Positions 1-64,000 of a stretch of 64,000 bases of DNA are shown one piece after another. Source of the stretch: Rhodopseudomonas palustris HaA2 (GTDB taxonomy: Bacteria; Pseudomonadota; Alphaproteobacteria; Rhizobiales; Xanthobacteraceae); assembly GCF_000013365.1 (NCBI RefSeq), contig NC_007778.1, positions 186,001 through 250,000 of the forward strand, read 5' to 3'. The notes beneath the pieces are model-generated. The model was not told where the DNA came from and did not search any database. It saw nothing but the letters and a program-made list of their open reading frames with translations. Position 1 is the stretch's first letter. Every line of letters starts with the position of its first letter. Position numbers and translations under genes: made by a program.

Positions 1-520
1 GCGCCTTGGCGGCGGCGACCGCGGCCTTCGCGCCCTGCTCGTTGGCGCGGTCGTCGTCCAGCACCTGCTGCGACACCGCGCTGGTCTTGATCAGCGCTTC
101 GGCGCGCGCCAGCTTGCGCTCCAGCGCGTCGAGCTGGGCGTCGCGCTGCGCGATCACCGCGACAGCCGCCTCACGCTCGGCTTCGCGCTGCGTGACCAGG
201 CTGGTCGCGGTCTCGATGCCGATGCTGGCCCGCCGCAACTGCGCCTCCGCCTGGCGGCGCTGCGCCTCGAGCTGATCCGTATCCATCCGCGCCAGCACCT
301 GACCCGCGGTGACGAAATCGCCCTCGCGCACGAGAATGTCGCGGATGCGGCCGGCCGACTTCGTGGAAACGTCGATCTCGGTCGCCTCGATCCGGCCGTT
401 GCCGCTGGCGATGCCGGGCGGCAACCCCTTGGCGCCGAACGTTCGCCACGCGAAGTAACCTCCACCCGCAACCGCCACCACGGCGACGATCACGACCCAA
501 CGCATCCAGCTACTTGCCAT
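1..520 (-). CDS. HlyD/EmrA-type membrane fusion protein (N-terminal part, runs off window)
   Basis: Reading leftward from an ATG at 520 gives MASSWMRWVVIVAVVAVAGG and then a continuous frame to the window edge, about 173 residues. One hydrophobic anchor lies at residues 5-25. A biotinyl-lipoyl-like strand pair follows (GNGRIEATEIDVSTKSAGRI, then ILVREGDFVTAGQVLARMD) and then a long Ala/Glu/Arg-rich coiled coil. This is the order of HlyD/YbhG-type periplasmic adaptors that join an inner-membrane pump to an outer-membrane channel. The partner transporter should lie to the left, outside the window. The C-terminal barrel is not visible, so subfamily and substrate cannot be given. Confidence 0.85.
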   Translation of the reverse strand, partial: MASSWMRWVVIVAVVAVAGGGYFAWRTFGAKGLPPGIASGNGRIEATEIDVSTKSAGRIRDILVREGDFVTAGQVLARMDTDQLEAQRRQAEAQLRRASIGIETATSLVTQREAEREAAVAVIAQRDAQLDALERKLARAEALIKTSAVSQQVLDDDRANEQGAKAAVAAAKA

Positions 521-919
521 CGGCCACTTCTCCGGTTGACGCCGCTGCGCGGCGACACCACTCCAATAGTGCCTTCACGACTCGACTAACAGTCTCTTGG
601 CAGTGACCGACTTTGAGAACCTTGACAGTGATCAACTACGGTTGACTAAACATTGAGGCAACTGTGTCCCTCGTGCATCAATCGCCACCTCGACGGTGGT
701 ACGCCACGCGCTCTCGTCGACGCGATCGGCCTACACCCGATGCTGCGGTCGCGGTCCTGCGGTTCACAGGACTATCCGAATGAAGAAGCTGGTGACCGAT
801 ATCACTGCCGCGATCGAAGGCGGAATCAAGGCGGCCGACCCTATGGTCGCCTCCCGTGTCACGATCGCACCGTAATGCCGATCGCCGAAGGGGCCGTCGC
901 CGAGGCTCGACGAGCGCGC
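521..919. other. Intergenic region with operator-like palindrome and a 31-codon frame
   Basis: This gap separates the adaptor start from the end of the phosphoesterase operon. It holds a perfect palindrome at 632-645 (TCAAC, tacg, GTTGA). A rightward TTGACA at 622-627 lies 17 bp before ACTAAA at 645-650, so the palindrome overlaps a possible promoter. At 780-875 a short rightward frame starts MKKLVTDITAAIEGGIKAAD and has coding-like codon use, but it has no clear Shine-Dalgarno site and no family I recognise. It could be a relic. Nothing else was seen. Confidence 0.35.
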
Positions 920-1744
920 TCAGAACTCGGCGCGTTCGAGCGCAGCCTTGTCGTGCAGCGAGAACAGCGGTCCGTCGTACAGGAACGAGCGCTGATGGAT
1001 CACGATGCGGTCGCCCTCGACGCTGACATGCGCGTAGTCCGGCGCCTCATGCGAGCCGGGGATGTGGCCTTCGGTCACGAGATCGAACGCGACCTGATGC
1101 GCCAGCGCGCGCTGGATGTGGAACGGAATGCCGCGCCAGACACCCGCGATCGGCCGGTGCAGATGGCCCATGAACAGATAATCGGGCCGCCGCGTCCGCG
1201 CGATCACCTCCCATTCGGCTTCGGGATTGGCAAGCCGGATCGTATCCATGTAGCGCAGCCCGGTGTCGAACGGCGGGTGATGCTGGAACAGCAGCAACGG
1301 CCGGTCGGTCGGCGCCGAAGTCAGCGCGTGTTCGAGAAACGCCAGCCGGGCGTCGCACAACAGCCCCTCGTGATTGGGTGCGGCTTCGTTCAGCGTGTCG
1401 AGCGTCACAACAGTGGCGGCGTCGAACACCTGCATGGTCTGGACGAAGCCGTCGGCGTCGCGCGGCACGCCCGGGAAATAGCGCGCGAAGCCGTCGCGCT
1501 TGTCGTGATTGCCCATCAGCAGAATCGTCAGCGCACGCAGTTCGCCGAGGACTTCGGCCAACGCTTCATAAGCGGCGTCCTCGCCCCAATGCGCGAGATC
1601 GCCGGTGACGATCACGAAGGCGATCTCCGGGTGGTCGCGATTGATGCAGCCGATTGCGGCCCGCAGCCGCTCGGCGGGATCGAGCCCGTAGATGCGGCGG
1701 CCGCGGGCGACGAAATGAGTGTCGGTCAGAACGACGAATTTCAT
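920..1744 (-). CDS. Calcineurin-like metallophosphoesterase (class III phosphodiesterase type)
   Basis: 274 residues, starting at an ATG that overlaps the previous gene's stop as ATGA. The frame is open further upstream, but that stretch is antisense to the paralogue. The metallophosphoesterase signature is complete: DTH at residues 8-10, GDLAHW with D49, GNHD at 78-81, QHHPP, and GHLH near residue 193. This set binds two metals and is typical of the CpdA/GpdQ group that hydrolyses phosphodiesters. It is the last gene of the leftward Ugp-like operon, so a role in cleaving an imported glycerophosphodiester or similar ester is a reasonable inference. cAMP phosphodiesterase activity is an alternative. 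No signal peptide is seen, so it is likely cytoplasmic. Confidence 0.85.
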   Translation of the reverse strand: MKFVVLTDTHFVARGRRIYGLDPAERLRAAIGCINRDHPEIAFVIVTGDLAHWGEDAAYEALAEVLGELRALTILLMGNHDKRDGFARYFPGVPRDADGFVQTMQVFDAATVVTLDTLNEAAPNHEGLLCDARLAFLEHALTSAPTDRPLLLFQHHPPFDTGLRYMDTIRLANPEAEWEVIARTRRPDYLFMGHLHRPIAGVWRGIPFHIQRALAHQVAFDLVTEGHIPGSHEAPDYAHVSVEGDRIVIHQRSFLYDGPLFSLHDKAALERAEF

Positions 1745-2562
1745 CGCACCATGGTCTCCCGGTCCCAGGCCGTGTATTCGGGCGAGCCTTCCACCCGGAT
1801 CGGGCCGTCGTAGCCGAACTCGACCATGTGGACCGTGACGTAGTCCGCACCGACGAAGCAGACGCCGTAGGATTGCGGCAGGTCGGAGGCGCTCAGCATC
1901 GCCGTTTCGGAGAACAGCGGAAACGATGCGTGATTGGTGCCGCGCAGCGACGAGGTCGGCACGCCGCCGATCGAACCGGCGAGCGGCAGGTGGCAGTGGC
2001 CGAAGAAGACGTGGCGGATCCGGTTCCGATGCGCCCCGACGATGCTGCGGAACGCTGCGCCGTCGCTGAGCCCGATTCGGTCCATCGGGCCGAGATGAGT
2101 CGGCATCGGGTGATGATGCATGAACAGCAGGAACGGGCCGGGGTGTCCGGTCAATTGCCGTTGCAGCCAGACTTGCCGCGCGTCGCAATAGCGGCCCGCA
2201 TGGGTGTTCGGCTCGACCGTGTCGAGGAACAGGCAGCGCCCCGCCGAGACGTCGTGCATGCCCTGGACGAAGCCGCCGTCGTCATATTCGGGAAACACGC
2301 CGAGGAAGACGTCGCGGCGGTCGTGGTTGCCGATGCACAGCCGCGTCGGAATCGGAAACGCGTCGAGCGTCGTCCTGAGCCAGAGATAGTCGTCACGATC
2401 GCCCCAGTCCGACAGATCGCCGGTGATCACCATCAGCTCGGCATCGTGGTGATCGCGCAGCACGTGCGCCAGCGCGCGTTCGAAATTGCGCCGCGGATCG
2501 CGGCCGCCGATCGTCGCCCCTGGCGCCGTCAGATGGATATCGCTGAGCTGGATCAGTTTCAT
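1741..2562 (-). CDS. Calcineurin-like metallophosphoesterase, tandem paralogue
   Basis: 273 residues starting MKLIQLSDIHL. All metallophosphoesterase motifs are present: DIH at 8-10, GDLSDWG, GNHDRRD, MHHHP and GHCH. It resembles the downstream gene in length, motif spacing and many flanking residues, so the two look like a tandem duplication. Its stop overlaps the next start by 4 bp, which points to translational coupling. It lies 59 bp after the binding-protein gene, with a strong hairpin in that gap. In E. coli the ugp operon ends with the glycerophosphodiesterase UgpQ, and these two unrelated phosphoesterases occupy the same position here. Substrate is inferred only. Confidence 0.85.
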   Translation of the reverse strand: MKLIQLSDIHLTAPGATIGGRDPRRNFERALAHVLRDHHDAELMVITGDLSDWGDRDDYLWLRTTLDAFPIPTRLCIGNHDRRDVFLGVFPEYDDGGFVQGMHDVSAGRCLFLDTVEPNTHAGRYCDARQVWLQRQLTGHPGPFLLFMHHHPMPTHLGPMDRIGLSDGAAFRSIVGAHRNRIRHVFFGHCHLPLAGSIGGVPTSSLRGTNHASFPLFSETAMLSASDLPQSYGVCFVGADYVTVHMVEFGYDGPIRVEGSPEYTAWDRETMVR

Positions 2563-2582
2563 GACGTCCTCCCGGAACGAAA

Positions 2583-2606
2583 GCGGAGCGGGCGAGCCCG
2601 CTCCGC
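2583..2606 (-). terminator. 11-bp perfect hairpin between binding-protein and phosphoesterase genes
   Basis: GCGGAGCGGGC at 2583-2593 pairs perfectly with GCCCGCTCCGC at 2596-2606 across a 2-nt loop. There is no U tract. It sits just after the binding-protein stop (2622) inside the operon. Such hairpins often protect the upstream mRNA or partly terminate, which raises binding protein relative to downstream products. The structure is seen; the role is inferred. Confidence 0.6.
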
Positions 2607-2621
2607 GCAGGTTGTTGCGTA

Positions 2622-3902
2622 TCAGCGCGCCGCGCCGACCGATTTCGGCAGCAGCTTCTGCACGTCCTTGGTCATGTCGGCGAGCACCGCGTCCGGCTCC
2701 TTGGCCCGGGTTCCGGTCACGATCGAGTTGAGATGATCCTTGATCACGTCGGTGATCTTGAGGCCGTTGTCGCCCGGGAACGCGTACCATTTGGTCAGCA
2801 GCGCGAGCTGGCTCACCGCGGTGTAGTTGTTCGGGTTCTTCTCGTAGAAGTCCTTCAGATAGACGTCGTTGGCGACCTTGTTGGGCGGCATGTAGCCGGT
2901 GGTCTCCGCCATGATCGCGGCGCCCTTCGGGCCGGTCCAGAACTTCACCACTTCCCAGGCCGCGTCACGCTTGGCCTTGTCCTTGGCGGTGATCAGCACC
3001 ACGTTGCCGCCGGCCGGCAGACGGCCGTTCGGCTTGACCACGTCCGGGAAGATGTGGGTCTTCAGCGTGAACTTGCCGCCGATCATCTGCGTGGTCTTGT
3101 TGAGATCGGAGGTCGAGGTGATGTGGATGCCGGTCTTGCCCGCCGCGAAGGCGGCGCGCATCGACGGCTGGTCGAGATTCGGCATGCCGCCCTCGGTGAC
3201 GAGGCGGGCGATCTGCTTCATGGCGAACTGGCCTTCGGGACCATCGAACGCCACCTTGGTTTCGTCCGCGTTCAGCATGGTGCCGCCGCGGGCGAACACC
3301 GGCGCCTGCCACAGCCAGTTGCCGGTGATGTCCCACGCATAGGTGATGCCGTTATAGTCCGGGCCGAGCGCCTTGACCTTCTTGGCGAGGTCGATCAGGC
3401 CGTCCCAGCTGGTCGGCAGATTGTTCGGATCGCCGCCGACCTGTTTCACCAGATCGACATTGACGTAGACGATCGGCAGCGAGATCGCGAACGGCAGCGC
3501 GTAGACCTTTCCGCTGGCGGTGCCGATGTCGTACATCGCCTGGTGGAAGCCCTGCTTGTCGAAATCCTTTTCGGCGGCGATGTAGCCGTCGAGTTCGGCC
3601 GGAATGTTCTTGTCGACCAGCACGCGGACGCGGTTCAGGCCCTGGAAGGTGACGTCGGGGACCTGATTGGTGACCGCCTCGCGCAGCACCTTCTGGGTGC
3701 CTTCTTCATAGGATTCGTAAGGCGCGCGGAACGTCACCTTGATTTCCGGATGCACCTTGGCGAATTCGGCCGCGATCTGCTTGTGGGTCTCGGTGAACAG
3801 CTCCGGATAGGGATATTGCAGCACGACTTCGGTCTGCGTCTGCGCGTGAGCGCAGCCGGCGGCGAGCGTGAAAGCCGCCGCTGCCATCCAGGTTCGCAAC
3901 AT
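2622..3902 (-). CDS. ugpB: ABC transporter substrate-binding protein, UgpB-like
   Basis: 426 residues with a Sec signal peptide ending in a hydrophobic core and AHA-Q near residue 20. The body is a family 1 extracellular solute-binding protein. UgpB-like landmarks are PFAISLPIVYVNVD near residue 140, a GGNVVLIT segment, and TGYMPPNK near residue 335. These match the positions of PF..STPVLYYN, GGASLWVM and TGYLP in E. coli UgpB. It would capture the ligand in the periplasm for the two permeases and ATPase encoded upstream in the same operon. sn-Glycerol-3-phosphate or a glycerophosphodiester is the best guess; other sugar phosphates or polyols are not excluded. Confidence 0.8.
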   Translation of the reverse strand: MLRTWMAAAAFTLAAGCAHAQTQTEVVLQYPYPELFTETHKQIAAEFAKVHPEIKVTFRAPYESYEEGTQKVLREAVTNQVPDVTFQGLNRVRVLVDKNIPAELDGYIAAEKDFDKQGFHQAMYDIGTASGKVYALPFAISLPIVYVNVDLVKQVGGDPNNLPTSWDGLIDLAKKVKALGPDYNGITYAWDITGNWLWQAPVFARGGTMLNADETKVAFDGPEGQFAMKQIARLVTEGGMPNLDQPSMRAAFAAGKTGIHITSTSDLNKTTQMIGGKFTLKTHIFPDVVKPNGRLPAGGNVVLITAKDKAKRDAAWEVVKFWTGPKGAAIMAETTGYMPPNKVANDVYLKDFYEKNPNNYTAVSQLALLTKWYAFPGDNGLKITDVIKDHLNSIVTGTRAKEPDAVLADMTKDVQKLLPKSVGAAR

Positions 3903-3932
3903 GATCGATCTCCTTGTGTGTGAGGGACGTCG

Positions 3933-4769
3933 TTATTTCAGGCCGGTCATCGTGATGCCTTCGATGAACCGGCGCTGGGCGAGCAGGAAGGCCACGACCA
4001 GCGGCGTGATGATCACCAGCGCCGCGGCCATCAGCGGGCCGTAATTGGTGCCGGCCTCGGCGTTGCGGAAATGCGCGACCGCGAGCGGCGGCGTCCGCAA
4101 TTGCTCGCTGTTGAGCACGATCAGCGGCCAGAAGTAGTCGTTCCAGTGGGCGACCACCGAGAAGATGCCGAAGGCGGTGACCGCCGGGATCGCGGTCGGC
4201 AGCATCACCCGCCAGACGATGCCGAATTCGGAGATGCCGTCCATCCGCGCAGCGTCGATCAGATCGTCGGGCACGGTCATGAAGAACTGCCGCATCAGGA
4301 AGATGCCGAACACCGAGATGGTGAAGGGCAGCACCAGCGCCGCGTAGCTGTCGAGCGCGCCGATCTGGTGCAGCAGCAGGAACACCGGGATCGCGGTCGC
4401 CTGCGGCGGAATCAGAATGCCGAACAGCACCAGTGCGAACAACGTCTTGCGCCCGACGAAGCGCAGCTTCGCCAGCGCATAGGCCGCCGGCAAGGCGACC
4501 AGCACCTGCAGCGCGAAGATCGACACCGTGACGATCAGGCCGTTGAGCAGGAAGCGCCCGAGATTGGACTTGGCAAAGGCCTCCTGCAGATTGTCCCACA
4601 GGGCGAAGTGATGCGGGATCAGATGCACGTCGCTGGTGTAGATCTCGGCCGGCGGCTTCGACGCAGTCGAGATCATCCAGATGAACGGCGTCAGCACCAC
4701 CAGCGCCCCGCACAGCAGCACGACATGGCGCAGCACCGCCCAGGGGTTCGGCTTCAGCGCGTCGATCAT
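3933..4769 (-). CDS. ugpE: ABC transporter permease, UgpE/MalG-like
   Basis: 278 residues, six hydrophobic segments and the cytoplasmic EAA loop, seen as DAARMDGISEFGIVWRVMLP, which contacts the ATPase. The chosen start, MIDALKPNPW at 4769, overlaps the upstream permease by 4 bp (ATGA). Longer starts would run into that gene. It would form the inner-membrane channel with the UgpA-like partner. The C terminus RRFIEGITMTGLK is typical of MalG/UgpE proteins. It lies third in a leftward operon of ATPase, UgpA-like, UgpE-like and binding protein. Confidence 0.85.
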   Translation of the reverse strand: MIDALKPNPWAVLRHVVLLCGALVVLTPFIWMISTASKPPAEIYTSDVHLIPHHFALWDNLQEAFAKSNLGRFLLNGLIVTVSIFALQVLVALPAAYALAKLRFVGRKTLFALVLFGILIPPQATAIPVFLLLHQIGALDSYAALVLPFTISVFGIFLMRQFFMTVPDDLIDAARMDGISEFGIVWRVMLPTAIPAVTAFGIFSVVAHWNDYFWPLIVLNSEQLRTPPLAVAHFRNAEAGTNYGPLMAAALVIITPLVVAFLLAQRRFIEGITMTGLK

Positions 4770-5710
4770 GTGTGCACCTGTCGGGCGGCGAGGCGGGCCT
4801 TGACCAGGGTCAGCGCCAGCACGAACACCAGGAACACCACGGTCAGCGCCGCGGCATAGCCGGAGCGGAAGAACTCGAAGCCTTCCATGTACATGGTGTG
4901 GATCAGCACTTCGGTGGATTTGGACGGCCCGCCTTTGGTGAGGACGTGCACGGTGTCGAACACCTGGAAGGAGCGAATGCCGGTGATTACCACGACGAAC
5001 ACCGTGACCGGCCCGAGCAGCGGCCAGGTCACCAGCCTGAACCGCGACCAGGCGCTGCCGGCGCCATCGATCTCGGCGGCGTCGTAGAGCGATTTCGGGA
5101 TCGAGACCAGGCCGGCGAGGAACAGCACCATGTTGAAGCCGAGCGCCTGCCAGATGCCGATCACACACAGCGAGAACAGCGCCGTGTTGCGGTCCTGCAG
5201 CCAGCCATGCGCGGGCAGCCCGACGCTGCGCAGCAGCCCGTTCACCAGCCCGAATTGCGGATGCAGCATGAATTCCCAGACGATCGCCATCGCGATCAGC
5301 GTCGCCATCACCGGCAGGAAATACACCATGCGATAGAAGCCGCGCAGCCCGGCGCCGCTCTGGATCAGCAGCGCCACGCCGAGCCCGAGCGCGACTGCGC
5401 CCGGCACCACGATCACCACATAGGTCAGCGTATTGGCCAGCGAGATCCAGAACACCTTGTCGGCGAACATCTCCTGATAATTGGCGAGCCCGATCCAGCC
5501 GAGCGACGGCGCGCCGAGCTGGTAGTCGGTGAACGACAGCGCGATGACGCCGAGGAGCGGCCCGAGCAGCATCAGCAGCATCAGCACGAAGGCGGGCCCG
5601 ACCAGCCCATAGGCGGCGGCATGGCCGAGCCGCGGTGAGCGTCGGGCGGCGACGGCGGAAGCCGGCCGCGCCAGCGGAAGCGTGCCGAGGGTGGAGGCGG
5701 CGTCAGACAC
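4766..5710 (-). CDS. ugpA: ABC transporter permease, UgpA/MalF-like
   Basis: 314 residues from a GTG at 5710 that overlaps the end of the ATPase gene by 8 bp. An upstream ATG in the same frame lies deep inside the ATPase gene and was not used. Six membrane segments follow a short N-terminal tail. The EAA loop reads SLYDAAEIDGAGSAWSRFRL, and the motif FNMVLFLAGL precedes it. Together with the UgpE-like protein it forms the translocation pore. The tight overlaps show that the importer subunits are co-translated. Confidence 0.85.
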   Translation of the reverse strand: MSDAASTLGTLPLARPASAVAARRSPRLGHAAAYGLVGPAFVLMLLMLLGPLLGVIALSFTDYQLGAPSLGWIGLANYQEMFADKVFWISLANTLTYVVIVVPGAVALGLGVALLIQSGAGLRGFYRMVYFLPVMATLIAMAIVWEFMLHPQFGLVNGLLRSVGLPAHGWLQDRNTALFSLCVIGIWQALGFNMVLFLAGLVSIPKSLYDAAEIDGAGSAWSRFRLVTWPLLGPVTVFVVVITGIRSFQVFDTVHVLTKGGPSKSTEVLIHTMYMEGFEFFRSGYAAALTVVFLVFVLALTLVKARLAARQVHT

Positions 5711-6860
5711 TGGCCACCTCCCGCGCGCGATGCGTCGCTGCCGGCGGCTTGGTCTCGATCCGTTTGCCGGCGGCATCGAACAGCCGAATGGCGTCGGGCG
5801 GGACGCCGAACCGCGTGCTGCTGCCGAGCGGCGGCAACGCGCGAACGTCACCGATCCGCGCCAGCACCGGGGTCGGCATGCCGTCGACACCGAGATGCAC
5901 GAAGGCTTCGGCGCCCATGTTTTCGACATGCACCACGGCGCCGGCGAACGCGCCCGTGGCGCCGAGCTCGATCCGTTCGGGGCGGATGCCGATCCGGCAG
6001 GGCCGCGCCATCCCCGGGACTGCGACGCCGAGCGAATGCCCGAGCATTTCGACAGCGCCGTCGGTGCGGATGTGACCGGGAAACACGTTGATCTTGGGAC
6101 TGCCGACGAATTCGGCGACGCGGATGTCGCGCGGGTTGTCGTAGACCTCGGCGGGGCGGCCGACCTGCACCAGTTCGCCGCCGATCATCACCGCGATCCG
6201 GCCGGACATCGTCATCGCCTCGGCCTGGTCGTGGGTGACGTAGACGAAGGTGGTGCCGAGCCGGCGATGCAGCTGGGCGATTTCGGCGCGCATGTGGACG
6301 CGCAGCTTGGCGTCGAGATTGGACAGCGGCTCGTCGAACAGGAACGCCACCGGCTGCCGCACGATGGCGCGGCCGACCGCAACGCGCTGGCGCTGGCCGC
6401 CGGAGAGCTGGCCGGGCTTGCGCTTGAGATAGGCCGAGAGTTCGAGCTGGGCGGCGACGCGCTCGACCTCGCCGCGGATCTCGCGCTCGATGCGGTGGCG
6501 GTTCGGCAGCAGCCGGCCGAGCGCCGGCAGCCGCTCCAGCGTCGACAGCCGCTTCATCCGCAGCGGCACCGCGATGTTGTCGTAGACGCTGAGATGCGGA
6601 TACAGCGCGTAGGACTGGAACACCATGGCGAGATTGCGCTGGCTCGGCCGCACGCCATCGACCGGCTGTCCGCCGATCGTCACGGCACCGGAGGTCTGCG
6701 GTTCGAGCCCGGCGATGATCCGCAACAGGGTCGACTTGCCGCAGCCGGACGGCCCGACCAGCGAGACGAATTCGCCGTCCTCGATCGTCAGATCGACGCC
6801 CTTCAGCACGTCGGTGGCGTCGAAGGATTTGCGGATCGCACTGAGTTCGATTCTCGCCAT
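5703..6860 (-). CDS. ugpC: ABC transporter ATP-binding protein, UgpC/MalK-like
   Basis: 385 residues. Walker A is GPSGCGKST, the Q-loop lies in MVFQSYALYPHL, the signature is LSGGQRQRVAVGRA, Walker B is VAFLFDEPLSNLDA, and the switch is THDQ. A C-terminal OB-type regulatory domain (roughly residues 245-385) marks the MalK/UgpC family. The start MARIELSAIRKS at 6860 is preferred because GAGGAG lies 8-9 bp upstream; a GTG 11 codons earlier lacks this. About 27 residues near MKRLSTLERLPALGRLLPNR are inserted between the Q-loop and signature. This is the first gene of the operon and it diverges from a LysR gene. Confidence 0.85.
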   Translation of the reverse strand: MARIELSAIRKSFDATDVLKGVDLTIEDGEFVSLVGPSGCGKSTLLRIIAGLEPQTSGAVTIGGQPVDGVRPSQRNLAMVFQSYALYPHLSVYDNIAVPLRMKRLSTLERLPALGRLLPNRHRIEREIRGEVERVAAQLELSAYLKRKPGQLSGGQRQRVAVGRAIVRQPVAFLFDEPLSNLDAKLRVHMRAEIAQLHRRLGTTFVYVTHDQAEAMTMSGRIAVMIGGELVQVGRPAEVYDNPRDIRVAEFVGSPKINVFPGHIRTDGAVEMLGHSLGVAVPGMARPCRIGIRPERIELGATGAFAGAVVHVENMGAEAFVHLGVDGMPTPVLARIGDVRALPPLGSSTRFGVPPDAIRLFDAAGKRIETKPPAATHRAREVASV

Positions 6861-6913
6861 ACCGCCTGCTCCTCGATTGCGATCGATAAGCACGTGGGTA
6901 AGGGCGCCCCCTG

Positions 6914-6931
6914 ACAGTCACATAACAGTCA
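6914..6931. promoter_or_regulatory. Direct repeat ACAGTCA x2 in the divergent ugp/lysR promoter region
   Basis: ACAGTCA occurs at 6914-6920 and again at 6925-6931, 11 bp apart, so both copies face the same side of the helix. They lie in the short gap between the importer ATPase gene and the LysR-type regulator. This is a plausible binding region for that regulator, but the match to a LysR T-N11-A box is not exact. Confidence 0.35.
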
Positions 6932-6994
6932 ACAGCTTTGCTTATGCTCTCCGCGACATTTCCTTTCGAGGCGCGCGACCTTGTCACGAAGACG

Positions 6995-7900
6995 ATGGCC
7001 GCCACGGCCGGGGAGCACCTTGCCGGCATGGCCCTGACATCGGCGCGAATGCGCGCAATCAACGCCGTATTCGAGACCGGCAGCTTTGCCGCGGCCGCGC
7101 GGCACATCGGCGTGTCGCAATCGGCCGTCGCCCAATCGGTGCGCGAGCTGGAGGCCGAATTCGACGTGGCGCTGTTCGAGCGCCACGGTTCGAGCCTGAT
7201 CCCGACCTCGCTGTGCCGCCAGCTCTACGGCGCGACCAGCAAGATGCAGGCGGTGGAAGCCGACGCGCTGTCGATCCTGCAGCAGCGCGGCGAACTGGCC
7301 GGCGGCGAACTGCGCGTCGGCCTCGGCAATTCGATGCCCGGCATGGCGCTGATCGCCGCGTTCAAGCGGCTGTATCCGAAAGTGCAGGTGGCGATCGAGA
7401 TCGGGAGCTGGTCGGCGATCGTCGCGGCCGTGGTCGAACAGCGCGTCGATATCGGCGTGCTGCCCGAGGTGCCGGCGGACAAGCGCTTTCGCCGCGAAAT
7501 CTGTCTCGCGCAGCGCGTCGTCGCGCTGTGCCACCCGGACCATCCGCTGCAGGGGCGCGAGCAGGTCGGGATCGCCGAACTGACGCAATATCCCCTGGTG
7601 TTCCGGTCGCGCGACTCCTCGACGCAACGCACGGTCGACCGCGCCTTCCGCGACAAGGGCTTGCGCCCGGCGCCGTCACTGATCGTCAACACCCGCGAAG
7701 GGATTCTCGAAGCCGTCGCCAATCAGCTCGGCATCGGTTTCATGTGGGAGCAGGGCTCGAGCCGGACCGACGGCATCGCGCGGATCTCGGTGCCGGAACT
7801 CGACGCCGAAGTGCCGGAATGCATCTTCGCCCTCGCCGGCAAGAAGGGCCGGCTGGTCGAACTGTTCTTCCTCGCCCGCGGCACGCATGGCGTCGCGTAG
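6995..7900 (+). CDS. LysR-family transcriptional regulator
   Basis: About 301 residues from the ATG at 6995. Starts at 6944 and 7028 are also possible, the latter giving MALTSARMRAINAVFETGSF and 290 residues. The winged HTH is clear: FAAAARHIGVSQSAVAQSVRELEAEFDVALFER. A type 2 periplasmic-binding-like effector domain follows, with DIGVLPEVPADKRF and LVFRSRDSSTQRTVDRAF. It is transcribed away from the Ugp-like importer and most likely controls that operon in response to its ligand or a metabolite. The gene ends 11 bp before the convergent helicase gene. Confidence 0.85.
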   Translation: MAATAGEHLAGMALTSARMRAINAVFETGSFAAAARHIGVSQSAVAQSVRELEAEFDVALFERHGSSLIPTSLCRQLYGATSKMQAVEADALSILQQRGELAGGELRVGLGNSMPGMALIAAFKRLYPKVQVAIEIGSWSAIVAAVVEQRVDIGVLPEVPADKRFRREICLAQRVVALCHPDHPLQGREQVGIAELTQYPLVFRSRDSSTQRTVDRAFRDKGLRPAPSLIVNTREGILEAVANQLGIGFMWEQGSSRTDGIARISVPELDAEVPECIFALAGKKGRLVELFFLARGTHGVA

Positions 7901-7911
7901 TTGGCGTCCTG

Positions 7912-9951
7912 TCAGTCGCGAAACTTCTTCTTGGGCTTTTTCTTGAAGCCCGGGTTGGGCGCCGACGGATCGGCACGGCGTGCCTTGCTGACATAGGCCG
8001 GCTTGTCGTCACGCGACTTTTTCGTCTTCAAGCCGTCCTGCTTGAAACCTTCCGGCTTGAAGCCATCCTTCTTGAAGACTTGCTTCTTCTTGAATCCGGC
8101 GTCCTTGAACCCCGCATCCTTGCCGGCGCGTGGCGGGCGCGGGTCGGCCAGCGGTTCGATCTGCGGCGACCACGAATCGGGCCGCTTGCTGCGGCGCGTC
8201 TCGCGTTCGGACAATTGACCGCCATGCGGCTTGGACAAGGCTCGCTCGGCGCCCGCTTCGATCGGCTTGGCGCCGATCAAGGGCTCGATCCGGATGTTGT
8301 CGTCCTTGTCCGGACGCTTGATCTGCGCGGCGAAGTCCACCGCGGCCGCGGCCGCGATCTCGAATTCGGTGGTGGTGTCGAGGATCCGGATGGCGCCGAT
8401 CGCCTGACGATCGATGCCGCCGCGGCGGCAGATCATCGGCAGCAGCCAGCGCGCCTCGGCGTTCTTGCGCTTGCCGATCGCGGCGCGAAACCAGACCCCG
8501 TCGGTGATCGCATGTTTCTGCCCGGCCTTGCCCGGGCGCGCCCGCGAACCGGGGTCGCGCGGACCATAGTCGCGCTCCTCGCGTGGCGCCCGCGCACCCT
8601 TGGCGGGGGCGCGATCGTCGCGGCCGCGGGCCGGGCGTTCGCCCGGATCGAGAATGTCCTCCGGGGCCGGCAGCCGGGCGCGATACAGCCGCGCCAACGC
8701 GACCGCGATCTCCTCGGCAGAGCGCTCGGCGAGCAGCGCTTGCGCCAACGCCTGATCGTCGGGCGTGGTCTCCTCGGTGAACAGCGCATCCTGCATCATG
8801 CGCTGCTGATCGAGCACGCGGATCTCGTCGGCCTGCGGCGCGGTGCCCCAGATCGCTTCGATGCCGGCGAGGCCGAGCAGCGATTCGGCGCGTCGCCGCC
8901 GCGCCGGCGGCACCAACAGAACGCTGATGCCCTTCTTGCCGGCGCGCCCGGTGCGGCCCGAGCGATGCTGCATCACTTCCGGATCGTTGGGCAGATCGGC
9001 GTGGATGACCAGGCCGAGATTGGGCAGATCGATGCCGCGGGCGGCGACATCGGTGGCGACGCAGACCCTGGCGCGGCCGTCGCGCAGCGCGTTGAGCGCG
9101 TTGGTGCGCTCGTTCTGGGTGAGCTCGCCCGATAGCGCCACCACCGAGAAGCCGCGCTCCAGCAGCGCGGTCTGCAGATGGGTCACGCCGCTGCGGGTGG
9201 CACAGAACACGATCGCGGTCGGCGATTCGACGTAGCGCAGGGTGTTGACCACCGCGTGTTCGACATCGTTCGGCGCGATCCGGATGGCGCGATATTCGAT
9301 ATCGGCGTGGCCGCCTTCGCGGCCGGCGACTTCGACGCGGAACGCGTTGTGCTGATAGGTCTTGGCCAGCGCGATGATGCCGCGCGGCAGCGTCGCCGAA
9401 AACAGCAGCGTGCGGCGGCTGTCGGGCGTGGTCTTGAGGATGAACTCCATGTCCTCGCGAAAGCCGAGATCGAGCATCTCGTCGGCCTCGTCGAGCACCA
9501 CGGCCTTCAATTGCGAGACGTCGAGCCGGTTGCGGCGCAGATGGTCGCACAGCCGCCCCGGCGTGCCGACCACGATATGCGCGCCCTCGGCCAGTTCGCG
9601 CTGCTCGCGGCGCGGGTCCATGCCGCCGACGCAGGACACCACCCGTGCGCCGGTGGCGCCGTACAACCAGCCGAGTTCGCGATGCACCTGCAGCGCGAGT
9701 TCGCGGGTCGGCGCCACGATCAGCGCCAGCGGCGCGGCGGCCGGCTCGAAGCGCTCGGCCTCGCCGAGCAGATCGGGCGCGATGGCCAGGCCATAGGCGA
9801 CGGTCTTGCCGGAGCCGGTCTGCGCCGACACCAGCAGATCGCGGCCCGCGGCATCGGGCGCCAGCACCGCGCTTTGCACCGGCGTGGCTTCGGAATAATG
9901 GCGCTCCGCCAGGGCTCGGGCGAGCGGCGGGAGAGTGGTCGAGAATGGCAC
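7912..9951 (-). CDS. DEAD-box ATP-dependent RNA helicase with DbpA domain and Lys/Phe-rich tail
   Basis: 679 residues from a GTG at 9951 (VPFSTTLPPLARAL). Helicase motifs in order are the Q motif (ATPVQ), AQTGSGKT, PTRELA, TPGRL, DEAD, SAT, ARGIDLPN and HRSGRTGRAGKKG. A DbpA-type RNA-binding domain lies near residues 490-565 (ITDGVWFRAAIGKRKNAEAR). A basic low-complexity tail from about residue 610 repeats Gly-Phe-Lys units. It probably remodels structured RNA such as 23S rRNA during ribosome assembly or cold growth. The protein is longer than E. coli DbpA (457 residues), mainly because of the linker and tail. Confidence 0.88.
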   Translation of the reverse strand: MPFSTTLPPLARALAERHYSEATPVQSAVLAPDAAGRDLLVSAQTGSGKTVAYGLAIAPDLLGEAERFEPAAAPLALIVAPTRELALQVHRELGWLYGATGARVVSCVGGMDPRREQRELAEGAHIVVGTPGRLCDHLRRNRLDVSQLKAVVLDEADEMLDLGFREDMEFILKTTPDSRRTLLFSATLPRGIIALAKTYQHNAFRVEVAGREGGHADIEYRAIRIAPNDVEHAVVNTLRYVESPTAIVFCATRSGVTHLQTALLERGFSVVALSGELTQNERTNALNALRDGRARVCVATDVAARGIDLPNLGLVIHADLPNDPEVMQHRSGRTGRAGKKGISVLLVPPARRRRAESLLGLAGIEAIWGTAPQADEIRVLDQQRMMQDALFTEETTPDDQALAQALLAERSAEEIAVALARLYRARLPAPEDILDPGERPARGRDDRAPAKGARAPREERDYGPRDPGSRARPGKAGQKHAITDGVWFRAAIGKRKNAEARWLLPMICRRGGIDRQAIGAIRILDTTTEFEIAAAAAVDFAAQIKRPDKDDNIRIEPLIGAKPIEAGAERALSKPHGGQLSERETRRSKRPDSWSPQIEPLADPRPPRAGKDAGFKDAGFKKKQVFKKDGFKPEGFKQDGLKTKKSRDDKPAYVSKARRADPSAPNPGFKKKPKKKFRD

Positions 9952-10210
9952 GGATAGAGACCTTCTGGGCGATGACGCCGAATGGGAAGTCCCGGGACCC
10001 AGCGGATCCACGCGGCATGCCGCGGCGATGCACAGCCGCAAGCGGCCGGCGATGACGGGAGGTTGGCTTCCTTTAAGCCAATATCGGCCAAAGCGCCAAT
10101 CATTCGATCGTGCTCTGCCGGCGGCATTGGTGCGGCCACAGGGCTAGCGACGGAACGCCGTGATCCCACCGTCGACCACACACCCGGTCGTGAGGGGGCG
10201 ATAGGCAGCG

Positions 10211-10279
10211 GCCACGCACGCCGATAAGGTCAACACCGACGTGCTCGACACCGACCGGCTCGCATTCATCAAGTCTTAA
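10211..10279 (+). pseudogene. C-terminal relic of a chloroperoxidase-like alpha/beta hydrolase
   Basis: The rightward frame from 10211 reads ATHADKVNTDVLDTDRLAFI followed by KS and a stop at 10277-10279. It lines up with the last residues of the intact hydrolases at 17926 and 32930 ([17 protein letters not shown] and [17 protein letters not shown]) with a short insertion. No other part of such a gene is visible in the 9952-10285 gap, which otherwise holds nothing I recognise. It is best read as a decayed copy of which only the 3' end remains. Confidence 0.6.
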
Positions 10280-10285
10280 CCTCGT

Positions 10286-10957
10286 TTAAGCGAGTTTCGA
10301 GGTGGCCGCGCGCTCGGCTCCGGTACTTCGGTTGAACCGGGTCGTCCGCGACGGCTGTGAGTCGGCCACCGCCCTGCTGATCGGCTTCGAAGCCAGCTCT
10401 CCATCGTCTTGAGACTCGCGATCTCGCCGCTGGCGCCGCCAGGCGTTCGGCGGCATGCCGGTGAAGCGCCGGAATATTCGGGAGAGATGAGCCTGGTCGC
10501 TCAGCCCGCAGGCCAGCGCGACTTCCGACAGCGGCAATTCGGAGGTCTGCATCAATAACTTGGCCCGCGCGACCCGGCGCTCCAGCACGAAGTTGCGAGG
10601 CGCAACGCCGACACTCCGACGGAATACCCGCGCAAAGTGGCTGGCACTGAGATCGATGAGCTGGGCCAGATCCCTGATCCGCAGGCTGCGGTCGATGTTC
10701 TGCTCGACATGCGCGACCACCCGGTTCAATTGCCAGCGCGCCAGGCCGGGATGGTCGAGCGTCTCGGGAGGCACTTCGTCGATCAGTTCGTGTCGCGCCT
10801 GCACGTCCCGAAGCAACGCCACGGCACGTTCGATGCAACACCGCGCGAGGGCCGGGTCGCGCTCGACCGTTTCGGCGGCCTTCTGAAGGATTTGCGTCAG
10901 GTACACAAACGCCCTCGCCGTGCTCGGCCGATCTCCGCTCGTCGTGAGGCGCTGCAT
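10286..10957 (-). CDS. AraC-family transcriptional regulator
   Basis: 223 residues from the ATG at 10957, chosen because GAGGAG lies 9 bp upstream; the frame stays open to about 11170. The C-terminal half carries two HTH motifs of the AraC type: IRDLAQLIDLSASHFARVFR and LSEVALACGLSDQAHLSRIF, then FTGMPPNAWR. The N-terminal part is short and has no cupin or other sensor I recognise, so the signal is unknown. A Ser/Arg-rich tail of about 45 residues follows the HTH domain. It is divergent from the FixJ-like regulator gene at 11228, 270 bp away. Confidence 0.8.
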   Translation of the reverse strand: MQRLTTSGDRPSTARAFVYLTQILQKAAETVERDPALARCCIERAVALLRDVQARHELIDEVPPETLDHPGLARWQLNRVVAHVEQNIDRSLRIRDLAQLIDLSASHFARVFRRSVGVAPRNFVLERRVARAKLLMQTSELPLSEVALACGLSDQAHLSRIFRRFTGMPPNAWRRQRRDRESQDDGELASKPISRAVADSQPSRTTRFNRSTGAERAATSKLA

Positions 10958-11227
10958 CGGCCTGAACTCCTCATCCCCGAATATCGTATACACGCGGACC
11001 ATTGCCATGGAGCGACACCAGACTATGCCTCGGTCGCCGTCCGATAGTCCGACCAACGTGCCGTCGCGGCCTGCATTGGTTTCGGCCGTAGCAAACCAAG
11101 GTTTATCGTCGAGCCGGCATGCGGCACCTTGTCTGGCCTTGTGCGAGCCGCCCGCGGGGCCGATTGGCATCAGACGCCGGCTGGAATAAGGTTCTGAAAT
11201 GACGCAAGGATCGTCTACAAGGCCCGC

Positions 11228-11860
11228 ATGACAGCATCATCCAGCCCATTGATCGTCGTCGTCGATGACGACGCCGGCATCAGGGACGCACTGGACGGCT
11301 TGTTCAGGTCTATCGGAAACCACGTCATCTCGTTCGAATCGGCACAGCATCTGCTCACGGCCGGCGTTCCGAACGACGCCAATTGCATGATCCTCGACGT
11401 GCGATTGCCGGGCACCAGCGGGCTCGACCTGCAAGCCATGCTCACCAAGCTCGACATCCGTATTCCGGTGATTTTCATGACCGGCTACGGCGATGTGCCC
11501 ATGACTGTCCGTGGTATGAAGGCCGGCGCCGTCGACTTTCTGACCAAGCCGTTTCGCGACCAGGAAATGCTGGACGCCGTGTCGGCGGCGATCGCGCTGG
11601 ACCAACGGCGGCGCGAGAGTGACGGCCGCCGCGAAGACGTCCTGAAGCGCTACGCGGCGCTGACGCCGCGCGAAAAGCAGGTGTTCGACATGGTGTCCGC
11701 CGGGTCGCTCAACAAGAACGTCGCCGCCGATCTCGGTTTGAGCGAGATCACCGTCAAGATTCATCGCGGGCGCGTGATGAAGAAGATGGGCGCCCGCTCG
11801 TTCGCCGACCTGGTGCGGATGGCCGAATTGATCGCCGCGCCCTCGCGAGATCCGACGTAA
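11228..11860 (+). CDS. FixJ/NarL-type response regulator (receiver plus LuxR HTH)
   Basis: 210 residues. The receiver has DDD at 13-15, phosphoacceptor D57 in ILDVRLPG, and the switch Lys in FLTKPF. The output domain is a LuxR/FixJ HTH, LTPREKQVFDMVSAG and LNKNVAADLGLSEITVKIHRGRVMKKM with a few residues between. It is the first gene of a rightward set with a receiver-only protein and a giant histidine kinase, so it is the likely DNA-binding output of that phosphorelay. A paralogue with the same architecture lies at 51384-52070 beside a related kinase. Confidence 0.88.
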   Translation: MTASSSPLIVVVDDDAGIRDALDGLFRSIGNHVISFESAQHLLTAGVPNDANCMILDVRLPGTSGLDLQAMLTKLDIRIPVIFMTGYGDVPMTVRGMKAGAVDFLTKPFRDQEMLDAVSAAIALDQRRRESDGRREDVLKRYAALTPREKQVFDMVSAGSLNKNVAADLGLSEITVKIHRGRVMKKMGARSFADLVRMAELIAAPSRDPT

Positions 11861-11948
11861 CACCATCGTATGACTTATAAGGCCCCGGACTCTGCCGCAC
11901 TGTTCCGTGACGTCGGATCGCGCTGCATCACCCTTGAGGATGGCCGAA

Positions 11949-12338
11949 ATGACCATCGGCAAGATCGTAGCGGTGATCGACGACGACGAGAACGTTCGGA
12001 TCGCCATCGAGGGACTGGTTCGCTCGCTCGGGCATCGAGCCCGCGGCTTCGCGTCCGCACAACAATTTCTCGAGTCGGATGTCGATGCGTCCGCCGGCTG
12101 TCTGATCACCGACGTCCAGATGCCGGGTCTCAACGGCCTCGACCTCTATGCCAAGCTGGTCGCCGATTGCAGGGCGCCGCCGGTGGTCTTCATCACCGCA
12201 TTCCCCGACGAGCGGATCGAGGCGCGCGCCCGCGCGCTCGGGGCGCTGGGATTCCTGAGCAAGCCGTTCGATGCGCAGACGCTGGTACATTGCATCCAGC
12301 AGGCATTGTCAGCGGGCGCCGGCCCGTCCCATCGATGA
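11949..12338 (+). CDS. Receiver-only response regulator
   Basis: 129 residues starting MTIGKIVAVIDDDENVR. This start is preferred because GAGG lies at a workable distance, whereas an ATG 9 bp earlier abuts it. The receiver shows DDD at 11-13, phosphoacceptor D55 in CLITDVQMPG, a Thr in FITAF, and the conserved Lys in FLSKPF. There is no output domain, so it may act as a phosphate shuttle or sink between the giant kinase and the FixJ-like regulator. The paralogue at 52067-52480 has its Asp at the same residue number. Confidence 0.82.
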   Translation: MTIGKIVAVIDDDENVRIAIEGLVRSLGHRARGFASAQQFLESDVDASAGCLITDVQMPGLNGLDLYAKLVADCRAPPVVFITAFPDERIEARARALGALGFLSKPFDAQTLVHCIQQALSAGAGPSHR

Positions 12339-12369
12339 CCGGACCCTTCCTCACGCGCGGAGCAGTGTC

Positions 12370-15300
12370 GTGAAGACCATTACCGCTCCGCTCGACTTCG
12401 TGACGCGCAATGCGGATTTTGGCGTCTACCGGATCAGGAACGGCGCGGCGCAGCCGCGTCTGCTGCTGATCGCCGAGGCCTCCGAACCGTGCGCGCTGCA
12501 GCGACTGGAGCGGGAGTTCGAGCTGACCCGCAGCCTCGATCCTGGCCTCGTCGTTCGTCCGCACGAGATGGTGTCGGCGCAGGGCCGCCCGGCGCTGGTG
12601 GTCGACGATCACGGCGCACGGCCGCTGGCGGAATCGTTCGGACATCCGGCATCGGTGCCGAGTCTGCTGCGCCGCGCGATCGGAGTGACGCAGGCGCTGG
12701 GCCACATCCACGATCACGGCCTGGTGCATCGCAATCTGCGCCCCGATACGATCTGGATCGACGCAGCGGATCGCGTCTGGCTCACAGGTCTCGGCGGTGC
12801 ATCGCGTTCGCGCCGGGAGCGCCGCGAACTCGCGCCCCACGACGCGCCACCCGGTTCACCGATCTACATTTCGCCGGAACAGACCGGACGGGTCAATCGC
12901 TCCGTCGACAGCCGCAGCGACCTCTATGTTCTCGGCATCATCCTGTATCAGATGCTGGCCTCGGGCAGCCTGCCGTTTCATGCGTCCAATCCCGGCCAGT
13001 GGATTCACCATCACATCGCGCGCCGCCCCAATCCGCTGCCGGCCGCCGGCGCGGCGACCGCCGCGATCGAACGCCTGATCTTTCTGCTGCTGGAGAAATC
13101 GGCCGACGACCGCTACCAGACCGCGGCCGGTGTCGAGCGGGATCTGCGCGCCTGCCTCGCGGCCTGGGAAAGCCGAGGCCACACCGCGGGCGTCCGGCTG
13201 ACCACGCACGACGCCTCTGGCGTTGTCCGCATGCCGGAGAAGCTGTACGGCCGGGATGCCGAGATCAACGCGATCCTCGCCGCCTATCATCGCGCCGCCT
13301 CGACCGGCGTGACCGAATGGGTGCTGATTTCCGGCTACTCCGGCGCCGGAAAATCCTCGACCGTCAAGGAACTTCGCAAGAGCCTGACGCCGAGCAACGG
13401 CTGCTTCATCTCGGGCAAGTTCGATCAGTACAAGCGCGACATTCCGTTCGCCACGCTGGCGCAGGCGTTCCACTCGCTGGTACGCCAGATCCTCGGCCAG
13501 GACAGTGAGGCGCTGGCGCGGTGGCGGACCTCGCTGCAGGCGGCGCTCGGCGACCACGGCGAGCTGATGGTCAATCTGGTGCCGGATCTGTCGCTGGTGA
13601 TCGGCGATCAGCCGGCGCTCCGCGAAATGCCGCAGCAGGAGAGACGCAGCCTGTTCCAGGCCGTGCTCGGCCGCTTCGTGGCCGCGATCGCCCGCCCCGA
13701 ACATCCGCTGCTGCTGTTCCTCGACGATCTGCAATGGATGGACAAGGCGACATCGGAATTCCTGATCCGGCTTGCCAACGATCCCCAGGCCAATCATCTG
13801 CTGGTGGTCGGCGCCTATCGCGACAACGAGATCGATCCCGAACATACGCTGAGCAAGGTACTCGAGAGCATCCGCTCGAGCCAGTCGCACATCGAGGAGA
13901 TCCATCTGGCGCCGCTCGACCAGGTCCACATCCGGGCCCTGGTGGCCGACGCGCTGCGCTGCGAACCCGACGAGGTCGCGCCGCTGGCGGCGCTGATCCA
14001 CCGCAAGACCGGCGGCAACCCGTTCTTCGCCATCCAGTTCTTCTCCTCGCTGCTAAATGAACAGCTCGTTGGTTTCGACGCGTCCCGGCAACGCTGGACC
14101 TGGAACGTCGATCTGATCGAAGGCAAGGGCTTCACCGACAACGTGCTCGACCTGATGAGCCGCAAGCTGGATCGGCTGCCGGCGCGGACGCGTGCGATCG
14201 TGCGGATCTTCTCCTGCCTCGGCATGAGCGCGGACGCCGCGCTGCTGGCGCGGCTCAGCGACATGGCGAGCGACGAGGTTCACGACGGACTGCAGGAGCT
14301 GGTCGCGCACGAACTGGTGCTGCGCGCCGACGACGACTATCGCTTCGTTCACGACCGGGTCAGGGAAGCCGCCTACCGACTGATCGACCCGGCCGACCTG
14401 CCCGCGGCGCATCTGGAGATCGCCCGCCATTTCGCCACCAGCATCCCGGCCTGGCCGGACGCGCTGTTTCGCATCGTCAATCACTACAATCTCGGCGCCG
14501 CGCTGATCGAGACGGAGTCCGAGCGGCTCGCGGTGGCGCGGCTCAACCGCGAAGCGGGTCGCGCCGCCATGAAGGCGATCGCCTACAGCTCGGCGCATGT
14601 CTATTTCACCACCGCGCTGGCGATGCTCGGCGAACAGCGGTGGACGCGGCACGCCGACCTCGTCTTCGAGGTCGAGTACCAGCGCGCCGAATGCGAATTC
14701 CTGACCGGCGCGATGGTCGAGGCCGAGGCCCGGCTGCACGACCTGGTCGGCCGGGCGCCGGACGCCCACACCAAGGCGTTCGTGGTCGCGCTGCAGATCA
14801 CGCTCTACACCGCGACCGACCGCAGCGACCGCGCCATCGAGACCTGCCTCGCCAATCTGCGCGATTCCGGCATCGTCTGGCCGCGGCACCCCGATCGTGC
14901 GGAAGCGGGCGCCGAATATCAGCTGCTGGTGCAGCGGCTCGGCAGCCGCCCCATCGATTCGCTGATCGACCTGCCGACCATCACCGACCAGTCGCGCGCC
15001 GCGCCGCTGGCGGTGATGAGCGCGGCGCTGGCGCCGGCGTTCTTCACCGATCTCAATCTGGTCTGCCTGCTGCTGTGCCGGATGGCCAATATCAGCGTCC
15101 AGCACGGCAATTGCGACGCCTCGGCCCTGGCCTATGCCTATCTCGGAATGGTGGTCGGCCCCTGCTTCGGCGACTACGACGCGGCGTTCCGCTTCGGCGA
15201 TCTCGGGTTGCGGCTGGTCGAGACGCGCGGCCTCGGGCACTACAAGGCCCGCGTCCACCTGACCTACGGCGCGCACGTGCTGCCCTGGGCGCGGCCGCTG

Positions 15301-17463
15301 CACGAGGCGCAGCCCTATCTGCGCCTCGCCTTCGAGGAAGCGATCGAGACCGGCGATCTGACCTATGCGGGTTTCTCGTCGTGCACGCTGATCACCAATC
15401 GGCTATCGGCCGGCGATCCCCTCGATGAAGTCGAGGTCGAGGCCGGCGCCCGGCTAGCGCTGATGCATCGGGCGAAATTCGGCCTGATCGTCCACATCAT
15501 CACGACGCAGCTGCAGTTCGTCAAATCGCTGCGCAACGAGACCGTCGCCATCGGCTCGCTGAACAGCGAGGGATTCGACGAGGAGGCGTTCGAGCGGCAA
15601 CTCGCCGCCAACCGCAGTCTCGACATCGCTCTGTGCTGGTTCTGGATCCGCAAGATGCAGGCCTGCTACTTCGCCGGAGACTATTCTGTGGCGTTCGTTG
15701 CGCTGCTCAAAGCCGAACCCTTGCTGTGGACCACGGTCGGCCATCACGAATATTCGATCTTCCACTTCTATGTGGGCGTGATCAGCGCCGCCCTTGCCGA
15801 ATCGCCGAGCCCGCCCGAACCGCGCGCGGAACTCGAGCAGCGGCTTGCGGAAGCGCATCGACGGATGGCCGCCTGGGAAGTGCACAATCCGGGCAACTAC
15901 AAGAGCGCGACGGCGCTGCTCGCCGCCGAAATCGCACGGCTGCAGAATCGACCTTACGAGGCGATGCAACTCTATCAGCAGGCGGTCGCGTCGTCGCGCC
16001 GGGTCCGGGTGTCGCAGGTCGAGGCCATCGCTCACGAACTTGCGGCGAGGTTCTGCCACCAGCAGGGCTTCGACACCGCCGCGCAAGCTCATCTCGTCAG
16101 GGCCCGCGACTGCTATCGTCAATGGGGCGCCTCCGCCAAGGTGGAGCAGCTCGATCGGGCCCATCCCGACTTGGCCGCGACGCTGCCGGCGACCGCGCAG
16201 ATGCCGCTCAGCATCGCCGAGAGCTTCGATCTGGCCGCGGTGGTGAAGACCTCCGAGGCGGTTTCCAGTGAACCCGGCGTTCACCGCCTGATGGAAACGC
16301 TGATGACCCTGGTGCTGGAGCATGCCGGCGCCCAGCGCGGCCTGCTGATCCTTCCGCAGGGAGACGCCTTGGCGATCCGCGCCGAAGCGCGCACCGGCGA
16401 CCAGGGCATCCAGGTCCTGCTGCGCGACGACATCGCCTCGGCGGACGAACTGCCGACCTCGATGGTGAATCTCGCCGCACGCACCGGCGAGCCGATCACC
16501 ATCGACGACGCGCAGTACAGCCCGTTCAGCGACGACGCCTACGTCGTCAAAGCGGCATCGCGCTCCGTGCTCTGCCTCCCGCTGATGAAGCGCAACAAGC
16601 TGATCGCCGTCATCTTCCTCGAGAACGATCTCGCCCCCGGCGTTTTCACCCCGGCGAAACTGTCGGTGCTGAAGCTGCTGTCGTCGCAGGCCGCGATCTC
16701 GCTGAAGAACGCCTTCCTGGAAGAGAAGGACGCGCTGGTCGAGGCGCTGCAGAAATCACAGTCGGACCTGATGCGGATGTCGCGGCTGACGGCGATCGGC
16801 GAACTGGTGATCTCGATCGCGCACGAGATCAATCAGCCACTGACGGCGATCATCACCAATGCGGACGTCTGCCTGCGCTGGCTCGGCAACGAACAGCCGT
16901 CGATCGCCGAGGCCCAGAGCGCCGCCCGCCGGGTCATCGAGAACGGACGGCGGGCCGCCGAGGTGGTGCAGACCATTCGGGGGCTCGCGGTGAAATCGAC
17001 GCCGCCGATGTCGCCGGTCGACATCAACGCGGTCGCGCGCGAGATCCTGACGATCCTGCAGAGCGAATTGCGCCAGAACAACATCCACCTCGAGACGCGG
17101 CTGACCGAGAGCGACGCCGTCGTCGTCGGCAGCAAGGTGCAACTCCAGCAGGTGTTGCTCAATCTGAGCATGAACGCGATCGAGTCGATGACGGCGATCG
17201 AGGGACGGCGCACCTTGACGGTCGCCAGCGCGATCGGCGACGCGGACGAGGTCGTGGTGAGCGTCACCGACAACGGGCTCGGCTTCGACGAGAACTGGAT
17301 CGATCAGATGTTCGAGGCGCTGGTGACCACAAAGCCGCAAGGCATGGGCATGGGGCTGTCGATCAGCAAGTCGATCGTGGAAGCGCATGGCGGCCGGCTG
17401 TGGGCAAGCTCGATCAAGCCGCACGGCGCCCGCTTCCAGTTCTCGCTGCCCCGCTCGCATTGA
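12370..17463 (+). CDS. Giant protein-kinase-like/AAA ATPase/GAF/sensor histidine kinase
   Basis: 1697 residues from a GTG preceded by CGGAG. Order: protein-kinase-like domain (about 1-270), AAA/STAND-type ATPase with Walker A GYSGAGKS (K328) and Walker B LLLFLDDLQWMD, a long helical TPR-like middle (about 650-1270), a GAF domain (about 1290-1430), and a histidine kinase with H1485 in SIAHEINQPL and ATPase boxes near DNGLGF and GMGMGLSIS. The kinase domain looks impaired: the catalytic loop is VHRNLRPDTIWID (N122 where Asp is expected) and DFG is replaced by GLG. The histidine kinase appears intact. No membrane segment is seen, so it is probably a cytoplasmic sensor feeding the two regulators upstream. 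Confidence 0.88.
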   Translation: MKTITAPLDFVTRNADFGVYRIRNGAAQPRLLLIAEASEPCALQRLEREFELTRSLDPGLVVRPHEMVSAQGRPALVVDDHGARPLAESFGHPASVPSLLRRAIGVTQALGHIHDHGLVHRNLRPDTIWIDAADRVWLTGLGGASRSRRERRELAPHDAPPGSPIYISPEQTGRVNRSVDSRSDLYVLGIILYQMLASGSLPFHASNPGQWIHHHIARRPNPLPAAGAATAAIERLIFLLLEKSADDRYQTAAGVERDLRACLAAWESRGHTAGVRLTTHDASGVVRMPEKLYGRDAEINAILAAYHRAASTGVTEWVLISGYSGAGKSSTVKELRKSLTPSNGCFISGKFDQYKRDIPFATLAQAFHSLVRQILGQDSEALARWRTSLQAALGDHGELMVNLVPDLSLVIGDQPALREMPQQERRSLFQAVLGRFVAAIARPEHPLLLFLDDLQWMDKATSEFLIRLANDPQANHLLVVGAYRDNEIDPEHTLSKVLESIRSSQSHIEEIHLAPLDQVHIRALVADALRCEPDEVAPLAALIHRKTGGNPFFAIQFFSSLLNEQLVGFDASRQRWTWNVDLIEGKGFTDNVLDLMSRKLDRLPARTRAIVRIFSCLGMSADAALLARLSDMASDEVHDGLQELVAHELVLRADDDYRFVHDRVREAAYRLIDPADLPAAHLEIARHFATSIPAWPDALFRIVNHYNLGAALIETESERLAVARLNREAGRAAMKAIAYSSAHVYFTTALAMLGEQRWTRHADLVFEVEYQRAECEFLTGAMVEAEARLHDLVGRAPDAHTKAFVVALQITLYTATDRSDRAIETCLANLRDSGIVWPRHPDRAEAGAEYQLLVQRLGSRPIDSLIDLPTITDQSRAAPLAVMSAALAPAFFTDLNLVCLLLCRMANISVQHGNCDASALAYAYLGMVVGPCFGDYDAAFRFGDLGLRLVETRGLGHYKARVHLTYGAHVLPWARPLHEAQPYLRLAFEEAIETGDLTYAGFSSCTLITNRLSAGDPLDEVEVEAGARLALMHRAKFGLIVHIITTQLQFVKSLRNETVAIGSLNSEGFDEEAFERQLAANRSLDIALCWFWIRKMQACYFAGDYSVAFVALLKAEPLLWTTVGHHEYSIFHFYVGVISAALAESPSPPEPRAELEQRLAEAHRRMAAWEVHNPGNYKSATALLAAEIARLQNRPYEAMQLYQQAVASSRRVRVSQVEAIAHELAARFCHQQGFDTAAQAHLVRARDCYRQWGASAKVEQLDRAHPDLAATLPATAQMPLSIAESFDLAAVVKTSEAVSSEPGVHRLMETLMTLVLEHAGAQRGLLILPQGDALAIRAEARTGDQGIQVLLRDDIASADELPTSMVNLAARTGEPITIDDAQYSPFSDDAYVVKAASRSVLCLPLMKRNKLIAVIFLENDLAPGVFTPAKLSVLKLLSSQAAISLKNAFLEEKDALVEALQKSQSDLMRMSRLTAIGELVISIAHEINQPLTAIITNADVCLRWLGNEQPSIAEAQSAARRVIENGRRAAEVVQTIRGLAVKSTPPMSPVDINAVAREILTILQSELRQNNIHLETRLTESDAVVVGSKVQLQQVLLNLSMNAIESMTAIEGRRTLTVASAIGDADEVVVSVTDNGLGFDENWIDQMFEALVTTKPQGMGMGLSISKSIVEAHGGRLWASSIKPHGARFQFSLPRSH

Positions 17464-17588
17464 CCGCGGGGCCTTCGATTCAACGCGTCACGGCGCTATC
17501 GTCCAAATCGTGGTATGAACCGACAAGAGCCGGTTCGAGGCGATGACGTAAGCCTTTCTCCGAGAGCGCTCAACGCGGAGCCTGAACC

Positions 17589-17845
17589 ATGATCGACTCC
17601 CTGTCCCTGCCCTCGTCGTCCGCGGCGCCCGGGCCGAGGGGCCGAGCTGCCGGCTCGTCATTCCGTTGTTGCTGAAGAAGGGCACTACGGTTGTCGCCGC
17701 GCAGAATCCGACGACGTCGCTCCTCGCGGCGACACGGATCGCACCGGTCGCGATTCAGGAACCGGTCGTGCGGGTCGGCCACGGCTGGAGGGGCGCGGTG
17801 ATCACGCAGGCCTCCTCCATGCCCTCTCCCGCAGAGACATCATGA
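17589..17845 (+). pseudogene. Decayed alpha/beta hydrolase (N-terminal half, serine lost)
   Basis: A frame through 17609-17845 reads [20 protein letters not shown], then [18 protein letters not shown] and [17 protein letters not shown] before a stop. This follows, position by position, the start of salicylate-esterase-like hydrolases (LVLVHGAWADGSSW..VIPLL..G..VVAVQNP..SL..PVVLVGHSWGG). The oxyanion HG is degraded and the GHSWGG nucleophile elbow has become GHGWRG, so the serine is gone. The rest of the gene is missing. It ends about 80 bp before the intact hydrolase gene at 17926. Not functional. Confidence 0.65.
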
Positions 17846-17925
17846 TCGGAGCCACCGCTGTCGCGTTGTCGTCCAGCAGCGCCCCGGCGCAACATCCACA
17901 TCCCACCCGCAAAGGAGACCACTCG

Positions 17926-18768
17926 ATGAGCAGCGGATACGTCAAGACAAAGGACGGCGTCGATATCTACTACAAGGATTGGGGCCCCAAGCAGGCTCAG
18001 CCGATCGTGTTCCATCACGGCTGGCCGCTGTCGTCCGACGATTGGGACGCGCAGATGCTGTTCTTCGTCGCGCAAGGCTACCGCGTCGTCGCGCATGATC
18101 GCCGCGGTCACGGCCGCTCGTCGCAGGTCGAACTCGGCCACGATATGGATCACTACGCCGCCGACGCCTTCGCCGTCGCCGAGCATCTCGACCTCAAGAA
18201 CGCCGTGCATATCGGCCATTCGACCGGCGGCGGCGAAGTCGCGCGCTATGTCGCCAAGTTCGGCGAGCCGCACGGCCGCGTCGCCAAGGCGGTGCTGGTC
18301 AGCGCCGTGCCGCCGCTGATGCTCAAGACCGAGACCAACCCCGGCGGCCTGCCGATCGAAGTGTTCGACGGCTTCCGCAAGGCGCTCGCCGACAATCGCG
18401 CCCAGTTCTTCCTCGACGTTCCCGCCGGCCCGTTCTACGGATTCAACCGCCCGGACGCGAAGACGCTGACGGGCGTCGTCAACAATTGGTGGCGCCAGGG
18501 CATGATGGGCAGCGCGCTGGCGCATTACGACGGCATCAAGGCGTTCTCCGAGACCGACCAGACCGACGACCTCAAGGCGATCACCGTACCGACCCTCGTC
18601 CTGCATGGCGAAGACGACCAGATCGTGCCGATCGACGATTCGGCGAAGCTCTCGGTCAAGCTGCTGAAGAACGGCAAGCTGAAGACCTATCCGGGCTTTC
18701 CGCACGGCATGCTCACCACCCATGCCGACGTTCTGAACGCGGATCTGCTCGCTTTCGTGAAGGAATAA
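17926..18768 (+). CDS. Alpha/beta hydrolase, non-heme chloroperoxidase-like
   Basis: 280 residues. The start [12 protein letters not shown] at 17926 follows AAAGGAGA by 7 bp. An in-frame ATG at 17842 would add 28 residues resembling part of a twin-arginine signal and is less likely. Triad: S99 in GHSTGG, D231 in GEDDQIVP and H260 in [17 protein letters not shown] and DRRGHGRSS are typical of cofactor-free haloperoxidases/esterases, which form peracids from acetate and H2O2 or hydrolyse esters. A copy about 87 percent identical by eye lies at 32930-33772, inside the putative island. Confidence 0.88.
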
Positions 18769-18783
18769 CACCGACACCACGCC

Positions 18784-18812
18784 GAAGAAGCGGAGCCCGG
18801 CTCCGCTTCTTC
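18784..18812 (+). terminator. 13-bp hairpin terminator after the hydrolase gene
   Basis: GAAGAAGCGGAGC at 18784-18796 pairs perfectly with GCTCCGCTTCTTC at 18800-18812 over a 3-nt loop, 15 bp after the hydrolase stop. It lies between convergent genes and could serve both strands. The run after the stem on the + strand is only weakly T-rich. Confidence 0.7.
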
Positions 18813-18849
18813 TCGTCTGCATCGTCTGCGAGCCGCGTCCCCCCGGCTG

Positions 18850-20727
18850 TCACACCGCCCAGCAGGCGCAGCCGAGCGCTCCCCAGAAGCTCTTGAGATC
18901 GGCGATCGGCAGCTTGCTCGACCACGCCGTGGCGTGGTCGTGGCCGTGGACGTTGCAGGAATTGGCGCAGCCGCACATCCGCATCGCCGTCGCAGCGACC
19001 TTTGCGCCGGACTCGTCGTCCGCCCAGGCCGCATAGCCGCCGAACCGCCGCACCGGCGACCAGTCCGGCATCGCCGGCGGCGGCGCGGTGTCATCGAGCT
19101 TGGCGAAGTCGCCGGCGCCGTACACCACCTTGCCACCGACCATCGTCAGCAACGATGTCGTGTCGGCGATCTCGGCTTCGCTGCAGGCGAAGTAGTCGCG
19201 GTCCGGCACCACGACATCGGCAAGCTGGCCGACTGCGATCCGGCCCTTGTTGCCTTCTTCGTTGGAGAACCAGGTGACGTTCTCGGTCCACATCCGCAGC
19301 GCGGTCTCGCGATCGAGGCAATTGCGCTGCGGCGTGAGGCGCATTCCGCCGACGGTGCGACCGGTGACCAGCCACGACAGCGACACCCACGGATTGTACG
19401 ACGCCACCCGCGTCGCGTCGGTGCCGGCCGAGACCTTGACGCCCTTGTCGAGGATCTTCTTCACCGGCGGCGTCGCCTCCGCCGCGCCGATGCCGTAGCG
19501 CTCGACGAAATACTCGCCCTGATAGGCCATGCGATGCTGAACGGCGATGCCACCGCCGAGCGCCGCGATGCGGTCGATCGAGCGGTCAGAGATCGTCTCG
19601 GCGTGGTCGAAGAACCAGTGCAGCCCCTCCAGCGGCGTATCCTGATTCACCTTTTCGAACACGTCGAGCGCGCGCGAGATCGTCTCGTCATAGGTCGCGT
19701 GCAGCCGCCACGGCCATTTGTTCTGCACCAGGACGCGGACGACCTCCTCAAGCTCGCCTTCCATCTCCGCCGGCATGTCCGGTCGCGGCACGCGAAAATC
19801 CTCGAAGTCCGCTGCGGAGAACACCAGCATCTCGCCGGCGCCGTTGTGACGGAAGTAGTCGTTGCCCTGCTTGTATTTGGAGGTCCTGGTCCAGTTCAGG
19901 AAATCGTCCTTCTCGCCCTTCGGCTTCTGCGTGAACAGGTTGTAGGCGAGCCGGATCGTCAGCAGCCCCTCGTCGTCGAGCTTCTGGATCACCGCGTAAT
20001 CGTCGGGATAGTTCTGGAAGCCGCCGCCGGCGTCGATCGCGCCGGTGACGCCGAGCCGGTTGAGCTCCCGCATGAAATGCCGGGTCGAATTGACCTGGTA
20101 GTCGAACGGCAGCTTCGGGCCCTTGGCCAGCGTGGCGTACAGGATGTTGGCGTTCGGCTTCGCCAGCAGCAGCCCAGTCGGATTGCCGTTGGCGTCGCGG
20201 GTGATCTCGCCGCCCGGCGGCTCCGGCGTGTCCCGGGTGTAGCCGACGGCGCGCAGCGCCGCGCCGTTGAGTAGCGCACGATCGTACAGATGCAGCAGGA
20301 ACACCGGCGTGTCCGGCGCCACCGCGTTGAGCTCCTCGATGGTCGGCAGCCGCTTCTCGACGAACTGATGTTCGGTGAAGCCGCCGACGACGCGCACCCA
20401 TTGCGGCGGCGGCGTGATTGCGACCTGGCGCTCGAGCATGTTCATCGCGTCGGCCAGCGAGCGCACGCCGTCCCAGCGCAGCTCCATGTTGAAATTCAGC
20501 CCGCCGCGAATGATGTGAAGATGGTTGTCGATCAGCCCGGGCAGTACGCGCCGGCCCTTCAGGTCGATCACCCGCGTCGACGGCCCGGCCGTCGGCAGGA
20601 TGTCGCGGTCGTGACCGACCGCGGCGAAGCGGCCGCCCTTGATCGCCACCGCGCTCGCCGTGGGGTTGGCGCGATCCAGCGTGGTGAACAGCCCGCGATG
20701 CAGGATGAGGTCCGGCGCGTCGGTCAT
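18850..20727 (-). CDS. Amidohydrolase family protein (YtcJ-like) with Cys/His-rich C-terminal tail
   Basis: 625 residues from the ATG at 20727, with GGAG 8 bp upstream. The N-terminal composite domain contains VLPGLIDNHLHI, the first metal-binding HxH of the amidohydrolase superfamily. Later landmarks are GGFTEHQF, RLHATYDE, FDHAETIS, SAGTDATRVASYNPW and ADVVVPDRDYF, as in YtcJ-like amidohydrolase 3 proteins. It probably hydrolyses an exocyclic amide or related bond in the cytoplasm. The last 44 residues are odd: MCGCANSCNVHGHDH and GCACW, which could bind a metal. It is coupled by a 1-bp overlap to a XapX gene and follows a YcaC-like hydrolase. Confidence 0.82.
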   Translation of the reverse strand: MTDAPDLILHRGLFTTLDRANPTASAVAIKGGRFAAVGHDRDILPTAGPSTRVIDLKGRRVLPGLIDNHLHIIRGGLNFNMELRWDGVRSLADAMNMLERQVAITPPPQWVRVVGGFTEHQFVEKRLPTIEELNAVAPDTPVFLLHLYDRALLNGAALRAVGYTRDTPEPPGGEITRDANGNPTGLLLAKPNANILYATLAKGPKLPFDYQVNSTRHFMRELNRLGVTGAIDAGGGFQNYPDDYAVIQKLDDEGLLTIRLAYNLFTQKPKGEKDDFLNWTRTSKYKQGNDYFRHNGAGEMLVFSAADFEDFRVPRPDMPAEMEGELEEVVRVLVQNKWPWRLHATYDETISRALDVFEKVNQDTPLEGLHWFFDHAETISDRSIDRIAALGGGIAVQHRMAYQGEYFVERYGIGAAEATPPVKKILDKGVKVSAGTDATRVASYNPWVSLSWLVTGRTVGGMRLTPQRNCLDRETALRMWTENVTWFSNEEGNKGRIAVGQLADVVVPDRDYFACSEAEIADTTSLLTMVGGKVVYGAGDFAKLDDTAPPPAMPDWSPVRRFGGYAAWADDESGAKVAATAMRMCGCANSCNVHGHDHATAWSSKLPIADLKSFWGALGCACWAV

Positions 20728-21014
20728 CAGGTCTTCTCCGGTGGATTGCGGCGCGCCGTCTGCATCGGCGCCTGGTCGCTTCGCCCCGGCAGCGATCCGA
20801 ACATGTGCGGCGCGCATTTCGCCTGATGCCAGGCGGCGGCCAGGCCGTGGCCGGCGATGATCTGCCGCGCCACCGGGACGATCTGTTCGCCGGCCAGGAT
20901 GCCGAGCAGCCCGACCAGCGCCACCAGTGGCGGCGCCGGCGAGCGGACGTCGAGCAGGCTGTAGATGACGCCGACCAGAAGGCCGGCGCCGAGCGACAGC
21001 AGATAGAGCTTCAT
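20727..21014 (-). CDS. XapX domain protein (small membrane protein)
   Basis: 95 residues starting MKLYLLSLGAGLLVGVIYSL. Two hydrophobic segments (about 2-20 and 30-50) are joined by DVRSPAPP, the XapX pattern, followed by GEQIVPVARQ. The C-terminal 40 residues are polar and longer than the minimal domain, with KCAPHMFGSLPG. The function of XapX proteins is not established. It sits in the middle of a leftward set: YcaC-like hydrolase, XapX, amidohydrolase. The stop overlaps the amidohydrolase start by one base. Confidence 0.75.
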   Translation of the reverse strand: MKLYLLSLGAGLLVGVIYSLLDVRSPAPPLVALVGLLGILAGEQIVPVARQIIAGHGLAAAWHQAKCAPHMFGSLPGRSDQAPMQTARRNPPEKT

Positions 21015-21039
21015 CGCGCGTTTCCGCGCCGCACGGCTG

Positions 21040-21690
21040 CTACGCGGCCTTGGTGCCGCCCTCGGAGGCGTGCTCGCCGAGCGCCCATTTCGAGAAGCGG
21101 ATCTGGATGCCGTAGGGCGAGTGCGCGCGCAGAATGTCCATCATGCCCTCGTAGGTTTCGCTGCGCGCCCAATCCTGCTGCAGCTCGAACGCATACTGGC
21201 ACGAGGTGATCGGCACCGCGCCGGCCTGGATCGCCCGCTCCATCGAGCGGTTGTGCGCTTCCACCGACAGGTCGCCGCAGGCGTCGGCCGGGATGTAGAT
21301 CTCGAAGCCTTCCTTCAGCATATCGAGGGTCGGAAACATCACGCAGGCTTCGGTCCACAGTCCCGCGATCACGAACTTCTTGCGACCGGTCGCTGCCACC
21401 GCCTTGCGAAAATTCGGGTCGAGCCAGGAATTCATCGAGGTGCGGTCGATGATGTCGTGGCTCGGAAACAGATCGGTGACTTCGGGCATGAACGGGCCGG
21501 AGAACGAATCCTTGGCCACCGTGGTCAGCACGGTCGGGATCTTGAACAGCTTCGCCGCCTTGGCGAGAATCTGGATGTTGTTGAACACGACGAGCCGGTC
21601 GTGGGACTGCACGCCCTGATACATCGCCGGCTGATAGTCGATCAGCGCGATCGCACTGTTGTCCGGGGTCAACATATCCAGTTTCGACAT
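21040..21690 (-). CDS. Isochorismatase-family hydrolase, YcaC-like
   Basis: 216 residues from the ATG at 21690, with GGAGAG upstream. Cysteine-hydrolase landmarks are D18 in ALIDYQPAMYQ, SMNSWLDPNF (aligned with GEINAWD of YcaC) and nucleophile C116 in LWTEACVMFP. The segment GFEIYIPADACG is typical of the YcaC group, whose substrates are poorly known and which form cytoplasmic oligomers. It is the first gene of the leftward set with XapX and the amidohydrolase, so the three may act on one amide or hydroxamate-type compound; that is inference. Confidence 0.82.
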   Translation of the reverse strand: MSKLDMLTPDNSAIALIDYQPAMYQGVQSHDRLVVFNNIQILAKAAKLFKIPTVLTTVAKDSFSGPFMPEVTDLFPSHDIIDRTSMNSWLDPNFRKAVAATGRKKFVIAGLWTEACVMFPTLDMLKEGFEIYIPADACGDLSVEAHNRSMERAIQAGAVPITSCQYAFELQQDWARSETYEGMMDILRAHSPYGIQIRFSKWALGEHASEGGTKAA

Positions 21691-22006
21691 CGTGTCTCTC
21701 CGAGTTCGTGAACGAGCGCCGCAAAGCGTCTGGTCGCGATCATGCCCCCTCGTGCCGAACCGCGCTTGGACGGACCCATCGCCGATTGCACGAACGCGCT
21801 TTGCCTTGAGGGCGTCACGCCGACCAGGGAACGCCCGGGCGCGACCCGAACGCTCGGGTGGCTCGGCGAGCGGACCACTGAACACAATCGTCCAAACGGC
21901 AGCCGAACCCTGCAATCCCCGCCGCCCCCGCCCGGATAGTCTGTCTCGGATCCGTCTCCGTCGCGCCGGATACCCCGTCTCGCTCATCCAACCGATCGAG
22001 GACCAG
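21691..22006. other. Divergent promoter region
   Basis: This 316-bp gap lies between the leftward YcaC-like gene and the rightward MFS gene, so it should contain both promoters. No clear -35/-10 pair, operator palindrome or riboswitch fold was recognised. Short open frames here overlap and have no Shine-Dalgarno sites. Confidence 0.4.
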
Positions 22007-23626
22007 ATGACGAATGTCGAACGCGATCCCCCGATGACGGCCGAAACACGGGCGTCCCCCTGGATCGCGTTCCGCCACACCGCCTTTACGGTGGTCTGGA
22101 CCGCAACCGTCGTCGCCAACGTCGGCACCTGGATGTACAACGCGGCATCCGGCTGGCTGATGACGAGCCTGGAAGCCGATCCACTGACCGTTTCGCTCGT
22201 TCAAGTCGCGTCCAGCCTTCCGATGTTCCTGTTCGCGATCCCGGCCGGCGCGCTGGCGGACATCGTCGACAAGCGGCGCTTCCTGATCCTGATCGAGATC
22301 GTGCTCACCGTGTTTGCGGCCGCGAGCGCGGTGCTGGTCTGGCTCGGGCTGATGAACCCGTTCCAGCTGTTGCTGTTCACGTTTCTGCTCGGCGCGGGTG
22401 CGGCGTTCGCGGCGCCGGCCTGGCAATCGATCGTGCCGGATCTCGTGCCCAAGGAGCACCTCGCATCGGCGGTGGCGAGCAATGGCGTCGGCATCAATGT
22501 CAGCCGGGCGATCGGCCCGGCGCTGGGCGGCGTGGTGATCGGCGTCGCGGGCATCGCGGCGCCGTTCTGGATCAACGCGCTGAGCAATTTCGCGGTGATC
22601 GGCGCGCTGCTGTGGTGGCGCCCCGCCGCCAAGCGCGCGGCGACGCTGCCTCCGGAACGGTTGTTCAGCGCGATCGTGATCGGCTTTCGCCACGCGCGAT
22701 ACAATCTCGATCTGCGCGCCACACTGGTGCGCGCGGTCGCGTTCTTCTTTTTCGCCAGCGCGTATTGGGCGCTGCTGCCGCTTGTCGCCCGCTCGCGCAT
22801 CGCCGGGGGACCGGAACTGTACGGCATTTTGCTCGGCGCAATCGGCCTCGGCGCGATTGTCGGCGCGTTCCTGTTGCAGGGGTTGAAATCGGCGCTGGGG
22901 CCGGATCGCTTGGTCGCGGCCGGCACGCTCGGGACAGCGGTCAGCCTCGTTCTGCTCGGCAGCGTCCAACGCGTCGAACTCGCGACCGCGGCCTGTTTCA
23001 TCGCGGGCGTTTCGTGGATCGCGGTTCTCGCCAACCTCAACGTTTCCGTTCAGGTCGCGCTACCGGACTGGGTGCGCGGCCGCGGCCTGGCGATGTTCGT
23101 CACGGTGTTCTTCGGCGCGATGACGGCCGGCAGCGCGCTCTGGGGTCAGTTGGCGTCGTCGTTCGGATTGCCGGCAGCGCATTTCGCCGCGGCCGTCGGC
23201 GCCGTCGTCGGCATCGCCGTGACGTGGCGCTGGAAACTGCGCGGCAGCGCCGAGCACGATCTCGCACCCTCGATGCATTGGCCCGCGCCGGTGCTGGCCA
23301 TCGATGCCGATGCCGATCAAGGCCCGGTGCTGATTACGGTCGAGTACCATGTCGCAGCGGACAGGCGCGACGCCTTCCTGCTGGCTATGCGAAAATTGAG
23401 CCGACAGCGACGGCGTGACGGCGCATATGCGTGGGACGTGTTCGAAGATACCTCGGAGCGCGGACGATTCGTCGAGGTGTTCAAAGTTGCGTCATGGCTC
23501 GAGCATCTTCGGCAACATGATCGCGTCACCAATGCGGATCGGATCGATCAGAATGCGATCCGCCATTTCCACGCGAGCGCAGAGCCTCGCGTGACGCACT
23601 TGCTCGCTGCGAAGTTCCCGGCATGA
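22007..23626 (+). CDS. MFS exporter (MFS_3/EntS-like) with C-terminal soluble domain
   Basis: 539 residues from the ATG at 22007, with GAGGA just upstream. The first about 410 residues form 11-12 membrane segments. Motifs include NVGTWMYNAASGWLM, DIVDKRRFL in the loop between helices 2 and 3, and RAIGPALGGVVIG in helix 5, as in the EntS-like MFS_3 family of proton-driven exporters. The last about 105 residues are soluble (ITVEYHVAADRRDAFLLAM, then WDVFEDTSERGRFVEVF) and look like the antibiotic-monooxygenase-fold tail found on many members. Substrate unknown. Confidence 0.85.
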   Translation: MTNVERDPPMTAETRASPWIAFRHTAFTVVWTATVVANVGTWMYNAASGWLMTSLEADPLTVSLVQVASSLPMFLFAIPAGALADIVDKRRFLILIEIVLTVFAAASAVLVWLGLMNPFQLLLFTFLLGAGAAFAAPAWQSIVPDLVPKEHLASAVASNGVGINVSRAIGPALGGVVIGVAGIAAPFWINALSNFAVIGALLWWRPAAKRAATLPPERLFSAIVIGFRHARYNLDLRATLVRAVAFFFFASAYWALLPLVARSRIAGGPELYGILLGAIGLGAIVGAFLLQGLKSALGPDRLVAAGTLGTAVSLVLLGSVQRVELATAACFIAGVSWIAVLANLNVSVQVALPDWVRGRGLAMFVTVFFGAMTAGSALWGQLASSFGLPAAHFAAAVGAVVGIAVTWRWKLRGSAEHDLAPSMHWPAPVLAIDADADQGPVLITVEYHVAADRRDAFLLAMRKLSRQRRRDGAYAWDVFEDTSERGRFVEVFKVASWLEHLRQHDRVTNADRIDQNAIRHFHASAEPRVTHLLAAKFPA

Positions 23627-23830
23627 CTCCGGGCAAGCTGCGCGCGCCGTGACCGCCGCTCAAACCCGACCTCGGCCGGCCGATCGAGGCGCGTCTCGAG
23701 CCCGAGCGGCTTGTGGAGGCCGGGCGGGGACGGCTTCGGACCCGGGACAATCTTTGAACTTTTGCCGCGGGCGTCCATTGCACCATTTCACCTTCGGTCT
23801 CGGCGAACGCGACCATGGAGGAGGCGGCGA

Positions 23831-24007
23831 ATGTCTGATCATGCGCTTCGGAAGCGCCGGGTGCTTGTCGTGGAGGACGAGTATTTCCTTGCAGACGGAT
23901 TGAGGAGCGGCCTCGAGCAGGCCGGGGCCGTCGTGGGCGGCCCGGTCGATGTTCGTTGTCTCGCTTCGCGTGCCGGCAACCGCGCGCGAGGCCCGACCAG
24001 CCACTGA
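23831..24007 (+). pseudogene. Truncated response regulator (receiver N-terminus only)
   Basis: A strong Shine-Dalgarno site (GGAGGAGG) precedes an ATG at 23831. The product begins as a receiver: RRVLVVEDEYFLADGLRSGL, then EQAGAVVGGPV. After about 40 residues the homology stops and an unrelated 19-residue tail runs to a stop at 24007. The phosphoacceptor region and everything after it are missing. The break lies about 70 bp before the tRNA-derived repeat at 24078, so the gene was probably damaged by events at the island boundary. Confidence 0.65.
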
Positions 24008-24077
24008 TTCTGACGCGGCTGGGCGAAGTCCCGCCGGCAGCGTGACATCACGCCTCCCGGTCAGCCGCTGAGCAAGT

Positions 24078-24099
24078 CGTGGCGGAGAGGGAGGGATTC
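24078..24099. repeat. Left direct repeat: tRNA-Ser 3'-end fragment (candidate att site)
   Basis: The 22 bases cgtggcggagagggagggat plus tc are identical to 56170-56191, where they form the 3' end of the tRNA-Ser(CGA) gene in the same orientation. No tRNA body follows here. The copy lies 97 bp before a tyrosine recombinase gene that reads away from it, as expected of an attachment site at an island end. Confidence 0.8.
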
Positions 24100-24195
24100 T
24101 CCCCACCCCCTTCGCCTAAGCCACTGATGGTTCGAATTTTATCCGTGAAATAAGGCGTTCTTCCATGACTTGGGGCTACACCAAGGGGCTCCACC

Positions 24196-25887
24196 ATGGG
24201 AAATCCGAAAATGCCGTCACCGGTCCGGAAAAGGAGCGCAGACGGGTCCGACAAGTCCGACGTATGGTGGCTGCGCAAGAAGGTGCCGGCCCGATACCGG
24301 GCGATCGTCGGCCGGGGTGAGGTCTGGCGGTCTTTGGGGACGACCGACCTCAAGGCCGCGAATGTCGCCTGCGTCAAGCTAAGCGCCGAACTGGAGCGAG
24401 ACTGGGCCGCACGCCTCCACGCCGCGCAGGACGCCGGTCGGGTCTCCTCGCCTCGCGCCCTCACCTCCCGCGAACTGAGCGGATTGCAGCGACTCGTCCA
24501 CGAACAGACGCGGGACGCGCAGCTTGCCAATCCGCCGCCCCGGCACGCCTGGGGGCTCGACACGGGAGATCGGACCGACGACGAGCATCTCGAAGAACTG
24601 GAATACGACGAGGCCAAGATGGCCTCTTTCCTCGCCCGGAACGGCTTCGAGGTGAGCGAGGCGGACCAGCGGCGTTTTCTGCCCCTATTCCTACAGGCGC
24701 GTCGGGAAGCCTACCGGGATCTGCATCGGGCGACCCGCTTGGACTATTCGGACTCTCCCCTGCTCGCAAAGTACGCGCCAACTCCGTTACCTTCGGTCGA
24801 CTTCCTCGAAGCTTTCGAATTCTATTGTACATCCGCCGGGATCAAGGGCGGGGCGACGGGTCCTACCGCCAGACGGTGGCGATCGAAAATCATAGAGTTC
24901 TGCGAGTTCGTCAATCACGCCGACCTGGCACGCATGACGGCGGACGACGGCTATCGTTGGGTCGATCACCTGGTCGACGCCAAGGGTATCGCCCGAAAAT
25001 CCGTGCGGGACGTTTGGCTCGCCTCCCTGAAGGCAGTCGCAAGCTTCATAGTTGAACGCCGGAAACTCGCCAGCAATCCGTTTCTGGGCATTCGCGTCCG
25101 ACGCGCCGATACGGGAACGAAGGAATCCAATCAAAAGGGATTTACCGATTCCCAGGCTGTCTTAATCCTAACGGCCACGCTCGCAAACCCCTCGCATCTG
25201 ACCATCGCCGAGACCCGCGCGGCGCGGCGGTGGGTGCCATGGATCTGCGCCTACACGAGCGCCCGCGTCAACGAGATCACTTCGCTCCTCCCCTCCGACG
25301 TAAGACAAGATCCAGAGACGGCGATCTGGTGCTTCTATCTACGCCCCGAGATGACCAAGGGGGACTACATGCGGGTGATACCGGTCCACTCTCATCTGAT
25401 CGAACAGGGACTGCTGAATTACGTCGGAGAGCGCGAGGGCTTGTCGCTACCCCTGTTTTATGATCCGCGAAGGGCAGAGGGCGATACGGTGGCTCATCCG
25501 CAATGGCAGAAGATCGCCCAGCGGCTCGCGGAGTGGGTCGTCAACAGTCTTGGCGTTACGGGGGTCAAGCCCAATCACGGTTGGCGCCACCGCTTCAAAA
25601 GCGTAGCCCGTCACGCGAATATGCATCCCGAAGTCGAGAATTTCATTACGGGCCATGGGGGCTCCGACGATCCGGGCGTCATCCAACGCGTGAGCATGCG
25701 GTACGGCGACGCTTGGGTGAAAACGCTCAAGAAGACGATCGAGCTCTACCCCCGCTACGAAATTGAAGGCCTAAAGAGGAGGCCGGAGCCGCATCGCCGA
25801 CCGCGGCGTACCCGCCAGATCGGGGCACCCGGGACAAGGCAAGCATCGACAGCGACGGGGCATGCAAGTCATCGAGACCCGGAGTGA
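24196..25887 (+). CDS. Tyrosine recombinase/integrase
   Basis: 563 residues starting MGNPKMPSPVRKR. The N-terminus resembles DUF6538-type integrases (WWLRKKVPARYRAIVGRGEVWRS split over a conserved basic arm-binding region). The catalytic domain shows Arg in YTSARVNEI, His-x-x-Arg in NHGWRHRFKS, a His in FITGHGG, and a candidate nucleophile Tyr in SMRYGDAW near residue 505. A Pro/Arg-rich tail follows. It begins 97 bp after the tRNA-derived repeat and reads into the island. It would join attP to the tRNA-Ser 3' end. All active-site residues are present, so it may be functional. Confidence 0.85.
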   Translation: MGNPKMPSPVRKRSADGSDKSDVWWLRKKVPARYRAIVGRGEVWRSLGTTDLKAANVACVKLSAELERDWAARLHAAQDAGRVSSPRALTSRELSGLQRLVHEQTRDAQLANPPPRHAWGLDTGDRTDDEHLEELEYDEAKMASFLARNGFEVSEADQRRFLPLFLQARREAYRDLHRATRLDYSDSPLLAKYAPTPLPSVDFLEAFEFYCTSAGIKGGATGPTARRWRSKIIEFCEFVNHADLARMTADDGYRWVDHLVDAKGIARKSVRDVWLASLKAVASFIVERRKLASNPFLGIRVRRADTGTKESNQKGFTDSQAVLILTATLANPSHLTIAETRAARRWVPWICAYTSARVNEITSLLPSDVRQDPETAIWCFYLRPEMTKGDYMRVIPVHSHLIEQGLLNYVGEREGLSLPLFYDPRRAEGDTVAHPQWQKIAQRLAEWVVNSLGVTGVKPNHGWRHRFKSVARHANMHPEVENFITGHGGSDDPGVIQRVSMRYGDAWVKTLKKTIELYPRYEIEGLKRRPEPHRRPRRTRQIGAPGTRQASTATGHASHRDPE

Positions 25888-26253
25888 TGCGATGCGGCCG
25901 CACCTTATCGAGACCTACTTCGATTATTCATGTCATTACATTCCGAGAAGTTACCGTCGGTCGAGAACAGCCATTTTGAAGTCGCCACACTGGATCTCGA
26001 TTGGGATGGTCGACGCAGCGTCCGCCCCGATCGCATACAATATCATTCCGCCCGACAACGGTGACCCGCGCTTCGAAGTCCGCCTCCTTCCTGATCAGAT
26101 CCAGAGCACCGGTTAGAAGACAGTTTGTTGACGAGAATTCGTTCCCTATCAGTCAATGGCAGTCATCGGCGGTTTCCGGGGGAGCCGCAATGGGCGTATA
26201 ATCGTCCTCAACTCGGCGCTTCAGTCCATGCAACGGCAAACATCGAATCATTG
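25888..26253. other. Intergenic region, no recognised feature
   Basis: This gap lies between the convergent integrase and GGDEF-EAL genes. A frame at 25892-26116 would encode about 74 residues (MRPHLIETYFDYSCHYIPRS...), but it has no Shine-Dalgarno site, overlaps shadows of other frames, and matches no family I know. The DNA is noticeably richer in A/T than most of the window. No strong terminator hairpin was seen. Confidence 0.3.
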
Positions 26254-28485
26254 TCAGGCGACCTCCGTGATGCGCGTGATGTCGTGAGCGGCACCGAAAT
26301 TGAGCGCCGAAGCCGGAACTGGGTGACCGAACAGATATCCCTGGAAGTAGTCGACGCCCGCCTCCCGCAGCAGTTCGAACTGACGCACTGTTTCGACGCC
26401 TTCGGCGACGGTGGAGATCCCCAAGCCTCGCGCCAGAGTTATCACCGAGGAGACGATTGTGGCGCAGTCGCTTCGCTCGATCAGATTCATGCTGAAAAAT
26501 TTGTCGATTTTGATTTGATCGAACGGAAATCTCGTTAAATAGCTGAGCGACGAATATCCTGTCCCAAAGTCGTCCAGGGCCACGGATACCCCGAGGGACC
26601 GCAGCTGTCTAATGACGGCGAGGTTGTTGACTTCGTCCTCTAGAAACACGTTTTCCGTGATCTCCACCTCCAAGCGCTCTGGAGGCAGCCCCGAAAGTCG
26701 CAGAGCTTGCGTCACAGTGTCGGTCAAGTTGCCGCGACTCAACTGGACCGGAGAGAGATTGATCGCGAGCTTGATGGGGGCCGGCCAGCGAATGGCCTCG
26801 GCGGCAGCCTCCTTTAGGACCCATTCGCCGAGCTTTTCGATCAGGCCGGTTTCCTCCGCGACCGGAATGAACTCGGACGGCGGCACGAAGCCTCGCCTCG
26901 GGTGGCGCCAGCGTAGCAGCGCCTCCGCGCCGATCACTCTCCCGGACCTGGCTTCGACCTGTGGCTGATAGTACAAATCGAACTCTCGATTCAGAATGGC
27001 TTGTCGCAATTCTCCTTCCAGTTGCTGGCGCGCATTGGCACGGTCCTTCATCGCGGTTTCGAAGGTGACGTATCCGTTGCGGCCAGCCGCCTTGGCTCGA
27101 TAGAGCGCGAGGTCGGCATTTTTGATCAACTCGTCGGAATCCGTGCCGTGTTGGGGGGCCAGCGCGATTCCCGCGCTGGTGCTGATGACGAGCTGATGCC
27201 CGTCGATCTCGATCGGATCGATCAGGCAATTGACGATCCGGTCCGCGAAGGCCACCGCCTCGTTGTACGAGTCTTTCGTCCTTGTCTGCAGCACGGCGAA
27301 TTCGTCCCCACCGAGCCGCGCCAGAACATCCGTTTCGCGAATGCACGCCTTCAGCCGCGAGACCACCGCGCGTAGCAGGGCATCCCCCGCCGGATGTCCG
27401 AGCGAATCGTTGACGAGCTTGAAGCGGTCCAGGTCCAGCATGATGACCGAGAAGGTCTCACCCCAGCGGCGCAGGCGTGCACAGGCCTCATCCATCCTTT
27501 CGTGGAAGGCTCCGCGATTGAGCAGGCCGGTCAGCAGATCGTGGCGGGCCATATGGGCGATTTGCTGTTCGCTGCGATAGCGCTCTGTGATGTCCTCGTG
27601 CACGGTCATCCAGCCGCCACCTGCGACCGGTTGACAGCGCACCAGGATCGTCCGCCCGTCTTGCAGCGAACTCACTTCGGAGATGTCGTCCGAACATCGA
27701 CCAAGCCTGCGTTCCGACCAGCTTTCCACGAACGTCCCGCGTTCTCGGCACGCCGACTGGATCGCGCTCAAAGAAACGCCGCACCGGATTTCGTCGGGTC
27801 TGAGAGAGTAGATTCCGGCGAAGCGTGCATTCGACACCACCACCTTGCGGTCGCCATCGAACATGCACAGCCCATGGAGGAAGTTGTTGAGCGCCGCATC
27901 CAGGCGCAGGTTCGACAGCTCCAGCGTTCGGCTCATCGACCGCAGATGGTTCTCGGTGCGTTCGCGTTCGGCGACTTCGCGGGCGAGACGTCGATTCGCC
28001 AGTCGCAAATCGAGTTGGTCGGCGACCAACGATGCCAGCTCTCGGAGCGTTTCCAGTTGCGCTTTTCCAAGGAGGCGGGGGACCTTGTCGATCGCACAGA
28101 GCACGCCGATGGCAAAGCCCTCCGCGGTTCGTATCGGGGCACCTGCGTAGAACCGCACGCCGCCTGATGCGGTTACCAGCGGGTTGTCGTGGAATCGCGG
28201 ATCGATCGTCGCATCCGCAACCACGAGCGGGCGATCACGAAGGATCGCGTGCGCGCAGAACGCTATATCGCGCGGTGTCTGTTGGTCGGTGACGTTGATC
28301 CGGGCCTTGAACCATTGACGCTCGCTGTCGACAAAGCTGATCACGGCCGAGGGGACGCCGATCGCCCGGACGACCAGCCGAGGGAATATGTCGAAACAAT
28401 CCTCCGACGGGGTATCAAGAATATCATATCGGCGCAGCGCGGTGAGCCGCGCCTGCTCGTTGTCCGGAAGCGGGGCTGAGATCAT
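26254..28485 (-). CDS. GAF-PAS-GGDEF-EAL cyclic-di-GMP signalling protein
   Basis: 743 residues from the ATG at 28485; a GTG six codons earlier is also possible. Order: GAF (about 20-165; SAVISFVDSERQWFKA), PAS (about 195-305), GGDEF (about 310-470) and EAL (about 485-740). The cyclase site RLGGDEF (392-396) is intact, with an RETD inhibitory I-site five residues before it. The EAL site is AEALLRW near 521, with DDFGTGYSS and AEGVET also present, so phosphodiesterase activity is likely too. No membrane segment, so it is a cytoplasmic sensor. It stands alone, downstream of the chemoreceptor on the same strand. Confidence 0.88.
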   Translation of the reverse strand: MISAPLPDNEQARLTALRRYDILDTPSEDCFDIFPRLVVRAIGVPSAVISFVDSERQWFKARINVTDQQTPRDIAFCAHAILRDRPLVVADATIDPRFHDNPLVTASGGVRFYAGAPIRTAEGFAIGVLCAIDKVPRLLGKAQLETLRELASLVADQLDLRLANRRLAREVAERERTENHLRSMSRTLELSNLRLDAALNNFLHGLCMFDGDRKVVVSNARFAGIYSLRPDEIRCGVSLSAIQSACRERGTFVESWSERRLGRCSDDISEVSSLQDGRTILVRCQPVAGGGWMTVHEDITERYRSEQQIAHMARHDLLTGLLNRGAFHERMDEACARLRRWGETFSVIMLDLDRFKLVNDSLGHPAGDALLRAVVSRLKACIRETDVLARLGGDEFAVLQTRTKDSYNEAVAFADRIVNCLIDPIEIDGHQLVISTSAGIALAPQHGTDSDELIKNADLALYRAKAAGRNGYVTFETAMKDRANARQQLEGELRQAILNREFDLYYQPQVEARSGRVIGAEALLRWRHPRRGFVPPSEFIPVAEETGLIEKLGEWVLKEAAAEAIRWPAPIKLAINLSPVQLSRGNLTDTVTQALRLSGLPPERLEVEITENVFLEDEVNNLAVIRQLRSLGVSVALDDFGTGYSSLSYLTRFPFDQIKIDKFFSMNLIERSDCATIVSSVITLARGLGISTVAEGVETVRQFELLREAGVDYFQGYLFGHPVPASALNFGAAHDITRITEVA

Positions 28486-28613
28486 GGCCGCGTTCCAGTA
28501 CACGCGATGAGAGTGCGGCAGTTTGAGCGGCTATCTAGCGACATCTCGACACCTCGGCTTATCAAATATCCGACGACGGTCGACAAACGCATCGACGCCG
28601 CTCCGAAATCTCC

Positions 28614-30680
28614 TCACGCCGCCCGCACCGTCTCCACGAAACGGGTGACCTCGTCCTTGAGCCGGTTGCTGTCCCGCGACAGCGATTGCGCCGCCGCCAG
28701 CACTTGGCTCGACGCCGAACCGGTCTCAGTGGCGCCCCGCTGAACATCGCAGATGTTCGACGAAACTTGCTGGGTACCTTGCGCGGCCTGCTGCACGTTG
28801 CGGGAGATCTCCTGCGTGGCCGCACCTTGTTCTTCCACGGCGGAGGCAATCGTCGAGGCGATCTCCGACATCCGTTCGATGGTGCCGCCGATTTCACGGA
28901 TGGCCCCGACCGAATCCTGGGTCGCGGCCTGCATTCCGGAAATCTGCTGGCTGATTTCGCCGGTTGCCTTGGCTGTCTGCTCGGCGAGCGCCTTGACCTC
29001 CTGTGCCACGACCGCGAAGCCGCGACCGGCGTCGCCGGCGCGGGCCGCCTCGATCGTGGCGTTGAGCGCCAGCAGATTGGTCTGGCCAGCGATCGTATTG
29101 ATCAACTCGACAACGTCGCCAATTCGGTTCGCTGCGTCGGCAAGATGACCGATGCGGTCGTTGGTTTTGCGGGCTTGATCGACAGCCTCACCCGCGATCC
29201 GCGCCGAAGTCTGCACCTGGCGGCTGATCTCGGAGATCGACGACGCCATCTCCTCGGTCGCGGACGCCACCGACTGCACGTTGGCCGAGGCCTGCTCCGA
29301 CGCCGCCGCCACCGACGTGGCCAGCTCCTGGGAGCGATCGGCGGTCGTCGTGAGTGTGCCGGCCGAAGCCTCGAGCTCCGTAGAGGCCGAAGTCACGGTC
29401 TGGATGATCTCACCGACGGCGCCTTCGAATTCGTCGGCAAGCTGCTGCATCTCGGCCTTGTGTTGAGCCGCGGAACGGCGCTCGGCTTCCTCTTGCTCTT
29501 CCCTCAGCCGGATCACTTCGAGTGCATTGTTCTTGAAGACCTCGACGGTGCACGCCATAAGACCGATCTCGTCCAGCCGCCCGGAGCCGACCACCTCGAC
29601 ATTCAGATTGCCGCCGGCCAGTTCCTTCATCGCGCCCGACATCTGAACGATGGGCCGCGAGATCGCACGGCCGATCAGCCATGCGAGCAACATGCCCACG
29701 ACCAGCACGCCGGCCGTGATGATCAGGATCTGACTCTTGGTGTCGCCGAGCAATGCTTCGGTGTCCTTGGCGATCTTCTGCTGGTCGGCAATTCCGGACT
29801 GCTTGATGTTCGCCGCATCGCCTGCGATCGCCGTCGCGGCTTTCGGCATCGTGCCATTGACCAGCACTTCGATCTCGTGGGCAACGCGCGACGCCTTCTG
29901 ATAAGCATTCGCGTAGTTCTTGATGTCGACCTCGATCTCGCCGATTTGCTTGCGGCCGGCCGATGAACCGATCGCAGTCTTTAGCGCCGACATCGCTGTC
30001 TTGAGGTCGGCTAAGGCCTTCTCCGCGGCGTCCGCGGCGGCTTGGTCGTGACGACCGAGCACCTTATTCACATCGAGCCTCAGCAGCAGCAGTTGCTTCA
30101 CCGCCTCAGCGACGAGGAGCGAAGTGGTCTCCCCGCCATCGTTGGCAGTAATCGCTGCTTGAAGTTGCTCAAGCTTAAGTCGTGCCTGCTGACCGGTGGG
30201 ATCCAGCACCTCACGGATCAGCTTGCTCTGGTCGCGACGCATTCGGAACACGTCGGCGAAGGACGTGGTGTAGGCGTCGAACGCCTGACTGATCTCCCTC
30301 ATCTTGGCCAGGCGAGACGGATCGTGGATCTCCTTCAGGCCCTGCGCGATGCTCTGCCGCAGAGCGTTCTGGCGGCTCTCTGCTTCGCTGATCAGCGCCT
30401 CGTCACCGGTGAGGCTGTATTCGCGCACGAACCGACGAAAGGCGGTGAAGCCGCGATCGACGTCGCGGACAATGCCCACGACCTGAACCCGCTGGTCGAG
30501 CGCCACGAAGGCCTGCCTGACATGTTCGAAGGAGGAGTAATTCAGGACGGCGAGAACAACCATCAGGACCTGGACCAGAACAAATCCGATCGCGACCTTG
30601 GTGCCGATTCTCCTGTTGGTAAAGACGTCGAACAATCCAGGCGATCGCGGCTCGCCGTTGCGCGTGGTTCTGCTGGTCAT
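28614..30680 (-). CDS. Methyl-accepting chemotaxis protein
   Basis: 688 residues. A membrane segment at about 25-47 and another at about 318-340 frame a periplasmic helical ligand-binding region of about 270 residues. A HAMP domain follows ([20 protein letters not shown]). The cytoplasmic signalling hairpin carries the conserved tip [20 protein letters not shown] and then [17 protein letters not shown]. The C terminus ends VETVRAA without a CheR-docking pentapeptide. The ligand is unknown. There are no che genes nearby, so it would plug into a chemotaxis array encoded elsewhere. Confidence 0.9.
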
Positions 30681-31409
30681 CTCAGGGTTCCGGTTGATAG
30701 CGTTTGGTGTCTATTCATTCAGAGGTGATCGCCATCCCGGTCGTCGCGACGACGACAAGCGGAACACCTCATCGAGCAGTATGGCCCGAGGACCTCGTGC
30801 ATGGGGACGAAGGGAAGTTCGCACTGGGGGAGATCGAGAATCGGGCTCGTCGTCCATCCGAGTAGTCGAACTATCGATCGGGCCCTGCTCAGGCTGCCAA
30901 GCGCCATCGTGAGAGAATCATTTCGAATCAAACTGTTCGATCGGGAGATTGGCGCGTATTATTTGTATTCTTCCTAATTCTAATTGCCGTGCATTGCTGG
31001 CACAGGTCGATTTGCGTCGTCAGGTGCATCTATTGCGATATTTTCAGCATTTTCGATCTGACGACGATTGAACCCGGTGGCGGTACGCCGCTATTGCAAG
31101 GCAGGGGTCGCGGCACTTGCTACCATCTCCATGCCGCCAGCCGCGGCTTGATCCGGCAGTTATTCGTTCCGACCGGAACACCAGGATAGTCATCGCTTGG
31201 GATGATGTCGTCGATGTCGGGTTGGCAGTTCTGCAGCAAGCGTGTCGATCACCACCGTACATCAGCCGCCGCGAGAACAATTTGGATCCCGTCGGGGTGC
31301 GAACGATTATAGTTCGCACATTAGGTCGTCCGGCGCCCGAAGAAGCGAGGCGGTTCCCGGTTCGCGCTGGGAAATCGGGCCTGATCCGGATTGATCAGGG
31401 GCAATCACC
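30681..31409. other. Long intergenic region between divergent chemoreceptor and AraC genes
   Basis: 729 bp with no gene I can support. The stretch 30940-31070 is A/T-rich compared with its surroundings and is the likeliest place for promoters. A TGGCAC at 30998 followed by TTGC at 31012 resembles a sigma-54 site, but the spacing is wrong. Several short overlapping frames lack Shine-Dalgarno sites and recognisable motifs. Confidence 0.4.
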
Positions 31410-32393
31410 ATGACGACGTCGGGAGCTAATAATGTCCGAGTCGCCGATTCGTGTCGAAGCTGGAGAACTGCATTGGCCGAACCGAAGAGGGTGTCTGCGG
31501 TGGACCGTGCAAGCGAAGAGGTCGGGAGGCCCCCCCGCTCCGCGATCAGGTCATGGGGTCAAAGGAAGATCGAGGCGGGATACTGGTCGATCGATTGGCC
31601 GGGCGTCATTCAGAGGGAGATGTCTCTCTCCACCAGGGCCTTCTGCGAACTATCGATGGTGTTGACGCCTGTGGACGACATGACCCTACTCCGCGGTGAA
31701 ACAACCATAAGAACCGGCCCGCTTCAGAGCGGACGATTTCGCGTCGCGCCCGCCAACGCCGCACTATCGGCCAGCGTTTCGGCGAGTGGTCCCGTCAAAT
31801 TCCTGAAAGTATTCTTCGCGGAGGAGACGGCGCGCGCGATCGGCTCGGCGATCCATTCTCATTCGATCGATATCGAACTGGAAGATCCGATGCTGGGCAC
31901 GAACGACCCGCTCCTGGTCGCGCTCGGCAGAGAAGTCGTCGAAAACATGAATGATCCCAGGCCGACCAACCGCGCCTTCGCCGAAGAAGCGGCCATCTTG
32001 ATGGCTGGAAGGGTCGTTTCCCACTATTCGACAGCACGCTACTGCACCAGCATCGCGGTTCGATCTCCCGGTCTGGATCCCAATCTGGACAGAGCGCTGC
32101 AGCTGATGCGGGATCACATCGGTGATTCCATCGATCTCGGGATGCTTGCGGCGTCCGTCGACATGTCGGCATTCTCCTTTGTCCGCGCCTTCAAGAAGAA
32201 ATACGGTTTGCCTCCAATTCGGTATCATCGCGGGATGAGGATCGAGTGGGCGAAGACGCTGCTATCAACGACAGCGTGCCCGGTTGGCAAGATATCGAAC
32301 ATGCTGGGTTTCAGTGAACCGAGTCATTTCGTTTCAGCGTTTCGGAAGACGACGGGTTGCACGCCACTGGCTTATCGCCGGTTTCGAAGCTGA
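31410..32393 (+). CDS. AraC-family transcriptional regulator
   Basis: 327 residues from the ATG at 31410. Two C-terminal HTH motifs are visible: IDLGMLAASVDMSAFSFVRA with FKKKYGLPPIRYH, and VGKISNMLGFSEPSHFVSAF with FRKTTGCTPLAYRRF. The layout matches AraC/XylS regulators of about 300 residues. The N-terminal region has no cupin signature I can name. The nearest genes are a chemoreceptor (divergent) and, after 536 bp, the convergent hydrolase gene, so the target is not evident. Confidence 0.82.
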   Translation: MTTSGANNVRVADSCRSWRTALAEPKRVSAVDRASEEVGRPPRSAIRSWGQRKIEAGYWSIDWPGVIQREMSLSTRAFCELSMVLTPVDDMTLLRGETTIRTGPLQSGRFRVAPANAALSASVSASGPVKFLKVFFAEETARAIGSAIHSHSIDIELEDPMLGTNDPLLVALGREVVENMNDPRPTNRAFAEEAAILMAGRVVSHYSTARYCTSIAVRSPGLDPNLDRALQLMRDHIGDSIDLGMLAASVDMSAFSFVRAFKKKYGLPPIRYHRGMRIEWAKTLLSTTACPVGKISNMLGFSEPSHFVSAFRKTTGCTPLAYRRFRS

Positions 32394-32929
32394 TCCCGCT
32401 CGCATTGCGGTTTCATGGCTCGGATACACTCCTCTTGATACTCCTTCGAGGAGTGGGCCTATTCCGTCACTTTGGTGACTGCGATTGCGGCTATCGCGAT
32501 GAAGTCGGAATTTCGCTTCCACGGTGAGACCACTTCTAGCGTTTCGTGGCCAAGGCCATTGGGGAGGTCGGCGCCGACAGCAAGAATATCGTCGTCCCCA
32601 ACATGATGGCCTCACGACCGTTGGACCGGCCGCGACCGCAATGCGCGACTATTTGTTAGCGCCCGCTGCACGCCGCTGGTCTAGTCAGTTGTGCCGCTGG
32701 CGGTCGCGTCCGAGTCGTCACTCTCAGACAGGAGTGCCTCGTAGCTACGATAGAGCGGACCTCGCATAGTAGGTCCGCAATGGGTCAGAAGCGGACGTCA
32801 GGGGCGCGGCGGCGGGGTGCGTGCGCGCGCCTTGACCGAAGCAACAATTGCAGGATCACGAGCGTCGCGTATGCCTCATTCAAGAGAAGTGGCGGGGCGA
32901 GGGCTCCGCCACTTCGAAACTTGCCTGCG
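32394..32929. other. Intergenic region with a gene-fragment-like frame
   Basis: 536 bp between convergent genes. A small hairpin at 32440-32454 (ACTCCT, tcg, AGGAGT) follows the AraC gene. A frame from 32543 reads FVAKAIGEVGADSKNIVVPN before losing coding character and stopping; it has no start codon and may be a relic of an unidentified gene. The hydrolase terminator lies at the right end. Confidence 0.35.
32886..32915 (-). terminator. Hairpin terminator of the island hydrolase gene
   Basis: GAAGTGGCGG at 32886-32895 pairs with CCGCCACTTC at 32906-32915, extended by one or two weaker pairs, 14 bp after the leftward hydrolase's stop. It is placed like the hairpin after the chromosomal hydrolase copy at 18784-18812, though the sequence differs. 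Confidence 0.65.
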
Positions 32930-33772
32930 TTACGATTTAATGAAAGCGAGCAGGTCGGCATTGAGCACGTCGGGGTGCGTGGTCAGCATGCCGTGCGGAT
33001 AGCCCGGATAGGTTTTCAGCTTGCCGTTCTTGAGCAGCTTGACCGAAAGCCGCCCCGCGTCGTCGATCGGGACGATCTGATCGTCCTCGCCGTGGAGCAC
33101 CAGGGTCGGGACCGTGATCGCCTTGAGGTCGTCGGTCTGGTCGGTCTCGGAGAAAGCTTTGATGCCGTCGTAGTGCGCCTTCGCGCTGCCCACCATGCCC
33201 TGACGCCACCAATTATTGACCACGCCGGGCGACGACTGAGCGCCCGCCCGATTGTAGCCGTAGAACGGGCCGCCGGCGACATCGAGATAAAATTGCGCGC
33301 GGTTGTCGGCGAGCGCCTTGCGGAAGCCGTCGAAGACTTCGATCGGCAGGCCGCCCGGGTTGTTCTCGGTCTTCAGCATCAGCGGCGGCACGGCGCTGAC
33401 GAGGACGGCTTTCGCGACCCGGCCGCTGGGCTGGCCGAATTTGGCGACATACCGCGCCACTTCGCCGCCGCCGGTCGAATGGCCGATATGGACGGCGTTC
33501 TTGAGATCGAGATGTTCCATGACAACGAAAGCGTCGGCCGCATAGTGATCCATGTCGTGGCCGACATCGACCTGCGACGAGCGTCCGTGGCCACGCCGGT
33601 CATGGGCGACGACGCGGTAACCTTGCGACAGAAAGAACAGCATCTGCGCATCCCAGTCGTCGGACGACAGTGGCCAGCCGTGGTGAAACACGATCGGCTG
33701 GGCCTCCCGGGGGCCCCAGTCCTTGTAGAAGATCTCGACGCCGTCCTTGATCGTGACGAATCCGCTGCTCAT
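32930..33772 (-). CDS. Alpha/beta hydrolase, non-heme chloroperoxidase-like (island copy)
   Basis: 280 residues from the ATG at 33772, with AAGGAGA 7 bp upstream. It has the same length as the protein at 17926-18768 and about 245 of 280 positions are identical by eye. The triad S99 (GHSTGG), D231 (GEDDQIVP) and H260 (GYPHG) is intact. Differences cluster near residues 170-190 ([18 protein letters not shown]), possibly at the lid over the active site. It probably has the same esterase or perhydrolase chemistry. The next gene upstream on the same strand is Dps, which suggests a link to peroxide stress, though their spacing allows separate promoters. Confidence 0.88.
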
Positions 33773-33878
33773 TGGGTAGTCTCCTTGTGATGTTCGGGGG
33801 AGGTGGGTCGGTTGCGCGACCGGGAGGACTGCGCCTCTGGCAATGCCGGCGGGTCGCCCGGATCGCCGGCGCTGCGTC

Positions 33879-34400
33879 TCAACGTCCTTGCGAATTGTGC
33901 CCGCGTCGCACGGCTTCGTAGAGAAACCAGATGCGCCGCTCGGACTCGTCGATCCAGTTCTCGATCAGGCTGGCGGTGGCGACGTCACCATATTCGTCGC
34001 AGAGGTCGTGCAGACGTCGCAGTTCCCTGGTCAGCTGCTGGTTGTCGCTGCACAGTTCGGACAGCATGTCCTGCGGATCGACGTAGTCGGCGTCGTTGTC
34101 GAGAATCCGCTGGGTGCGGGCGATGTGCCCGATCGAGCGCAGGCTGGTGCCGCCAATCTTGCGGGCGCGCTCGGCGATCTGATCGGTCATCGCGAAGATC
34201 TGATCGGACTGCTCGTCCAGCAGCAGATGGTAGTCCCGGAAGTGCGGGCCGGACATGTGCCAGTGGAAATTCTTGGTCTTCAGATACACCGCGAACACGT
34301 CTGCCAGCATGGCGCGGAGTGCCGGGGCGATATCTCGGGTGGCGTCGCTGGATAGATCAGTCGGGCCCTCCAGTTCGGGGCGGACGAGAGGAAGTGACAT
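33879..34400 (-). CDS. dps: Dps-family ferritin-like DNA-protection protein
   Basis: 173 residues from the ATG at 34400, chosen for AAGGA 8 bp upstream; the frame is open further but without a better site. The ferroxidase signature is [20 protein letters not shown] with [19 protein letters not shown], the shared-site ligands of Dps dodecamers. It oxidises and stores iron using H2O2 and can coat DNA in stress. It reads leftward toward the hydrolase with about 100 bp between. Its length and motifs agree with Dps proteins of rhizobia-like bacteria. Confidence 0.9.
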
Positions 34401-34746
34401 TGTGGGGATCCTTCGTGTTGCGGTCAGGTCGGGCCGGGTTGCCGCGCGACGTCCGCGTTTGGGAGCGGCGCTGGTGGAAGACATCGTCGTCGATCTGTCG
34501 TCAGACGGCGGTTGCGTTGCCCTGACAGCCGTGAAACTGGGACGGGCGACCGCACACGGTTTCCGAATTTGCACTGTTCTTGAATCTGTCGACCCTGAAC
34601 GGCGCGCGCTCCCGAGCGGCAGCGCGCGCCGGCCGCCGCGGTCGTTCTATTTCGAATGCCGCAGTGGATTTCGGAAAAGCGTGAGGCCGGATCAGGCCCA
34701 AATCTCTGCTGCGCGGCAAATGGTTGCCAAACACTGTGAGGAAGAG
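34401..34746. other. Divergent promoter region of dps and a DUF3551 gene
   Basis: 346 bp between divergent genes. It should hold both promoters. No OxyR-, Fur- or sigma-type box was recognised with confidence, and no coding frame with a ribosome site was found. Confidence 0.4.
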
Positions 34747-34983
34747 ATGAAGAACAGAATCTGGTTGGTCACGGTCCTTGCCGTCAGCACGTTGGCGGCG
34801 AGTGCCGCATCGGCGAAGCCGTACAAATGGTGCATCGACGACGGCATCAGCGATTCCCTGCAATGCGAATTCACGACGCTGCGGGAATGCCGGGCGAGCG
34901 TGTCGGGCACCGGCGGTGAGTGCACCATCAATCCCAAGCTGAAATTCGGCAAGGCCAAGGCCAACAAGGCTGCGGCGCAGTAA
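34747..34983 (+). CDS. DUF3551 family small exported protein
   Basis: 78 residues from the ATG at 34747, after GAGGAAGAG. A signal peptide (MKNRIWLVTVLAVSTLAASA, cleavage near ASA-KP) is followed by a Cys-patterned domain: YKWCIDDG, LQCEFTTLRECRASVSGTGG and ECTINP. This matches DUF3551, a small periplasmic family very common in Bradyrhizobium and Rhodopseudomonas, of unknown function. The four cysteines could form two disulfides. It is monocistronic and ends before a strong terminator. Confidence 0.8.
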   Translation: MKNRIWLVTVLAVSTLAASAASAKPYKWCIDDGISDSLQCEFTTLRECRASVSGTGGECTINPKLKFGKAKANKAAAQ

Positions 34984-35002
34984 GCCAATCGTTCGGCGTC
35001 AA

Positions 35003-35042
35003 CGACACCGCCGGAGGCGATTGACCGCCTCCGGCGGTGTCG
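35003..35042 (+). terminator. 17-bp perfect hairpin terminator
   Basis: CGACACCGCCGGAGGCG at 35003-35019 pairs perfectly with CGCCTCCGGCGGTGTCG at 35026-35042 over a 6-nt loop, 20 bp after the DUF3551 stop. There is no T run, so termination efficiency is uncertain, but the fold is very stable. Confidence 0.75.
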
Positions 35043-35350
35043 TGCTGGTGCGGTGAATTCCGGCGCCGCGTCGGACGGTGGCGGTCGCATGACCACAGAG
35101 TCCGGCTGAAAGCGCGGGTTGCTGCAAGCCGGGGATGCCGGTCACAAGGCCGGCATGGCGGTTGCTAACAGCAGCATCCAATGGCCTTGACAGCAATCTG
35201 GGTCAGGCTCCCCGGTCGCGACCATCGCGCGATCAGGAGCGCAGGGTGGCACCATCCGCGATGAATACTGAAGGTTACGAACATCAAAATAGAGGGAAGC
35301 GTGTGCGGCGGCGCCTGCATCGCCCGGCCGGGTCGCACCGGCCTGGACGC
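35043..35350. other. Intergenic region, nothing recognised
   Basis: 308 bp between the DUF3551 terminator and the stop of the leftward sigma-factor gene. No coding frame, repeat or regulatory site could be supported. Confidence 0.4.
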
Positions 35351-36340
35351 TCAGACCGAGGCGTGGACCGCGGCTGCGTTGTGGCCGATCCAGTTGGGCG
35401 GAGCGGTCAGAGCGGTCGTCTTTCGGTTGCTGGTGACACGTGCGGCCGGCCGCGCCGTCCCGCACGTTCGGCGGGCAGAGTTCGCGACCTTGGCGAATGC
35501 GCGGGCCTCGATCTGCCGCACCCGTTCCGCCGAGATCGAGAGCGACTGACCGATCGTCTCGAAGCTGGCGGGACGCTCGCCCAAATGTCTGGCCGAAAAG
35601 ATGTAGCGTTCGCGGGCATCGAGCTGAACCAGCGCGTCCTGCAACGCGCGGCGTTGATGGTCGAGTTCGTCGTGGCCGGCGAGGACCGCCTCGGCGTTCG
35701 GCGCGTCGTCGGCAATCAGATCCTGCCACTCGCCGCTCTCGTCGAGATCAGACAACGGCGTGTTCAAGGACCGGTCGCCGGACAGGCGCTGCTCCATCTC
35801 GATGACTTCGCGAAGCGGAACGTCGAGCGTCGCTGAAATCTGTTCGGCCAATTCCTTGGTGAGCGTGCCGTGGTGATCGGGCTGGAGCCGGCGGATCTCG
35901 CCGCGAAGCCGGAAGAACAACTTCTTCTGCGCAGGCGTCCGGCCGATCCGCACCAGCGACCACGATCGGATGATGTGATCGTAGATCGCTGACCGGATCC
36001 ACCACACCGCGCAGGTCGAGAACCGCGCGCCGCGTTCGGGGTCGAACCGGTCGAGCGCCATCATCAGTCCGAGATTCGCTTCGGCGATCAGATCCCCCAG
36101 CGGAAAGCCATAGCGTCGGAAGTCGCGAGCCAGTTTCGCGGCGAGCCGGAGGTGGCTGGTGATCAGCGCGTCAGCCGCCGCTTTGTCGCGATGCTGCAGC
36201 CATCGCTGCCACAACCGAGCTTCTTCATCCGGCTCCAGGACCGGATAGCGGCCGATCGCCCTCATGTAGCTCTTCTCATCGAAAACCGCAGCGTCGGAGT
36301 GTGCCGGGGCGAGGGACGACGAAGAAAATGCCGAGGTCAT
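35351..36340 (-). CDS. RpoH-like sigma-32 family RNA polymerase sigma factor
   Basis: 329 residues. Region 1.2/2.1 starts YMRAIGRYPVLEPDEEARLW. Region 2.2-2.4 reads SHLRLAAKLARDFRRYGFPL and then RFSTCAVWWIRSAIYDHIIR. The RpoH-box region follows (AQKKLFFRLRGEIRRL), and region 4.2 is FETIGQSLSISAERVRQIEA. The core is about 290 residues, like RpoH, with an extra basic C-terminal tail of about 35 residues. Alphaproteobacteria often carry several RpoH paralogues for heat, oxidative or general stress. It stands alone within the island. Its promoter specificity cannot be read from sequence. Confidence 0.85.
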   Translation of the reverse strand: MTSAFSSSSLAPAHSDAAVFDEKSYMRAIGRYPVLEPDEEARLWQRWLQHRDKAAADALITSHLRLAAKLARDFRRYGFPLGDLIAEANLGLMMALDRFDPERGARFSTCAVWWIRSAIYDHIIRSWSLVRIGRTPAQKKLFFRLRGEIRRLQPDHHGTLTKELAEQISATLDVPLREVIEMEQRLSGDRSLNTPLSDLDESGEWQDLIADDAPNAEAVLAGHDELDHQRRALQDALVQLDARERYIFSARHLGERPASFETIGQSLSISAERVRQIEARAFAKVANSARRTCGTARPAARVTSNRKTTALTAPPNWIGHNAAAVHASV

Positions 36341-36745
36341 GGGTGGGCTCCAATGCCGATGCTGAACTCTGCGAACAAATGTAGAGAGATGAATTTCGGC
36401 TGAACATTAAATCTAGGTGTTATGACGAGGGCAGAGAACAAATGCCGTAGCAGGCGGCCACCTCGTAGCGTTTGTCGGCGATCGCGGCGGACGACGTGAC
36501 CTGATCAGGACGCCATGCGGCGAACGTCCAAATCAACGACGAAGCAGACAAGACGGGCACTATGGTCGACACCACGATGACCGAACGCGGCAGCCCGGCG
36601 GGCAGCAGGGCGGCTGTTTCGGGGAGCCGAAGTACGGCTGGTGATCGTCGGGATATCGACGCGTCGGTTGTGGTCGATGTCACCGAGATGATCCCGCGCG
36701 TTGCGCGGTCCTGTTTGCGGAGCAACGGTGAGCGGCAGTCGCCGT
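36341..36745. other. Intergenic region upstream of the sigma-factor gene
   Basis: 405 bp. It carries the promoter region of the sigma-factor gene at its left end, where the DNA is A/T-rich (36370-36420). A leftward frame at 36420-36725 contains a hydrophobic stretch (PRSVIVVSTIVPVLSASSLI) but no homology I recognise and no clear ribosome site; it is not called. Confidence 0.35.
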
Positions 36746-37471
36746 CTATCCGGGCAACGAACGGGGGGCTGGCTCAAGTGGTCGTCGCTGATCGAGGACA
36801 GCTCCAATCGCGAGCCCAGCCAGCACTGTGCAGGCGGTGCACAGTGCGATCGAAAGCCCGAACTGCGCGAGCGCCAGGCATCCCAAGGTGACACCGCCCA
36901 GAAAGCTGACCCAACTGGCCCCATAGACGAGTGCTTGGGGCCGGCTCCCACCGCCATGAACGAGCTGCGCCAGCGCTTTTCCGAGACCGAACAGAAACCC
37001 GGTGACGAAGCTCTTGCCGATCTCCACGCCAGCGACGGTCTCGTGGGCTGCGTTCTGCATGCCCATCGCAGCACAGACCGGCAGAAGGCCGAGATAGCCC
37101 TCGACATAGCGGGTCAGCACGATCGCCGATACCAACAGTCCGATCTCGATAGCGAGGATCGCGGCGCATTTGAACCGCTCGACGATCTCGCTGATGAGGG
37201 TGCCGAGGAAGGCGCCAAATACAAAGCTGAAGATGACCAGGGCGACAGGGAGAAAGATCTGCCGATCGCCCTGAGCGATGGCAATTCCAAGACGCGTACT
37301 ATTTCCACTCATGAACGAAACGTACAGACCTGCCAGGTGCGTGAACCCGACGGCGTCGAGGAATCCAGCCACGGAGGTCATCAGAAGCGCGAGGGCGAGG
37401 TGCAGCTCCGACCGCGACTGTGATCGGATCCCGAGCGCGGGGACATGACCGTCGGTGTCGTCGACCCGCAT
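36746..37471 (-). CDS. DUF1275 (YoaK-like) membrane protein
   Basis: 241 residues from the ATG at 37471; a TTG 13 codons earlier is possible. Six hydrophobic segments are present. The family signature is AGFLDAVGFTHLAGLYVSFM with SGNSTRLG, and a second conserved segment is AAMGMQNA with SFVTGFLFGLGKAL. DUF1275 proteins are inner-membrane proteins of unproven function. It lies about 150 bp downstream of the oxalate decarboxylase gene on the same strand, so cotranscription is possible and it might move oxalate, formate or protons; that is speculation. Confidence 0.82.
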   Translation of the reverse strand: MRVDDTDGHVPALGIRSQSRSELHLALALLMTSVAGFLDAVGFTHLAGLYVSFMSGNSTRLGIAIAQGDRQIFLPVALVIFSFVFGAFLGTLISEIVERFKCAAILAIEIGLLVSAIVLTRYVEGYLGLLPVCAAMGMQNAAHETVAGVEIGKSFVTGFLFGLGKALAQLVHGGGSRPQALVYGASWVSFLGGVTLGCLALAQFGLSIALCTACTVLAGLAIGAVLDQRRPLEPAPRSLPG

Positions 37472-37624
37472 GGCGATCACTTGCTCCGTTCCGTCTGTCA
37501 CGCAAGTCAAGAAGCGAGGCGGTTTTCGCTGCCCAGTGCATTCGCGGTTCTCGAATGGACGGACAACAAGCCGGCAAAGGGGGCTTGCGCGCGATTCGTT
37601 GCCGCGCGCAAGACACCGGCTCGA

Positions 37625-38761
37625 TCAACGCACGACTGAGCGTGGATTCCGATCGAGCGCCGCCATGGCCACGTCATCGAGACCGAGATGGCCCCGGACC
37701 AGGTCGGGCGGAGTCAAAGCCAGCCACTGATTCAGCGGGACGTCCTTGAACAGCGGCTTGTTGAAGACGTTCAGCACCCGGACCGGGGTCGTGCCGATAT
37801 TCTCGATGTAGTGCGCGAGAGTCTTCGGCACGTAGCCGACGTCGCCGGCGCGATAGTTGAACGTCCGCGCCTTCGAGGTGGCGTCGAACACGGTCATCCG
37901 CGCTTCGCCCTGAATGTAGTATTGCCATTCGTCCGCGTCGGGATGCCAGTGGATTTCGCGCAATGCGCCCGGCTCCAGATCGATGATCAGCGCCGCCATG
38001 TTGGTTACCGGAAAGTTCCGGACATCGATTATCGTGGTCTTGCCGCCATCCCATTGCGTCGGCGTGAAGTCACCACGATGGACCGTGAACGGCATCGCGG
38101 GCCGCTTCGGCGGCAGTTTGGCGAGAACCTCGTCGAGCGGCGGCGGGACGGGAAGCGGGAAGATGTACTTCTCCTTCGGCGGGAGATTGGCGAAATGCTG
38201 CTGCGGAATGCCGAAATTCTTGGCGACCACGTCGATCGGCATATGCGCCATCAACTCCGTCACCAGCAGGGTCTCGTTCTCGGAGAAATTGCCGTCGTCG
38301 AACACCAGCAGGAATTCGCAACCCTCTTCCAGGGCCTGGATCGAATGCGGTATGCCGGAGGGGAACAGCCAGATATCGCCGGCCTGAAGGTCGTCGACAT
38401 AGACCCCGCGGTCGGGGTCGACGACGGTGACGCGGCAGCGACCGTCGAGCACGTAGCCCCATTCGGCTTCCTTGTGCCAGTGCAACTCGCGGACCACGCC
38501 GGGACCAAGGCGCATGTCGACTCCGGCCATGCCCTTTGCGGCCGGCAGTTCTCGGACCGTCACCTCGCGCGCCCAGCCTCCGGCCTCGAGCCGGTTATGC
38601 GCCATGCCGAACGAGAATTTCAGGTTGGGAAGCGACCCATTGTCGGTGGGCGGCGGAATGAAAATGTCGGGGTTCTGCAGATCGAGCGCCAGATTGCGCG
38701 GCCCGGGATCGCTCGCGCCGTACGCGCCGCGAACCGGCTGGAAATCGGTGGTGATCGGCAT
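37625..38761 (-). CDS. oxdC: Bicupin oxalate decarboxylase
   Basis: 378 residues from the ATG at 38761, with GGAGAG upstream. Two cupin domains each carry a manganese site: HWHKEAEW (H94, H96, E100) with PHS (H139), and HWHPDADEW with AHY near residue 327. The flexible lid over the N-terminal site reads SENE near 160-163. B. subtilis OxdC has SENS there, and its Glu is needed for decarboxylation rather than oxidation. The enzyme should convert oxalate to formate and CO2. No signal peptide, so it is cytoplasmic. Its acid-consuming reaction and the formate product fit the nearby FdhF-like and bd-oxidase genes. Confidence 0.88.
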   Translation of the reverse strand: MPITTDFQPVRGAYGASDPGPRNLALDLQNPDIFIPPPTDNGSLPNLKFSFGMAHNRLEAGGWAREVTVRELPAAKGMAGVDMRLGPGVVRELHWHKEAEWGYVLDGRCRVTVVDPDRGVYVDDLQAGDIWLFPSGIPHSIQALEEGCEFLLVFDDGNFSENETLLVTELMAHMPIDVVAKNFGIPQQHFANLPPKEKYIFPLPVPPPLDEVLAKLPPKRPAMPFTVHRGDFTPTQWDGGKTTIIDVRNFPVTNMAALIIDLEPGALREIHWHPDADEWQYYIQGEARMTVFDATSKARTFNYRAGDVGYVPKTLAHYIENIGTTPVRVLNVFNKPLFKDVPLNQWLALTPPDLVRGHLGLDDVAMAALDRNPRSVVR

Positions 38762-38995
38762 TGTATCTCTCCGTTGCAGTTGATCGGTCCAGGGTGCCAT
38801 CGCGCCCGTTCGAGCTGCCGTCGTCTGAACCTTCGTGTGGTCCAAGTGATATCGATGCACGGGGCTGCGCTTCTCGGTTCGCACGCCGAATCCGAACGCG
38901 TTCTGCTTTCGAACGATCGGCGGAACCGGATCGGCGTCGAGGCGGCGTCCTTTGCGAAAACGACGGTCGCCGAGCACGCATTTCACCAGCGAGCG

Positions 38996-39457
38996 CTATG
39001 ACAGCGCGCGGCATTCTTCCATGGTTCTGGAGTCGCTGCGCGGATCGAACATTCGACCGAGTCCATATCCGGAGGCGGCGGCGAGCAGCGACATGGCGAC
39101 GACGCCGGTCACATAGGCGACGCCGTAGAATGCATGATGGTCGAGAATGATCATGAATGTATCCAACCCCATCAGTGACCGCGTCGTGTACCCGCCGCAA
39201 AAGCCCGCCATCACGAACTGACGAGAGCTCTCGCTCATCGGAAAAGCCCCGCGCGTCGCCGTGAGCGTCGCATACAATGCAATGACGAATGACCCGACGA
39301 TGTTGACGAACGCGGTTGCGACCAGATCGCCAGCGCCCCACAGATCCGCGATGATAGACGCCGAGCCGAAGCGAGACAGAGCGCCGACCGCGCTTCCGAG
39401 TGCCACGGCGGTGCAGAGGACGATCCGTGACGTCGGCATGGGTTGCTCAAGCGCCAT
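38996..39457 (-). CDS. crcB: CrcB/Fluc-type fluoride channel subunit (second of pair)
   Basis: 153 residues with four hydrophobic segments. Fluc landmarks are VGALSRFGSASI near residue 25, FVNIVGSFVIAL with the pore Asn, and FCGGYTTRSLMGLDTF. Where most Fluc proteins have TTFSTF, this protein has TTRSLM, so part of the Phe/Thr/Ser pore track is altered. The gene overlaps its partner by 11 bp. Paired crcB genes of this kind encode antiparallel heterodimers that expel fluoride. The C-terminal 15 residues are polar. Confidence 0.82.
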   Translation of the reverse strand: MALEQPMPTSRIVLCTAVALGSAVGALSRFGSASIIADLWGAGDLVATAFVNIVGSFVIALYATLTATRGAFPMSESSRQFVMAGFCGGYTTRSLMGLDTFMIILDHHAFYGVAYVTGVVAMSLLAAASGYGLGRMFDPRSDSRTMEECRALS

Positions 39458-39845
39458 GGCGAGCGGCCCAGATGGTGCCGAAATAGCCGAACGCGACCGC
39501 GGTCAGACACAATGTGGTCGATGCGACGACATTCAGCGTCGCAAGCCCGGCTCGCCGATCCAGAACAAGATTGACGGTCTGAAGACTGAACGAAGAGACC
39601 GTAGTGTATCCGCCCAGCAATCCCGTGATGATCAGATCGTGCAGTCTCGGGCTGTTGAATGCGCCGGCGTCGATGCGAGCCAGGCCGACCACGATGCCGA
39701 TGAGCAGGGCGCCGGTGACATTGACGACGAGCGTGCCCCACGGGAACGTCGTCCCCCACCTCTGCCCCACGATATCCGAGACCACGAAGCGAGAGGCGCC
39801 GCCGACGGCTCCGCCCAGACCGACAAGAAGGCAGGTATCGAGCAT
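39447..39845 (-). CDS. crcB: CrcB/Fluc-type fluoride channel subunit (first of pair)
   Basis: 132 residues from the ATG at 39845 (MLDTCLLVGLGGAVGGASRF). Four membrane segments, VVNVTGALLIG with the conserved Asn, and GLLGGYTTVSSFSLQ, the canonical pore segment. Its end overlaps the second crcB gene by 11 bp in another frame, which implies coupled translation of two different subunits. The frame is open for 84 codons upstream, but that part is Arg/Pro-rich shadow sequence. I could not find a fluoride riboswitch upstream. Confidence 0.82.
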   Translation of the reverse strand: MLDTCLLVGLGGAVGGASRFVVSDIVGQRWGTTFPWGTLVVNVTGALLIGIVVGLARIDAGAFNSPRLHDLIITGLLGGYTTVSSFSLQTVNLVLDRRAGLATLNVVASTTLCLTAVAFGYFGTIWAARHGA

Positions 39846-40210
39846 CACGGTCCGTATCTCCAAATATCTGTCATTGCGGAATCGCGGTCTCATCGGGGGT
39901 CGATGACGCAATTGGACCGCCGATCCGCGCCGGTCTTGCGAAATCGCACGTCCGGACGCGAGCGGCTGAGGCTGCGGGGCTTGGCCGGTCCGGCCGGGGC
40001 GGGTCGAGCTGAATGCGGGCGCCGCGAAAAAATCCACTTGGGAAATCGACGCGCGCTCTCCACCTCCCCGATGTTCGATCGGCGTGCGGTTCAGCAAGCA
40101 GCGCTATCGCAACGGTCCGATCTGCGCGACATATCGATGCCGTCGGTCTGCAGGCGTCGATCGTGTCGAATCGCCGTCACGTCTTGGCCGGCCAACAAGG
40201 AGCAGAGCGG
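39846..40210. other. Divergent promoter region of crcB pair and poxB
   Basis: 365 bp between divergent genes. No fluoride (crcB) riboswitch consensus could be laid over the crcB side, and no FNR/FixK-type palindrome was found on the poxB side. The Shine-Dalgarno site AAGGAG for poxB lies at the right end. Confidence 0.4.
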
Positions 40211-41941
40211 ATGTCCAATGTTGCTGATCGAATTGTCGAAACCCTGCATCAAGCCGGCGTCGAGCGGATCTTCGGCGTGGTCGGAGACAGCCTCAACGGA
40301 CTGACGGAAGCGTTGCGCCAGCACGGCAGCATCGAATGGGTGCACGTTCGCCACGAAGAAGTCGCTGCTTTCGCGGCCGCCGGGGAATCGCAGATCACCG
40401 GCAAGCTCGCGGTTTGCGCCGGATCCTGCGGTCCGGGAAACCTGCATCTGATCAATGGCCTGTATGATGCACAGCGGACCCGGACTCCGGTGCTGGCCAT
40501 CGCGGCGCAGATTCCATCGGCGGAGATCGGCGGCGGCTACTTCCAGGAAACGCACCCGCAGAATCTGTTTCGCGAATGCAGCGTCTATTGCGAGCTGGTG
40601 TCCGATCCGCATCAGTTCGACTACGTCCTCGAAAACGCGATCCGGGCCGCGGTCGGTCAGCGGGGTGTCGCCGTCGTCGTGATTCCTGGCGATGTGGCGC
40701 TGCGCGAGGCTTCGACACGTGGGGTGACGCCCGTTGCCGGCCTGCTGCCGCCGACGCCGATCGTGACGCCGGCCGAGCCGCAGCTCGACGCGCTGGCGGC
40801 GCTGCTGAACGGCGCCGGGCGGGTCACGCTGTTCTGCGGCCGCGGCTGTGCAGGTGCCCACGCGCCGTTGATGGCGCTGGCCGAAGCTCTGAAGAGCCCG
40901 ATCGTCCACGCGCTGGGCGGCAAGGAACACGTCGAATACGACAATCCCTACGACGTCGGGATGACCGGCTTCATCGGCTACGCGTCGGGCTACGAGGCGA
41001 TGCATGCCTGCGATGTGCTGTTGATGCTCGGCACCGACTTTCCCTACAAGCAGTTCCTGCCGACCGGCGCGCGAATCGCGCAGGTCGACATTCGCGCCGA
41101 GAATCTCGGTCGCCGTTGCAAGCTCGCGCTTGGCCTGGTCGGCGGTGTCCACGAAACCATCGAGGCCTTGCTGCCGAAATTGACGACCAAGACCGACCGC
41201 GGGCACCTCGATCACAGCGTGGCACGCTACGTCGCATCCCGGCAGGGCCTCGACGATCTGGCGAAGGGCACGCCCGGCCGCAAGCCGATCCATCCGCAGT
41301 ATCTCGCCAAGCTGATCAGCGACGGCGCCGCCGACGATGCGGTGTTCAGCTTCGACGTCGGAACACCGACGATCTGGGCCGCCCGCTATCTGAAAATGAA
41401 CGGAAGCCGGCGTCTGGTCGGCTCTCTGGTGCACGGTTCGATGGCCAACGCGCTGCCGCATGCCATCGGCGTGCAGGCCGCCCAGCCGAGCCGGCAGGTG
41501 ATCTCGCTGTCGGGGGATGGTGGCTTCACCATGCTGATGGGAGACCTCATCACGCTCACGCAGATGAAATTGCCGGTCAAGGTCGTCATTTTCAACAATG
41601 GCGTACTCGGCTTCGTGGCGCTCGAGATGAAGGCGGCGGGATTTGTCGAGTTGGGCACCGATCTACAGAATCCCGATTTCGCCGCCATGGCGCGTGCGAT
41701 GGGCATCCATGGCGTGCGGGTTGAGGATCCCGGCGATCTGCCGGCGGCGGTGGCCGACGTGCTGGCTCATGATGGCCCAGCCGTGCTCGACGTCGTCACC
41801 GCGACCCAGGAGCTGTCGATGCCGCCCACCATCGGCGCCGAACAGGTCAAGGGCTTCAGTCTCTGGCTGCTCCGCGCGGTGATGAGCGGCCGCGGTGACG
41901 AAGTGATTGATCTCGCGAAGCAGAACCTGCTGCCCCGGTAG
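40211..41941 (+). CDS. poxB: Ubiquinone-dependent pyruvate dehydrogenase (pyruvate oxidase, PoxB-like)
   Basis: 576 residues from the ATG at 40211, with AAGGAG 8 bp upstream; E. coli PoxB has 572. The N-terminal TPP-binding domain contains the catalytic Glu in [14 protein letters not shown], and the C-terminal domain carries the TPP motif [12 protein letters not shown] ending in FNNG. A central FAD-binding domain (about 190-340) separates them. The enzyme oxidises pyruvate to acetate and CO2 and passes electrons to ubiquinone at the membrane. The cytochrome bd genes downstream would reoxidise that ubiquinol. Other TPP enzymes such as acetolactate synthase fit the sequence less well. Confidence 0.87.
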
Positions 41942-42220
41942 AGCGTTTGGCGCCGGCCGACTTGCGGAACGGCGTCGATCTCATGATGGCGTTCTTGGAG
42001 GCTCACCACAGGCACTACCTGCCGGTAAGGGGACGCGAAGCGCGTCTCGCGCCACGCGCCGTTTCGTCGGTCATGCGATGATCACGCCTTCCATCGGAAG
42101 GCGAGAATCATCGAATGGGCGCCTCTCGATAGTTTCGCCAGTGCGAATCGGAAAGGCAGGCAACGGCTCCACCTTATCTTGAGACAATCGGGACGGATTG
42201 GCTTTTGAAGAGGGTGGATC

Positions 42221-44614
42221 GTGGCGAAGCAGCGGCCGGACGGCATCCGAGCGTACGAAGATCCCGCTGGCGGATGGGGCGCGCTGAAGGCACTCGCCGT
42301 CGCGCTCAAGGATCAACAGCTCGTCGTCGAGGGCATTCCAACTCTGTTGAAGCAGAATCAGCCGGAAGGTTTCGATTGTCCCGGCTGCGCCTGGCCCGAT
42401 CCGAAGCACACCTCCGCGTTCGAGTTCTGCGAGAACGGGGCCAAGGCCGTGACCTGGGAGTCGACGCCGAAGCGGGTCGGCCCGGACTTCTTTGCGCAGC
42501 ATACGGTGACGTCGCTGTGGGAGTGCTCGGACTACTGGCTCGAGGATCAGGGGCGGTTGACCCATCCGATGCGCTACGATGCGCAGACCGACAAATACGA
42601 GCCGGTCGACTGGCAGGTCGCGTTCGACGACATCGCCGCCAAGCTCGATGCGCTCGACGATCCCAACCAGCTCGAGCTCTATACGTCCGGACGGGCGTCG
42701 AACGAGGCGGCCTTCCTGTTCCAGTTGTTCGGCCGCCAGTTCGGCACCAACAACTTTCCGGATTGCTCGAACATGTGCCACGAGCCGACCTCGGTCGGGT
42801 TACCGCGCTCGATCGGCATCGGCAAGGGCACGGTCACGCTCGACGATTTCGACAAGGCCGAGCTGATCATCTCGATGGGCCACAACCCCGGGACCAATCA
42901 TCCGCGGATGATGACGCCGTTGCGCAATGCCTCGCGGCGCGGCGTCAAGATCATCGTGCTCAATCCGCTGAAGGAGCGGGCGCTGGAGCGCTTCGAGGCG
43001 CCGCAGGCACCGCTCGAAATGGCGACGACATCGTCGACGCCGATCGCTTCCTGCTACTTCCAGGTCAAGGTCGGCGGTGATGCCGCAGCCCTGAAAGGCA
43101 TCTGCAAGGCGCTGGTCGCCGCCGACAAGGTGGCGCGCGCCGCGGATCTTGCGCCCTTGCTCGACCACACTTTCATTGTTGGCCACACCGCAGGCTTCGA
43201 TGCCCTGGTCGACGATCTCGAAGGCTGCAGCTGGTCCGCCATCGAGCGGGCCAGCGGATTGCCGCGCGCCGACATGGAGCGGATCGCGGCCGACTATGCG
43301 GCGTCGAACGCCACCATCGTGTGTTACGGCATGGGGATCACCCAACACGTCACCGGCACTGCGAATGTGCAGCAGATCGCCAATCTGCTGCTGCTCAAGG
43401 GCAATATCGGCAAACCCGGCGCCGGGATTTGTCCGTTGCGCGGCCATTCCAACGTGCAGGGCGATCGCACCGTCGGCATCACCGAGCGCCCCTCGGAGGC
43501 GTTTCTCGACCGGCTGCGCGACGTGTTCGGCTTCGAGCCGCCTCGGGCATTCGGCCATTCGGTGGTCGACAGTATCGCGGCGATGCGCGACGGCCGCGCC
43601 AAGGCGGTGATCTGCCTCGGCGGCAATCTGGCGATGGCGGCATCGGACCCGCAGGCCTGCTTCAAGGGATTTCGCCGCCTCGATCTCGCCGTGCACCTCG
43701 CCACCAAGCTCAACCGCACGCACCTGTTGACCAGCAAGACGACCTATCTGTTCCCGGTGCTCGGCCGCACCGACAGCGACATCCAGGCTTCGGGCCGCCA
43801 GGCGCTCACCGTCGAGGACTCGATGTCGATGGTGCATGCCTCGCGCGGCTTCCTGACCCCGCCGAGCGATCAGGTGCGGTCCGAGGTTGCGATCCTGGCC
43901 GGCATCGCCAAGGCGACGCTCAGAAGCAAGTCCAGGGTGGATTGGGATGCGCTGGCCGGCAATTACGATCTGATCCGCGACGCCATCGAAGAAGTGTTTC
44001 CGGATTTCGAGGCTTACAACGACCGCATCCGAAAGCCGGGTGGATTTCAGCTGCCGAATTCGGCGGCGATGCGGATCTGGAACACGCCGACCGGCAAGGC
44101 CAATTTCGCGATCTTCGCGGGCCTCGAAGAAGACGAGACAAGTACCGACCGCGATGTGCTGCGGATGACGTCGCTGCGCGCGCACGATCAGTACAACACC
44201 ACGATCTATGGTCTGAACGACCGCTACCGTGGCGTGTTCGGCCGCCGCGACGTGCTGTTCCTCAATCCCAAGGACCTGGCGCGGCTCGGTTTTGCGGAAG
44301 GCGACGTGGTCGATGTCGCCACCGCGCTGGACTACGCGCGGCCGGACCGCGTGGTGCAGGCGCTGACCCTGGTGAGCTACAATCTGCCGGACGGCTGCTG
44401 CGCCTCCTACTATCCCGAGATCCAGCCACTGGTGGCGCTCGAATTCCGCGATCCGGAGTGCCTGACGCCGTCCTACAAATCGATCCCGGTGAAAGTCACG
44501 GCCGCGCGGGCGCCGCTCGCCGCTGACCGCGCGGTGGGGCGTGACGGAATCGTCGGCCGCGAACCGGGCGTCGAGACCGCAACGGGGCCGTCGCCCGTCT
44601 CCCTCATCGATTGA
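42221..44614 (+). CDS. FdhF/YdeP-family molybdopterin oxidoreductase
   Basis: 797 residues from a GTG after GAGGGTGG. Near the N terminus is FDCPGCAWPDP, then SGRASNEAAFLFQLFGRQFG and NFPDCSNMCHEPTSVGL, the hallmarks of the YdeP/FdhF-like alpha-subunit family. Bis-MGD contacts include MGHNPGTNHPRMM and ICLGGNLAMAASDP. There is no N-terminal ferredoxin-type CxxCxxxC cluster pattern and no twin-arginine signal, so it is cytoplasmic. YdeP of E. coli is linked to acid resistance, and true formate dehydrogenase activity is unproven for the family. No FdhD or beta subunit is encoded next to it. It starts a tight run with cydAB and the efflux genes. Confidence 0.85.
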   Translation: MAKQRPDGIRAYEDPAGGWGALKALAVALKDQQLVVEGIPTLLKQNQPEGFDCPGCAWPDPKHTSAFEFCENGAKAVTWESTPKRVGPDFFAQHTVTSLWECSDYWLEDQGRLTHPMRYDAQTDKYEPVDWQVAFDDIAAKLDALDDPNQLELYTSGRASNEAAFLFQLFGRQFGTNNFPDCSNMCHEPTSVGLPRSIGIGKGTVTLDDFDKAELIISMGHNPGTNHPRMMTPLRNASRRGVKIIVLNPLKERALERFEAPQAPLEMATTSSTPIASCYFQVKVGGDAAALKGICKALVAADKVARAADLAPLLDHTFIVGHTAGFDALVDDLEGCSWSAIERASGLPRADMERIAADYAASNATIVCYGMGITQHVTGTANVQQIANLLLLKGNIGKPGAGICPLRGHSNVQGDRTVGITERPSEAFLDRLRDVFGFEPPRAFGHSVVDSIAAMRDGRAKAVICLGGNLAMAASDPQACFKGFRRLDLAVHLATKLNRTHLLTSKTTYLFPVLGRTDSDIQASGRQALTVEDSMSMVHASRGFLTPPSDQVRSEVAILAGIAKATLRSKSRVDWDALAGNYDLIRDAIEEVFPDFEAYNDRIRKPGGFQLPNSAAMRIWNTPTGKANFAIFAGLEEDETSTDRDVLRMTSLRAHDQYNTTIYGLNDRYRGVFGRRDVLFLNPKDLARLGFAEGDVVDVATALDYARPDRVVQALTLVSYNLPDGCCASYYPEIQPLVALEFRDPECLTPSYKSIPVKVTAARAPLAADRAVGRDGIVGREPGVETATGPSPVSLID

Positions 44615-44629
44615 ACGACAGGATCACAG

Positions 44630-46027
44630 ATGGACCAGCTCCTTCTCTCCCGGCTGCAGTTCGCCTTCACGATTGGCTATCACATTCTGTGGCCGGCCTT
44701 CACCATCGGCATCGCCTGGTTCATCGTGGTGCTGAGCGCGCTGTGGTTGCGCACCCACGATCCGGTGTATCGACACCTAGTGCGGTTCTGGACCAAGGTG
44801 TTCGCGCTCGCTTTCGGCATGGGCGTGGTCACCGGCGTGGTGATTTCGTATCAGCTCGGGCTGAACTGGTCCGGCTATGCGCGGGCGACCGCGGACGTCA
44901 TCGGTCCGTTGTTCGTGCTGGAGGTTCTCACGGCGTTCTTCCTCGAAGCCGGCTTCATCGGCGTCATGCTGTATGGCGAACAGAAGGTCGGCGAGAAGCT
45001 GCATTTCACCGCCTGCCTGATCGTTGCGATCGGCACGGTGATTTCCGCGTTCTGGATCATCTCGGCGAATTCCTGGATGCAGACGCCGACAGCTTTCACC
45101 ACCACGGCCGATGGCCGCTTCGTGGCCACGGATTTCTGGGGCGTGGTGTTCAACCCGTCGATGCCGTATCGGCTGGCGCATATGCTGACGGCCAGTTTCA
45201 TCACCGGCGGCTTCGTGGTGGTGGGCGTGTCGGCGTTCTGGATCTGGCGCGGCCGTCCCGCGGATCAGCCGGCGGCCCGCAAGGCATTCTCGATTTGCCT
45301 CGGATTGATGGCGGTGCTGGTCCCGGCGCAAATGCTGATCGGCGACCAGCATGGATTGAATACGCGCAAATATCAGCCGATGAAGCTGGCCGCGATCGAG
45401 GCGCGCTGGGATACGGCGCGGGGGGTCCCGATCAATGTCATCGCCTGGCCCGACGAGAAGAACGAACGCAACGACTATGCGCTCGAGATTCCCATCCTGG
45501 GCAGCCTGATCCTGACGCATTCGCTCGACGGTGAAGTCAAGGGTCTGAAGGAAGTGCCGGCTTCGGAGCGGCCACCCGTGGCGCCGGTGTTCTTCGCTTT
45601 CCGGATCATGGTCGGTTGCGGCCTGCTGCTGCTCTTGGTCGCGTTCGCCGGTCTGTATCTGCGCTGGCGCGGGCGACTCTACACCGCGCGCTGGTATCAA
45701 GTCGTCTGCATGGGGTGCATTCCGCTCGGCTTCATCGCGACGCTGGCGGGCTGGGTGGTGACGGAAGTCGGGCGGCAGCCTTATGTGATCTACGGACATT
45801 TCCGCACCTCCGAAGCGGTGTCGCCGATCGCCGGCGGCGCCGTTGCCAGTTCGCTCGCGGTGGCTCTGGTGCTCTACAACCTGCTGCTGCTCGGTTTCTT
45901 CTGGTATGCGGGCCGGTTGGCCTTGCGCGGCCCGATGAGCGGCGTCCCCACCCATCCCGCCGTGCCGATGGCGACCGTCGCGGCCGCGCTCGGACAGGGT
46001 TCTCGAACCACCGAAGGTGCACGATGA
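44630..46027 (+). CDS. cydA: Cytochrome bd-type ubiquinol oxidase subunit I (CioA-like)
   Basis: 465 residues, nine predicted membrane helices. Heme ligand H18 lies in FTIGYHILWP, and a second in RLAHMLTASF near residue 185. The quinol loop GDQHGLNTRKYQPMK is short, as in cyanide-insensitive CIO oxidases, and GRQPY follows near residue 388. It oxidises ubiquinol and reduces O2 to water without pumping protons. It starts 16 bp after the FdhF-like gene and overlaps subunit II by 4 bp (ATGA). Confidence 0.92.
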   Translation: MDQLLLSRLQFAFTIGYHILWPAFTIGIAWFIVVLSALWLRTHDPVYRHLVRFWTKVFALAFGMGVVTGVVISYQLGLNWSGYARATADVIGPLFVLEVLTAFFLEAGFIGVMLYGEQKVGEKLHFTACLIVAIGTVISAFWIISANSWMQTPTAFTTTADGRFVATDFWGVVFNPSMPYRLAHMLTASFITGGFVVVGVSAFWIWRGRPADQPAARKAFSICLGLMAVLVPAQMLIGDQHGLNTRKYQPMKLAAIEARWDTARGVPINVIAWPDEKNERNDYALEIPILGSLILTHSLDGEVKGLKEVPASERPPVAPVFFAFRIMVGCGLLLLLVAFAGLYLRWRGRLYTARWYQVVCMGCIPLGFIATLAGWVVTEVGRQPYVIYGHFRTSEAVSPIAGGAVASSLAVALVLYNLLLLGFFWYAGRLALRGPMSGVPTHPAVPMATVAAALGQGSRTTEGAR

Positions 46028-47049
46028 GCATGCTGTCAGGCTTTGATTTTGCGGTGTTCTTCGCCGTCGGCGCGGCTGTCGTGATCGGCCTCTACGTCGT
46101 GCTCGACGGCGTCGATCTCGGCGTCGGCATCCTGTTTCCATTCGCGCCGCGCTCGTCCGACCGCGATCTGATGATGGCGACGCTCGAGCCGTTCTGGGAC
46201 GGCAACGAGACCTGGCTGGTGCTCGGCGGCATGGTGCTGCTGGCCGGATTTCCGCTGGCCTTCGCGATCCTGCTGCCGGCCTTCTATGTGCCGCTGTGCT
46301 TGATGCTGTTCGGCCTGGTGATCCGCGGCATCGCGTTCGAGTTCCGCTCGCAGGGCGGTCCGTTCGAAATTGCTTGGTCGACCACCTTCGCGGTCGGGTC
46401 CTTCATCGCGGCGTTCTGCCAGGGCGCCATCCTCGGCGCCTTCGTCGGGCGCTATATCGCCGTGGTGGACGGCGCCTTTGCGGGCGGCCCGTTCGACTGG
46501 CTCGGGCTGTTTTCGATCGCGACCGGGCTCGGCGTGGTTGCCGGATATGGTCTGCTGGGCGCTTGCTGGCTGATCTGGAAGACCGGCGGCGCCACACAGA
46601 TGTTCGCCCGCGAACTGGTGCTGCCGACGCTGCTGTGCGTCGGCGCCGCGATTCTGCTGATCAGTGTGTGGACGCCGTTCGTGAAGCCGCAGATCGCCGA
46701 CCGCTGGTTTGCCTGGCCGGACTTCGTGTGGCTGGCACCGATGCCGATCGTGGCCGTGGCGGCCTGGCTTGGAGTCTGGCTGACGCGCTGGAGCGAACGC
46801 GAATGGGCGCCGCTGGCGCTGTCGTTGTTGCTTTTCATGGCGTCGCTCGCAGGGCTGGGCGCCAGCGTTTGGCCGGAGGCGGTGCCCGGGTCGATGACGA
46901 TCTGGCAGGCGTCCTCGATGCACCGGACCCAACTGATCGTCGCCGGCGCGCTGGTGATCGTGATGCCGATCATCCTGGCCTATATCGGCTACGGCTATTG
47001 GCTGTTCCGGGGCAAGACCAGGCCCGCGCCAGATCTTCGCCAGAACTGA
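46024..47049 (+). CDS. cydB: Cytochrome bd-type ubiquinol oxidase subunit II (CioB-like)
   Basis: 341 residues starting MSMLSGFDFAVFFAVG. Typical CydB features are YVVLDGVDLGVGILFPF, PFWDGNETWLVLGG and FEFRSQGG. Eight membrane helices are likely. It pairs with the CydA-like subunit and is translationally coupled to it. No CydX-like micro-gene was found before the next gene, which starts 20 bp later, as is usual for CIO-type operons. Confidence 0.92.
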   Translation: MSMLSGFDFAVFFAVGAAVVIGLYVVLDGVDLGVGILFPFAPRSSDRDLMMATLEPFWDGNETWLVLGGMVLLAGFPLAFAILLPAFYVPLCLMLFGLVIRGIAFEFRSQGGPFEIAWSTTFAVGSFIAAFCQGAILGAFVGRYIAVVDGAFAGGPFDWLGLFSIATGLGVVAGYGLLGACWLIWKTGGATQMFARELVLPTLLCVGAAILLISVWTPFVKPQIADRWFAWPDFVWLAPMPIVAVAAWLGVWLTRWSEREWAPLALSLLLFMASLAGLGASVWPEAVPGSMTIWQASSMHRTQLIVAGALVIVMPIILAYIGYGYWLFRGKTRPAPDLRQN

Positions 47050-47068
47050 CGATCACGGGGGAAATCAC

Positions 47069-48184
47069 TTGTCCGATGATCGAGGTCAGGCCGGATCGGC
47101 GTCACAATCGGGTGCCTGGCGCCGTCTGGCGATTCCGTTGCTCGCCGTCAGTGCGGCGGTTGCGTTCACCATCGTGGCGACGCTGCGGTGGGATGCCTGG
47201 ATCGGCAGCCGTGCGGTGCAGACCACCGACGACGCCTATGTCCGCGCCCAGATCACGCAGTTGAGCAGCCGCGTTGCGGGCGCGGTCAAGACGGTCGCGG
47301 TCGACGACTTCCAGCGCGTCAAGGCAGGTGATCTGCTGATCCAGATCGATCCGGCCGATTACATCGCGCAGGTCGAGCAGGCGGAGGCGGCGGTGGCCGG
47401 CGCCGAGGCCGCGCTCGACAATCTCGCCAACCAGATCGACCTGCAGAACGCCACGATCGAGCAGGCCGAGGCGCAAAGCGTGTCGGCGCAGGCGCTCGAA
47501 GTGGAGGCGCAGCAGGAAGACCAGCGCCAGCAGGCGCTGGTACGGACCGAAGCCGGCACCGTACAGAAATTCCAGCAGGCGGTCGCCGCCTATGCCAAGG
47601 CCAAAGCCGATGTCAGAGCCGCCATCGCGGTGGTGGCGGCACAACGCCAGCAAATGGCCGTGCTGGCCGGCACACGACAGCAATTGACCGCCACGTTGCA
47701 CGGCGCGAAGGCCACCCTCGATGCCGCGAAATTGCGCCTCGGCTACACCAGAATCGTCGCGCCGTTCGACGGCGTCGCCAGCGAGCGGCAGGTGCAGCCC
47801 GGCGACTACGTCAACACCGGCAGCAATCTGATCAACGTGGTGCCGCTACCGCGGGTCTACGTCATCGCCAACTACAAGGAGACTCAGCTGCGTCGGGTTC
47901 GGCCCGGACAACGCGTGACCATCGTGGCGGACACGTTCTCCGGCCAGACGCTGAAGGGCGAGGTCGAGCGGATTTCGCCGGCCAGCGGTTCGCAATTCGC
48001 TCTGCTGCCGCCCGACAATGCCACCGGCAATTTCACCAAGGTGGTGCAGCGGATCCCGGTCCGGATCCAGTTCGCGCCCGGCCAGCCGCTGCTGGAGCGG
48101 TTGCTGCCGGGCATGTCGGTCACCACCCGAATCCATGCCGATGACGGTCCGGTCGGAGATCATGTCGACAGCGCACATCGTTGA
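47069..48184 (+). CDS. EmrA/HlyD-type membrane fusion protein
   Basis: 371 residues from a TTG preceded by GGGGGA. One N-terminal membrane segment (about 20-42) is followed by TTDDAYVRAQITQLSSRVAG, the lipoyl half-motif of EmrA proteins. A long coiled coil comes next, then GYTRIVAPFDGVASERQVQP and the barrel domain. It would link the MFS pump encoded next to an outer-membrane channel. No outer-membrane gene is present, so a channel encoded elsewhere must serve. It lies 20 bp after cydB, which suggests one transcript. Confidence 0.88.
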   Translation: MSDDRGQAGSASQSGAWRRLAIPLLAVSAAVAFTIVATLRWDAWIGSRAVQTTDDAYVRAQITQLSSRVAGAVKTVAVDDFQRVKAGDLLIQIDPADYIAQVEQAEAAVAGAEAALDNLANQIDLQNATIEQAEAQSVSAQALEVEAQQEDQRQQALVRTEAGTVQKFQQAVAAYAKAKADVRAAIAVVAAQRQQMAVLAGTRQQLTATLHGAKATLDAAKLRLGYTRIVAPFDGVASERQVQPGDYVNTGSNLINVVPLPRVYVIANYKETQLRRVRPGQRVTIVADTFSGQTLKGEVERISPASGSQFALLPPDNATGNFTKVVQRIPVRIQFAPGQPLLERLLPGMSVTTRIHADDGPVGDHVDSAHR

Positions 48185-49745
48185 AAGCGGCCCGGTCTCG
48201 ACCGGCGGCATCGGTCCGCGGCCGCTGTTCGCGGTCGGCGCGGTGCTGCTGGGCTCGTTCCTGTCGAATTTCGACAGCCGGCTGTTCGCGATCGCGCTGC
48301 CGGATCTGCGGGGCGCGCAGTCGCTGAGCTTCGATCAGGGCGCCTGGCTGAGCACCGCCGCCACCGCGTCGCAGATCTTCATTGCGCCGGCGGTCGCCTG
48401 GATGGCGACTGCGTTCGGCCTGCGCCGTGTGCTCGGCCTTCCCAGTCTGGCCTATGCGGTCGTGTCGCTGCTGATCCCGCTGGTGCACAGCTATGAGCTG
48501 ATGATGGCGCTGAGCGTCGTCCACGGTCTTCTGCTCGGCATCTTCGTTCCGGCGACGCTGCTGATCATCTTTCGCAATCTGCCGTTGCGCTGGTGGCTTC
48601 CGGCGATTTCGATCTACGCGATCCGCGTCGGCTTCAGCCTGAATTTCGGCATCTCGGTGGTCGGGTTCTATGTCGATCAGATCGGCTGGCAATGGCTGTA
48701 TTGGCAGGACGCGCTGATCGCGCCGCTGCTCGGCCTGTTCGTCTATCTCGGGACGCCGGCCGAACCGGTGAATGCGCCGCTGGTGAAGCAGGCCGATTGG
48801 GGCGGCATGCTGCTGCTGGGCTCCGGCATGGCGCTGATCTTTGCAGGGCTGGATCAGGGCAACCGGCTGGACTGGCTGGGTTCGGGAACAGTGGTGGCTT
48901 GCCTCGGCTGCGGCGCCGCGCTGGTCGCAGGCTTCTTCGTCAATGAGCGCGTCGTCGCCCAGCCCTGGGCGCATGCCAATGTGCTGTTCTCGCGCAATAT
49001 CGGCTTCGCGCTGCTGATCATCCTGCTGTTCTCGCTGACCAGTCTGTCGAACTCGCTGCTCGCGCCGGATTTCCTGGCGAGCGTTGCGGGATTGCGGCCG
49101 GAGCAATCGGGGCAATTGTTTCTGGTCTATGCGGTGCTGCCGATGCTGCTGTGGGTGCCGCTGTCGGTCTGGCTGATCCGCCGGATCGATGTCCGGCTGG
49201 TGCTGATCGCCGGGCTGGCGGCGTTCTGTGCGGCCGGCCTGCTCGGCACCCGGCTCACCCACGCCTGGGCGCTCGGCGATTTCGTCCCGATGGTGCTGCT
49301 GCAATCCTTCGGCCAGGCTTTCACGCTACTGCCGATCGTGATCATCACGCTGTCCAATTCCGATCCGCAGCGCGCCACAGCGTTCGCGGCCTATATTCAG
49401 GTCGCCCGGCTCGGTGGCGCCGAACTCAGCGTGTCGCTGATGACGACATGGCTGAGGGTGCGCGAACAATCGTATTCCAACCTGCTGGGGCTGCATGTCG
49501 CCAAGGGCGATCCGCTCGTCAGCGGCGTCCTGTCCGACCTCACTCGGCATTTCGACGGCGCCGGCTCGGGCGAGGCGCAGTCGCGGGCGATCACGACACT
49601 GGCGCAGATCGTCCAGCGCGAGGCGAATACGCTGTCGTTCATCGATGGGTTCTGGCTCGCGGCCTGGTTCGGCGTCGCCGCGCTGCTGTGTGCGGCCTGC
49701 ATCCGCGCCGCGCCGCCCGGACCATTCACCCCGAAAGGCGGTTGA
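48162..49745 (+). CDS. DHA2-type MFS efflux transporter, EmrB-like
   Basis: 527 residues from the ATG at 48162, which overlaps the adaptor gene by 23 bp. About 14 hydrophobic segments place it in the DHA2 group. Landmarks are SNFDSRLFAIALPDLRG in helix 1, QGAWLSTAATASQIF and GLLLGIFVPATLL. It would export a lipophilic or anionic compound with its EmrA-like adaptor by proton antiport. Its position after pyruvate oxidase and bd oxidase suggests export of a toxic compound met under the same stress. The substrate cannot be read from sequence. Confidence 0.87.
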   Translation: MSTAHIVESGPVSTGGIGPRPLFAVGAVLLGSFLSNFDSRLFAIALPDLRGAQSLSFDQGAWLSTAATASQIFIAPAVAWMATAFGLRRVLGLPSLAYAVVSLLIPLVHSYELMMALSVVHGLLLGIFVPATLLIIFRNLPLRWWLPAISIYAIRVGFSLNFGISVVGFYVDQIGWQWLYWQDALIAPLLGLFVYLGTPAEPVNAPLVKQADWGGMLLLGSGMALIFAGLDQGNRLDWLGSGTVVACLGCGAALVAGFFVNERVVAQPWAHANVLFSRNIGFALLIILLFSLTSLSNSLLAPDFLASVAGLRPEQSGQLFLVYAVLPMLLWVPLSVWLIRRIDVRLVLIAGLAAFCAAGLLGTRLTHAWALGDFVPMVLLQSFGQAFTLLPIVIITLSNSDPQRATAFAAYIQVARLGGAELSVSLMTTWLRVREQSYSNLLGLHVAKGDPLVSGVLSDLTRHFDGAGSGEAQSRAITTLAQIVQREANTLSFIDGFWLAAWFGVAALLCAACIRAAPPGPFTPKGG

Positions 49746-49779
49746 GCCACCTGCCGCTCTCACCACCAGAGGAGGTTTC

Positions 49780-50088
49780 ATGTCGAAAGGTTGTACGCAT
49801 ATCGCGGGAATTCGCGACGTCACCCCCAGCGCACTCGGTTGCGAGGAATGCCTGAAGATCGGCAGCATCTGGGTGCATCTGCGGATCTGTCGGACCTGCG
49901 GTCATGTCGGGTGTTGCGACGAGTCGCCACACAAGCATGCCACCCGGCATTTTCACGCCACCCAGCATCCAATCATCGAAGGCTACGATCCGCCGGAGGG
50001 CTGGGGCTGGTGTTATGTCGACCAAGTGATGTTCGATCTCTCGGACCGGATGACGCCACACAACGGGCCGATCCCGCGCTACTACTGA
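49780..50088 (+). CDS. UBP-type zinc finger protein
   Basis: 102 residues with an excellent Shine-Dalgarno site (GGAGG 5-6 bp before the ATG). A complete ZnF-UBP pattern is visible: GCTHI, LGCEECL, RICRTCGHVGCCDESPHKHA, then HFHATQHPII. The C terminus (GWGWCYVDQVMFDLSDR) is conserved in bacterial stand-alone members. In eukaryotes this fold binds ubiquitin C-termini, but the bacterial proteins have no known partner. It lies 34 bp after the MFS gene and is probably the last gene of that operon. Confidence 0.85.
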   Translation: MSKGCTHIAGIRDVTPSALGCEECLKIGSIWVHLRICRTCGHVGCCDESPHKHATRHFHATQHPIIEGYDPPEGWGWCYVDQVMFDLSDRMTPHNGPIPRYY

Positions 50089-50228
50089 ATCGGCAGGCCG
50101 ACGGATCGAGATCACGTCGGCCATAGCGCGCATACCCAAGTATAATCCTCGGCTCGGTCCAACTCCACATATGAGAGAAGCAACGTCGCGCTTCTCGGTG
50201 CGTCGACGTCGAGTTGGGGAGCGCACTG

Positions 50229-51053
50229 ATGTCGTCACATTCCTTGCAGATCGCCGGCGAACGAGTCTGTGCGCGCCATGCGGCCGGCGTATCTTCCGCG
50301 AGTTCGATGGGGCGATGTCAGCAGCCGGACGAGGTCTGGTCCGGGCACTTGCGGAACCGCGAGCGATCGAATTTCGATTTGAAGAAAATGGCCGCGTTGA
50401 TTCGGGCCCTCACCGCCGAAGGTGGTGCGACGCCCGGAATCGTGAGCGGCTTGCGGCCGCCGGCCGCGAGCGGCGGCGAGACGGTGCTGAATTTCCGCGA
50501 TCGGAGTGAAGGCCGTCCGGGCCCGGGTGATCCGCCCTGTACGGATGACGACCCATTAGTGATCCGGCTGTCGGAAGCATTGGCGGCCGCCGAGTGCGAT
50601 TCGTCGGAATTCGCCGACCTCTACGCCGATGCGATCCGCGTCGTCACGGCCGTGCGGAAGCTGAGCATGCAGCCGCCGGCCGCGCTAATCGAGGACCGGA
50701 AGCCGACCGGCGGCGCGGTGTTGCCGAAGTGGCGGCTGAAGCTGGTCGCCAATTATGTCTCCGAGCATCTCGCGGAGAAGGTGACGCTGGCCGACATGGC
50801 GGCGGCGGCGCGGTTGAGCCGGATGCATTTCGCCGCACTGTTCCTGCGCGCGACCGGGCTGCGGCCTCATGAATATCTGCTGAAGCGGCGCATCGCCGCG
50901 GCGCAGGAGCTGCTGCAGACGGGCGATCTGCCGATCGTCCAGGTCGCCATGCAGGTCGGATTCCAGACCCAGGCGCACTTCACCACCGTGTTCAAGAGGA
51001 TCACGGGCCACACCCCGGCGAAGTGGCGACAGACGATGCGGCCACACGACTGA
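50229..51053 (+). CDS. AraC-family transcriptional regulator
   Basis: 274 residues from the ATG at 50229, with GGGGAG 7 bp upstream; a TTG five codons earlier is possible. The last 100 residues hold both AraC HTH motifs: VTLADMAAAARLSRMHFAAL with FLRATGLRPHEYLLKRR, and IVQVAMQVGFQTQAHFTTVF with KRITGHTPAKWR. The N-terminal 165 residues show no cupin motif and look partly disordered. It follows the zinc-finger gene by 140 bp on the same strand and may control the respiratory/efflux run. Confidence 0.82.
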   Translation: MSSHSLQIAGERVCARHAAGVSSASSMGRCQQPDEVWSGHLRNRERSNFDLKKMAALIRALTAEGGATPGIVSGLRPPAASGGETVLNFRDRSEGRPGPGDPPCTDDDPLVIRLSEALAAAECDSSEFADLYADAIRVVTAVRKLSMQPPAALIEDRKPTGGAVLPKWRLKLVANYVSEHLAEKVTLADMAAAARLSRMHFAALFLRATGLRPHEYLLKRRIAAAQELLQTGDLPIVQVAMQVGFQTQAHFTTVFKRITGHTPAKWRQTMRPHD

Positions 51054-51383
51054 CTCCTCACGCGCTCCCGTGCGGACTTTGGTAGCGCGACGGCATTCCC
51101 GGTCCGATCGAATCATACCCGGCACGATGGTCTTCGCGGTCCGGCTGCGAGGTTCACGATCGGATCGAGGTCCGGGACGGCTTCGCCGAGCGGCGCCCGA
51201 CGACCGCTGTGCGTCGACCGGAAACGAACTGATCGGAGATACACGCGCGCAGACAAGGCCGCAGACGTCCGGCCGGCGTTGGCGCGAACGCGCAGCTTGC
51301 TCAGGCGTTCATGCGGGAGCGCGAGATCATGCTCAAACAAGGCTCCACAGCAGGATGATGATTCGAAGATCCGTCATCCCGCT
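51054..51383. other. Convergent intergenic region, nothing recognised
   Basis: 330 bp between the rightward AraC gene and the leftward FixJ-like gene. No hairpin terminator, repeat or supported reading frame was seen. Confidence 0.4.
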
Positions 51384-52070
51384 CTAAAGCGGTGGATTTC
51401 CCTGCCGGCTCGGCGTTGCATCGGGATGCGTCTCAGGGGCCGCACGGACGCCGAGCTGATCGGCAAGACGAACCAGCTCGGCAACGGATTTCACCTGCAT
51501 CTTCCGGATCATGTTGCCACGATGAATCTTGACGGTGATTTCGCTGAGCGACAGCCGCCAGGCGATCTGCTTGTTCATCAGCCCGGCTGCGACCAGTGCC
51601 ATCACCTCGCGTTCACGCGGCGTGAGCTGTTCGTAGCGCAGGCGGATGCTCTCATCGCGATGCGCATCGTTGCGTCGACGCTGGTCGCGGGAAACAGCTT
51701 CTGCCACAGCGGCAAGAAGGGCTTCTTCCTCGAACGGTTTGGGTAGAAAATTGACGGCGCCCGCTTTCATCGCGCGCACCGTCTTCGGGATATCGCCGTG
51801 TCCGGAGATCAGGATGATTGGGATCGATGCGTCGCTCGTGACCAATTCCTGCTGGAATTCAAGTCCGTCGGCTTCCCCGAGCTGAATATCGAGAATCAGA
51901 CAGGAAGCGGCATCGACCGCGTCCGAGGCGAGAAAATCCAGCGGCCCAGCGAATGTCTTCACCGCATAACCGATCGACCGTAGCAGGCTGCTGAGCGAAC
52001 TACGGACATCCTCATCGTCGTCGACAACGCAGATCAGCGGCGATTGCGAGAGGTTCGGAGATTTGCTCAT
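51384..52070 (-). CDS. FixJ/NarL-type response regulator (island copy)
   Basis: 228 residues. Receiver: DDDEDV at 17-22, phosphoacceptor D61 in CLILDIQLGEADG, Ser in ISGHGD, and Lys in FLPKPF. Output: LuxR/FixJ HTH with LTPREREVMALVAAGLMNKQ and LSLSEITVKIHRGNMIRKM. It is the last gene of a leftward cluster: truncated GAF kinase, PAS kinase, receiver-only protein, this regulator. The start overlaps the receiver gene by 4 bp (ATGA), so their production is coupled. The architecture mirrors the regulator at 11228-11860. Confidence 0.88.
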   Translation of the reverse strand: MSKSPNLSQSPLICVVDDDEDVRSSLSSLLRSIGYAVKTFAGPLDFLASDAVDAASCLILDIQLGEADGLEFQQELVTSDASIPIILISGHGDIPKTVRAMKAGAVNFLPKPFEEEALLAAVAEAVSRDQRRRNDAHRDESIRLRYEQLTPREREVMALVAAGLMNKQIAWRLSLSEITVKIHRGNMIRKMQVKSVAELVRLADQLGVRAAPETHPDATPSRQGNPPL

Positions 52071-52480
52071 GACTTTGGACCTGATCGGTCGGACGGGACG
52101 CGGCGATGCCGTGCGGCCCGCAGGATCGCCTCGACGTCGTGCAGAAGGATTTCCGGATCGACCGGTTTATCGACGAAGCCGGCGGCGCCGAGGTCGCTGG
52201 CCTCGGCGCGTGCCTCCGGGGTGGAGTAGGCCGTCATCATGATCACCGGGATATTGACGCCGCGCCGCAGGAGCTCGCGGTGCAGTCCGAGCCCGTCCAT
52301 TCCGGGCATGTGCAGATCCGTAATGAGGCAATCGGTGTCGGGGAGCGAGGGCGAGGCCAGGAAGGTCTCGGCCGCGGCGAAGCCCTCGACATGCAGCCCG
52401 ACCGAACGAAAGAAGCTCGAGATGCTCTCACGAACGTCTTCGTCGTCGTCCACAATGGTGATGGTGGATAGGTGCAGCAA
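52067..52480 (-). CDS. Receiver-only response regulator (island copy)
   Basis: 137 residues from a TTG at 52480, supported by GGGAG 7 bp upstream. The receiver has DDD at 11-13, phosphoacceptor D55 in CLITDLHMPGMDG, Thr in MMTAYS, and Lys in FVDKPVD. There is no output domain. It lies between the PAS histidine kinase and the FixJ-like regulator and could pass phosphate between them or compete for it. D55 has the same residue number as in the receiver-only protein at 11949-12338, which suggests common origin of the two clusters. Confidence 0.82.
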   Translation of the reverse strand: MLHLSTITIVDDDEDVRESISSFFRSVGLHVEGFAAAETFLASPSLPDTDCLITDLHMPGMDGLGLHRELLRRGVNIPVIMMTAYSTPEARAEASDLGAAGFVDKPVDPEILLHDVEAILRAARHRRVPSDRSGPKS

Positions 52481-52555
52481 CGTCGTCTCCCACCGGGATA
52501 GCCTTGTCCGGCTGTCTCGATGGTATGACGAATCCGCCGGCCGCTGCCCATCATA

Positions 52556-54463
52556 TCAAGATATGAGACGACGCGCGCCCGCCGCTTCGGCCGAAGCCTT
52601 GCGCGGCAGGGTGAAGGCAACGGTGGCGCCTGGGCCCACGTTGTTGGATGCGGAGATGGAGCCGCCTTGTGCCTCGATGATGGTCTTGCAGATCGATAAT
52701 CCGAGGCCCATGCCGTCCGGCTTTGTCGAGAAGAACGGATCGAAAATCCGGTGCGGATCCCCAGCGATGCCGGTTCCGGAGTCCCGCACCGCGACGACGA
52801 TGGCGTCGTCGGCCGTTCCGTCCAGACTGACACGGATTTCGCTGCTGCTACCGGCGCCGCGTGTCGCTTGCAGCGCGTTCATCATCAGATTGACGACGAC
52901 CTGCTGGACTTGCACGCGGTCACATTCGACCTGAGGCAGCCGTCCATTCTGATCGATCCGGATCGCTGTCCCCGCACTGCGGGTCTCCCGGGCCAGCAGA
53001 GCCGCCGCGTCCTGGACCAGAGCGGCAAGATCCACCGGACCGGCCTGTGGGGCCGACTTCCTCGCGAGGGAGCGGACCCTGCCGACGACATCTGCGGCGC
53101 GGTTGCCGTTCGAGACGATCTTGTCCAGGCAGTCGGCGACCTCGACCAAATCGGGTTCCGCGCGCGTCAGCCAGCGCTTGCCGGATTTTCCGTAGTTGAT
53201 GATGGCCGCCAGCGGCTGATTGACTTCGTGCGCGATCGAGGCGGCGAGCTGGCCGAGCACCGAGACGCGGCCGGCATGCGCCAGTTCTACGGAGGTTTGT
53301 TCGATCTTGGCCCGGGCTCGGTTGCGCTCGGTCACGTCGAACGCCATCAGCAACACGCGCGACCAATCAACCCCGTCGGGGAGCACCGACAGGCGCAGAA
53401 CCGCGTCGATGGGTTGGCCGCTCAGCGTCGCGAACCGGGCTTCGGTTTCGACCAGCATTGCGCCGGCGGCCAGTTGCGTAAAAATGGTCTCCAATGCCCA
53501 CCCGGTGTCCTGCTTCGAACCGCGCAACACTTTGCCCGAAGAGAGATCGGCCGTGGTCTCCGCTTCGAACATCACCAGGGCGGCCGTGTTGGCGTTGTAG
53601 ATTCTGATCTCATCCGCCGCCTTGTCGAGTAGCTGCGGATAGGCGCGCACCGCCGGTGCAAGCTCCTCACCTGTTCCGGCGGCCAAGACCAGGCGCATCG
53701 CGCCGCTGAGGTCGCATTCCAGAGCGGCAAAACCGCCAGAGTTGAAGATGGTGCTGAAGCGATGTTCCGAACGCCGCTGCTCGGCCTGGGCACGGCGACG
53801 TTCGGTCAGGTCCGCACTGGTCTCGATGACGCCGATCGGGCGTCCTTCCGGATCGCGTCGTTGCAGCCATCGCGTCGCCAGGACGAGCGGTGTCCCGTCG
53901 CGTCGGGTGCGGACGATTTCGCCGGACCAGGCGCCGGTCCGTCGCAGCGACTGATTGATCTCCTCGACCGGCACAATTCCCTGCAGCAGGTCGTCGCATT
54001 GCCGGCCGATGGCTTCCCCCCGGGTCCAGCCGTACAGCCGTGCCGCGCCCTCGTTCCAATAGCGCACGACGCCGGATGGATCACGGATCACCACGGTGTC
54101 GTGCGAGAGTTCGAGGATCCTCCCCTGCTCGGCGAGGGTGACGCGCGCCGAACGATCGCGCAACGACAGCAGGACGGTGATCAGGATGGCGACCAGACTG
54201 ACCGCGAAACGCAGCAGGGCGCCGCTGACCAGATCGTTCGCATGTCCCCACAGGAAGGCGGTCGCCGTCAGCACGGCCGAGATGTAGCCGGCCGCGAGGA
54301 TGAACCGGCGCCCCAGCGGCGCGACCATCAGCACGACACCGGTGTAGAGAACGGCCACCGCGCCGTCGATCGGGCTCAGCGCATCAGCAGCGAAAATCAG
54401 CAGCAAGGAAATGAAGGCCGCCAGGATTACGACCTGCCGCCTCCTTTGGTCGATCGTCGTCAC
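52556..54463 (-). CDS. Membrane-bound PAS sensor histidine kinase
   Basis: 635 residues from a GTG with GAGGT upstream. Three or four membrane segments occupy about residues 8-100. A PAS domain follows (about 115-225; ILELSHDTVVIRDPSGVVRY, YGWTRGEAIGR), then a second PAS-like region (about 235-385). The kinase core has H412 in SIAHEVNQPLAAIINYG, an N box in NLMMNALQATRG, DSGTGI, and GMGLGLSICKTIIEAQGG. This is the FixL/NtrB-like HWE-free type that often pairs with FixJ-like regulators, such as the one two genes downstream. No heme-binding FixL motif could be confirmed. Confidence 0.87.
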   Translation of the reverse strand: MTTIDQRRRQVVILAAFISLLLIFAADALSPIDGAVAVLYTGVVLMVAPLGRRFILAAGYISAVLTATAFLWGHANDLVSGALLRFAVSLVAILITVLLSLRDRSARVTLAEQGRILELSHDTVVIRDPSGVVRYWNEGAARLYGWTRGEAIGRQCDDLLQGIVPVEEINQSLRRTGAWSGEIVRTRRDGTPLVLATRWLQRRDPEGRPIGVIETSADLTERRRAQAEQRRSEHRFSTIFNSGGFAALECDLSGAMRLVLAAGTGEELAPAVRAYPQLLDKAADEIRIYNANTAALVMFEAETTADLSSGKVLRGSKQDTGWALETIFTQLAAGAMLVETEARFATLSGQPIDAVLRLSVLPDGVDWSRVLLMAFDVTERNRARAKIEQTSVELAHAGRVSVLGQLAASIAHEVNQPLAAIINYGKSGKRWLTRAEPDLVEVADCLDKIVSNGNRAADVVGRVRSLARKSAPQAGPVDLAALVQDAAALLARETRSAGTAIRIDQNGRLPQVECDRVQVQQVVVNLMMNALQATRGAGSSSEIRVSLDGTADDAIVVAVRDSGTGIAGDPHRIFDPFFSTKPDGMGLGLSICKTIIEAQGGSISASNNVGPGATVAFTLPRKASAEAAGARRLIS

Positions 54464-54692
54464 TACTTGACCTCACTGGGTTGCCCAGTCAATTTGTGGA
54501 GGGCACGCATTCGTTGCGGACCGCCTCCGACGCGAGCAAAGTTAGCTCGCATCATCGTGATGCGCGGTTCGAAACCAAGTTATACGTAGGTTTGCGTGGG
54601 CGAAGCCGATTTTCGGGCGCAATGCGGTCCGGTTGGGTTGCTTGTCCCAAGCGATCAATCTGCTCGCGACATCACGTCGCGGAACATTCCGA

Positions 54693-55976
54693 CTACATGG
54701 CCGCCGCGTCGGCCTCCGCCGAACGCGGAAGGGAAAACTGAAAGCGTGCCCCGTGCGGCTTGATCGATCTCGCCCATAGCCGCCCTCCATGCGCTTCCAC
54801 GATCGATCGGCTAATCGACAGTCCCATGCCCATGCCCTGGGGCTTGGTCGTCACCAGCGCTTCGAACAGCTGCTCGATGCGGCCTTCGTGGAAACCGAGG
54901 CCGTTGTCCTCGAGGGTGACGACAATACTGTCGGCGTCACCCGACGCGGTGGTCACCGTCAGCAGCCGGCGGCCCTCGATCGCGGCCATGGACTCGATCG
55001 CGTCCATGGTCAAATTGAGTAGCACCTGCTGCAGCTGTACCTTGTTGCCGATGACGACGCCGGCACCGTCCGCCAGTCTGGTTTCGAGGTGGATCGTATG
55101 TTGACGCAATTCGCTCTGAACGATCGAAAGGATTTCCTGGACGACGGCGTTGACGTCGACTGGCAACATCTTCGGCACGGACTTGACCGCCAGGCCGCGG
55201 ATCGTCTGCACCACCTCTGCGGCGCGTCGGCCGTTCTCGATGACGCGGCGAGCGGCGCTCTCGGCCTCGACGATCGACGGTTGCTCGTTGCCCAGCCAGC
55301 GCAGGTACACGTCGGCATTGGTGATGATCGCCGTCAGCGGCTGGTTGATCTCGTGCGCGATCGAAATCACCAGTTCGCCGATTGCAGTCAGGCGAGACAT
55401 CCGCATCAGCTCGGATTGCGATTTTTGCAACGCCTCGACCAGTGCGTCCTTTTCTTCCAGGAGGGCGTTCTTGAGGGAGATCGCCGCCTGCGACGACAGC
55501 AACTTCAGAACCGATAACTTCATCGGCGTGAACACGCCCGTGGCGAGATCGTTCTCGAGGAAGATGATCGCGAGCAACTTGTTGCGCTTCATCAGCGGTA
55601 GGCACAGCAGCGAGCGTGACTTCATCCGTGCGATATACGGATCGTCCCCGAACGGGCTGGATTGGGCGTCGTCGACCGTAATCGCTTCACCCGTTCGCGC
55701 GGCCAGGTTCACCAGCGAGGTCGGCAGATCGTCTTCGGTGGCGATGTCGTCGCGCAGCTTGACTTGAATGCCGTCGTCGCCGGTGCTCGCCTCGGTGCGG
55801 ATCGTCAAATCGGCCTGCTGCGGGAGGATCAGCAGGCCGCGCTGCGCGCCAGCATGTTCCAGCACCAGCGTCATCAGCGTTTCCATCAGGCGCGGAACGC
55901 CCAGTTCGCTCGAGACCGCCTCAGAGGTTTTTACCACGGCGGCCAGATCGAAACTGTCGGAGAGGCTGAGCGGCAC
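54693..55976 (-). CDS. GAF-histidine kinase: truncated paralogue of the giant kinase
   Basis: 427 residues from a GTG at 55976 with a weak AAGG site. It matches the C-terminal 420 residues of the protein at 12370-17463 almost throughout: SFDLAAVVKTSEAVSSE, a GAF domain (about 15-155), H208 in SIAHEINQPLTAIITNADVY, and GMGMGLSIS. The match begins at residue 1278 of the giant protein. Just upstream the frame hits a stop codon four codons before the GTG, so the kinase-like, ATPase and helical domains are lost. It may still work as a small soluble kinase. Only 193 bp separate it from the right end of the island. Confidence 0.85.
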   Translation of the reverse strand: MPLSLSDSFDLAAVVKTSEAVSSELGVPRLMETLMTLVLEHAGAQRGLLILPQQADLTIRTEASTGDDGIQVKLRDDIATEDDLPTSLVNLAARTGEAITVDDAQSSPFGDDPYIARMKSRSLLCLPLMKRNKLLAIIFLENDLATGVFTPMKLSVLKLLSSQAAISLKNALLEEKDALVEALQKSQSELMRMSRLTAIGELVISIAHEINQPLTAIITNADVYLRWLGNEQPSIVEAESAARRVIENGRRAAEVVQTIRGLAVKSVPKMLPVDVNAVVQEILSIVQSELRQHTIHLETRLADGAGVVIGNKVQLQQVLLNLTMDAIESMAAIEGRRLLTVTTASGDADSIVVTLEDNGLGFHEGRIEQLFEALVTTKPQGMGMGLSISRSIVEAHGGRLWARSIKPHGARFQFSLPRSAEADAAAM

Positions 55977-56169
55977 CTGCGTACCTTAAGCCGGCGACAC
56001 TAGGGGATCGCTACTTGCCGAAGACTGGGGCCAGAGAGGCTCGACGAAACGGGTTGCAGCCTCCGCCCACCTTATGGCACGTTTTGGCCCCGCCCCAGGG
56101 GCTACACCCATCGCCTGCAAGCGTGTGAGAAAGCCTCGATTTTCATAGGGTTTTCGTAGCGTCAGAAAA

Positions 56170-56191
56170 CGTGGCGGAGAGGGAGGGATTC
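56170..56191. repeat. Right direct repeat: tRNA-Ser 3' end (candidate att site)
   Basis: Identical over 22 bp to 24078-24099 and in the same orientation. It covers the last 20 nt of the tRNA-Ser gene, including CCA, plus two flanking bases. Identity stops exactly where the T loop continues (GAAC here, TCCC at the left copy). Confidence 0.8.
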
Positions 56192-56261
56192 GAACCCCCG
56201 ATAGGCTTGCACCTATGCCGCATTTCGAGTGCGGTGCATTCGACCACTCTGCCACCTCTCC
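56172..56261 (-). tRNA. tRNA-Ser (anticodon CGA)
   Basis: Read leftward from 56261 the sequence starts GGAGAGGTGGCAGAGTGG and ends in CCTCTCCG plus an encoded CCA. The acceptor stem is GGAGAGG/CCTCTCC. The anticodon arm is CCGCA-CTCGAAA-TGCGG, giving anticodon CGA. A long variable arm (ATAGGTGCAAGCCTAT) and the T arm GGGGGTTCGAATCCCTC mark a class II serine tRNA of 90 nt. Its 3' end lies in the 22-bp repeat that bounds the putative island, and the gene remains intact after insertion. Confidence 0.95.
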
Positions 56262-56499
56262 GCGGCGCGAACCGGGCGTTTCGGCCGCGATTGGTCGGCG
56301 GTGTTTCTAGGCGAGCCGCGGCTGACAGACAAGGCGCGTCGGCGCAATATCGGTCGTCGAGCCGCAGGCCCTTGGCCTCCATCCCCGCGGGACAGCCTCC
56401 GGAACCCTGTTTTCCGGGAAAACCGCAGTATTCCCGTGAACAATCCATGAACCTGCTTTAGACTCCCACCGACCGGACTGCACAAGAGAGTCGCCCGCC

Positions 56500-57780
56500 A
56501 TGACCGAGCTGACCATCATTTGCCCGAACTGCGCCACCAGCGTCCCGCTGACGGAATCGCTGGCGGCGCCGCTGCTCAAGGATACGCAGAGCAAATACGA
56601 GCGGCTGATCGCGCAGAAGGACAAGGACATCGCCGGCCGCGAGGCCGCGCTGGAGGCGCAGCGGGCCGATCTCGACAACGCGAAAGCCGCCGTCGGCCAG
56701 CAGGTCGCCGAGCGGATCGCGGTCGAGCGCACCCGGATCGCCGCCGAGGAAGCCGCCAAAGCGAAGCGGCTCGCGGCCGACGACCTCGACGCCAAGGCGC
56801 GGCAACTCGCCGAACTCACCGAGGCGATGCAGCAGAAGGACGTCAAGCTCGCCGAAGCGCAGCGGGCGCAGGCGGCGTTCCTGCAGAAGCAGCGCCAGCT
56901 CGAAGACGAGAAGCGCGAGCTCGACCTCACCATCGAAAAGCGCGTGCAGGCGTCGCTGGAGAGCGTGCGCAGCAAGGCCAAACAGGATGCCGAAGAGGGG
57001 CTGCGGCTCAAGGTCGCCGAGAAGGAAGAAACCATCGCGACGATGCAGCGGCAGATCGACAAGCTGAAATCCGAGCAGGGCTCGCAGCAATTGCAGGGCG
57101 AGGTGATGGAGCTCGAGCTCGAAGCCTCGCTGCGCGCACGCTTCCCGCAGGATTCGATCGAGCCGGTGCCGAAGGGCGAGTTCGGCGGCGACGTGCTGCA
57201 CCGCGTGGTCAACGCCGCCAATCAGCCCTGCGGCACGATCCTGTGGGAATCCAAGCGCACCAAGAACTGGACCGACGGCTGGCTGACCAAGCTGCGCGAC
57301 GACCAGCGCAAGGCCAAGGCCGAGCTGGCGCTGATCGTCTCCAACGCGCTGCCGAAGGGCGTGCACAGCTTCGATCACATCGACGGCGTCTGGGTCGCCG
57401 AGGCGCGCTGCGCGATCCCGGTCGCGATCGCGCTGCGACAGTCGCTGATCGAGCTCGCCGCCGCGCGCCAGGCCGGCGAAGGCCAGCAGACCAAGACCGA
57501 GCTGGTGTATCACTATCTCACCGGGCCGCGGTTCCGGCAGCGGGTCGAGGCGATCGTCGAGAAATTCACCGAGATGCAGTCCGACCTCGACAAGGAACGC
57601 CGCTCGATGATGCGGATGTGGGCGAAGCGCGAGGCGCAGATCCGCGGCGTGCTGGAAGCGACCGCCGGGATGTATGGCGACCTGCAGGGCATCGCCGGCA
57701 AGGCGCTGGGCGAGATCGACGGCATGGCGCTGCCGATGCTGGAGGATTTCAGCGACGACGAGGCCGATCAGGCGGCGTGA
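56500..57780 (+). CDS. DUF2130 domain coiled-coil protein
   Basis: 426 residues starting MTELTIICPNCATSVPLTES, where CPNC could be half of a zinc site. Residues about 25-200 form a continuous Ala/Glu/Lys/Arg-rich coiled coil. The C-terminal DUF2130 domain contains RFPQDSIEPVPKGEFGGDVL, GTILWESKRTKNWTDGWL and YHYLTGPRFRQRVEAIVEKF. The WESKRTKNW core resembles restriction-like nuclease strands, so a DNA-related role has been suggested for the family but is unproven. It begins the chromosomal part to the right of the tRNA. No partner gene is coupled to it. Confidence 0.85.
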   Translation: MTELTIICPNCATSVPLTESLAAPLLKDTQSKYERLIAQKDKDIAGREAALEAQRADLDNAKAAVGQQVAERIAVERTRIAAEEAAKAKRLAADDLDAKARQLAELTEAMQQKDVKLAEAQRAQAAFLQKQRQLEDEKRELDLTIEKRVQASLESVRSKAKQDAEEGLRLKVAEKEETIATMQRQIDKLKSEQGSQQLQGEVMELELEASLRARFPQDSIEPVPKGEFGGDVLHRVVNAANQPCGTILWESKRTKNWTDGWLTKLRDDQRKAKAELALIVSNALPKGVHSFDHIDGVWVAEARCAIPVAIALRQSLIELAAARQAGEGQQTKTELVYHYLTGPRFRQRVEAIVEKFTEMQSDLDKERRSMMRMWAKREAQIRGVLEATAGMYGDLQGIAGKALGEIDGMALPMLEDFSDDEADQAA

Positions 57781-57807
57781 GCGCGGCCTTCTGCGATCGG
57801 TGCGCGA

Positions 57808-58974
57808 TCAGTACGACTTCGCCAGCCCCAGCACCTTCTCGGCGATGAAGGAGAGCGCCAGCTGCGGGCTGACCGGCGCGATGCGCGGGATCAGCACTTC
57901 GCGCAGATAACGCTCGACGTGATATTCCTTGGCGTAGCCGAAGCCGCCATGCGTCATCACCGCCTGCTCGCAGGCCGAAAAGCCCGCTTCGCCGGCGAGA
58001 TATTTCGCCGCATTGGCGGCGGCGCCGCACGGCATCCCCTTGTCGTATTGCCACGCCGCCGACATCACCATCAGCCATGCGGCTTCCAGCTCGACCCAGT
58101 TCTTCGCCAGGGGATGCTGGATCCCCTGGTTCTGGCCGATCGGGCGATTGAACACGATCCGCGACTTGGCGTAGTCCGACGCCCGCGACAGCGCCAGCTT
58201 TCCGAGCCCGACGGCTTCGGCCGCGATCAGGATGCGCTCCGGGTTCATGCCTTCGAGAATGTACTGGAAGCCGCTTCCTTCCTCGCCGATCCGGTCCTCG
58301 ACCGGGATCTCGTAGTCGGCGAAGAACAATTCGTTGGAGTCGACGATCTTGCGGCCCATCTTGTCGATCTCGTGGATTTCGACCTTGCGGCGATCGAGAT
58401 CGGTGTAGAACAGGCTGAGCCCGTGGGTCGGCGACTTGACGTCCTCCAGCGGAGTGGTGCGCGCAAGTAGCAAGATTTTATGCGCGACCTGCGCGGTCGA
58501 GATCCAGACCTTCTGGCCGTTGACGATGTAGCGATCGCCTTTCCTCACAGCGCGGGTCTTGAGCTGGGTGGTGTTGAGCCCGGTGTTCGGCTCGGTCACC
58601 GCGAAGCACGCCTTCTCGCGCCCTTCCACCATCGGCGGCAGCATCCGACGGCGCTGCTCTTCGGTGCCGAACACCACGACCGGGTTGAGCCCGAACACAT
58701 TGATATGCACCGCCGAGGCGCCCGACATGCCGGCGCCGGATTCGGAGATCGCCCGCATCATGATCGCGGCCTCGGTGATGCCGAGGCCGGAGCCGCCATA
58801 CGCTTCAGGCACGCAGATGCCGAGCCAGCCGGCGTCCGCCAAAGCTTTGTGGAAGTCGTGCGGGAAGCCACCCTCGCGATCCTTCCGCAACCAATAAGCA
58901 TCGTCGAAATCGGCGCAGATCTTCGCCACCGCGTCGCGGATGGCTTGCTGCTGATCGGTGAGGGCGAAGTCCAT
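57808..58974 (-). CDS. Acyl-CoA dehydrogenase
   Basis: 388 residues from the ATG at 58974 (MDFALTDQQQAIRDAVAKIC). Typical family segments are YGGSGLGITEAAIMMRA, the FAD/substrate strand CFAVTEPNTGLNTTQLKTRA, and VWISTAQVAHKILLLARTT. The C-terminal helical part has NRPIGQNQGIQHPLAKNWVE and MTHGGFGYAKEYHVERYLRE, where an active-site Glu is expected nearby. It oxidises an acyl-CoA to the enoyl-CoA and passes electrons to ETF. The substrate chain is not evident. It is monocistronic in this window. Confidence 0.88.
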   Translation of the reverse strand: MDFALTDQQQAIRDAVAKICADFDDAYWLRKDREGGFPHDFHKALADAGWLGICVPEAYGGSGLGITEAAIMMRAISESGAGMSGASAVHINVFGLNPVVVFGTEEQRRRMLPPMVEGREKACFAVTEPNTGLNTTQLKTRAVRKGDRYIVNGQKVWISTAQVAHKILLLARTTPLEDVKSPTHGLSLFYTDLDRRKVEIHEIDKMGRKIVDSNELFFADYEIPVEDRIGEEGSGFQYILEGMNPERILIAAEAVGLGKLALSRASDYAKSRIVFNRPIGQNQGIQHPLAKNWVELEAAWLMVMSAAWQYDKGMPCGAAANAAKYLAGEAGFSACEQAVMTHGGFGYAKEYHVERYLREVLIPRIAPVSPQLALSFIAEKVLGLAKSY

Positions 58975-59118
58975 GAGCTGGCTCTTTGTTGATTGGTGTC
59001 GGGCGTTTCCCGCGCGCGAGCGTCGCGCGTCGCCGCACCATGCCATTTGCGGCCGCGCAGGCAAGCGCAACCCTGACACGCGCGCCGCGAATTCCGAGCC
59101 GCGGCAAATCGCGCGGGA

Positions 59119-60162
59119 TCAGCGATCGAACACGGTGTTGCGCTGGGCGTTGACCAGGATGAAGGTGGTCCGCTTCGGCACCTCCTTGAGATTCTCCGCG
59201 CCCATATAGGTCATCGCCGAGCGCAGCCCGCCCGCGATGGTCTCCACCGTCGCCCGCACCTCGCCACGATACGGCACCGCGACGGTCTTGCCTTCCGCTG
59301 CGCGATAATCGGCGACGCCGCCGTGATACTTGTTCATCGCGGTTTCGGACGACATGCCGTAGAACGTCATGCTCTTCGGCACCTGCCGGCCGTCCTCCTC
59401 GACATATTGCAGCTCGCCGCCGCATTCGGCGTGGCCCGCGAGCATGCCGCCGAGCATCACGAAATCGGCGCCGCCGCCATACGCCTTGGCGATGTCGCCC
59501 GGCACGGTGCAGCCGCCGTCGGAGCAGACGTGGCCCTTGAGGCCGTGCGCGGCGTCGGCGCATTCGATCACGGCCGAGAGCTGCGGATAGCCGACGCCGG
59601 TGAGATCGCGCGTGGTACACACCGAGCCCGAGCCGATGCCGACGCGGACGATGTCGGCGCCGGCGATCACCAGCGCCTCGGTCATCTCCGCCGTCACCAC
59701 CGTGCCGGCCATGATGATCGCGTCGGGATTCTCGTCGCGCAGCTTCCCCACCGCCCGGACGAAATTCTCGGTGTAGCCGTTGGCGACGTCGATGTTCAGC
59801 ATCGGCACCCGGGTCTGCGCCTTGACAGCGGCGAGCCGCTCCCAGTCGGCGGCGCCGGTGCCGACAGTGAGAAACACGTTGGGATTCTCATGGCGATCGA
59901 GATACTGAGCGAGCCGCTCCGGATCGTAGAACTTGTGCAGCGCGACCAGCGCCCCGAACGGCCGGAACGCTTCGGCCATCTCGATGGTCCCGACCGTATC
60001 CATGTTGGAGGCGATCAGCGGGAAGCCGGTCCACGCCTGGCTGGAATGGCGAAACCGGAAGCTGCGGCTGATATTGGCTTCGAACCGCGACGACAGCACG
60101 GAGCGCTTCGGCCGGATCAGAACGTCGCGGAAGTCCAGCTTCGGATTGAGGTCGATATGCAC
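59119..60162 (-). CDS. guaC: GMP reductase
   Basis: 347 residues, the same length as E. coli GuaC. Family segments are [33 protein letters not shown], the catalytic loop [20 protein letters not shown] with nucleophile C182, and [20 protein letters not shown]. It reduces GMP to IMP and ammonia with NADPH for purine salvage. GMP reductase is separated from IMP dehydrogenase by the lack of CBS domains and by [15 protein letters not shown] near residue 268. It is monocistronic and divergent from the ketopantoate-reductase-like gene. Confidence 0.92.
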
Positions 60163-60330
60163 GCGCGGATCCTCGGTTGCGTCGGTGGGCGGCCACTATA
60201 AGAAGCATTGGTTGCGCATTGGTTCGCGCTCGCAATGCGCAAATCGTCGCCTGCGCCGAGACCGCGGGCGGTTGCCGCGCCAGCCGAACCGCTGCAGAAC
60301 TGGCGCAGGACGCTTGCAAGGGAGAACAGA

Positions 60331-61233
60331 ATGAAGGTTGCGGTGATGGGCGCCGGCGCGGTCGGCTGCTATTTCGGCGCGCTGCTGGCGCAGGCGGGCC
60401 ACGACGTCACGCTGATCGGCCGCCCCGACCACGTCGCCGCCATCGACGCCCACGGGCTGCGGCTCGAAACCCGCGACGGCGAGAGCTTCATTGCGCTGAA
60501 GGCTGCGACCGACCCGGCCGCGCTCGATCCGCCGGATCTGGTGCTGTTCTGCGTCAAGTCGGCCGATACCGAGACCGCGGGTCGCGCGCTGGCGCCGCGG
60601 CTGCGGCCGGACACCGCGATCCTCAGCCTGCAGAACGGCGTCGACAACGCGCAGCGATTGTCGGCGGCGATCGGTCATCCGGTGATCGCGGCCGTCGTCT
60701 ATGTCGGCACCGAGATGGCCGGCCCCGGCCATGTCCGGCATCACGGCCGCGGCGAATTGCTGATCGGCGCCTCGGCACAGAGCGGCGTTCTCGCCGCTGC
60801 GCTGTCGGAGGCGAAGATCCCGACCACGGTGGCCGCCGATATCGATCAGGCGCTGTGGTCGAAGCTGATGATGAACAGCGCCTTCAACGCGCTGTCGGCG
60901 GTCGCCGACATGGCCTATGGCCGGATGTTCGAGGTCGCGGGCGCGCGCGATGTGGTGACCAGCGTGATCGCCGAATGCGCCGCGGTGGCGCGCGCCGGCG
61001 GCGTGTCGATTCCGGACGACATGCTGGAGAAGGCGCTGGCGCTGCCGGCGTCGATGCCGAACCAGAAATCATCGACCGCGCAGGATCTCGCCCGCGGCAA
61101 GCCGAGCGAGATCGACTTCCTCAACGGCTACGTGGTGCGCCGCGGCGCCGCGCTCGGCATCCCGACCCCGACCAACCTGACGCTGCAGGTGGCGGTGAAA
61201 CTGATCGAAGCCAGCCGCGGCATCGGCCGCTGA
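60331..61233 (+). CDS. 2-dehydropantoate 2-reductase-like oxidoreductase
   Basis: 300 residues from the ATG at 60331, after GGGAGAACAG. The Rossmann motif GAGAVGCYFGALLAQAGHDV opens the protein. LVLFCVKSADTET and QNGVDN follow, then the catalytic Lys in DQALWSKLMMNSAFNALSAV and the PSEIDFLNGYVVRRGAALGI segment with the substrate Glu. This is the ApbA/PanE family, which reduces ketopantoate to pantoate with NADPH in pantothenate synthesis. Many genomes carry several paralogues acting on other 2-keto acids, so PanE identity is not certain. Confidence 0.85.
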   Translation: MKVAVMGAGAVGCYFGALLAQAGHDVTLIGRPDHVAAIDAHGLRLETRDGESFIALKAATDPAALDPPDLVLFCVKSADTETAGRALAPRLRPDTAILSLQNGVDNAQRLSAAIGHPVIAAVVYVGTEMAGPGHVRHHGRGELLIGASAQSGVLAAALSEAKIPTTVAADIDQALWSKLMMNSAFNALSAVADMAYGRMFEVAGARDVVTSVIAECAAVARAGGVSIPDDMLEKALALPASMPNQKSSTAQDLARGKPSEIDFLNGYVVRRGAALGIPTPTNLTLQVAVKLIEASRGIGR

Positions 61234-61282
61234 GGCGAGCTACGCAGACGTCCGACAAATGCCGTGCTCTCAACATTCTCGG

Positions 61283-61403
61283 CGTCATCCTGAGGTGCCC
61301 GGTGGACCGCGCGCATGCGCGGTGCACCGGGCCTCGAAGGATGGGCCAAAGCGCCCGTCGCCTCATCCTTCGAGGCTCGCTACGCTCGCACCTCAGGATG
61401 ACG
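61283..61403. repeat. REP-like palindromic intergenic element
   Basis: CGTCATCCTGAGGTG at 61283-61297 and its exact reverse complement CACCTCAGGATGACG at 61389-61403 form the outer arms. Inside, GCCTCGAAGGATG at 61331-61343 pairs with CATCCTTCGAGGC at 61364-61376, and a third small palindrome GGACCGCGC.GCGCGGTGCACC lies near 61302-61328. Elements with these TCATCCTGAGG arms are abundant between genes in Bradyrhizobium/Rhodopseudomonas-type genomes. It lies between the convergent reductase and ABC-ATPase genes and may also end transcription. Confidence 0.75.
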
Positions 61404-61457
61404 GTCGTGCGGGTGGAGAGAGAAGCTAACTAACTCATCATCCATGGATGACCGATA

Positions 61458-62435
61458 TCACACCGGCGCCGGCGCCGCTTCGGCCAGAATGCAGCGCGCG
61501 GTGCGGCCCGGCCCCACCTGCACGTCCGGCGGCAGCCCTTCGGTGCAGCGCGGCTGGACGTGGGCGCAGCGCGGCGCGAACGAGCACGCGGTGGGCGCCT
61601 TGTCGAGCGAGGGCGGCGCACCCGGGATCGTCTCCAGCCGCGCGCCGCGCTTGGCGCCGTGGACCGTGGAGGCGAGCAGGCCCTGCGCATAAGGATGCTG
61701 CGGCGTGCGCACGATCTGGCCGAGCGTGCCCTGCTCGATGATCTGCCCCGCATACATCACCGCGACGCGGTCGCAGATCTCGATCGCCACGCCGATGTCG
61801 TGCGTCACGAAGATCACCGACATGCCGAATTCGCGCTGCAATTCGCGCAGCAGCAGCAGGATCTGGATCTGCACGGTGGCGTCGAGCGCGGTGGTCGGCT
61901 CATCTGCCAGGAGGATCTTCGGCCGGCAGGCGAGCGCCAGCGCGATCATCGCGCGCTGCCGCATGCCGCCGCTCATCTCGTGCGGATAGGCATCGAGCCG
62001 CCGTTTCGCCGACGGAATGCGCACGACTTCGAGCATCTCCAGCGCGCGCGCGGTCGCGTCCTGCTGGCTCTTGCCTTCGTGGCGCATCACCGTCTCGGCG
62101 ATCTGGTGGCCGATGGTGTAGACCGGATCGAGCGCCAGCGCCGGCTCCTGGAAGATCATCGACACCGCCTGGCCGCGGAAATTCGACAGCGCATCGTCGT
62201 CGAGCGCCAGCACGTCGCGGCCCATCACCTCGACACGGCCGGAAATCTGCGTGCGCTTCTTCGGCAGCAGCCGCATCAGCGCGCGCAGCGTCACGCTCTT
62301 GCCCGAGCCGGATTCGCCGAGCAGCCCCAGCACCTCGCCTTCGCCGAGCGAGAGGCTGAGATTGTTGACCGCGTGCACCGTGCGCTCGCCGGTGAAGCGG
62401 ATGTTGAGATCGCGAACCTCGACCAGATTGCTCAT
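61458..62435 (-). CDS. Peptide/opine-type ABC transporter ATP-binding protein (DppD/OppD-like)
   Basis: 325 residues. Walker A is GESGSGKSVT, the Q-loop lies in MIFQEPALALDPV, the signature is MSGGMRQRAMIA, Walker B is ILLADEPTTALD, and the switch His is in VTHDIG. The C-terminal oligopeptide/dipeptide domain has HPYAQGLLASTVHG and CSFAPRCAHVQPRC, whose Cys pattern may hold an iron-sulfur cluster in this family. It is the last gene of a leftward operon and overlaps the amidase gene by 4 bp. The other transporter parts should lie to the right of the window. Confidence 0.88.
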   Translation of the reverse strand: MSNLVEVRDLNIRFTGERTVHAVNNLSLSLGEGEVLGLLGESGSGKSVTLRALMRLLPKKRTQISGRVEVMGRDVLALDDDALSNFRGQAVSMIFQEPALALDPVYTIGHQIAETVMRHEGKSQQDATARALEMLEVVRIPSAKRRLDAYPHEMSGGMRQRAMIALALACRPKILLADEPTTALDATVQIQILLLLRELQREFGMSVIFVTHDIGVAIEICDRVAVMYAGQIIEQGTLGQIVRTPQHPYAQGLLASTVHGAKRGARLETIPGAPPSLDKAPTACSFAPRCAHVQPRCTEGLPPDVQVGPGRTARCILAEAAPAPV

Positions 62436-63847
62436 GCTGACGCCGGCATCTTGTTGTGGAATTCAGTGACGCGCTGGAACGCCGCGCCGATCCGCAGGAT
62501 CATCGCCTCGTCGAACGGGCGCCCGATCAGTTGCAGCCCGATCGGCAGGCCGCTGGCGCTGAAGCCCGTCGGAATCGCCAGCGACGGCAGGCCCAGATAG
62601 TTGATCGGCCGGGTGAAGCGCGTCAGCCGCTGGATCACCGCTTCGGCGTTCAGGCTGCTACCGACGTCGCTCTCCGCGATCGTCGGGGCCGGCACCGGAG
62701 CCACCGGCGCCAGCACGGCATCGACATCGGCGACCGCGGCGAGATGCGCCGACAGTGCCGGCCCGCGCCAGCGCATCGCCTCGAGATAGGAAATCGCCGG
62801 CACGCCGAGGCCGTTCTGCAGCCGCATCAGCACCTGCGGGCCGTAATCCTGCGGCCGTTCGATCATCCAGCGCTTGTGGAACGCGGCGGCTTCCACCGCG
62901 AGCACAAGCTGGCACGCCGCGGTCAATTGCGGCTGGTCGGGCAGATCGACCTCGACCACGCTGGCGCCTTCGGCCCTGAGCGTGGCGATGGTCTCGTCGA
63001 GCACGCGCGCCACTTCAGGATCGAGGTCGTCGACATAGAACGCCTTCGGAATCCCGATCCGCGCGCCGCGCATCGGCGCGTGCGTCGCCGCGAGATAGTC
63101 CGGCAGTTCGCCGGCGATGCAGGTCAGATCCTCCGGGTCGGCCCCGGCCATCAGCCCGAGCAGGAGCGCGCAATCCTGCGCGGTGCGCGCCAGCGGCCCG
63201 ACGGTGTCGAGCGACTGCGACAGCGGCATCGCGCCGGCGCGGCTGACGCGGCCGACCGTGGTCTTCAGCCCGGTGACGCCGCAGAAATGCGCCGGCATCC
63301 GGATCGATCCTCCGGTGTCGGAGCCGAGCGCCGCAAACGTCAGCCGCGCCGCGACGGCCGCACCGGAGCCCGACGACGAACCGCCGGTGATGTGATCGAT
63401 GTTCCAAGGATTATGCACCGGGCCGAAATGCGCGTTGTGGCCGGTCGGCCCATAGGCGAATTCCGACATCTGCAACGAGCCCAGCCGAACCGTGCCGGCA
63501 TCCTTCAGCCGCTGCAGCGCGGTCGAGGTCGTGGTCGCGACGTCGTCCTGCCGGATCTTCGAGCCGCAGGTCACGACGTGACCCGTCTCGTAGTACATGT
63601 CCTTGTGCGCGAGCGGCACGCCGTGCAGCACGCCGCGACTGTCGCCGCGCGCCAGCTCCGCGTCTGCGGCATCCGCGGCGGCGAGCGCGCTGTCGGCTTC
63701 GATCGACATGAAGGCGTTGAGCCGCGGCTGCTGGGCCGCGATGCGATCGAGGCAGGCCTGCGTCACCTCGCGCGAGGAGACTGTCTTCGCAGCGATCGCC
63801 TGCGCGATTTCGGTCAGCGACAGCAATGCCGGATCGGTCGTGCTCAT
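62432..63847 (-). CDS. Amidase signature family hydrolase
   Basis: 471 residues. The Ser-cisSer-Lys triad is visible: K82 in PLAHKDMYYETG, the Ser cluster at 157-159 in GGSSSGSGAAVAARL, and S181 in SDTGGSIRMPAHFCG. The family signature and length (450-500) fit. It hydrolyses a carboxamide to acid and ammonia. Coupling by ATGA overlaps to a peptide-type transporter ATPase downstream and to another gene upstream suggests that an imported amide or peptide-like compound is its substrate. A GatA role is unlikely because no gatB/gatC genes are seen. Confidence 0.87.
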   Translation of the reverse strand: MSTTDPALLSLTEIAQAIAAKTVSSREVTQACLDRIAAQQPRLNAFMSIEADSALAAADAADAELARGDSRGVLHGVPLAHKDMYYETGHVVTCGSKIRQDDVATTTSTALQRLKDAGTVRLGSLQMSEFAYGPTGHNAHFGPVHNPWNIDHITGGSSSGSGAAVAARLTFAALGSDTGGSIRMPAHFCGVTGLKTTVGRVSRAGAMPLSQSLDTVGPLARTAQDCALLLGLMAGADPEDLTCIAGELPDYLAATHAPMRGARIGIPKAFYVDDLDPEVARVLDETIATLRAEGASVVEVDLPDQPQLTAACQLVLAVEAAAFHKRWMIERPQDYGPQVLMRLQNGLGVPAISYLEAMRWRGPALSAHLAAVADVDAVLAPVAPVPAPTIAESDVGSSLNAEAVIQRLTRFTRPINYLGLPSLAIPTGFSASGLPIGLQLIGRPFDEAMILRIGAAFQRVTEFHNKMPASA

Positions 63848-64000
63848 GATGCGGCCTTGCCGGTCTGCGCGACCAGGAAGGTCGCGGGTTCGAGATCGAA
63901 CGGCAGCGAGCCTGCAATCGGCGCGAAGCCGTCGAACGCCGGCCCGATCGAATTGGCGATGCGCGCGGCGACCTCGTCGCTCACCGGCACGCCGGCCACC
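63844..64000 (-). CDS. C-terminal end of an unidentified protein (runs off window)
   Basis: The last 51 residues of a leftward gene are visible, ending SLPFDLEPATFLVAQTGKAA followed by S and a TGA that overlaps the amidase ATG by 4 bp. A preceding helix reads SDEVAARIANSIGPAFDGFA. It may be a small AtzG/DUF4089-like protein, which often precedes amidases, but the visible part is too short to assign. Confidence 0.55.
   Translation of the reverse strand, partial: VAGVPVSDEVAARIANSIGPAFDGFAPIAGSLPFDLEPATFLVAQTGKAAS

Follow-up and report, generated by a model that had tools for sequence, protein, structure and literature searches.

A tRNA-Ser-Integrated Genomic Island and Its Tyrosine Recombinase in Rhodopseudomonas palustris HaA2

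Introduction

Insertion at the end of a tRNA gene by a recombinase is an ordinary route of gene gain in bacteria, among them the purple photosynthetic bacterium Rhodopseudomonas. The closest described systems are the islands of the Islander catalogue. As given in the sections of that paper used here, they combine an intact tRNA gene, a displaced 3′ fragment in the same orientation, a tyrosine integrase, a length of 2 to 200 kb, and attachment in the T-arm to acceptor part of the tRNA (PMC4383910). The locus described here has all of these features, with a length of 32.1 kb and a fragment that does not lie within a conserved protein domain. Measured against those sections, nothing of principle sets it apart, except that the tRNA used here is an accessory duplicate. 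The photosynthesis cluster island of Bradyrhizobium cosmicum, as outlined in the part of its description used here, has a host in the same bacterial family and a different cargo (PMC7656271). In the literature searched, we found no description of the present island and no paper joining DUF6538 with an integrase; the combination of Rhodopseudomonas, tRNA-Ser, genomic island, and integrase matched a single paper, which judged by its title and the start of its abstract concerns Cupriavidus. We analyzed a window of 64,000 nucleotides from R. palustris HaA2 (NC_007778.1, positions 186,001 to 250,000). The insertion signals and the recombinase branch of the island were worked out in this analysis.

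Results

The initial annotation of this DNA proposed that a perfect 22-bp direct repeat links a site next to a tyrosine recombinase with the 3′ end of a tRNA-Ser(CGA) gene, and this held in full. The two copies of CGTGGCGGAGAGGGAGGGATTC are identical, have the same orientation, and are separated by 32,092 bp (Table 1). The integrase retains R357, K388, H461xxR464, and Y503, which we take to be the complete tyrosine recombinase catalytic pattern. ARAGORN finds a single tRNA in the window, tRNA-Ser(CGA); since it is on the minus strand, its 3′ end points into the island. The displaced fragment sits between the end of an MFS gene (23626) and the start of the integrase gene (24196). Site-specific integration at a tRNA 3′ end and both boundaries are supported by the ARAGORN tRNA, the same-orientation repeats, and the ends of a sister element described below.

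Since the 19-bp core of the repeat occurs only three times in the whole 5.33-Mb genome, as the left copy and in two tRNA-Ser(CGA) genes, and a control pattern read backwards gave 0 matches across all 16 genomes searched, the pairing is not due to chance. The second tRNA-Ser(CGA) gene lies at C1:278853-278957 (window coordinate about 92,853 to 92,957, beyond the window). The left copy matches it over 20 bp versus 22 bp for the window tRNA, so the pairing first proposed stands, and the gene count of two yielded no longer repeat. Two copies of tRNA-Ser(CGA) are present in 3 of the 16 genus genomes, and the other 13 have one full-length match each. The core copy, 36.7 kb to the right of the window tRNA, has a flank common to the genus. 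Judged by these genome comparisons, the window tRNA is an accessory duplicate and not the core copy.

Table 1. Features of the island and its attachment sites (window coordinates)
Feature	Coordinates	Strand	Basis or remark
Left attachment site	24078..24099	-	Displaced 3′ fragment: last 20 nt of tRNA-Ser + 2 bp; exact repeat of 56170-56191
Predicted arm-type integrase site pair, GGGGCTACACC + GGGGCTCCACC, 13 bp apart	24172..24195	+	Motif; pair at int end also in other four integrase-clade members
Tyrosine recombinase (integrase), N-terminal DUF6538	24196..25887	+	Pfam PF20172 E 3e-12; phrog_1 integrase E 6e-13
Small ORF overlapping integrase end	25862..26116	+	Related ORF behind R. infernalis integrase
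GAF-PAS-GGDEF-EAL cyclic-di-GMP protein	26254..28503	-	Domain search
Methyl-accepting chemotaxis protein	28614..30680	-	Domain search
AraC-family regulator	31410..32393	+	Domain search
Alpha/beta hydrolase	32930..33772	-	86% DNA identity to hydrolase at 17.9-18.8 kb
Dps-like ferritin	33879..34574	-	Below Dps equivalog cut-off
DUF3551 small protein	34720..34983	+	Pfam
Sigma-32 (RpoH-like) sigma factor	35351..36340	-	NF005143 279 bits, cut-off 241; below RpoH equivalog cut-off
DUF1275 membrane protein	36746..37510	-	Domain search
Bicupin oxalate decarboxylase family	37625..38986	-	TIGR03404 562 bits, cut-off 254
Two CrcB-like proteins	38996..40097	-	Domain search
PoxB, ubiquinone-dependent pyruvate dehydrogenase	40211..41941	+	NF006591 1000 bits, cut-off 792
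FdhF/YdeP-family molybdopterin oxidoreductase	42221..44614	+	TIGR01701 957 bits, cut-off 582; below YdeP equivalog cut-off
Cytochrome bd oxidase subunits I + II	44630..47049	+	Domain search
Efflux pair: HlyD-type adaptor + DHA2/EmrB-like MFS transporter	47138..49745	+	Below EmrA/EmrB family cut-offs; adaptor above general RND_mfp cut-off
AraC-family regulator	50214..51053	+	Domain search
Two-component module: LuxR-type response regulator, single-domain response regulator, PAS histidine kinase	51384..54463	-	Domain search
GAF histidine kinase	54693..55976	-	81% DNA identity to C-terminal end of giant kinase, 12.3-17.5 kb
Predicted arm-type integrase site, right end, one copy	56098..56108	+	Motif; two copies in G002 and G007
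Right attachment site	56170..56191	-	Within tRNA 3′ end; exact repeat
tRNA-Ser(CGA), intact, second copy	56172..56261	-	ARAGORN

The integrase had no match at an E value of 1e-5 among 50,697 phage records, and a sequence comparison with solved structures returned only two weak matches (E values of 0.33 and 0.69), which we take as chance. A PF00589 search does not retrieve the window's own integrase and says little about related ones; direct integrase comparison is the better test. Among the named relatives found, 57 of 72 lie within 1.5 kb downstream of an intact tRNA. In the branch to which this integrase belongs, the att core is oriented the opposite way. The small ORF overlapping the integrase end matched neither Pfam nor PHROG, the PHROGs comparison being confined to two ORFs.

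A sister element is present in Rhodopseudomonas infernalis HC1 (locus L132, G002:C11:19889-77990). Its integrase is 79% identical, and it shares the tRNA target, the right end, and arm sites at both ends. Homology begins at 24079 and is 96% over the 122 bp of the left arm, from the core to the integrase start; at the right end it covers the tRNA and the last 72 bp of the element. Unlike the present island, the R. infernalis element is 58 kb long, has a different left flank and a nearly entirely different cargo, and occupies the core tRNA copy, not the second one. A more distant 22-kb element in G007 (C22:655218-677455) has a 46% identical integrase, the same target, a left core with 1 mismatch, and two arm sites per end, but it carries, among other cargo, a Gabija GajA/GajB pair and a nuclease-helicase. 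The G007 integrase is split into two frames.

The motif GGKKCTMCACC is, from its distribution, probably the arm-type site of the integrase. It occurs three times in the window, always at the island ends; the mean in shuffled sequence is 0.19, and three copies were reached in 0 of 100 shuffles. Stretches of 224 kb from this genome, 98 kb from G002, and 60 kb from G007 hold 3, 4, and 4 copies, respectively, and all 11 are at element ends; as the motif was derived from element ends themselves, the independent checks are the right ends of G002 and G007. One of the two right-end arm sites present in those two genomes is absent here. Against this reading, a lone copy lies in 80 kb of G010, away from an intact end, and others were found at 4 of 69 named loci outside the integrase clade.

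The predicted products suggest a package for acid, oxidative stress, and electron overflow, comprising PoxB, the YdeP-family oxidoreductase, cytochrome bd, oxalate decarboxylase, the Dps-like and sigma-32 proteins, and the CrcB-like proteins of the fluoride channel family. The GC content of the island is 63.2% versus 66.0 to 67.5% in its surroundings, and 0 of 192 equal-length windows (1-kb steps, 224 kb) are as low. The proposed lack of conjugation functions was upheld: Pfam detected no relaxase or type IV secretion genes in the 29 longer island ORFs scanned. Phage structural, packaging, and replication genes were also absent from these 29 by Pfam, and no excision factor was recognized in the scanned ORFs. 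The 29 comprise 23 plus 6, the 6 including two alternative readings of one spacer and one shortened reading of an ORF among the 23.

The cargo had been described as all accessory. Accessory it is, but it is not confined to the island: two other Rhodopseudomonas genomes (G006 and G009) carry much of it elsewhere, partly in the same order, at 67 to 85% identity. In G006 it lies at 1.07 to 1.10 Mb and tRNA-Ser(CGA) at 0.17 Mb; in G009 the two are on different contigs. The cargo site in both genomes is near tRNA-Gln. The left flank of that site is found in the HaA2 genome at 5.04 Mb, and its right flank had no match in 5 genomes queried. By this comparison, the island cargo is a reshuffled version of a cluster carried elsewhere by two Rhodopseudomonas. 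Since the cargo is present elsewhere in relatives, carrying it does not by itself indicate mobility. The initial annotation had also held that relatives keeping this gene order without the integrase would speak against insertion. G006 goes halfway: it has no integrase match and keeps the order from sigma-32 to AraC. Since that block lies elsewhere on the chromosome and lacks the efflux pair, the insertion reading is not undone.

Discussion

The island is real and of an ordinary tRNA-integrated type, and its integrase belongs to a branch in which the att core is reversed. It is very probable that the 32.1-kb island was placed by its own tyrosine recombinase. We infer strand exchange, a circular form, and arm binding as follows. 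A circular form with the integrase gene beside attP would have undergone recombination within the accessory tRNA-Ser(CGA), at its 3′ end, from T-arm to acceptor. The tRNA would have been made whole again by the right end of the element, and its former last 20 nt would have ended up 32 kb away, at 24,078. Both ends are probably bound by the integrase at the GGKKCTMCACC sites, and a junction formed on excision would read ...gtcagaaaaCGTGGCGGAGAGGGAGGGATTCtccccaccccc....

The surroundings proved less simple than first supposed. An empty site with the MFS gene adjacent to DUF2130 had been implied; DUF2130 is present in only 4 of the 16 genus genomes and the window tRNA is itself an extra copy, and this expectation is not supported. 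A search of the tRNA context in the 16 genomes gave no clean empty site, with left flanks of >20 kb covered for G008, G009, G010, and G012 only. The right flank shows 94% identity to G010, which is the relative most similar here, and, in favor of insertion, the match ends exactly at 56172, the tRNA 3′ end. The 450-bp left flank (23,628 to 24,077) has no homologue in the loci compared. Nor is the DNA left of 24,078 plain old chromosome: DNA common to G010 stops at 10,106, and 10 of the 15 other genomes have the cassette at 10.4 to 23.6 kb in a different location. These two observations favor a history, compatible with placement by the recombinase, in which the 32-kb element is the latest of several insertions into a slot running from 10.1 kb to the tRNA copy, the cassette having entered earlier. 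So does the length of the slot, 46, 37.4, and 115.7 kb in three genomes; in G010 and G009 it is filled with other sequence, of 37.4 and 115.7 kb respectively. No third attachment repeat, however, was found near the 10.1-kb boundary at up to 4 mismatches, and in G004 the cassette is near DNA matching -13.5 to -4.5 kb, which argues that the cassette is an older arrangement lost by G010. We regard such accretion as possible, at somewhat below even odds.

Two other readings concern the repeat itself. The core tRNA at 92.86 kb also matches the left copy over 20 bp, which would allow a 69-kb element in which the window tRNA is internal cargo. The nearer pairing is longer, and copies of the arm motif within 224 kb are restricted to 24.2 and 56.1 kb. 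Moreover, G008 and G012, each with one tRNA copy and no integrase match, share parts of 57.8 to 92.1 kb next to the core tRNA, with the order preserved. An element reaching the core tRNA was rejected on this shared order and the arm motif positions; we consider it very improbable. Less probable still is a chance repeat beside an unrelated recombinase in ordinary variable chromosome. The occurrence of the cargo elsewhere in the genus without the integrase would suit that reading, but the rarity of the 19-bp core, the sister element sharing both ends, and the restriction of the arm motif to the island ends in the window speak against it. Placement of the island by its own recombinase is the reading we keep. 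For tRNA-end integration, the boundaries, accessory cargo, and the lack of conjugation genes in the scanned ORFs, the initial interpretation is supported; an empty site joining MFS to DUF2130, a plain left flank, and a confined cargo are not supported.

This Rhodopseudomonas island with an acid/oxidative-stress and alternative-respiration package now has precisely placed ends, a motif that its integrase probably binds, and a sister element. It is a specific, testable vehicle. The chances are about equal for and against its belonging to an unnamed small family of integrative elements in Rhodopseudomonas, Bradyrhizobium, and Mesorhizobium. Its integrase clade would have flipped the tRNA-Ser core relative to the int gene and would recognize, close to either end of the element, two GGKKCTMCACC sites spaced 13 bp apart. 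Its members would trade whole cargo modules (the stress-respiration cluster here, Gabija defense in G007), and a duplicated tRNA-Ser gene would offer a second landing site in one lineage. The arm motif may reveal new members even after integrase loss; G010 shows a decayed end.

The island ends at an extra copy of tRNA-Ser(CGA)

The initial annotation, a model's reading of the sequence alone, had proposed that a 22-bp repeat joins the left end of the island to the 3′ end of a tRNA-Ser(CGA) gene. Indeed, the two copies are exact, have the same orientation, and lie 32,092 bp apart, and the right copy consists of the final 20 nt of the tRNA gene plus 2 bp. The 19-bp core of the repeat occurs at three sites in the 5,331,656-base genome: the left copy, the window tRNA, and a second tRNA-Ser(CGA) 36.7 kb to its right. 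The annotation had suggested counting the tRNA-Ser(CGA) genes; there are two. Across 16 genomes of the genus, this one (G000) included, we found the core pattern in 20 places in 14 genomes; the pattern read backwards, our control, gave no matches in the 16. DNA 5′ of the second tRNA (93 kb upward) is common to all 15 other genomes, although in G013 the match is 1.3 kb only, ending with the contig. The second tRNA is the core copy; the window tRNA is the extra one, as are the 75 bp or so upstream of it. Two tRNA copies at ≥95% identity are present in 3 of the 16 genomes, a duplication common to G000, G009, and G010. A further genome, G014, has two tRNA-Ser core copies on one contig, 118 kb apart (G014:C10:26323 and 144048), one of which adjoins an integrase relative with stops; the pair is possibly a large element.

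Features of the island and its surroundings (window coordinates unless stated)
Feature	Position	Description
Cassette	10.4-23.6 kb (10400-23630)	AraC regulator, response regulator, 1,700-residue kinase, hydrolase, amidohydrolase, isochorismatase-like protein, MFS
Island	24078-56191	32.1 kb
Left repeat copy	24078-24099	22 bp
Arm motif GGKKCTMCACC	24172, 24185, 56098
Integrase	24196-25887 (+)	Tyrosine recombinase
Island genes similar to parts of the cassette	54693-55976, 32930-33772	81% and 86% DNA identity, respectively
Spacer	49779-50095	About 310 bp
Right end shared with R. infernalis	56098-56336	88% identity
Right repeat copy	56170-56191	22 bp
Window tRNA-Ser(CGA)	56172-56261 (minus strand)	Extra copy
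Second, core tRNA-Ser(CGA)	G000:C1:278853-278957; window coordinate about 92853-92957	90-nt gene identical to window copy

A sister element in Rhodopseudomonas infernalis HC1 (G002), whose integrase is 79% identical to that of the window, also bears on the ends. Homology begins at 24079, and identity reaches 96% over the 122 bp between the core and the integrase start, above that of the integrase gene itself. On the right, the last 72 bp of the element and the tRNA are shared. The left flank and nearly all cargo are different, and the R. infernalis element sits at the core tRNA, whereas the island occupies the other copy. Since both ends are common while flank and cargo differ, the island ends are correct. 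Furthermore, the right-flank match in G010, the relative most similar in this region, starts exactly at 56172, which places the island boundary precisely at the 3′ end of the tRNA.

The island is real and, by every criterion we examined of Islander, the catalogue of tRNA-integrated genomic islands (PMC4383910), an ordinary tRNA-integrated one; a clean empty site, looked for in the 16 genomes by tRNA context, was not found. PMC12016538 suggests island gain and loss in Rhodopseudomonas in general, and PMC6109142 reports no island in PS3 and CGA009 from composition-based analysis. Our literature searches found no published description of this island. The analysis adds a correction of the anatomy, with an accessory tRNA copy and a larger variable slot, together with the sister element, an arm motif, and a flipped-core integrase clade.

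The island lies in a larger variable slot

Adjacency of MFS and DUF2130 genes in other genomes, a check put forward in the annotation, is not usable as a test for an empty site, because DUF2130, the right-hand neighbor in the annotation, is present in only 4 of 16 genomes and adjoins the tRNA in two. G010 is collinear with G000, with small gaps, from −43 kb (the end of the stretch compared) to 10,106 and resumes at 56,172. As the DNA shared with G010 stops at 10,106, the slot extends left of the element: 24,078 bounds the element on the left but does not bound the variable slot. The slot measures 46 kb in G000 and 37.4 kb in G010; in G009 it is 115.7 kb, counted from base 7,896, where the shared DNA ends. 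An attachment-like repeat sought at 10.1 kb was not found. At the core tRNA of G010, a stretch (L056, G010:C1, about 2918-3027; 80% over 110 bp) resembles a right end of this element family that has decayed; no match to the window integrase was found near it.

To the left of the island lies a 13-kb cassette, whose 1,700-residue protein combines Ser/Thr-kinase, AAA, GAF, and histidine-kinase parts. It is present in 10 of the 15 other genomes, off the tRNA or on a different contig, and among the five contexts compared the flanks in G009 are unlike those of the other four. In G004 the cassette has close to it DNA that matches −13.5 to −4.5 kb, so in G000 the cassette may predate the island, with G010 having lost it. 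Two genes of the island resemble parts of the cassette, as if island and cassette had traded pieces.

The cargo is a genus module

The view that the island lacks conjugation functions was borne out: there were no relaxase, secretion, or phage genes among the island ORFs scanned. NCBIfam identified, above cut-off, PoxB, an FdhF/YdeP family protein, a bicupin oxalate decarboxylase, and a sigma-32 subfamily member. Pfam added respiration and stress proteins (cytochrome bd I and II, two CrcB, a ferritin-like protein), regulation and signaling proteins (two AraC regulators, a GGDEF-EAL protein, a chemoreceptor, two histidine kinases, two response regulators), and an HlyD/MFS efflux pair. The order sigma-32, DUF1275, oxalate decarboxylase, CrcB, CrcB, PoxB, YdeP, CydAB, AraC is shared, at 67-85% identity, with G006 (1.07-1.10 Mb) and G009 (contig C74). 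Those clusters also have Dps, a hydrolase, and the kinase module, but at other positions, and are without the HlyD/MFS pair. They are near a tRNA-Gln, and the 80 and 70 kb examined around them, respectively, contain no tRNA-Ser. Of 296 genomes in the family, at least 92 have a match to the PoxB-YdeP-CydAB DNA with E 1e-150 or better, in most cases over PoxB or YdeP alone; the figure is a lower bound, as most genomes were scored on only one or two candidates. Given these matches and the G006 and G009 clusters, the cargo is a genus module rather than exotic DNA. Mean GC3 is 0.80 in the island, 0.85 in the cassette, and 0.88 and 0.89 in the outer flanks; this lower value makes a donor other than this lineage likely. 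PoxB, YdeP, cytochrome bd, and oxalate decarboxylase have established roles in other bacteria, which point to a predicted acid, oxidative, and electron-overflow role for the cargo.

A spacer behind cydAB is 80-85% conserved in G006 and G009 and recurs, in inverted orientation, in the R. infernalis element's immediate surroundings, just beyond its left attachment site; a Pfam scan of it gave no match.

The integrase belongs to a flipped-core clade with a predicted arm-type site

Pfam recognizes only DUF6538 in the integrase, and PHROGs assigns it to an integrase family. R357, K388, H461, R464, and Y503, which agree with the tyrosine-recombinase pattern, are kept in 96-100% of an alignment of 69 rows. 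The integrase had no match in 50,697 phage records and 32 in plasmid records, all below 60% identity. Scanning named genomes covered at least 80 stretches, at least 72 of them loci with relatives. Among the 72 relatives listed, 57 lie ≤1.5 kb downstream of an intact tRNA, all in the orientation of the tRNA: Thr(GGT) 29, Ser(CGA) 12, Ser(GGA) 5, Tyr 4, Leu(TAA) 3, Phe 2, Arg 1, and Leu(GAG) 1. The other 15 are not so placed. In the clade of the window, R. infernalis, G007, a Mesorhizobium bin, and a Bradyrhizobium bin, the core has the opposite orientation and starts 113-125 bp ahead of the integrase match, and the three members with both ends visible have the intact tRNA at the far end. These five flipped-core members cluster as a single group (support 100/99), which takes 1 change; none of 500 shuffles was as low. 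The sister element of G007 (L065, G007:C22) carries, at 735-4215 and 12172-14262, a Gabija GajA/GajB pair and a nuclease-helicase protein matching defense profiles.

The motif GGKKCTMCACC occurs twice, 13 bp apart, at the left end of the island and once at its right end. No other copies occur in the window, for which shuffled sequence gave a mean of 0.19 and none of 100 shuffles reached 3, or in 224 kb of G000. The motif was derived from left ends and the right end of the island, leaving the right ends of G002 and G007 as the independent test. Four copies, one 13-bp-spaced pair per element end, are present in G002 (98 kb), and G007 (60 kb) likewise has four, with a pair at each end. There were none in G009 (100 kb) or G008 (40 kb), and one in G010 (80 kb), 3.1 kb from the core tRNA. 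From this distribution, we infer that the motif is the predicted arm-type site of the integrase. At the right end of the island one of the two copies is absent, which might weaken excision. Among the matches listed, the strict pair is found in 5/5 of the window's clade and in 0 of the other 69 named loci; outside the clade, single copies are found at four loci (L136, L171, L175, and L187) and a looser pair at L170 and L175, that of L175 beside its integrase.
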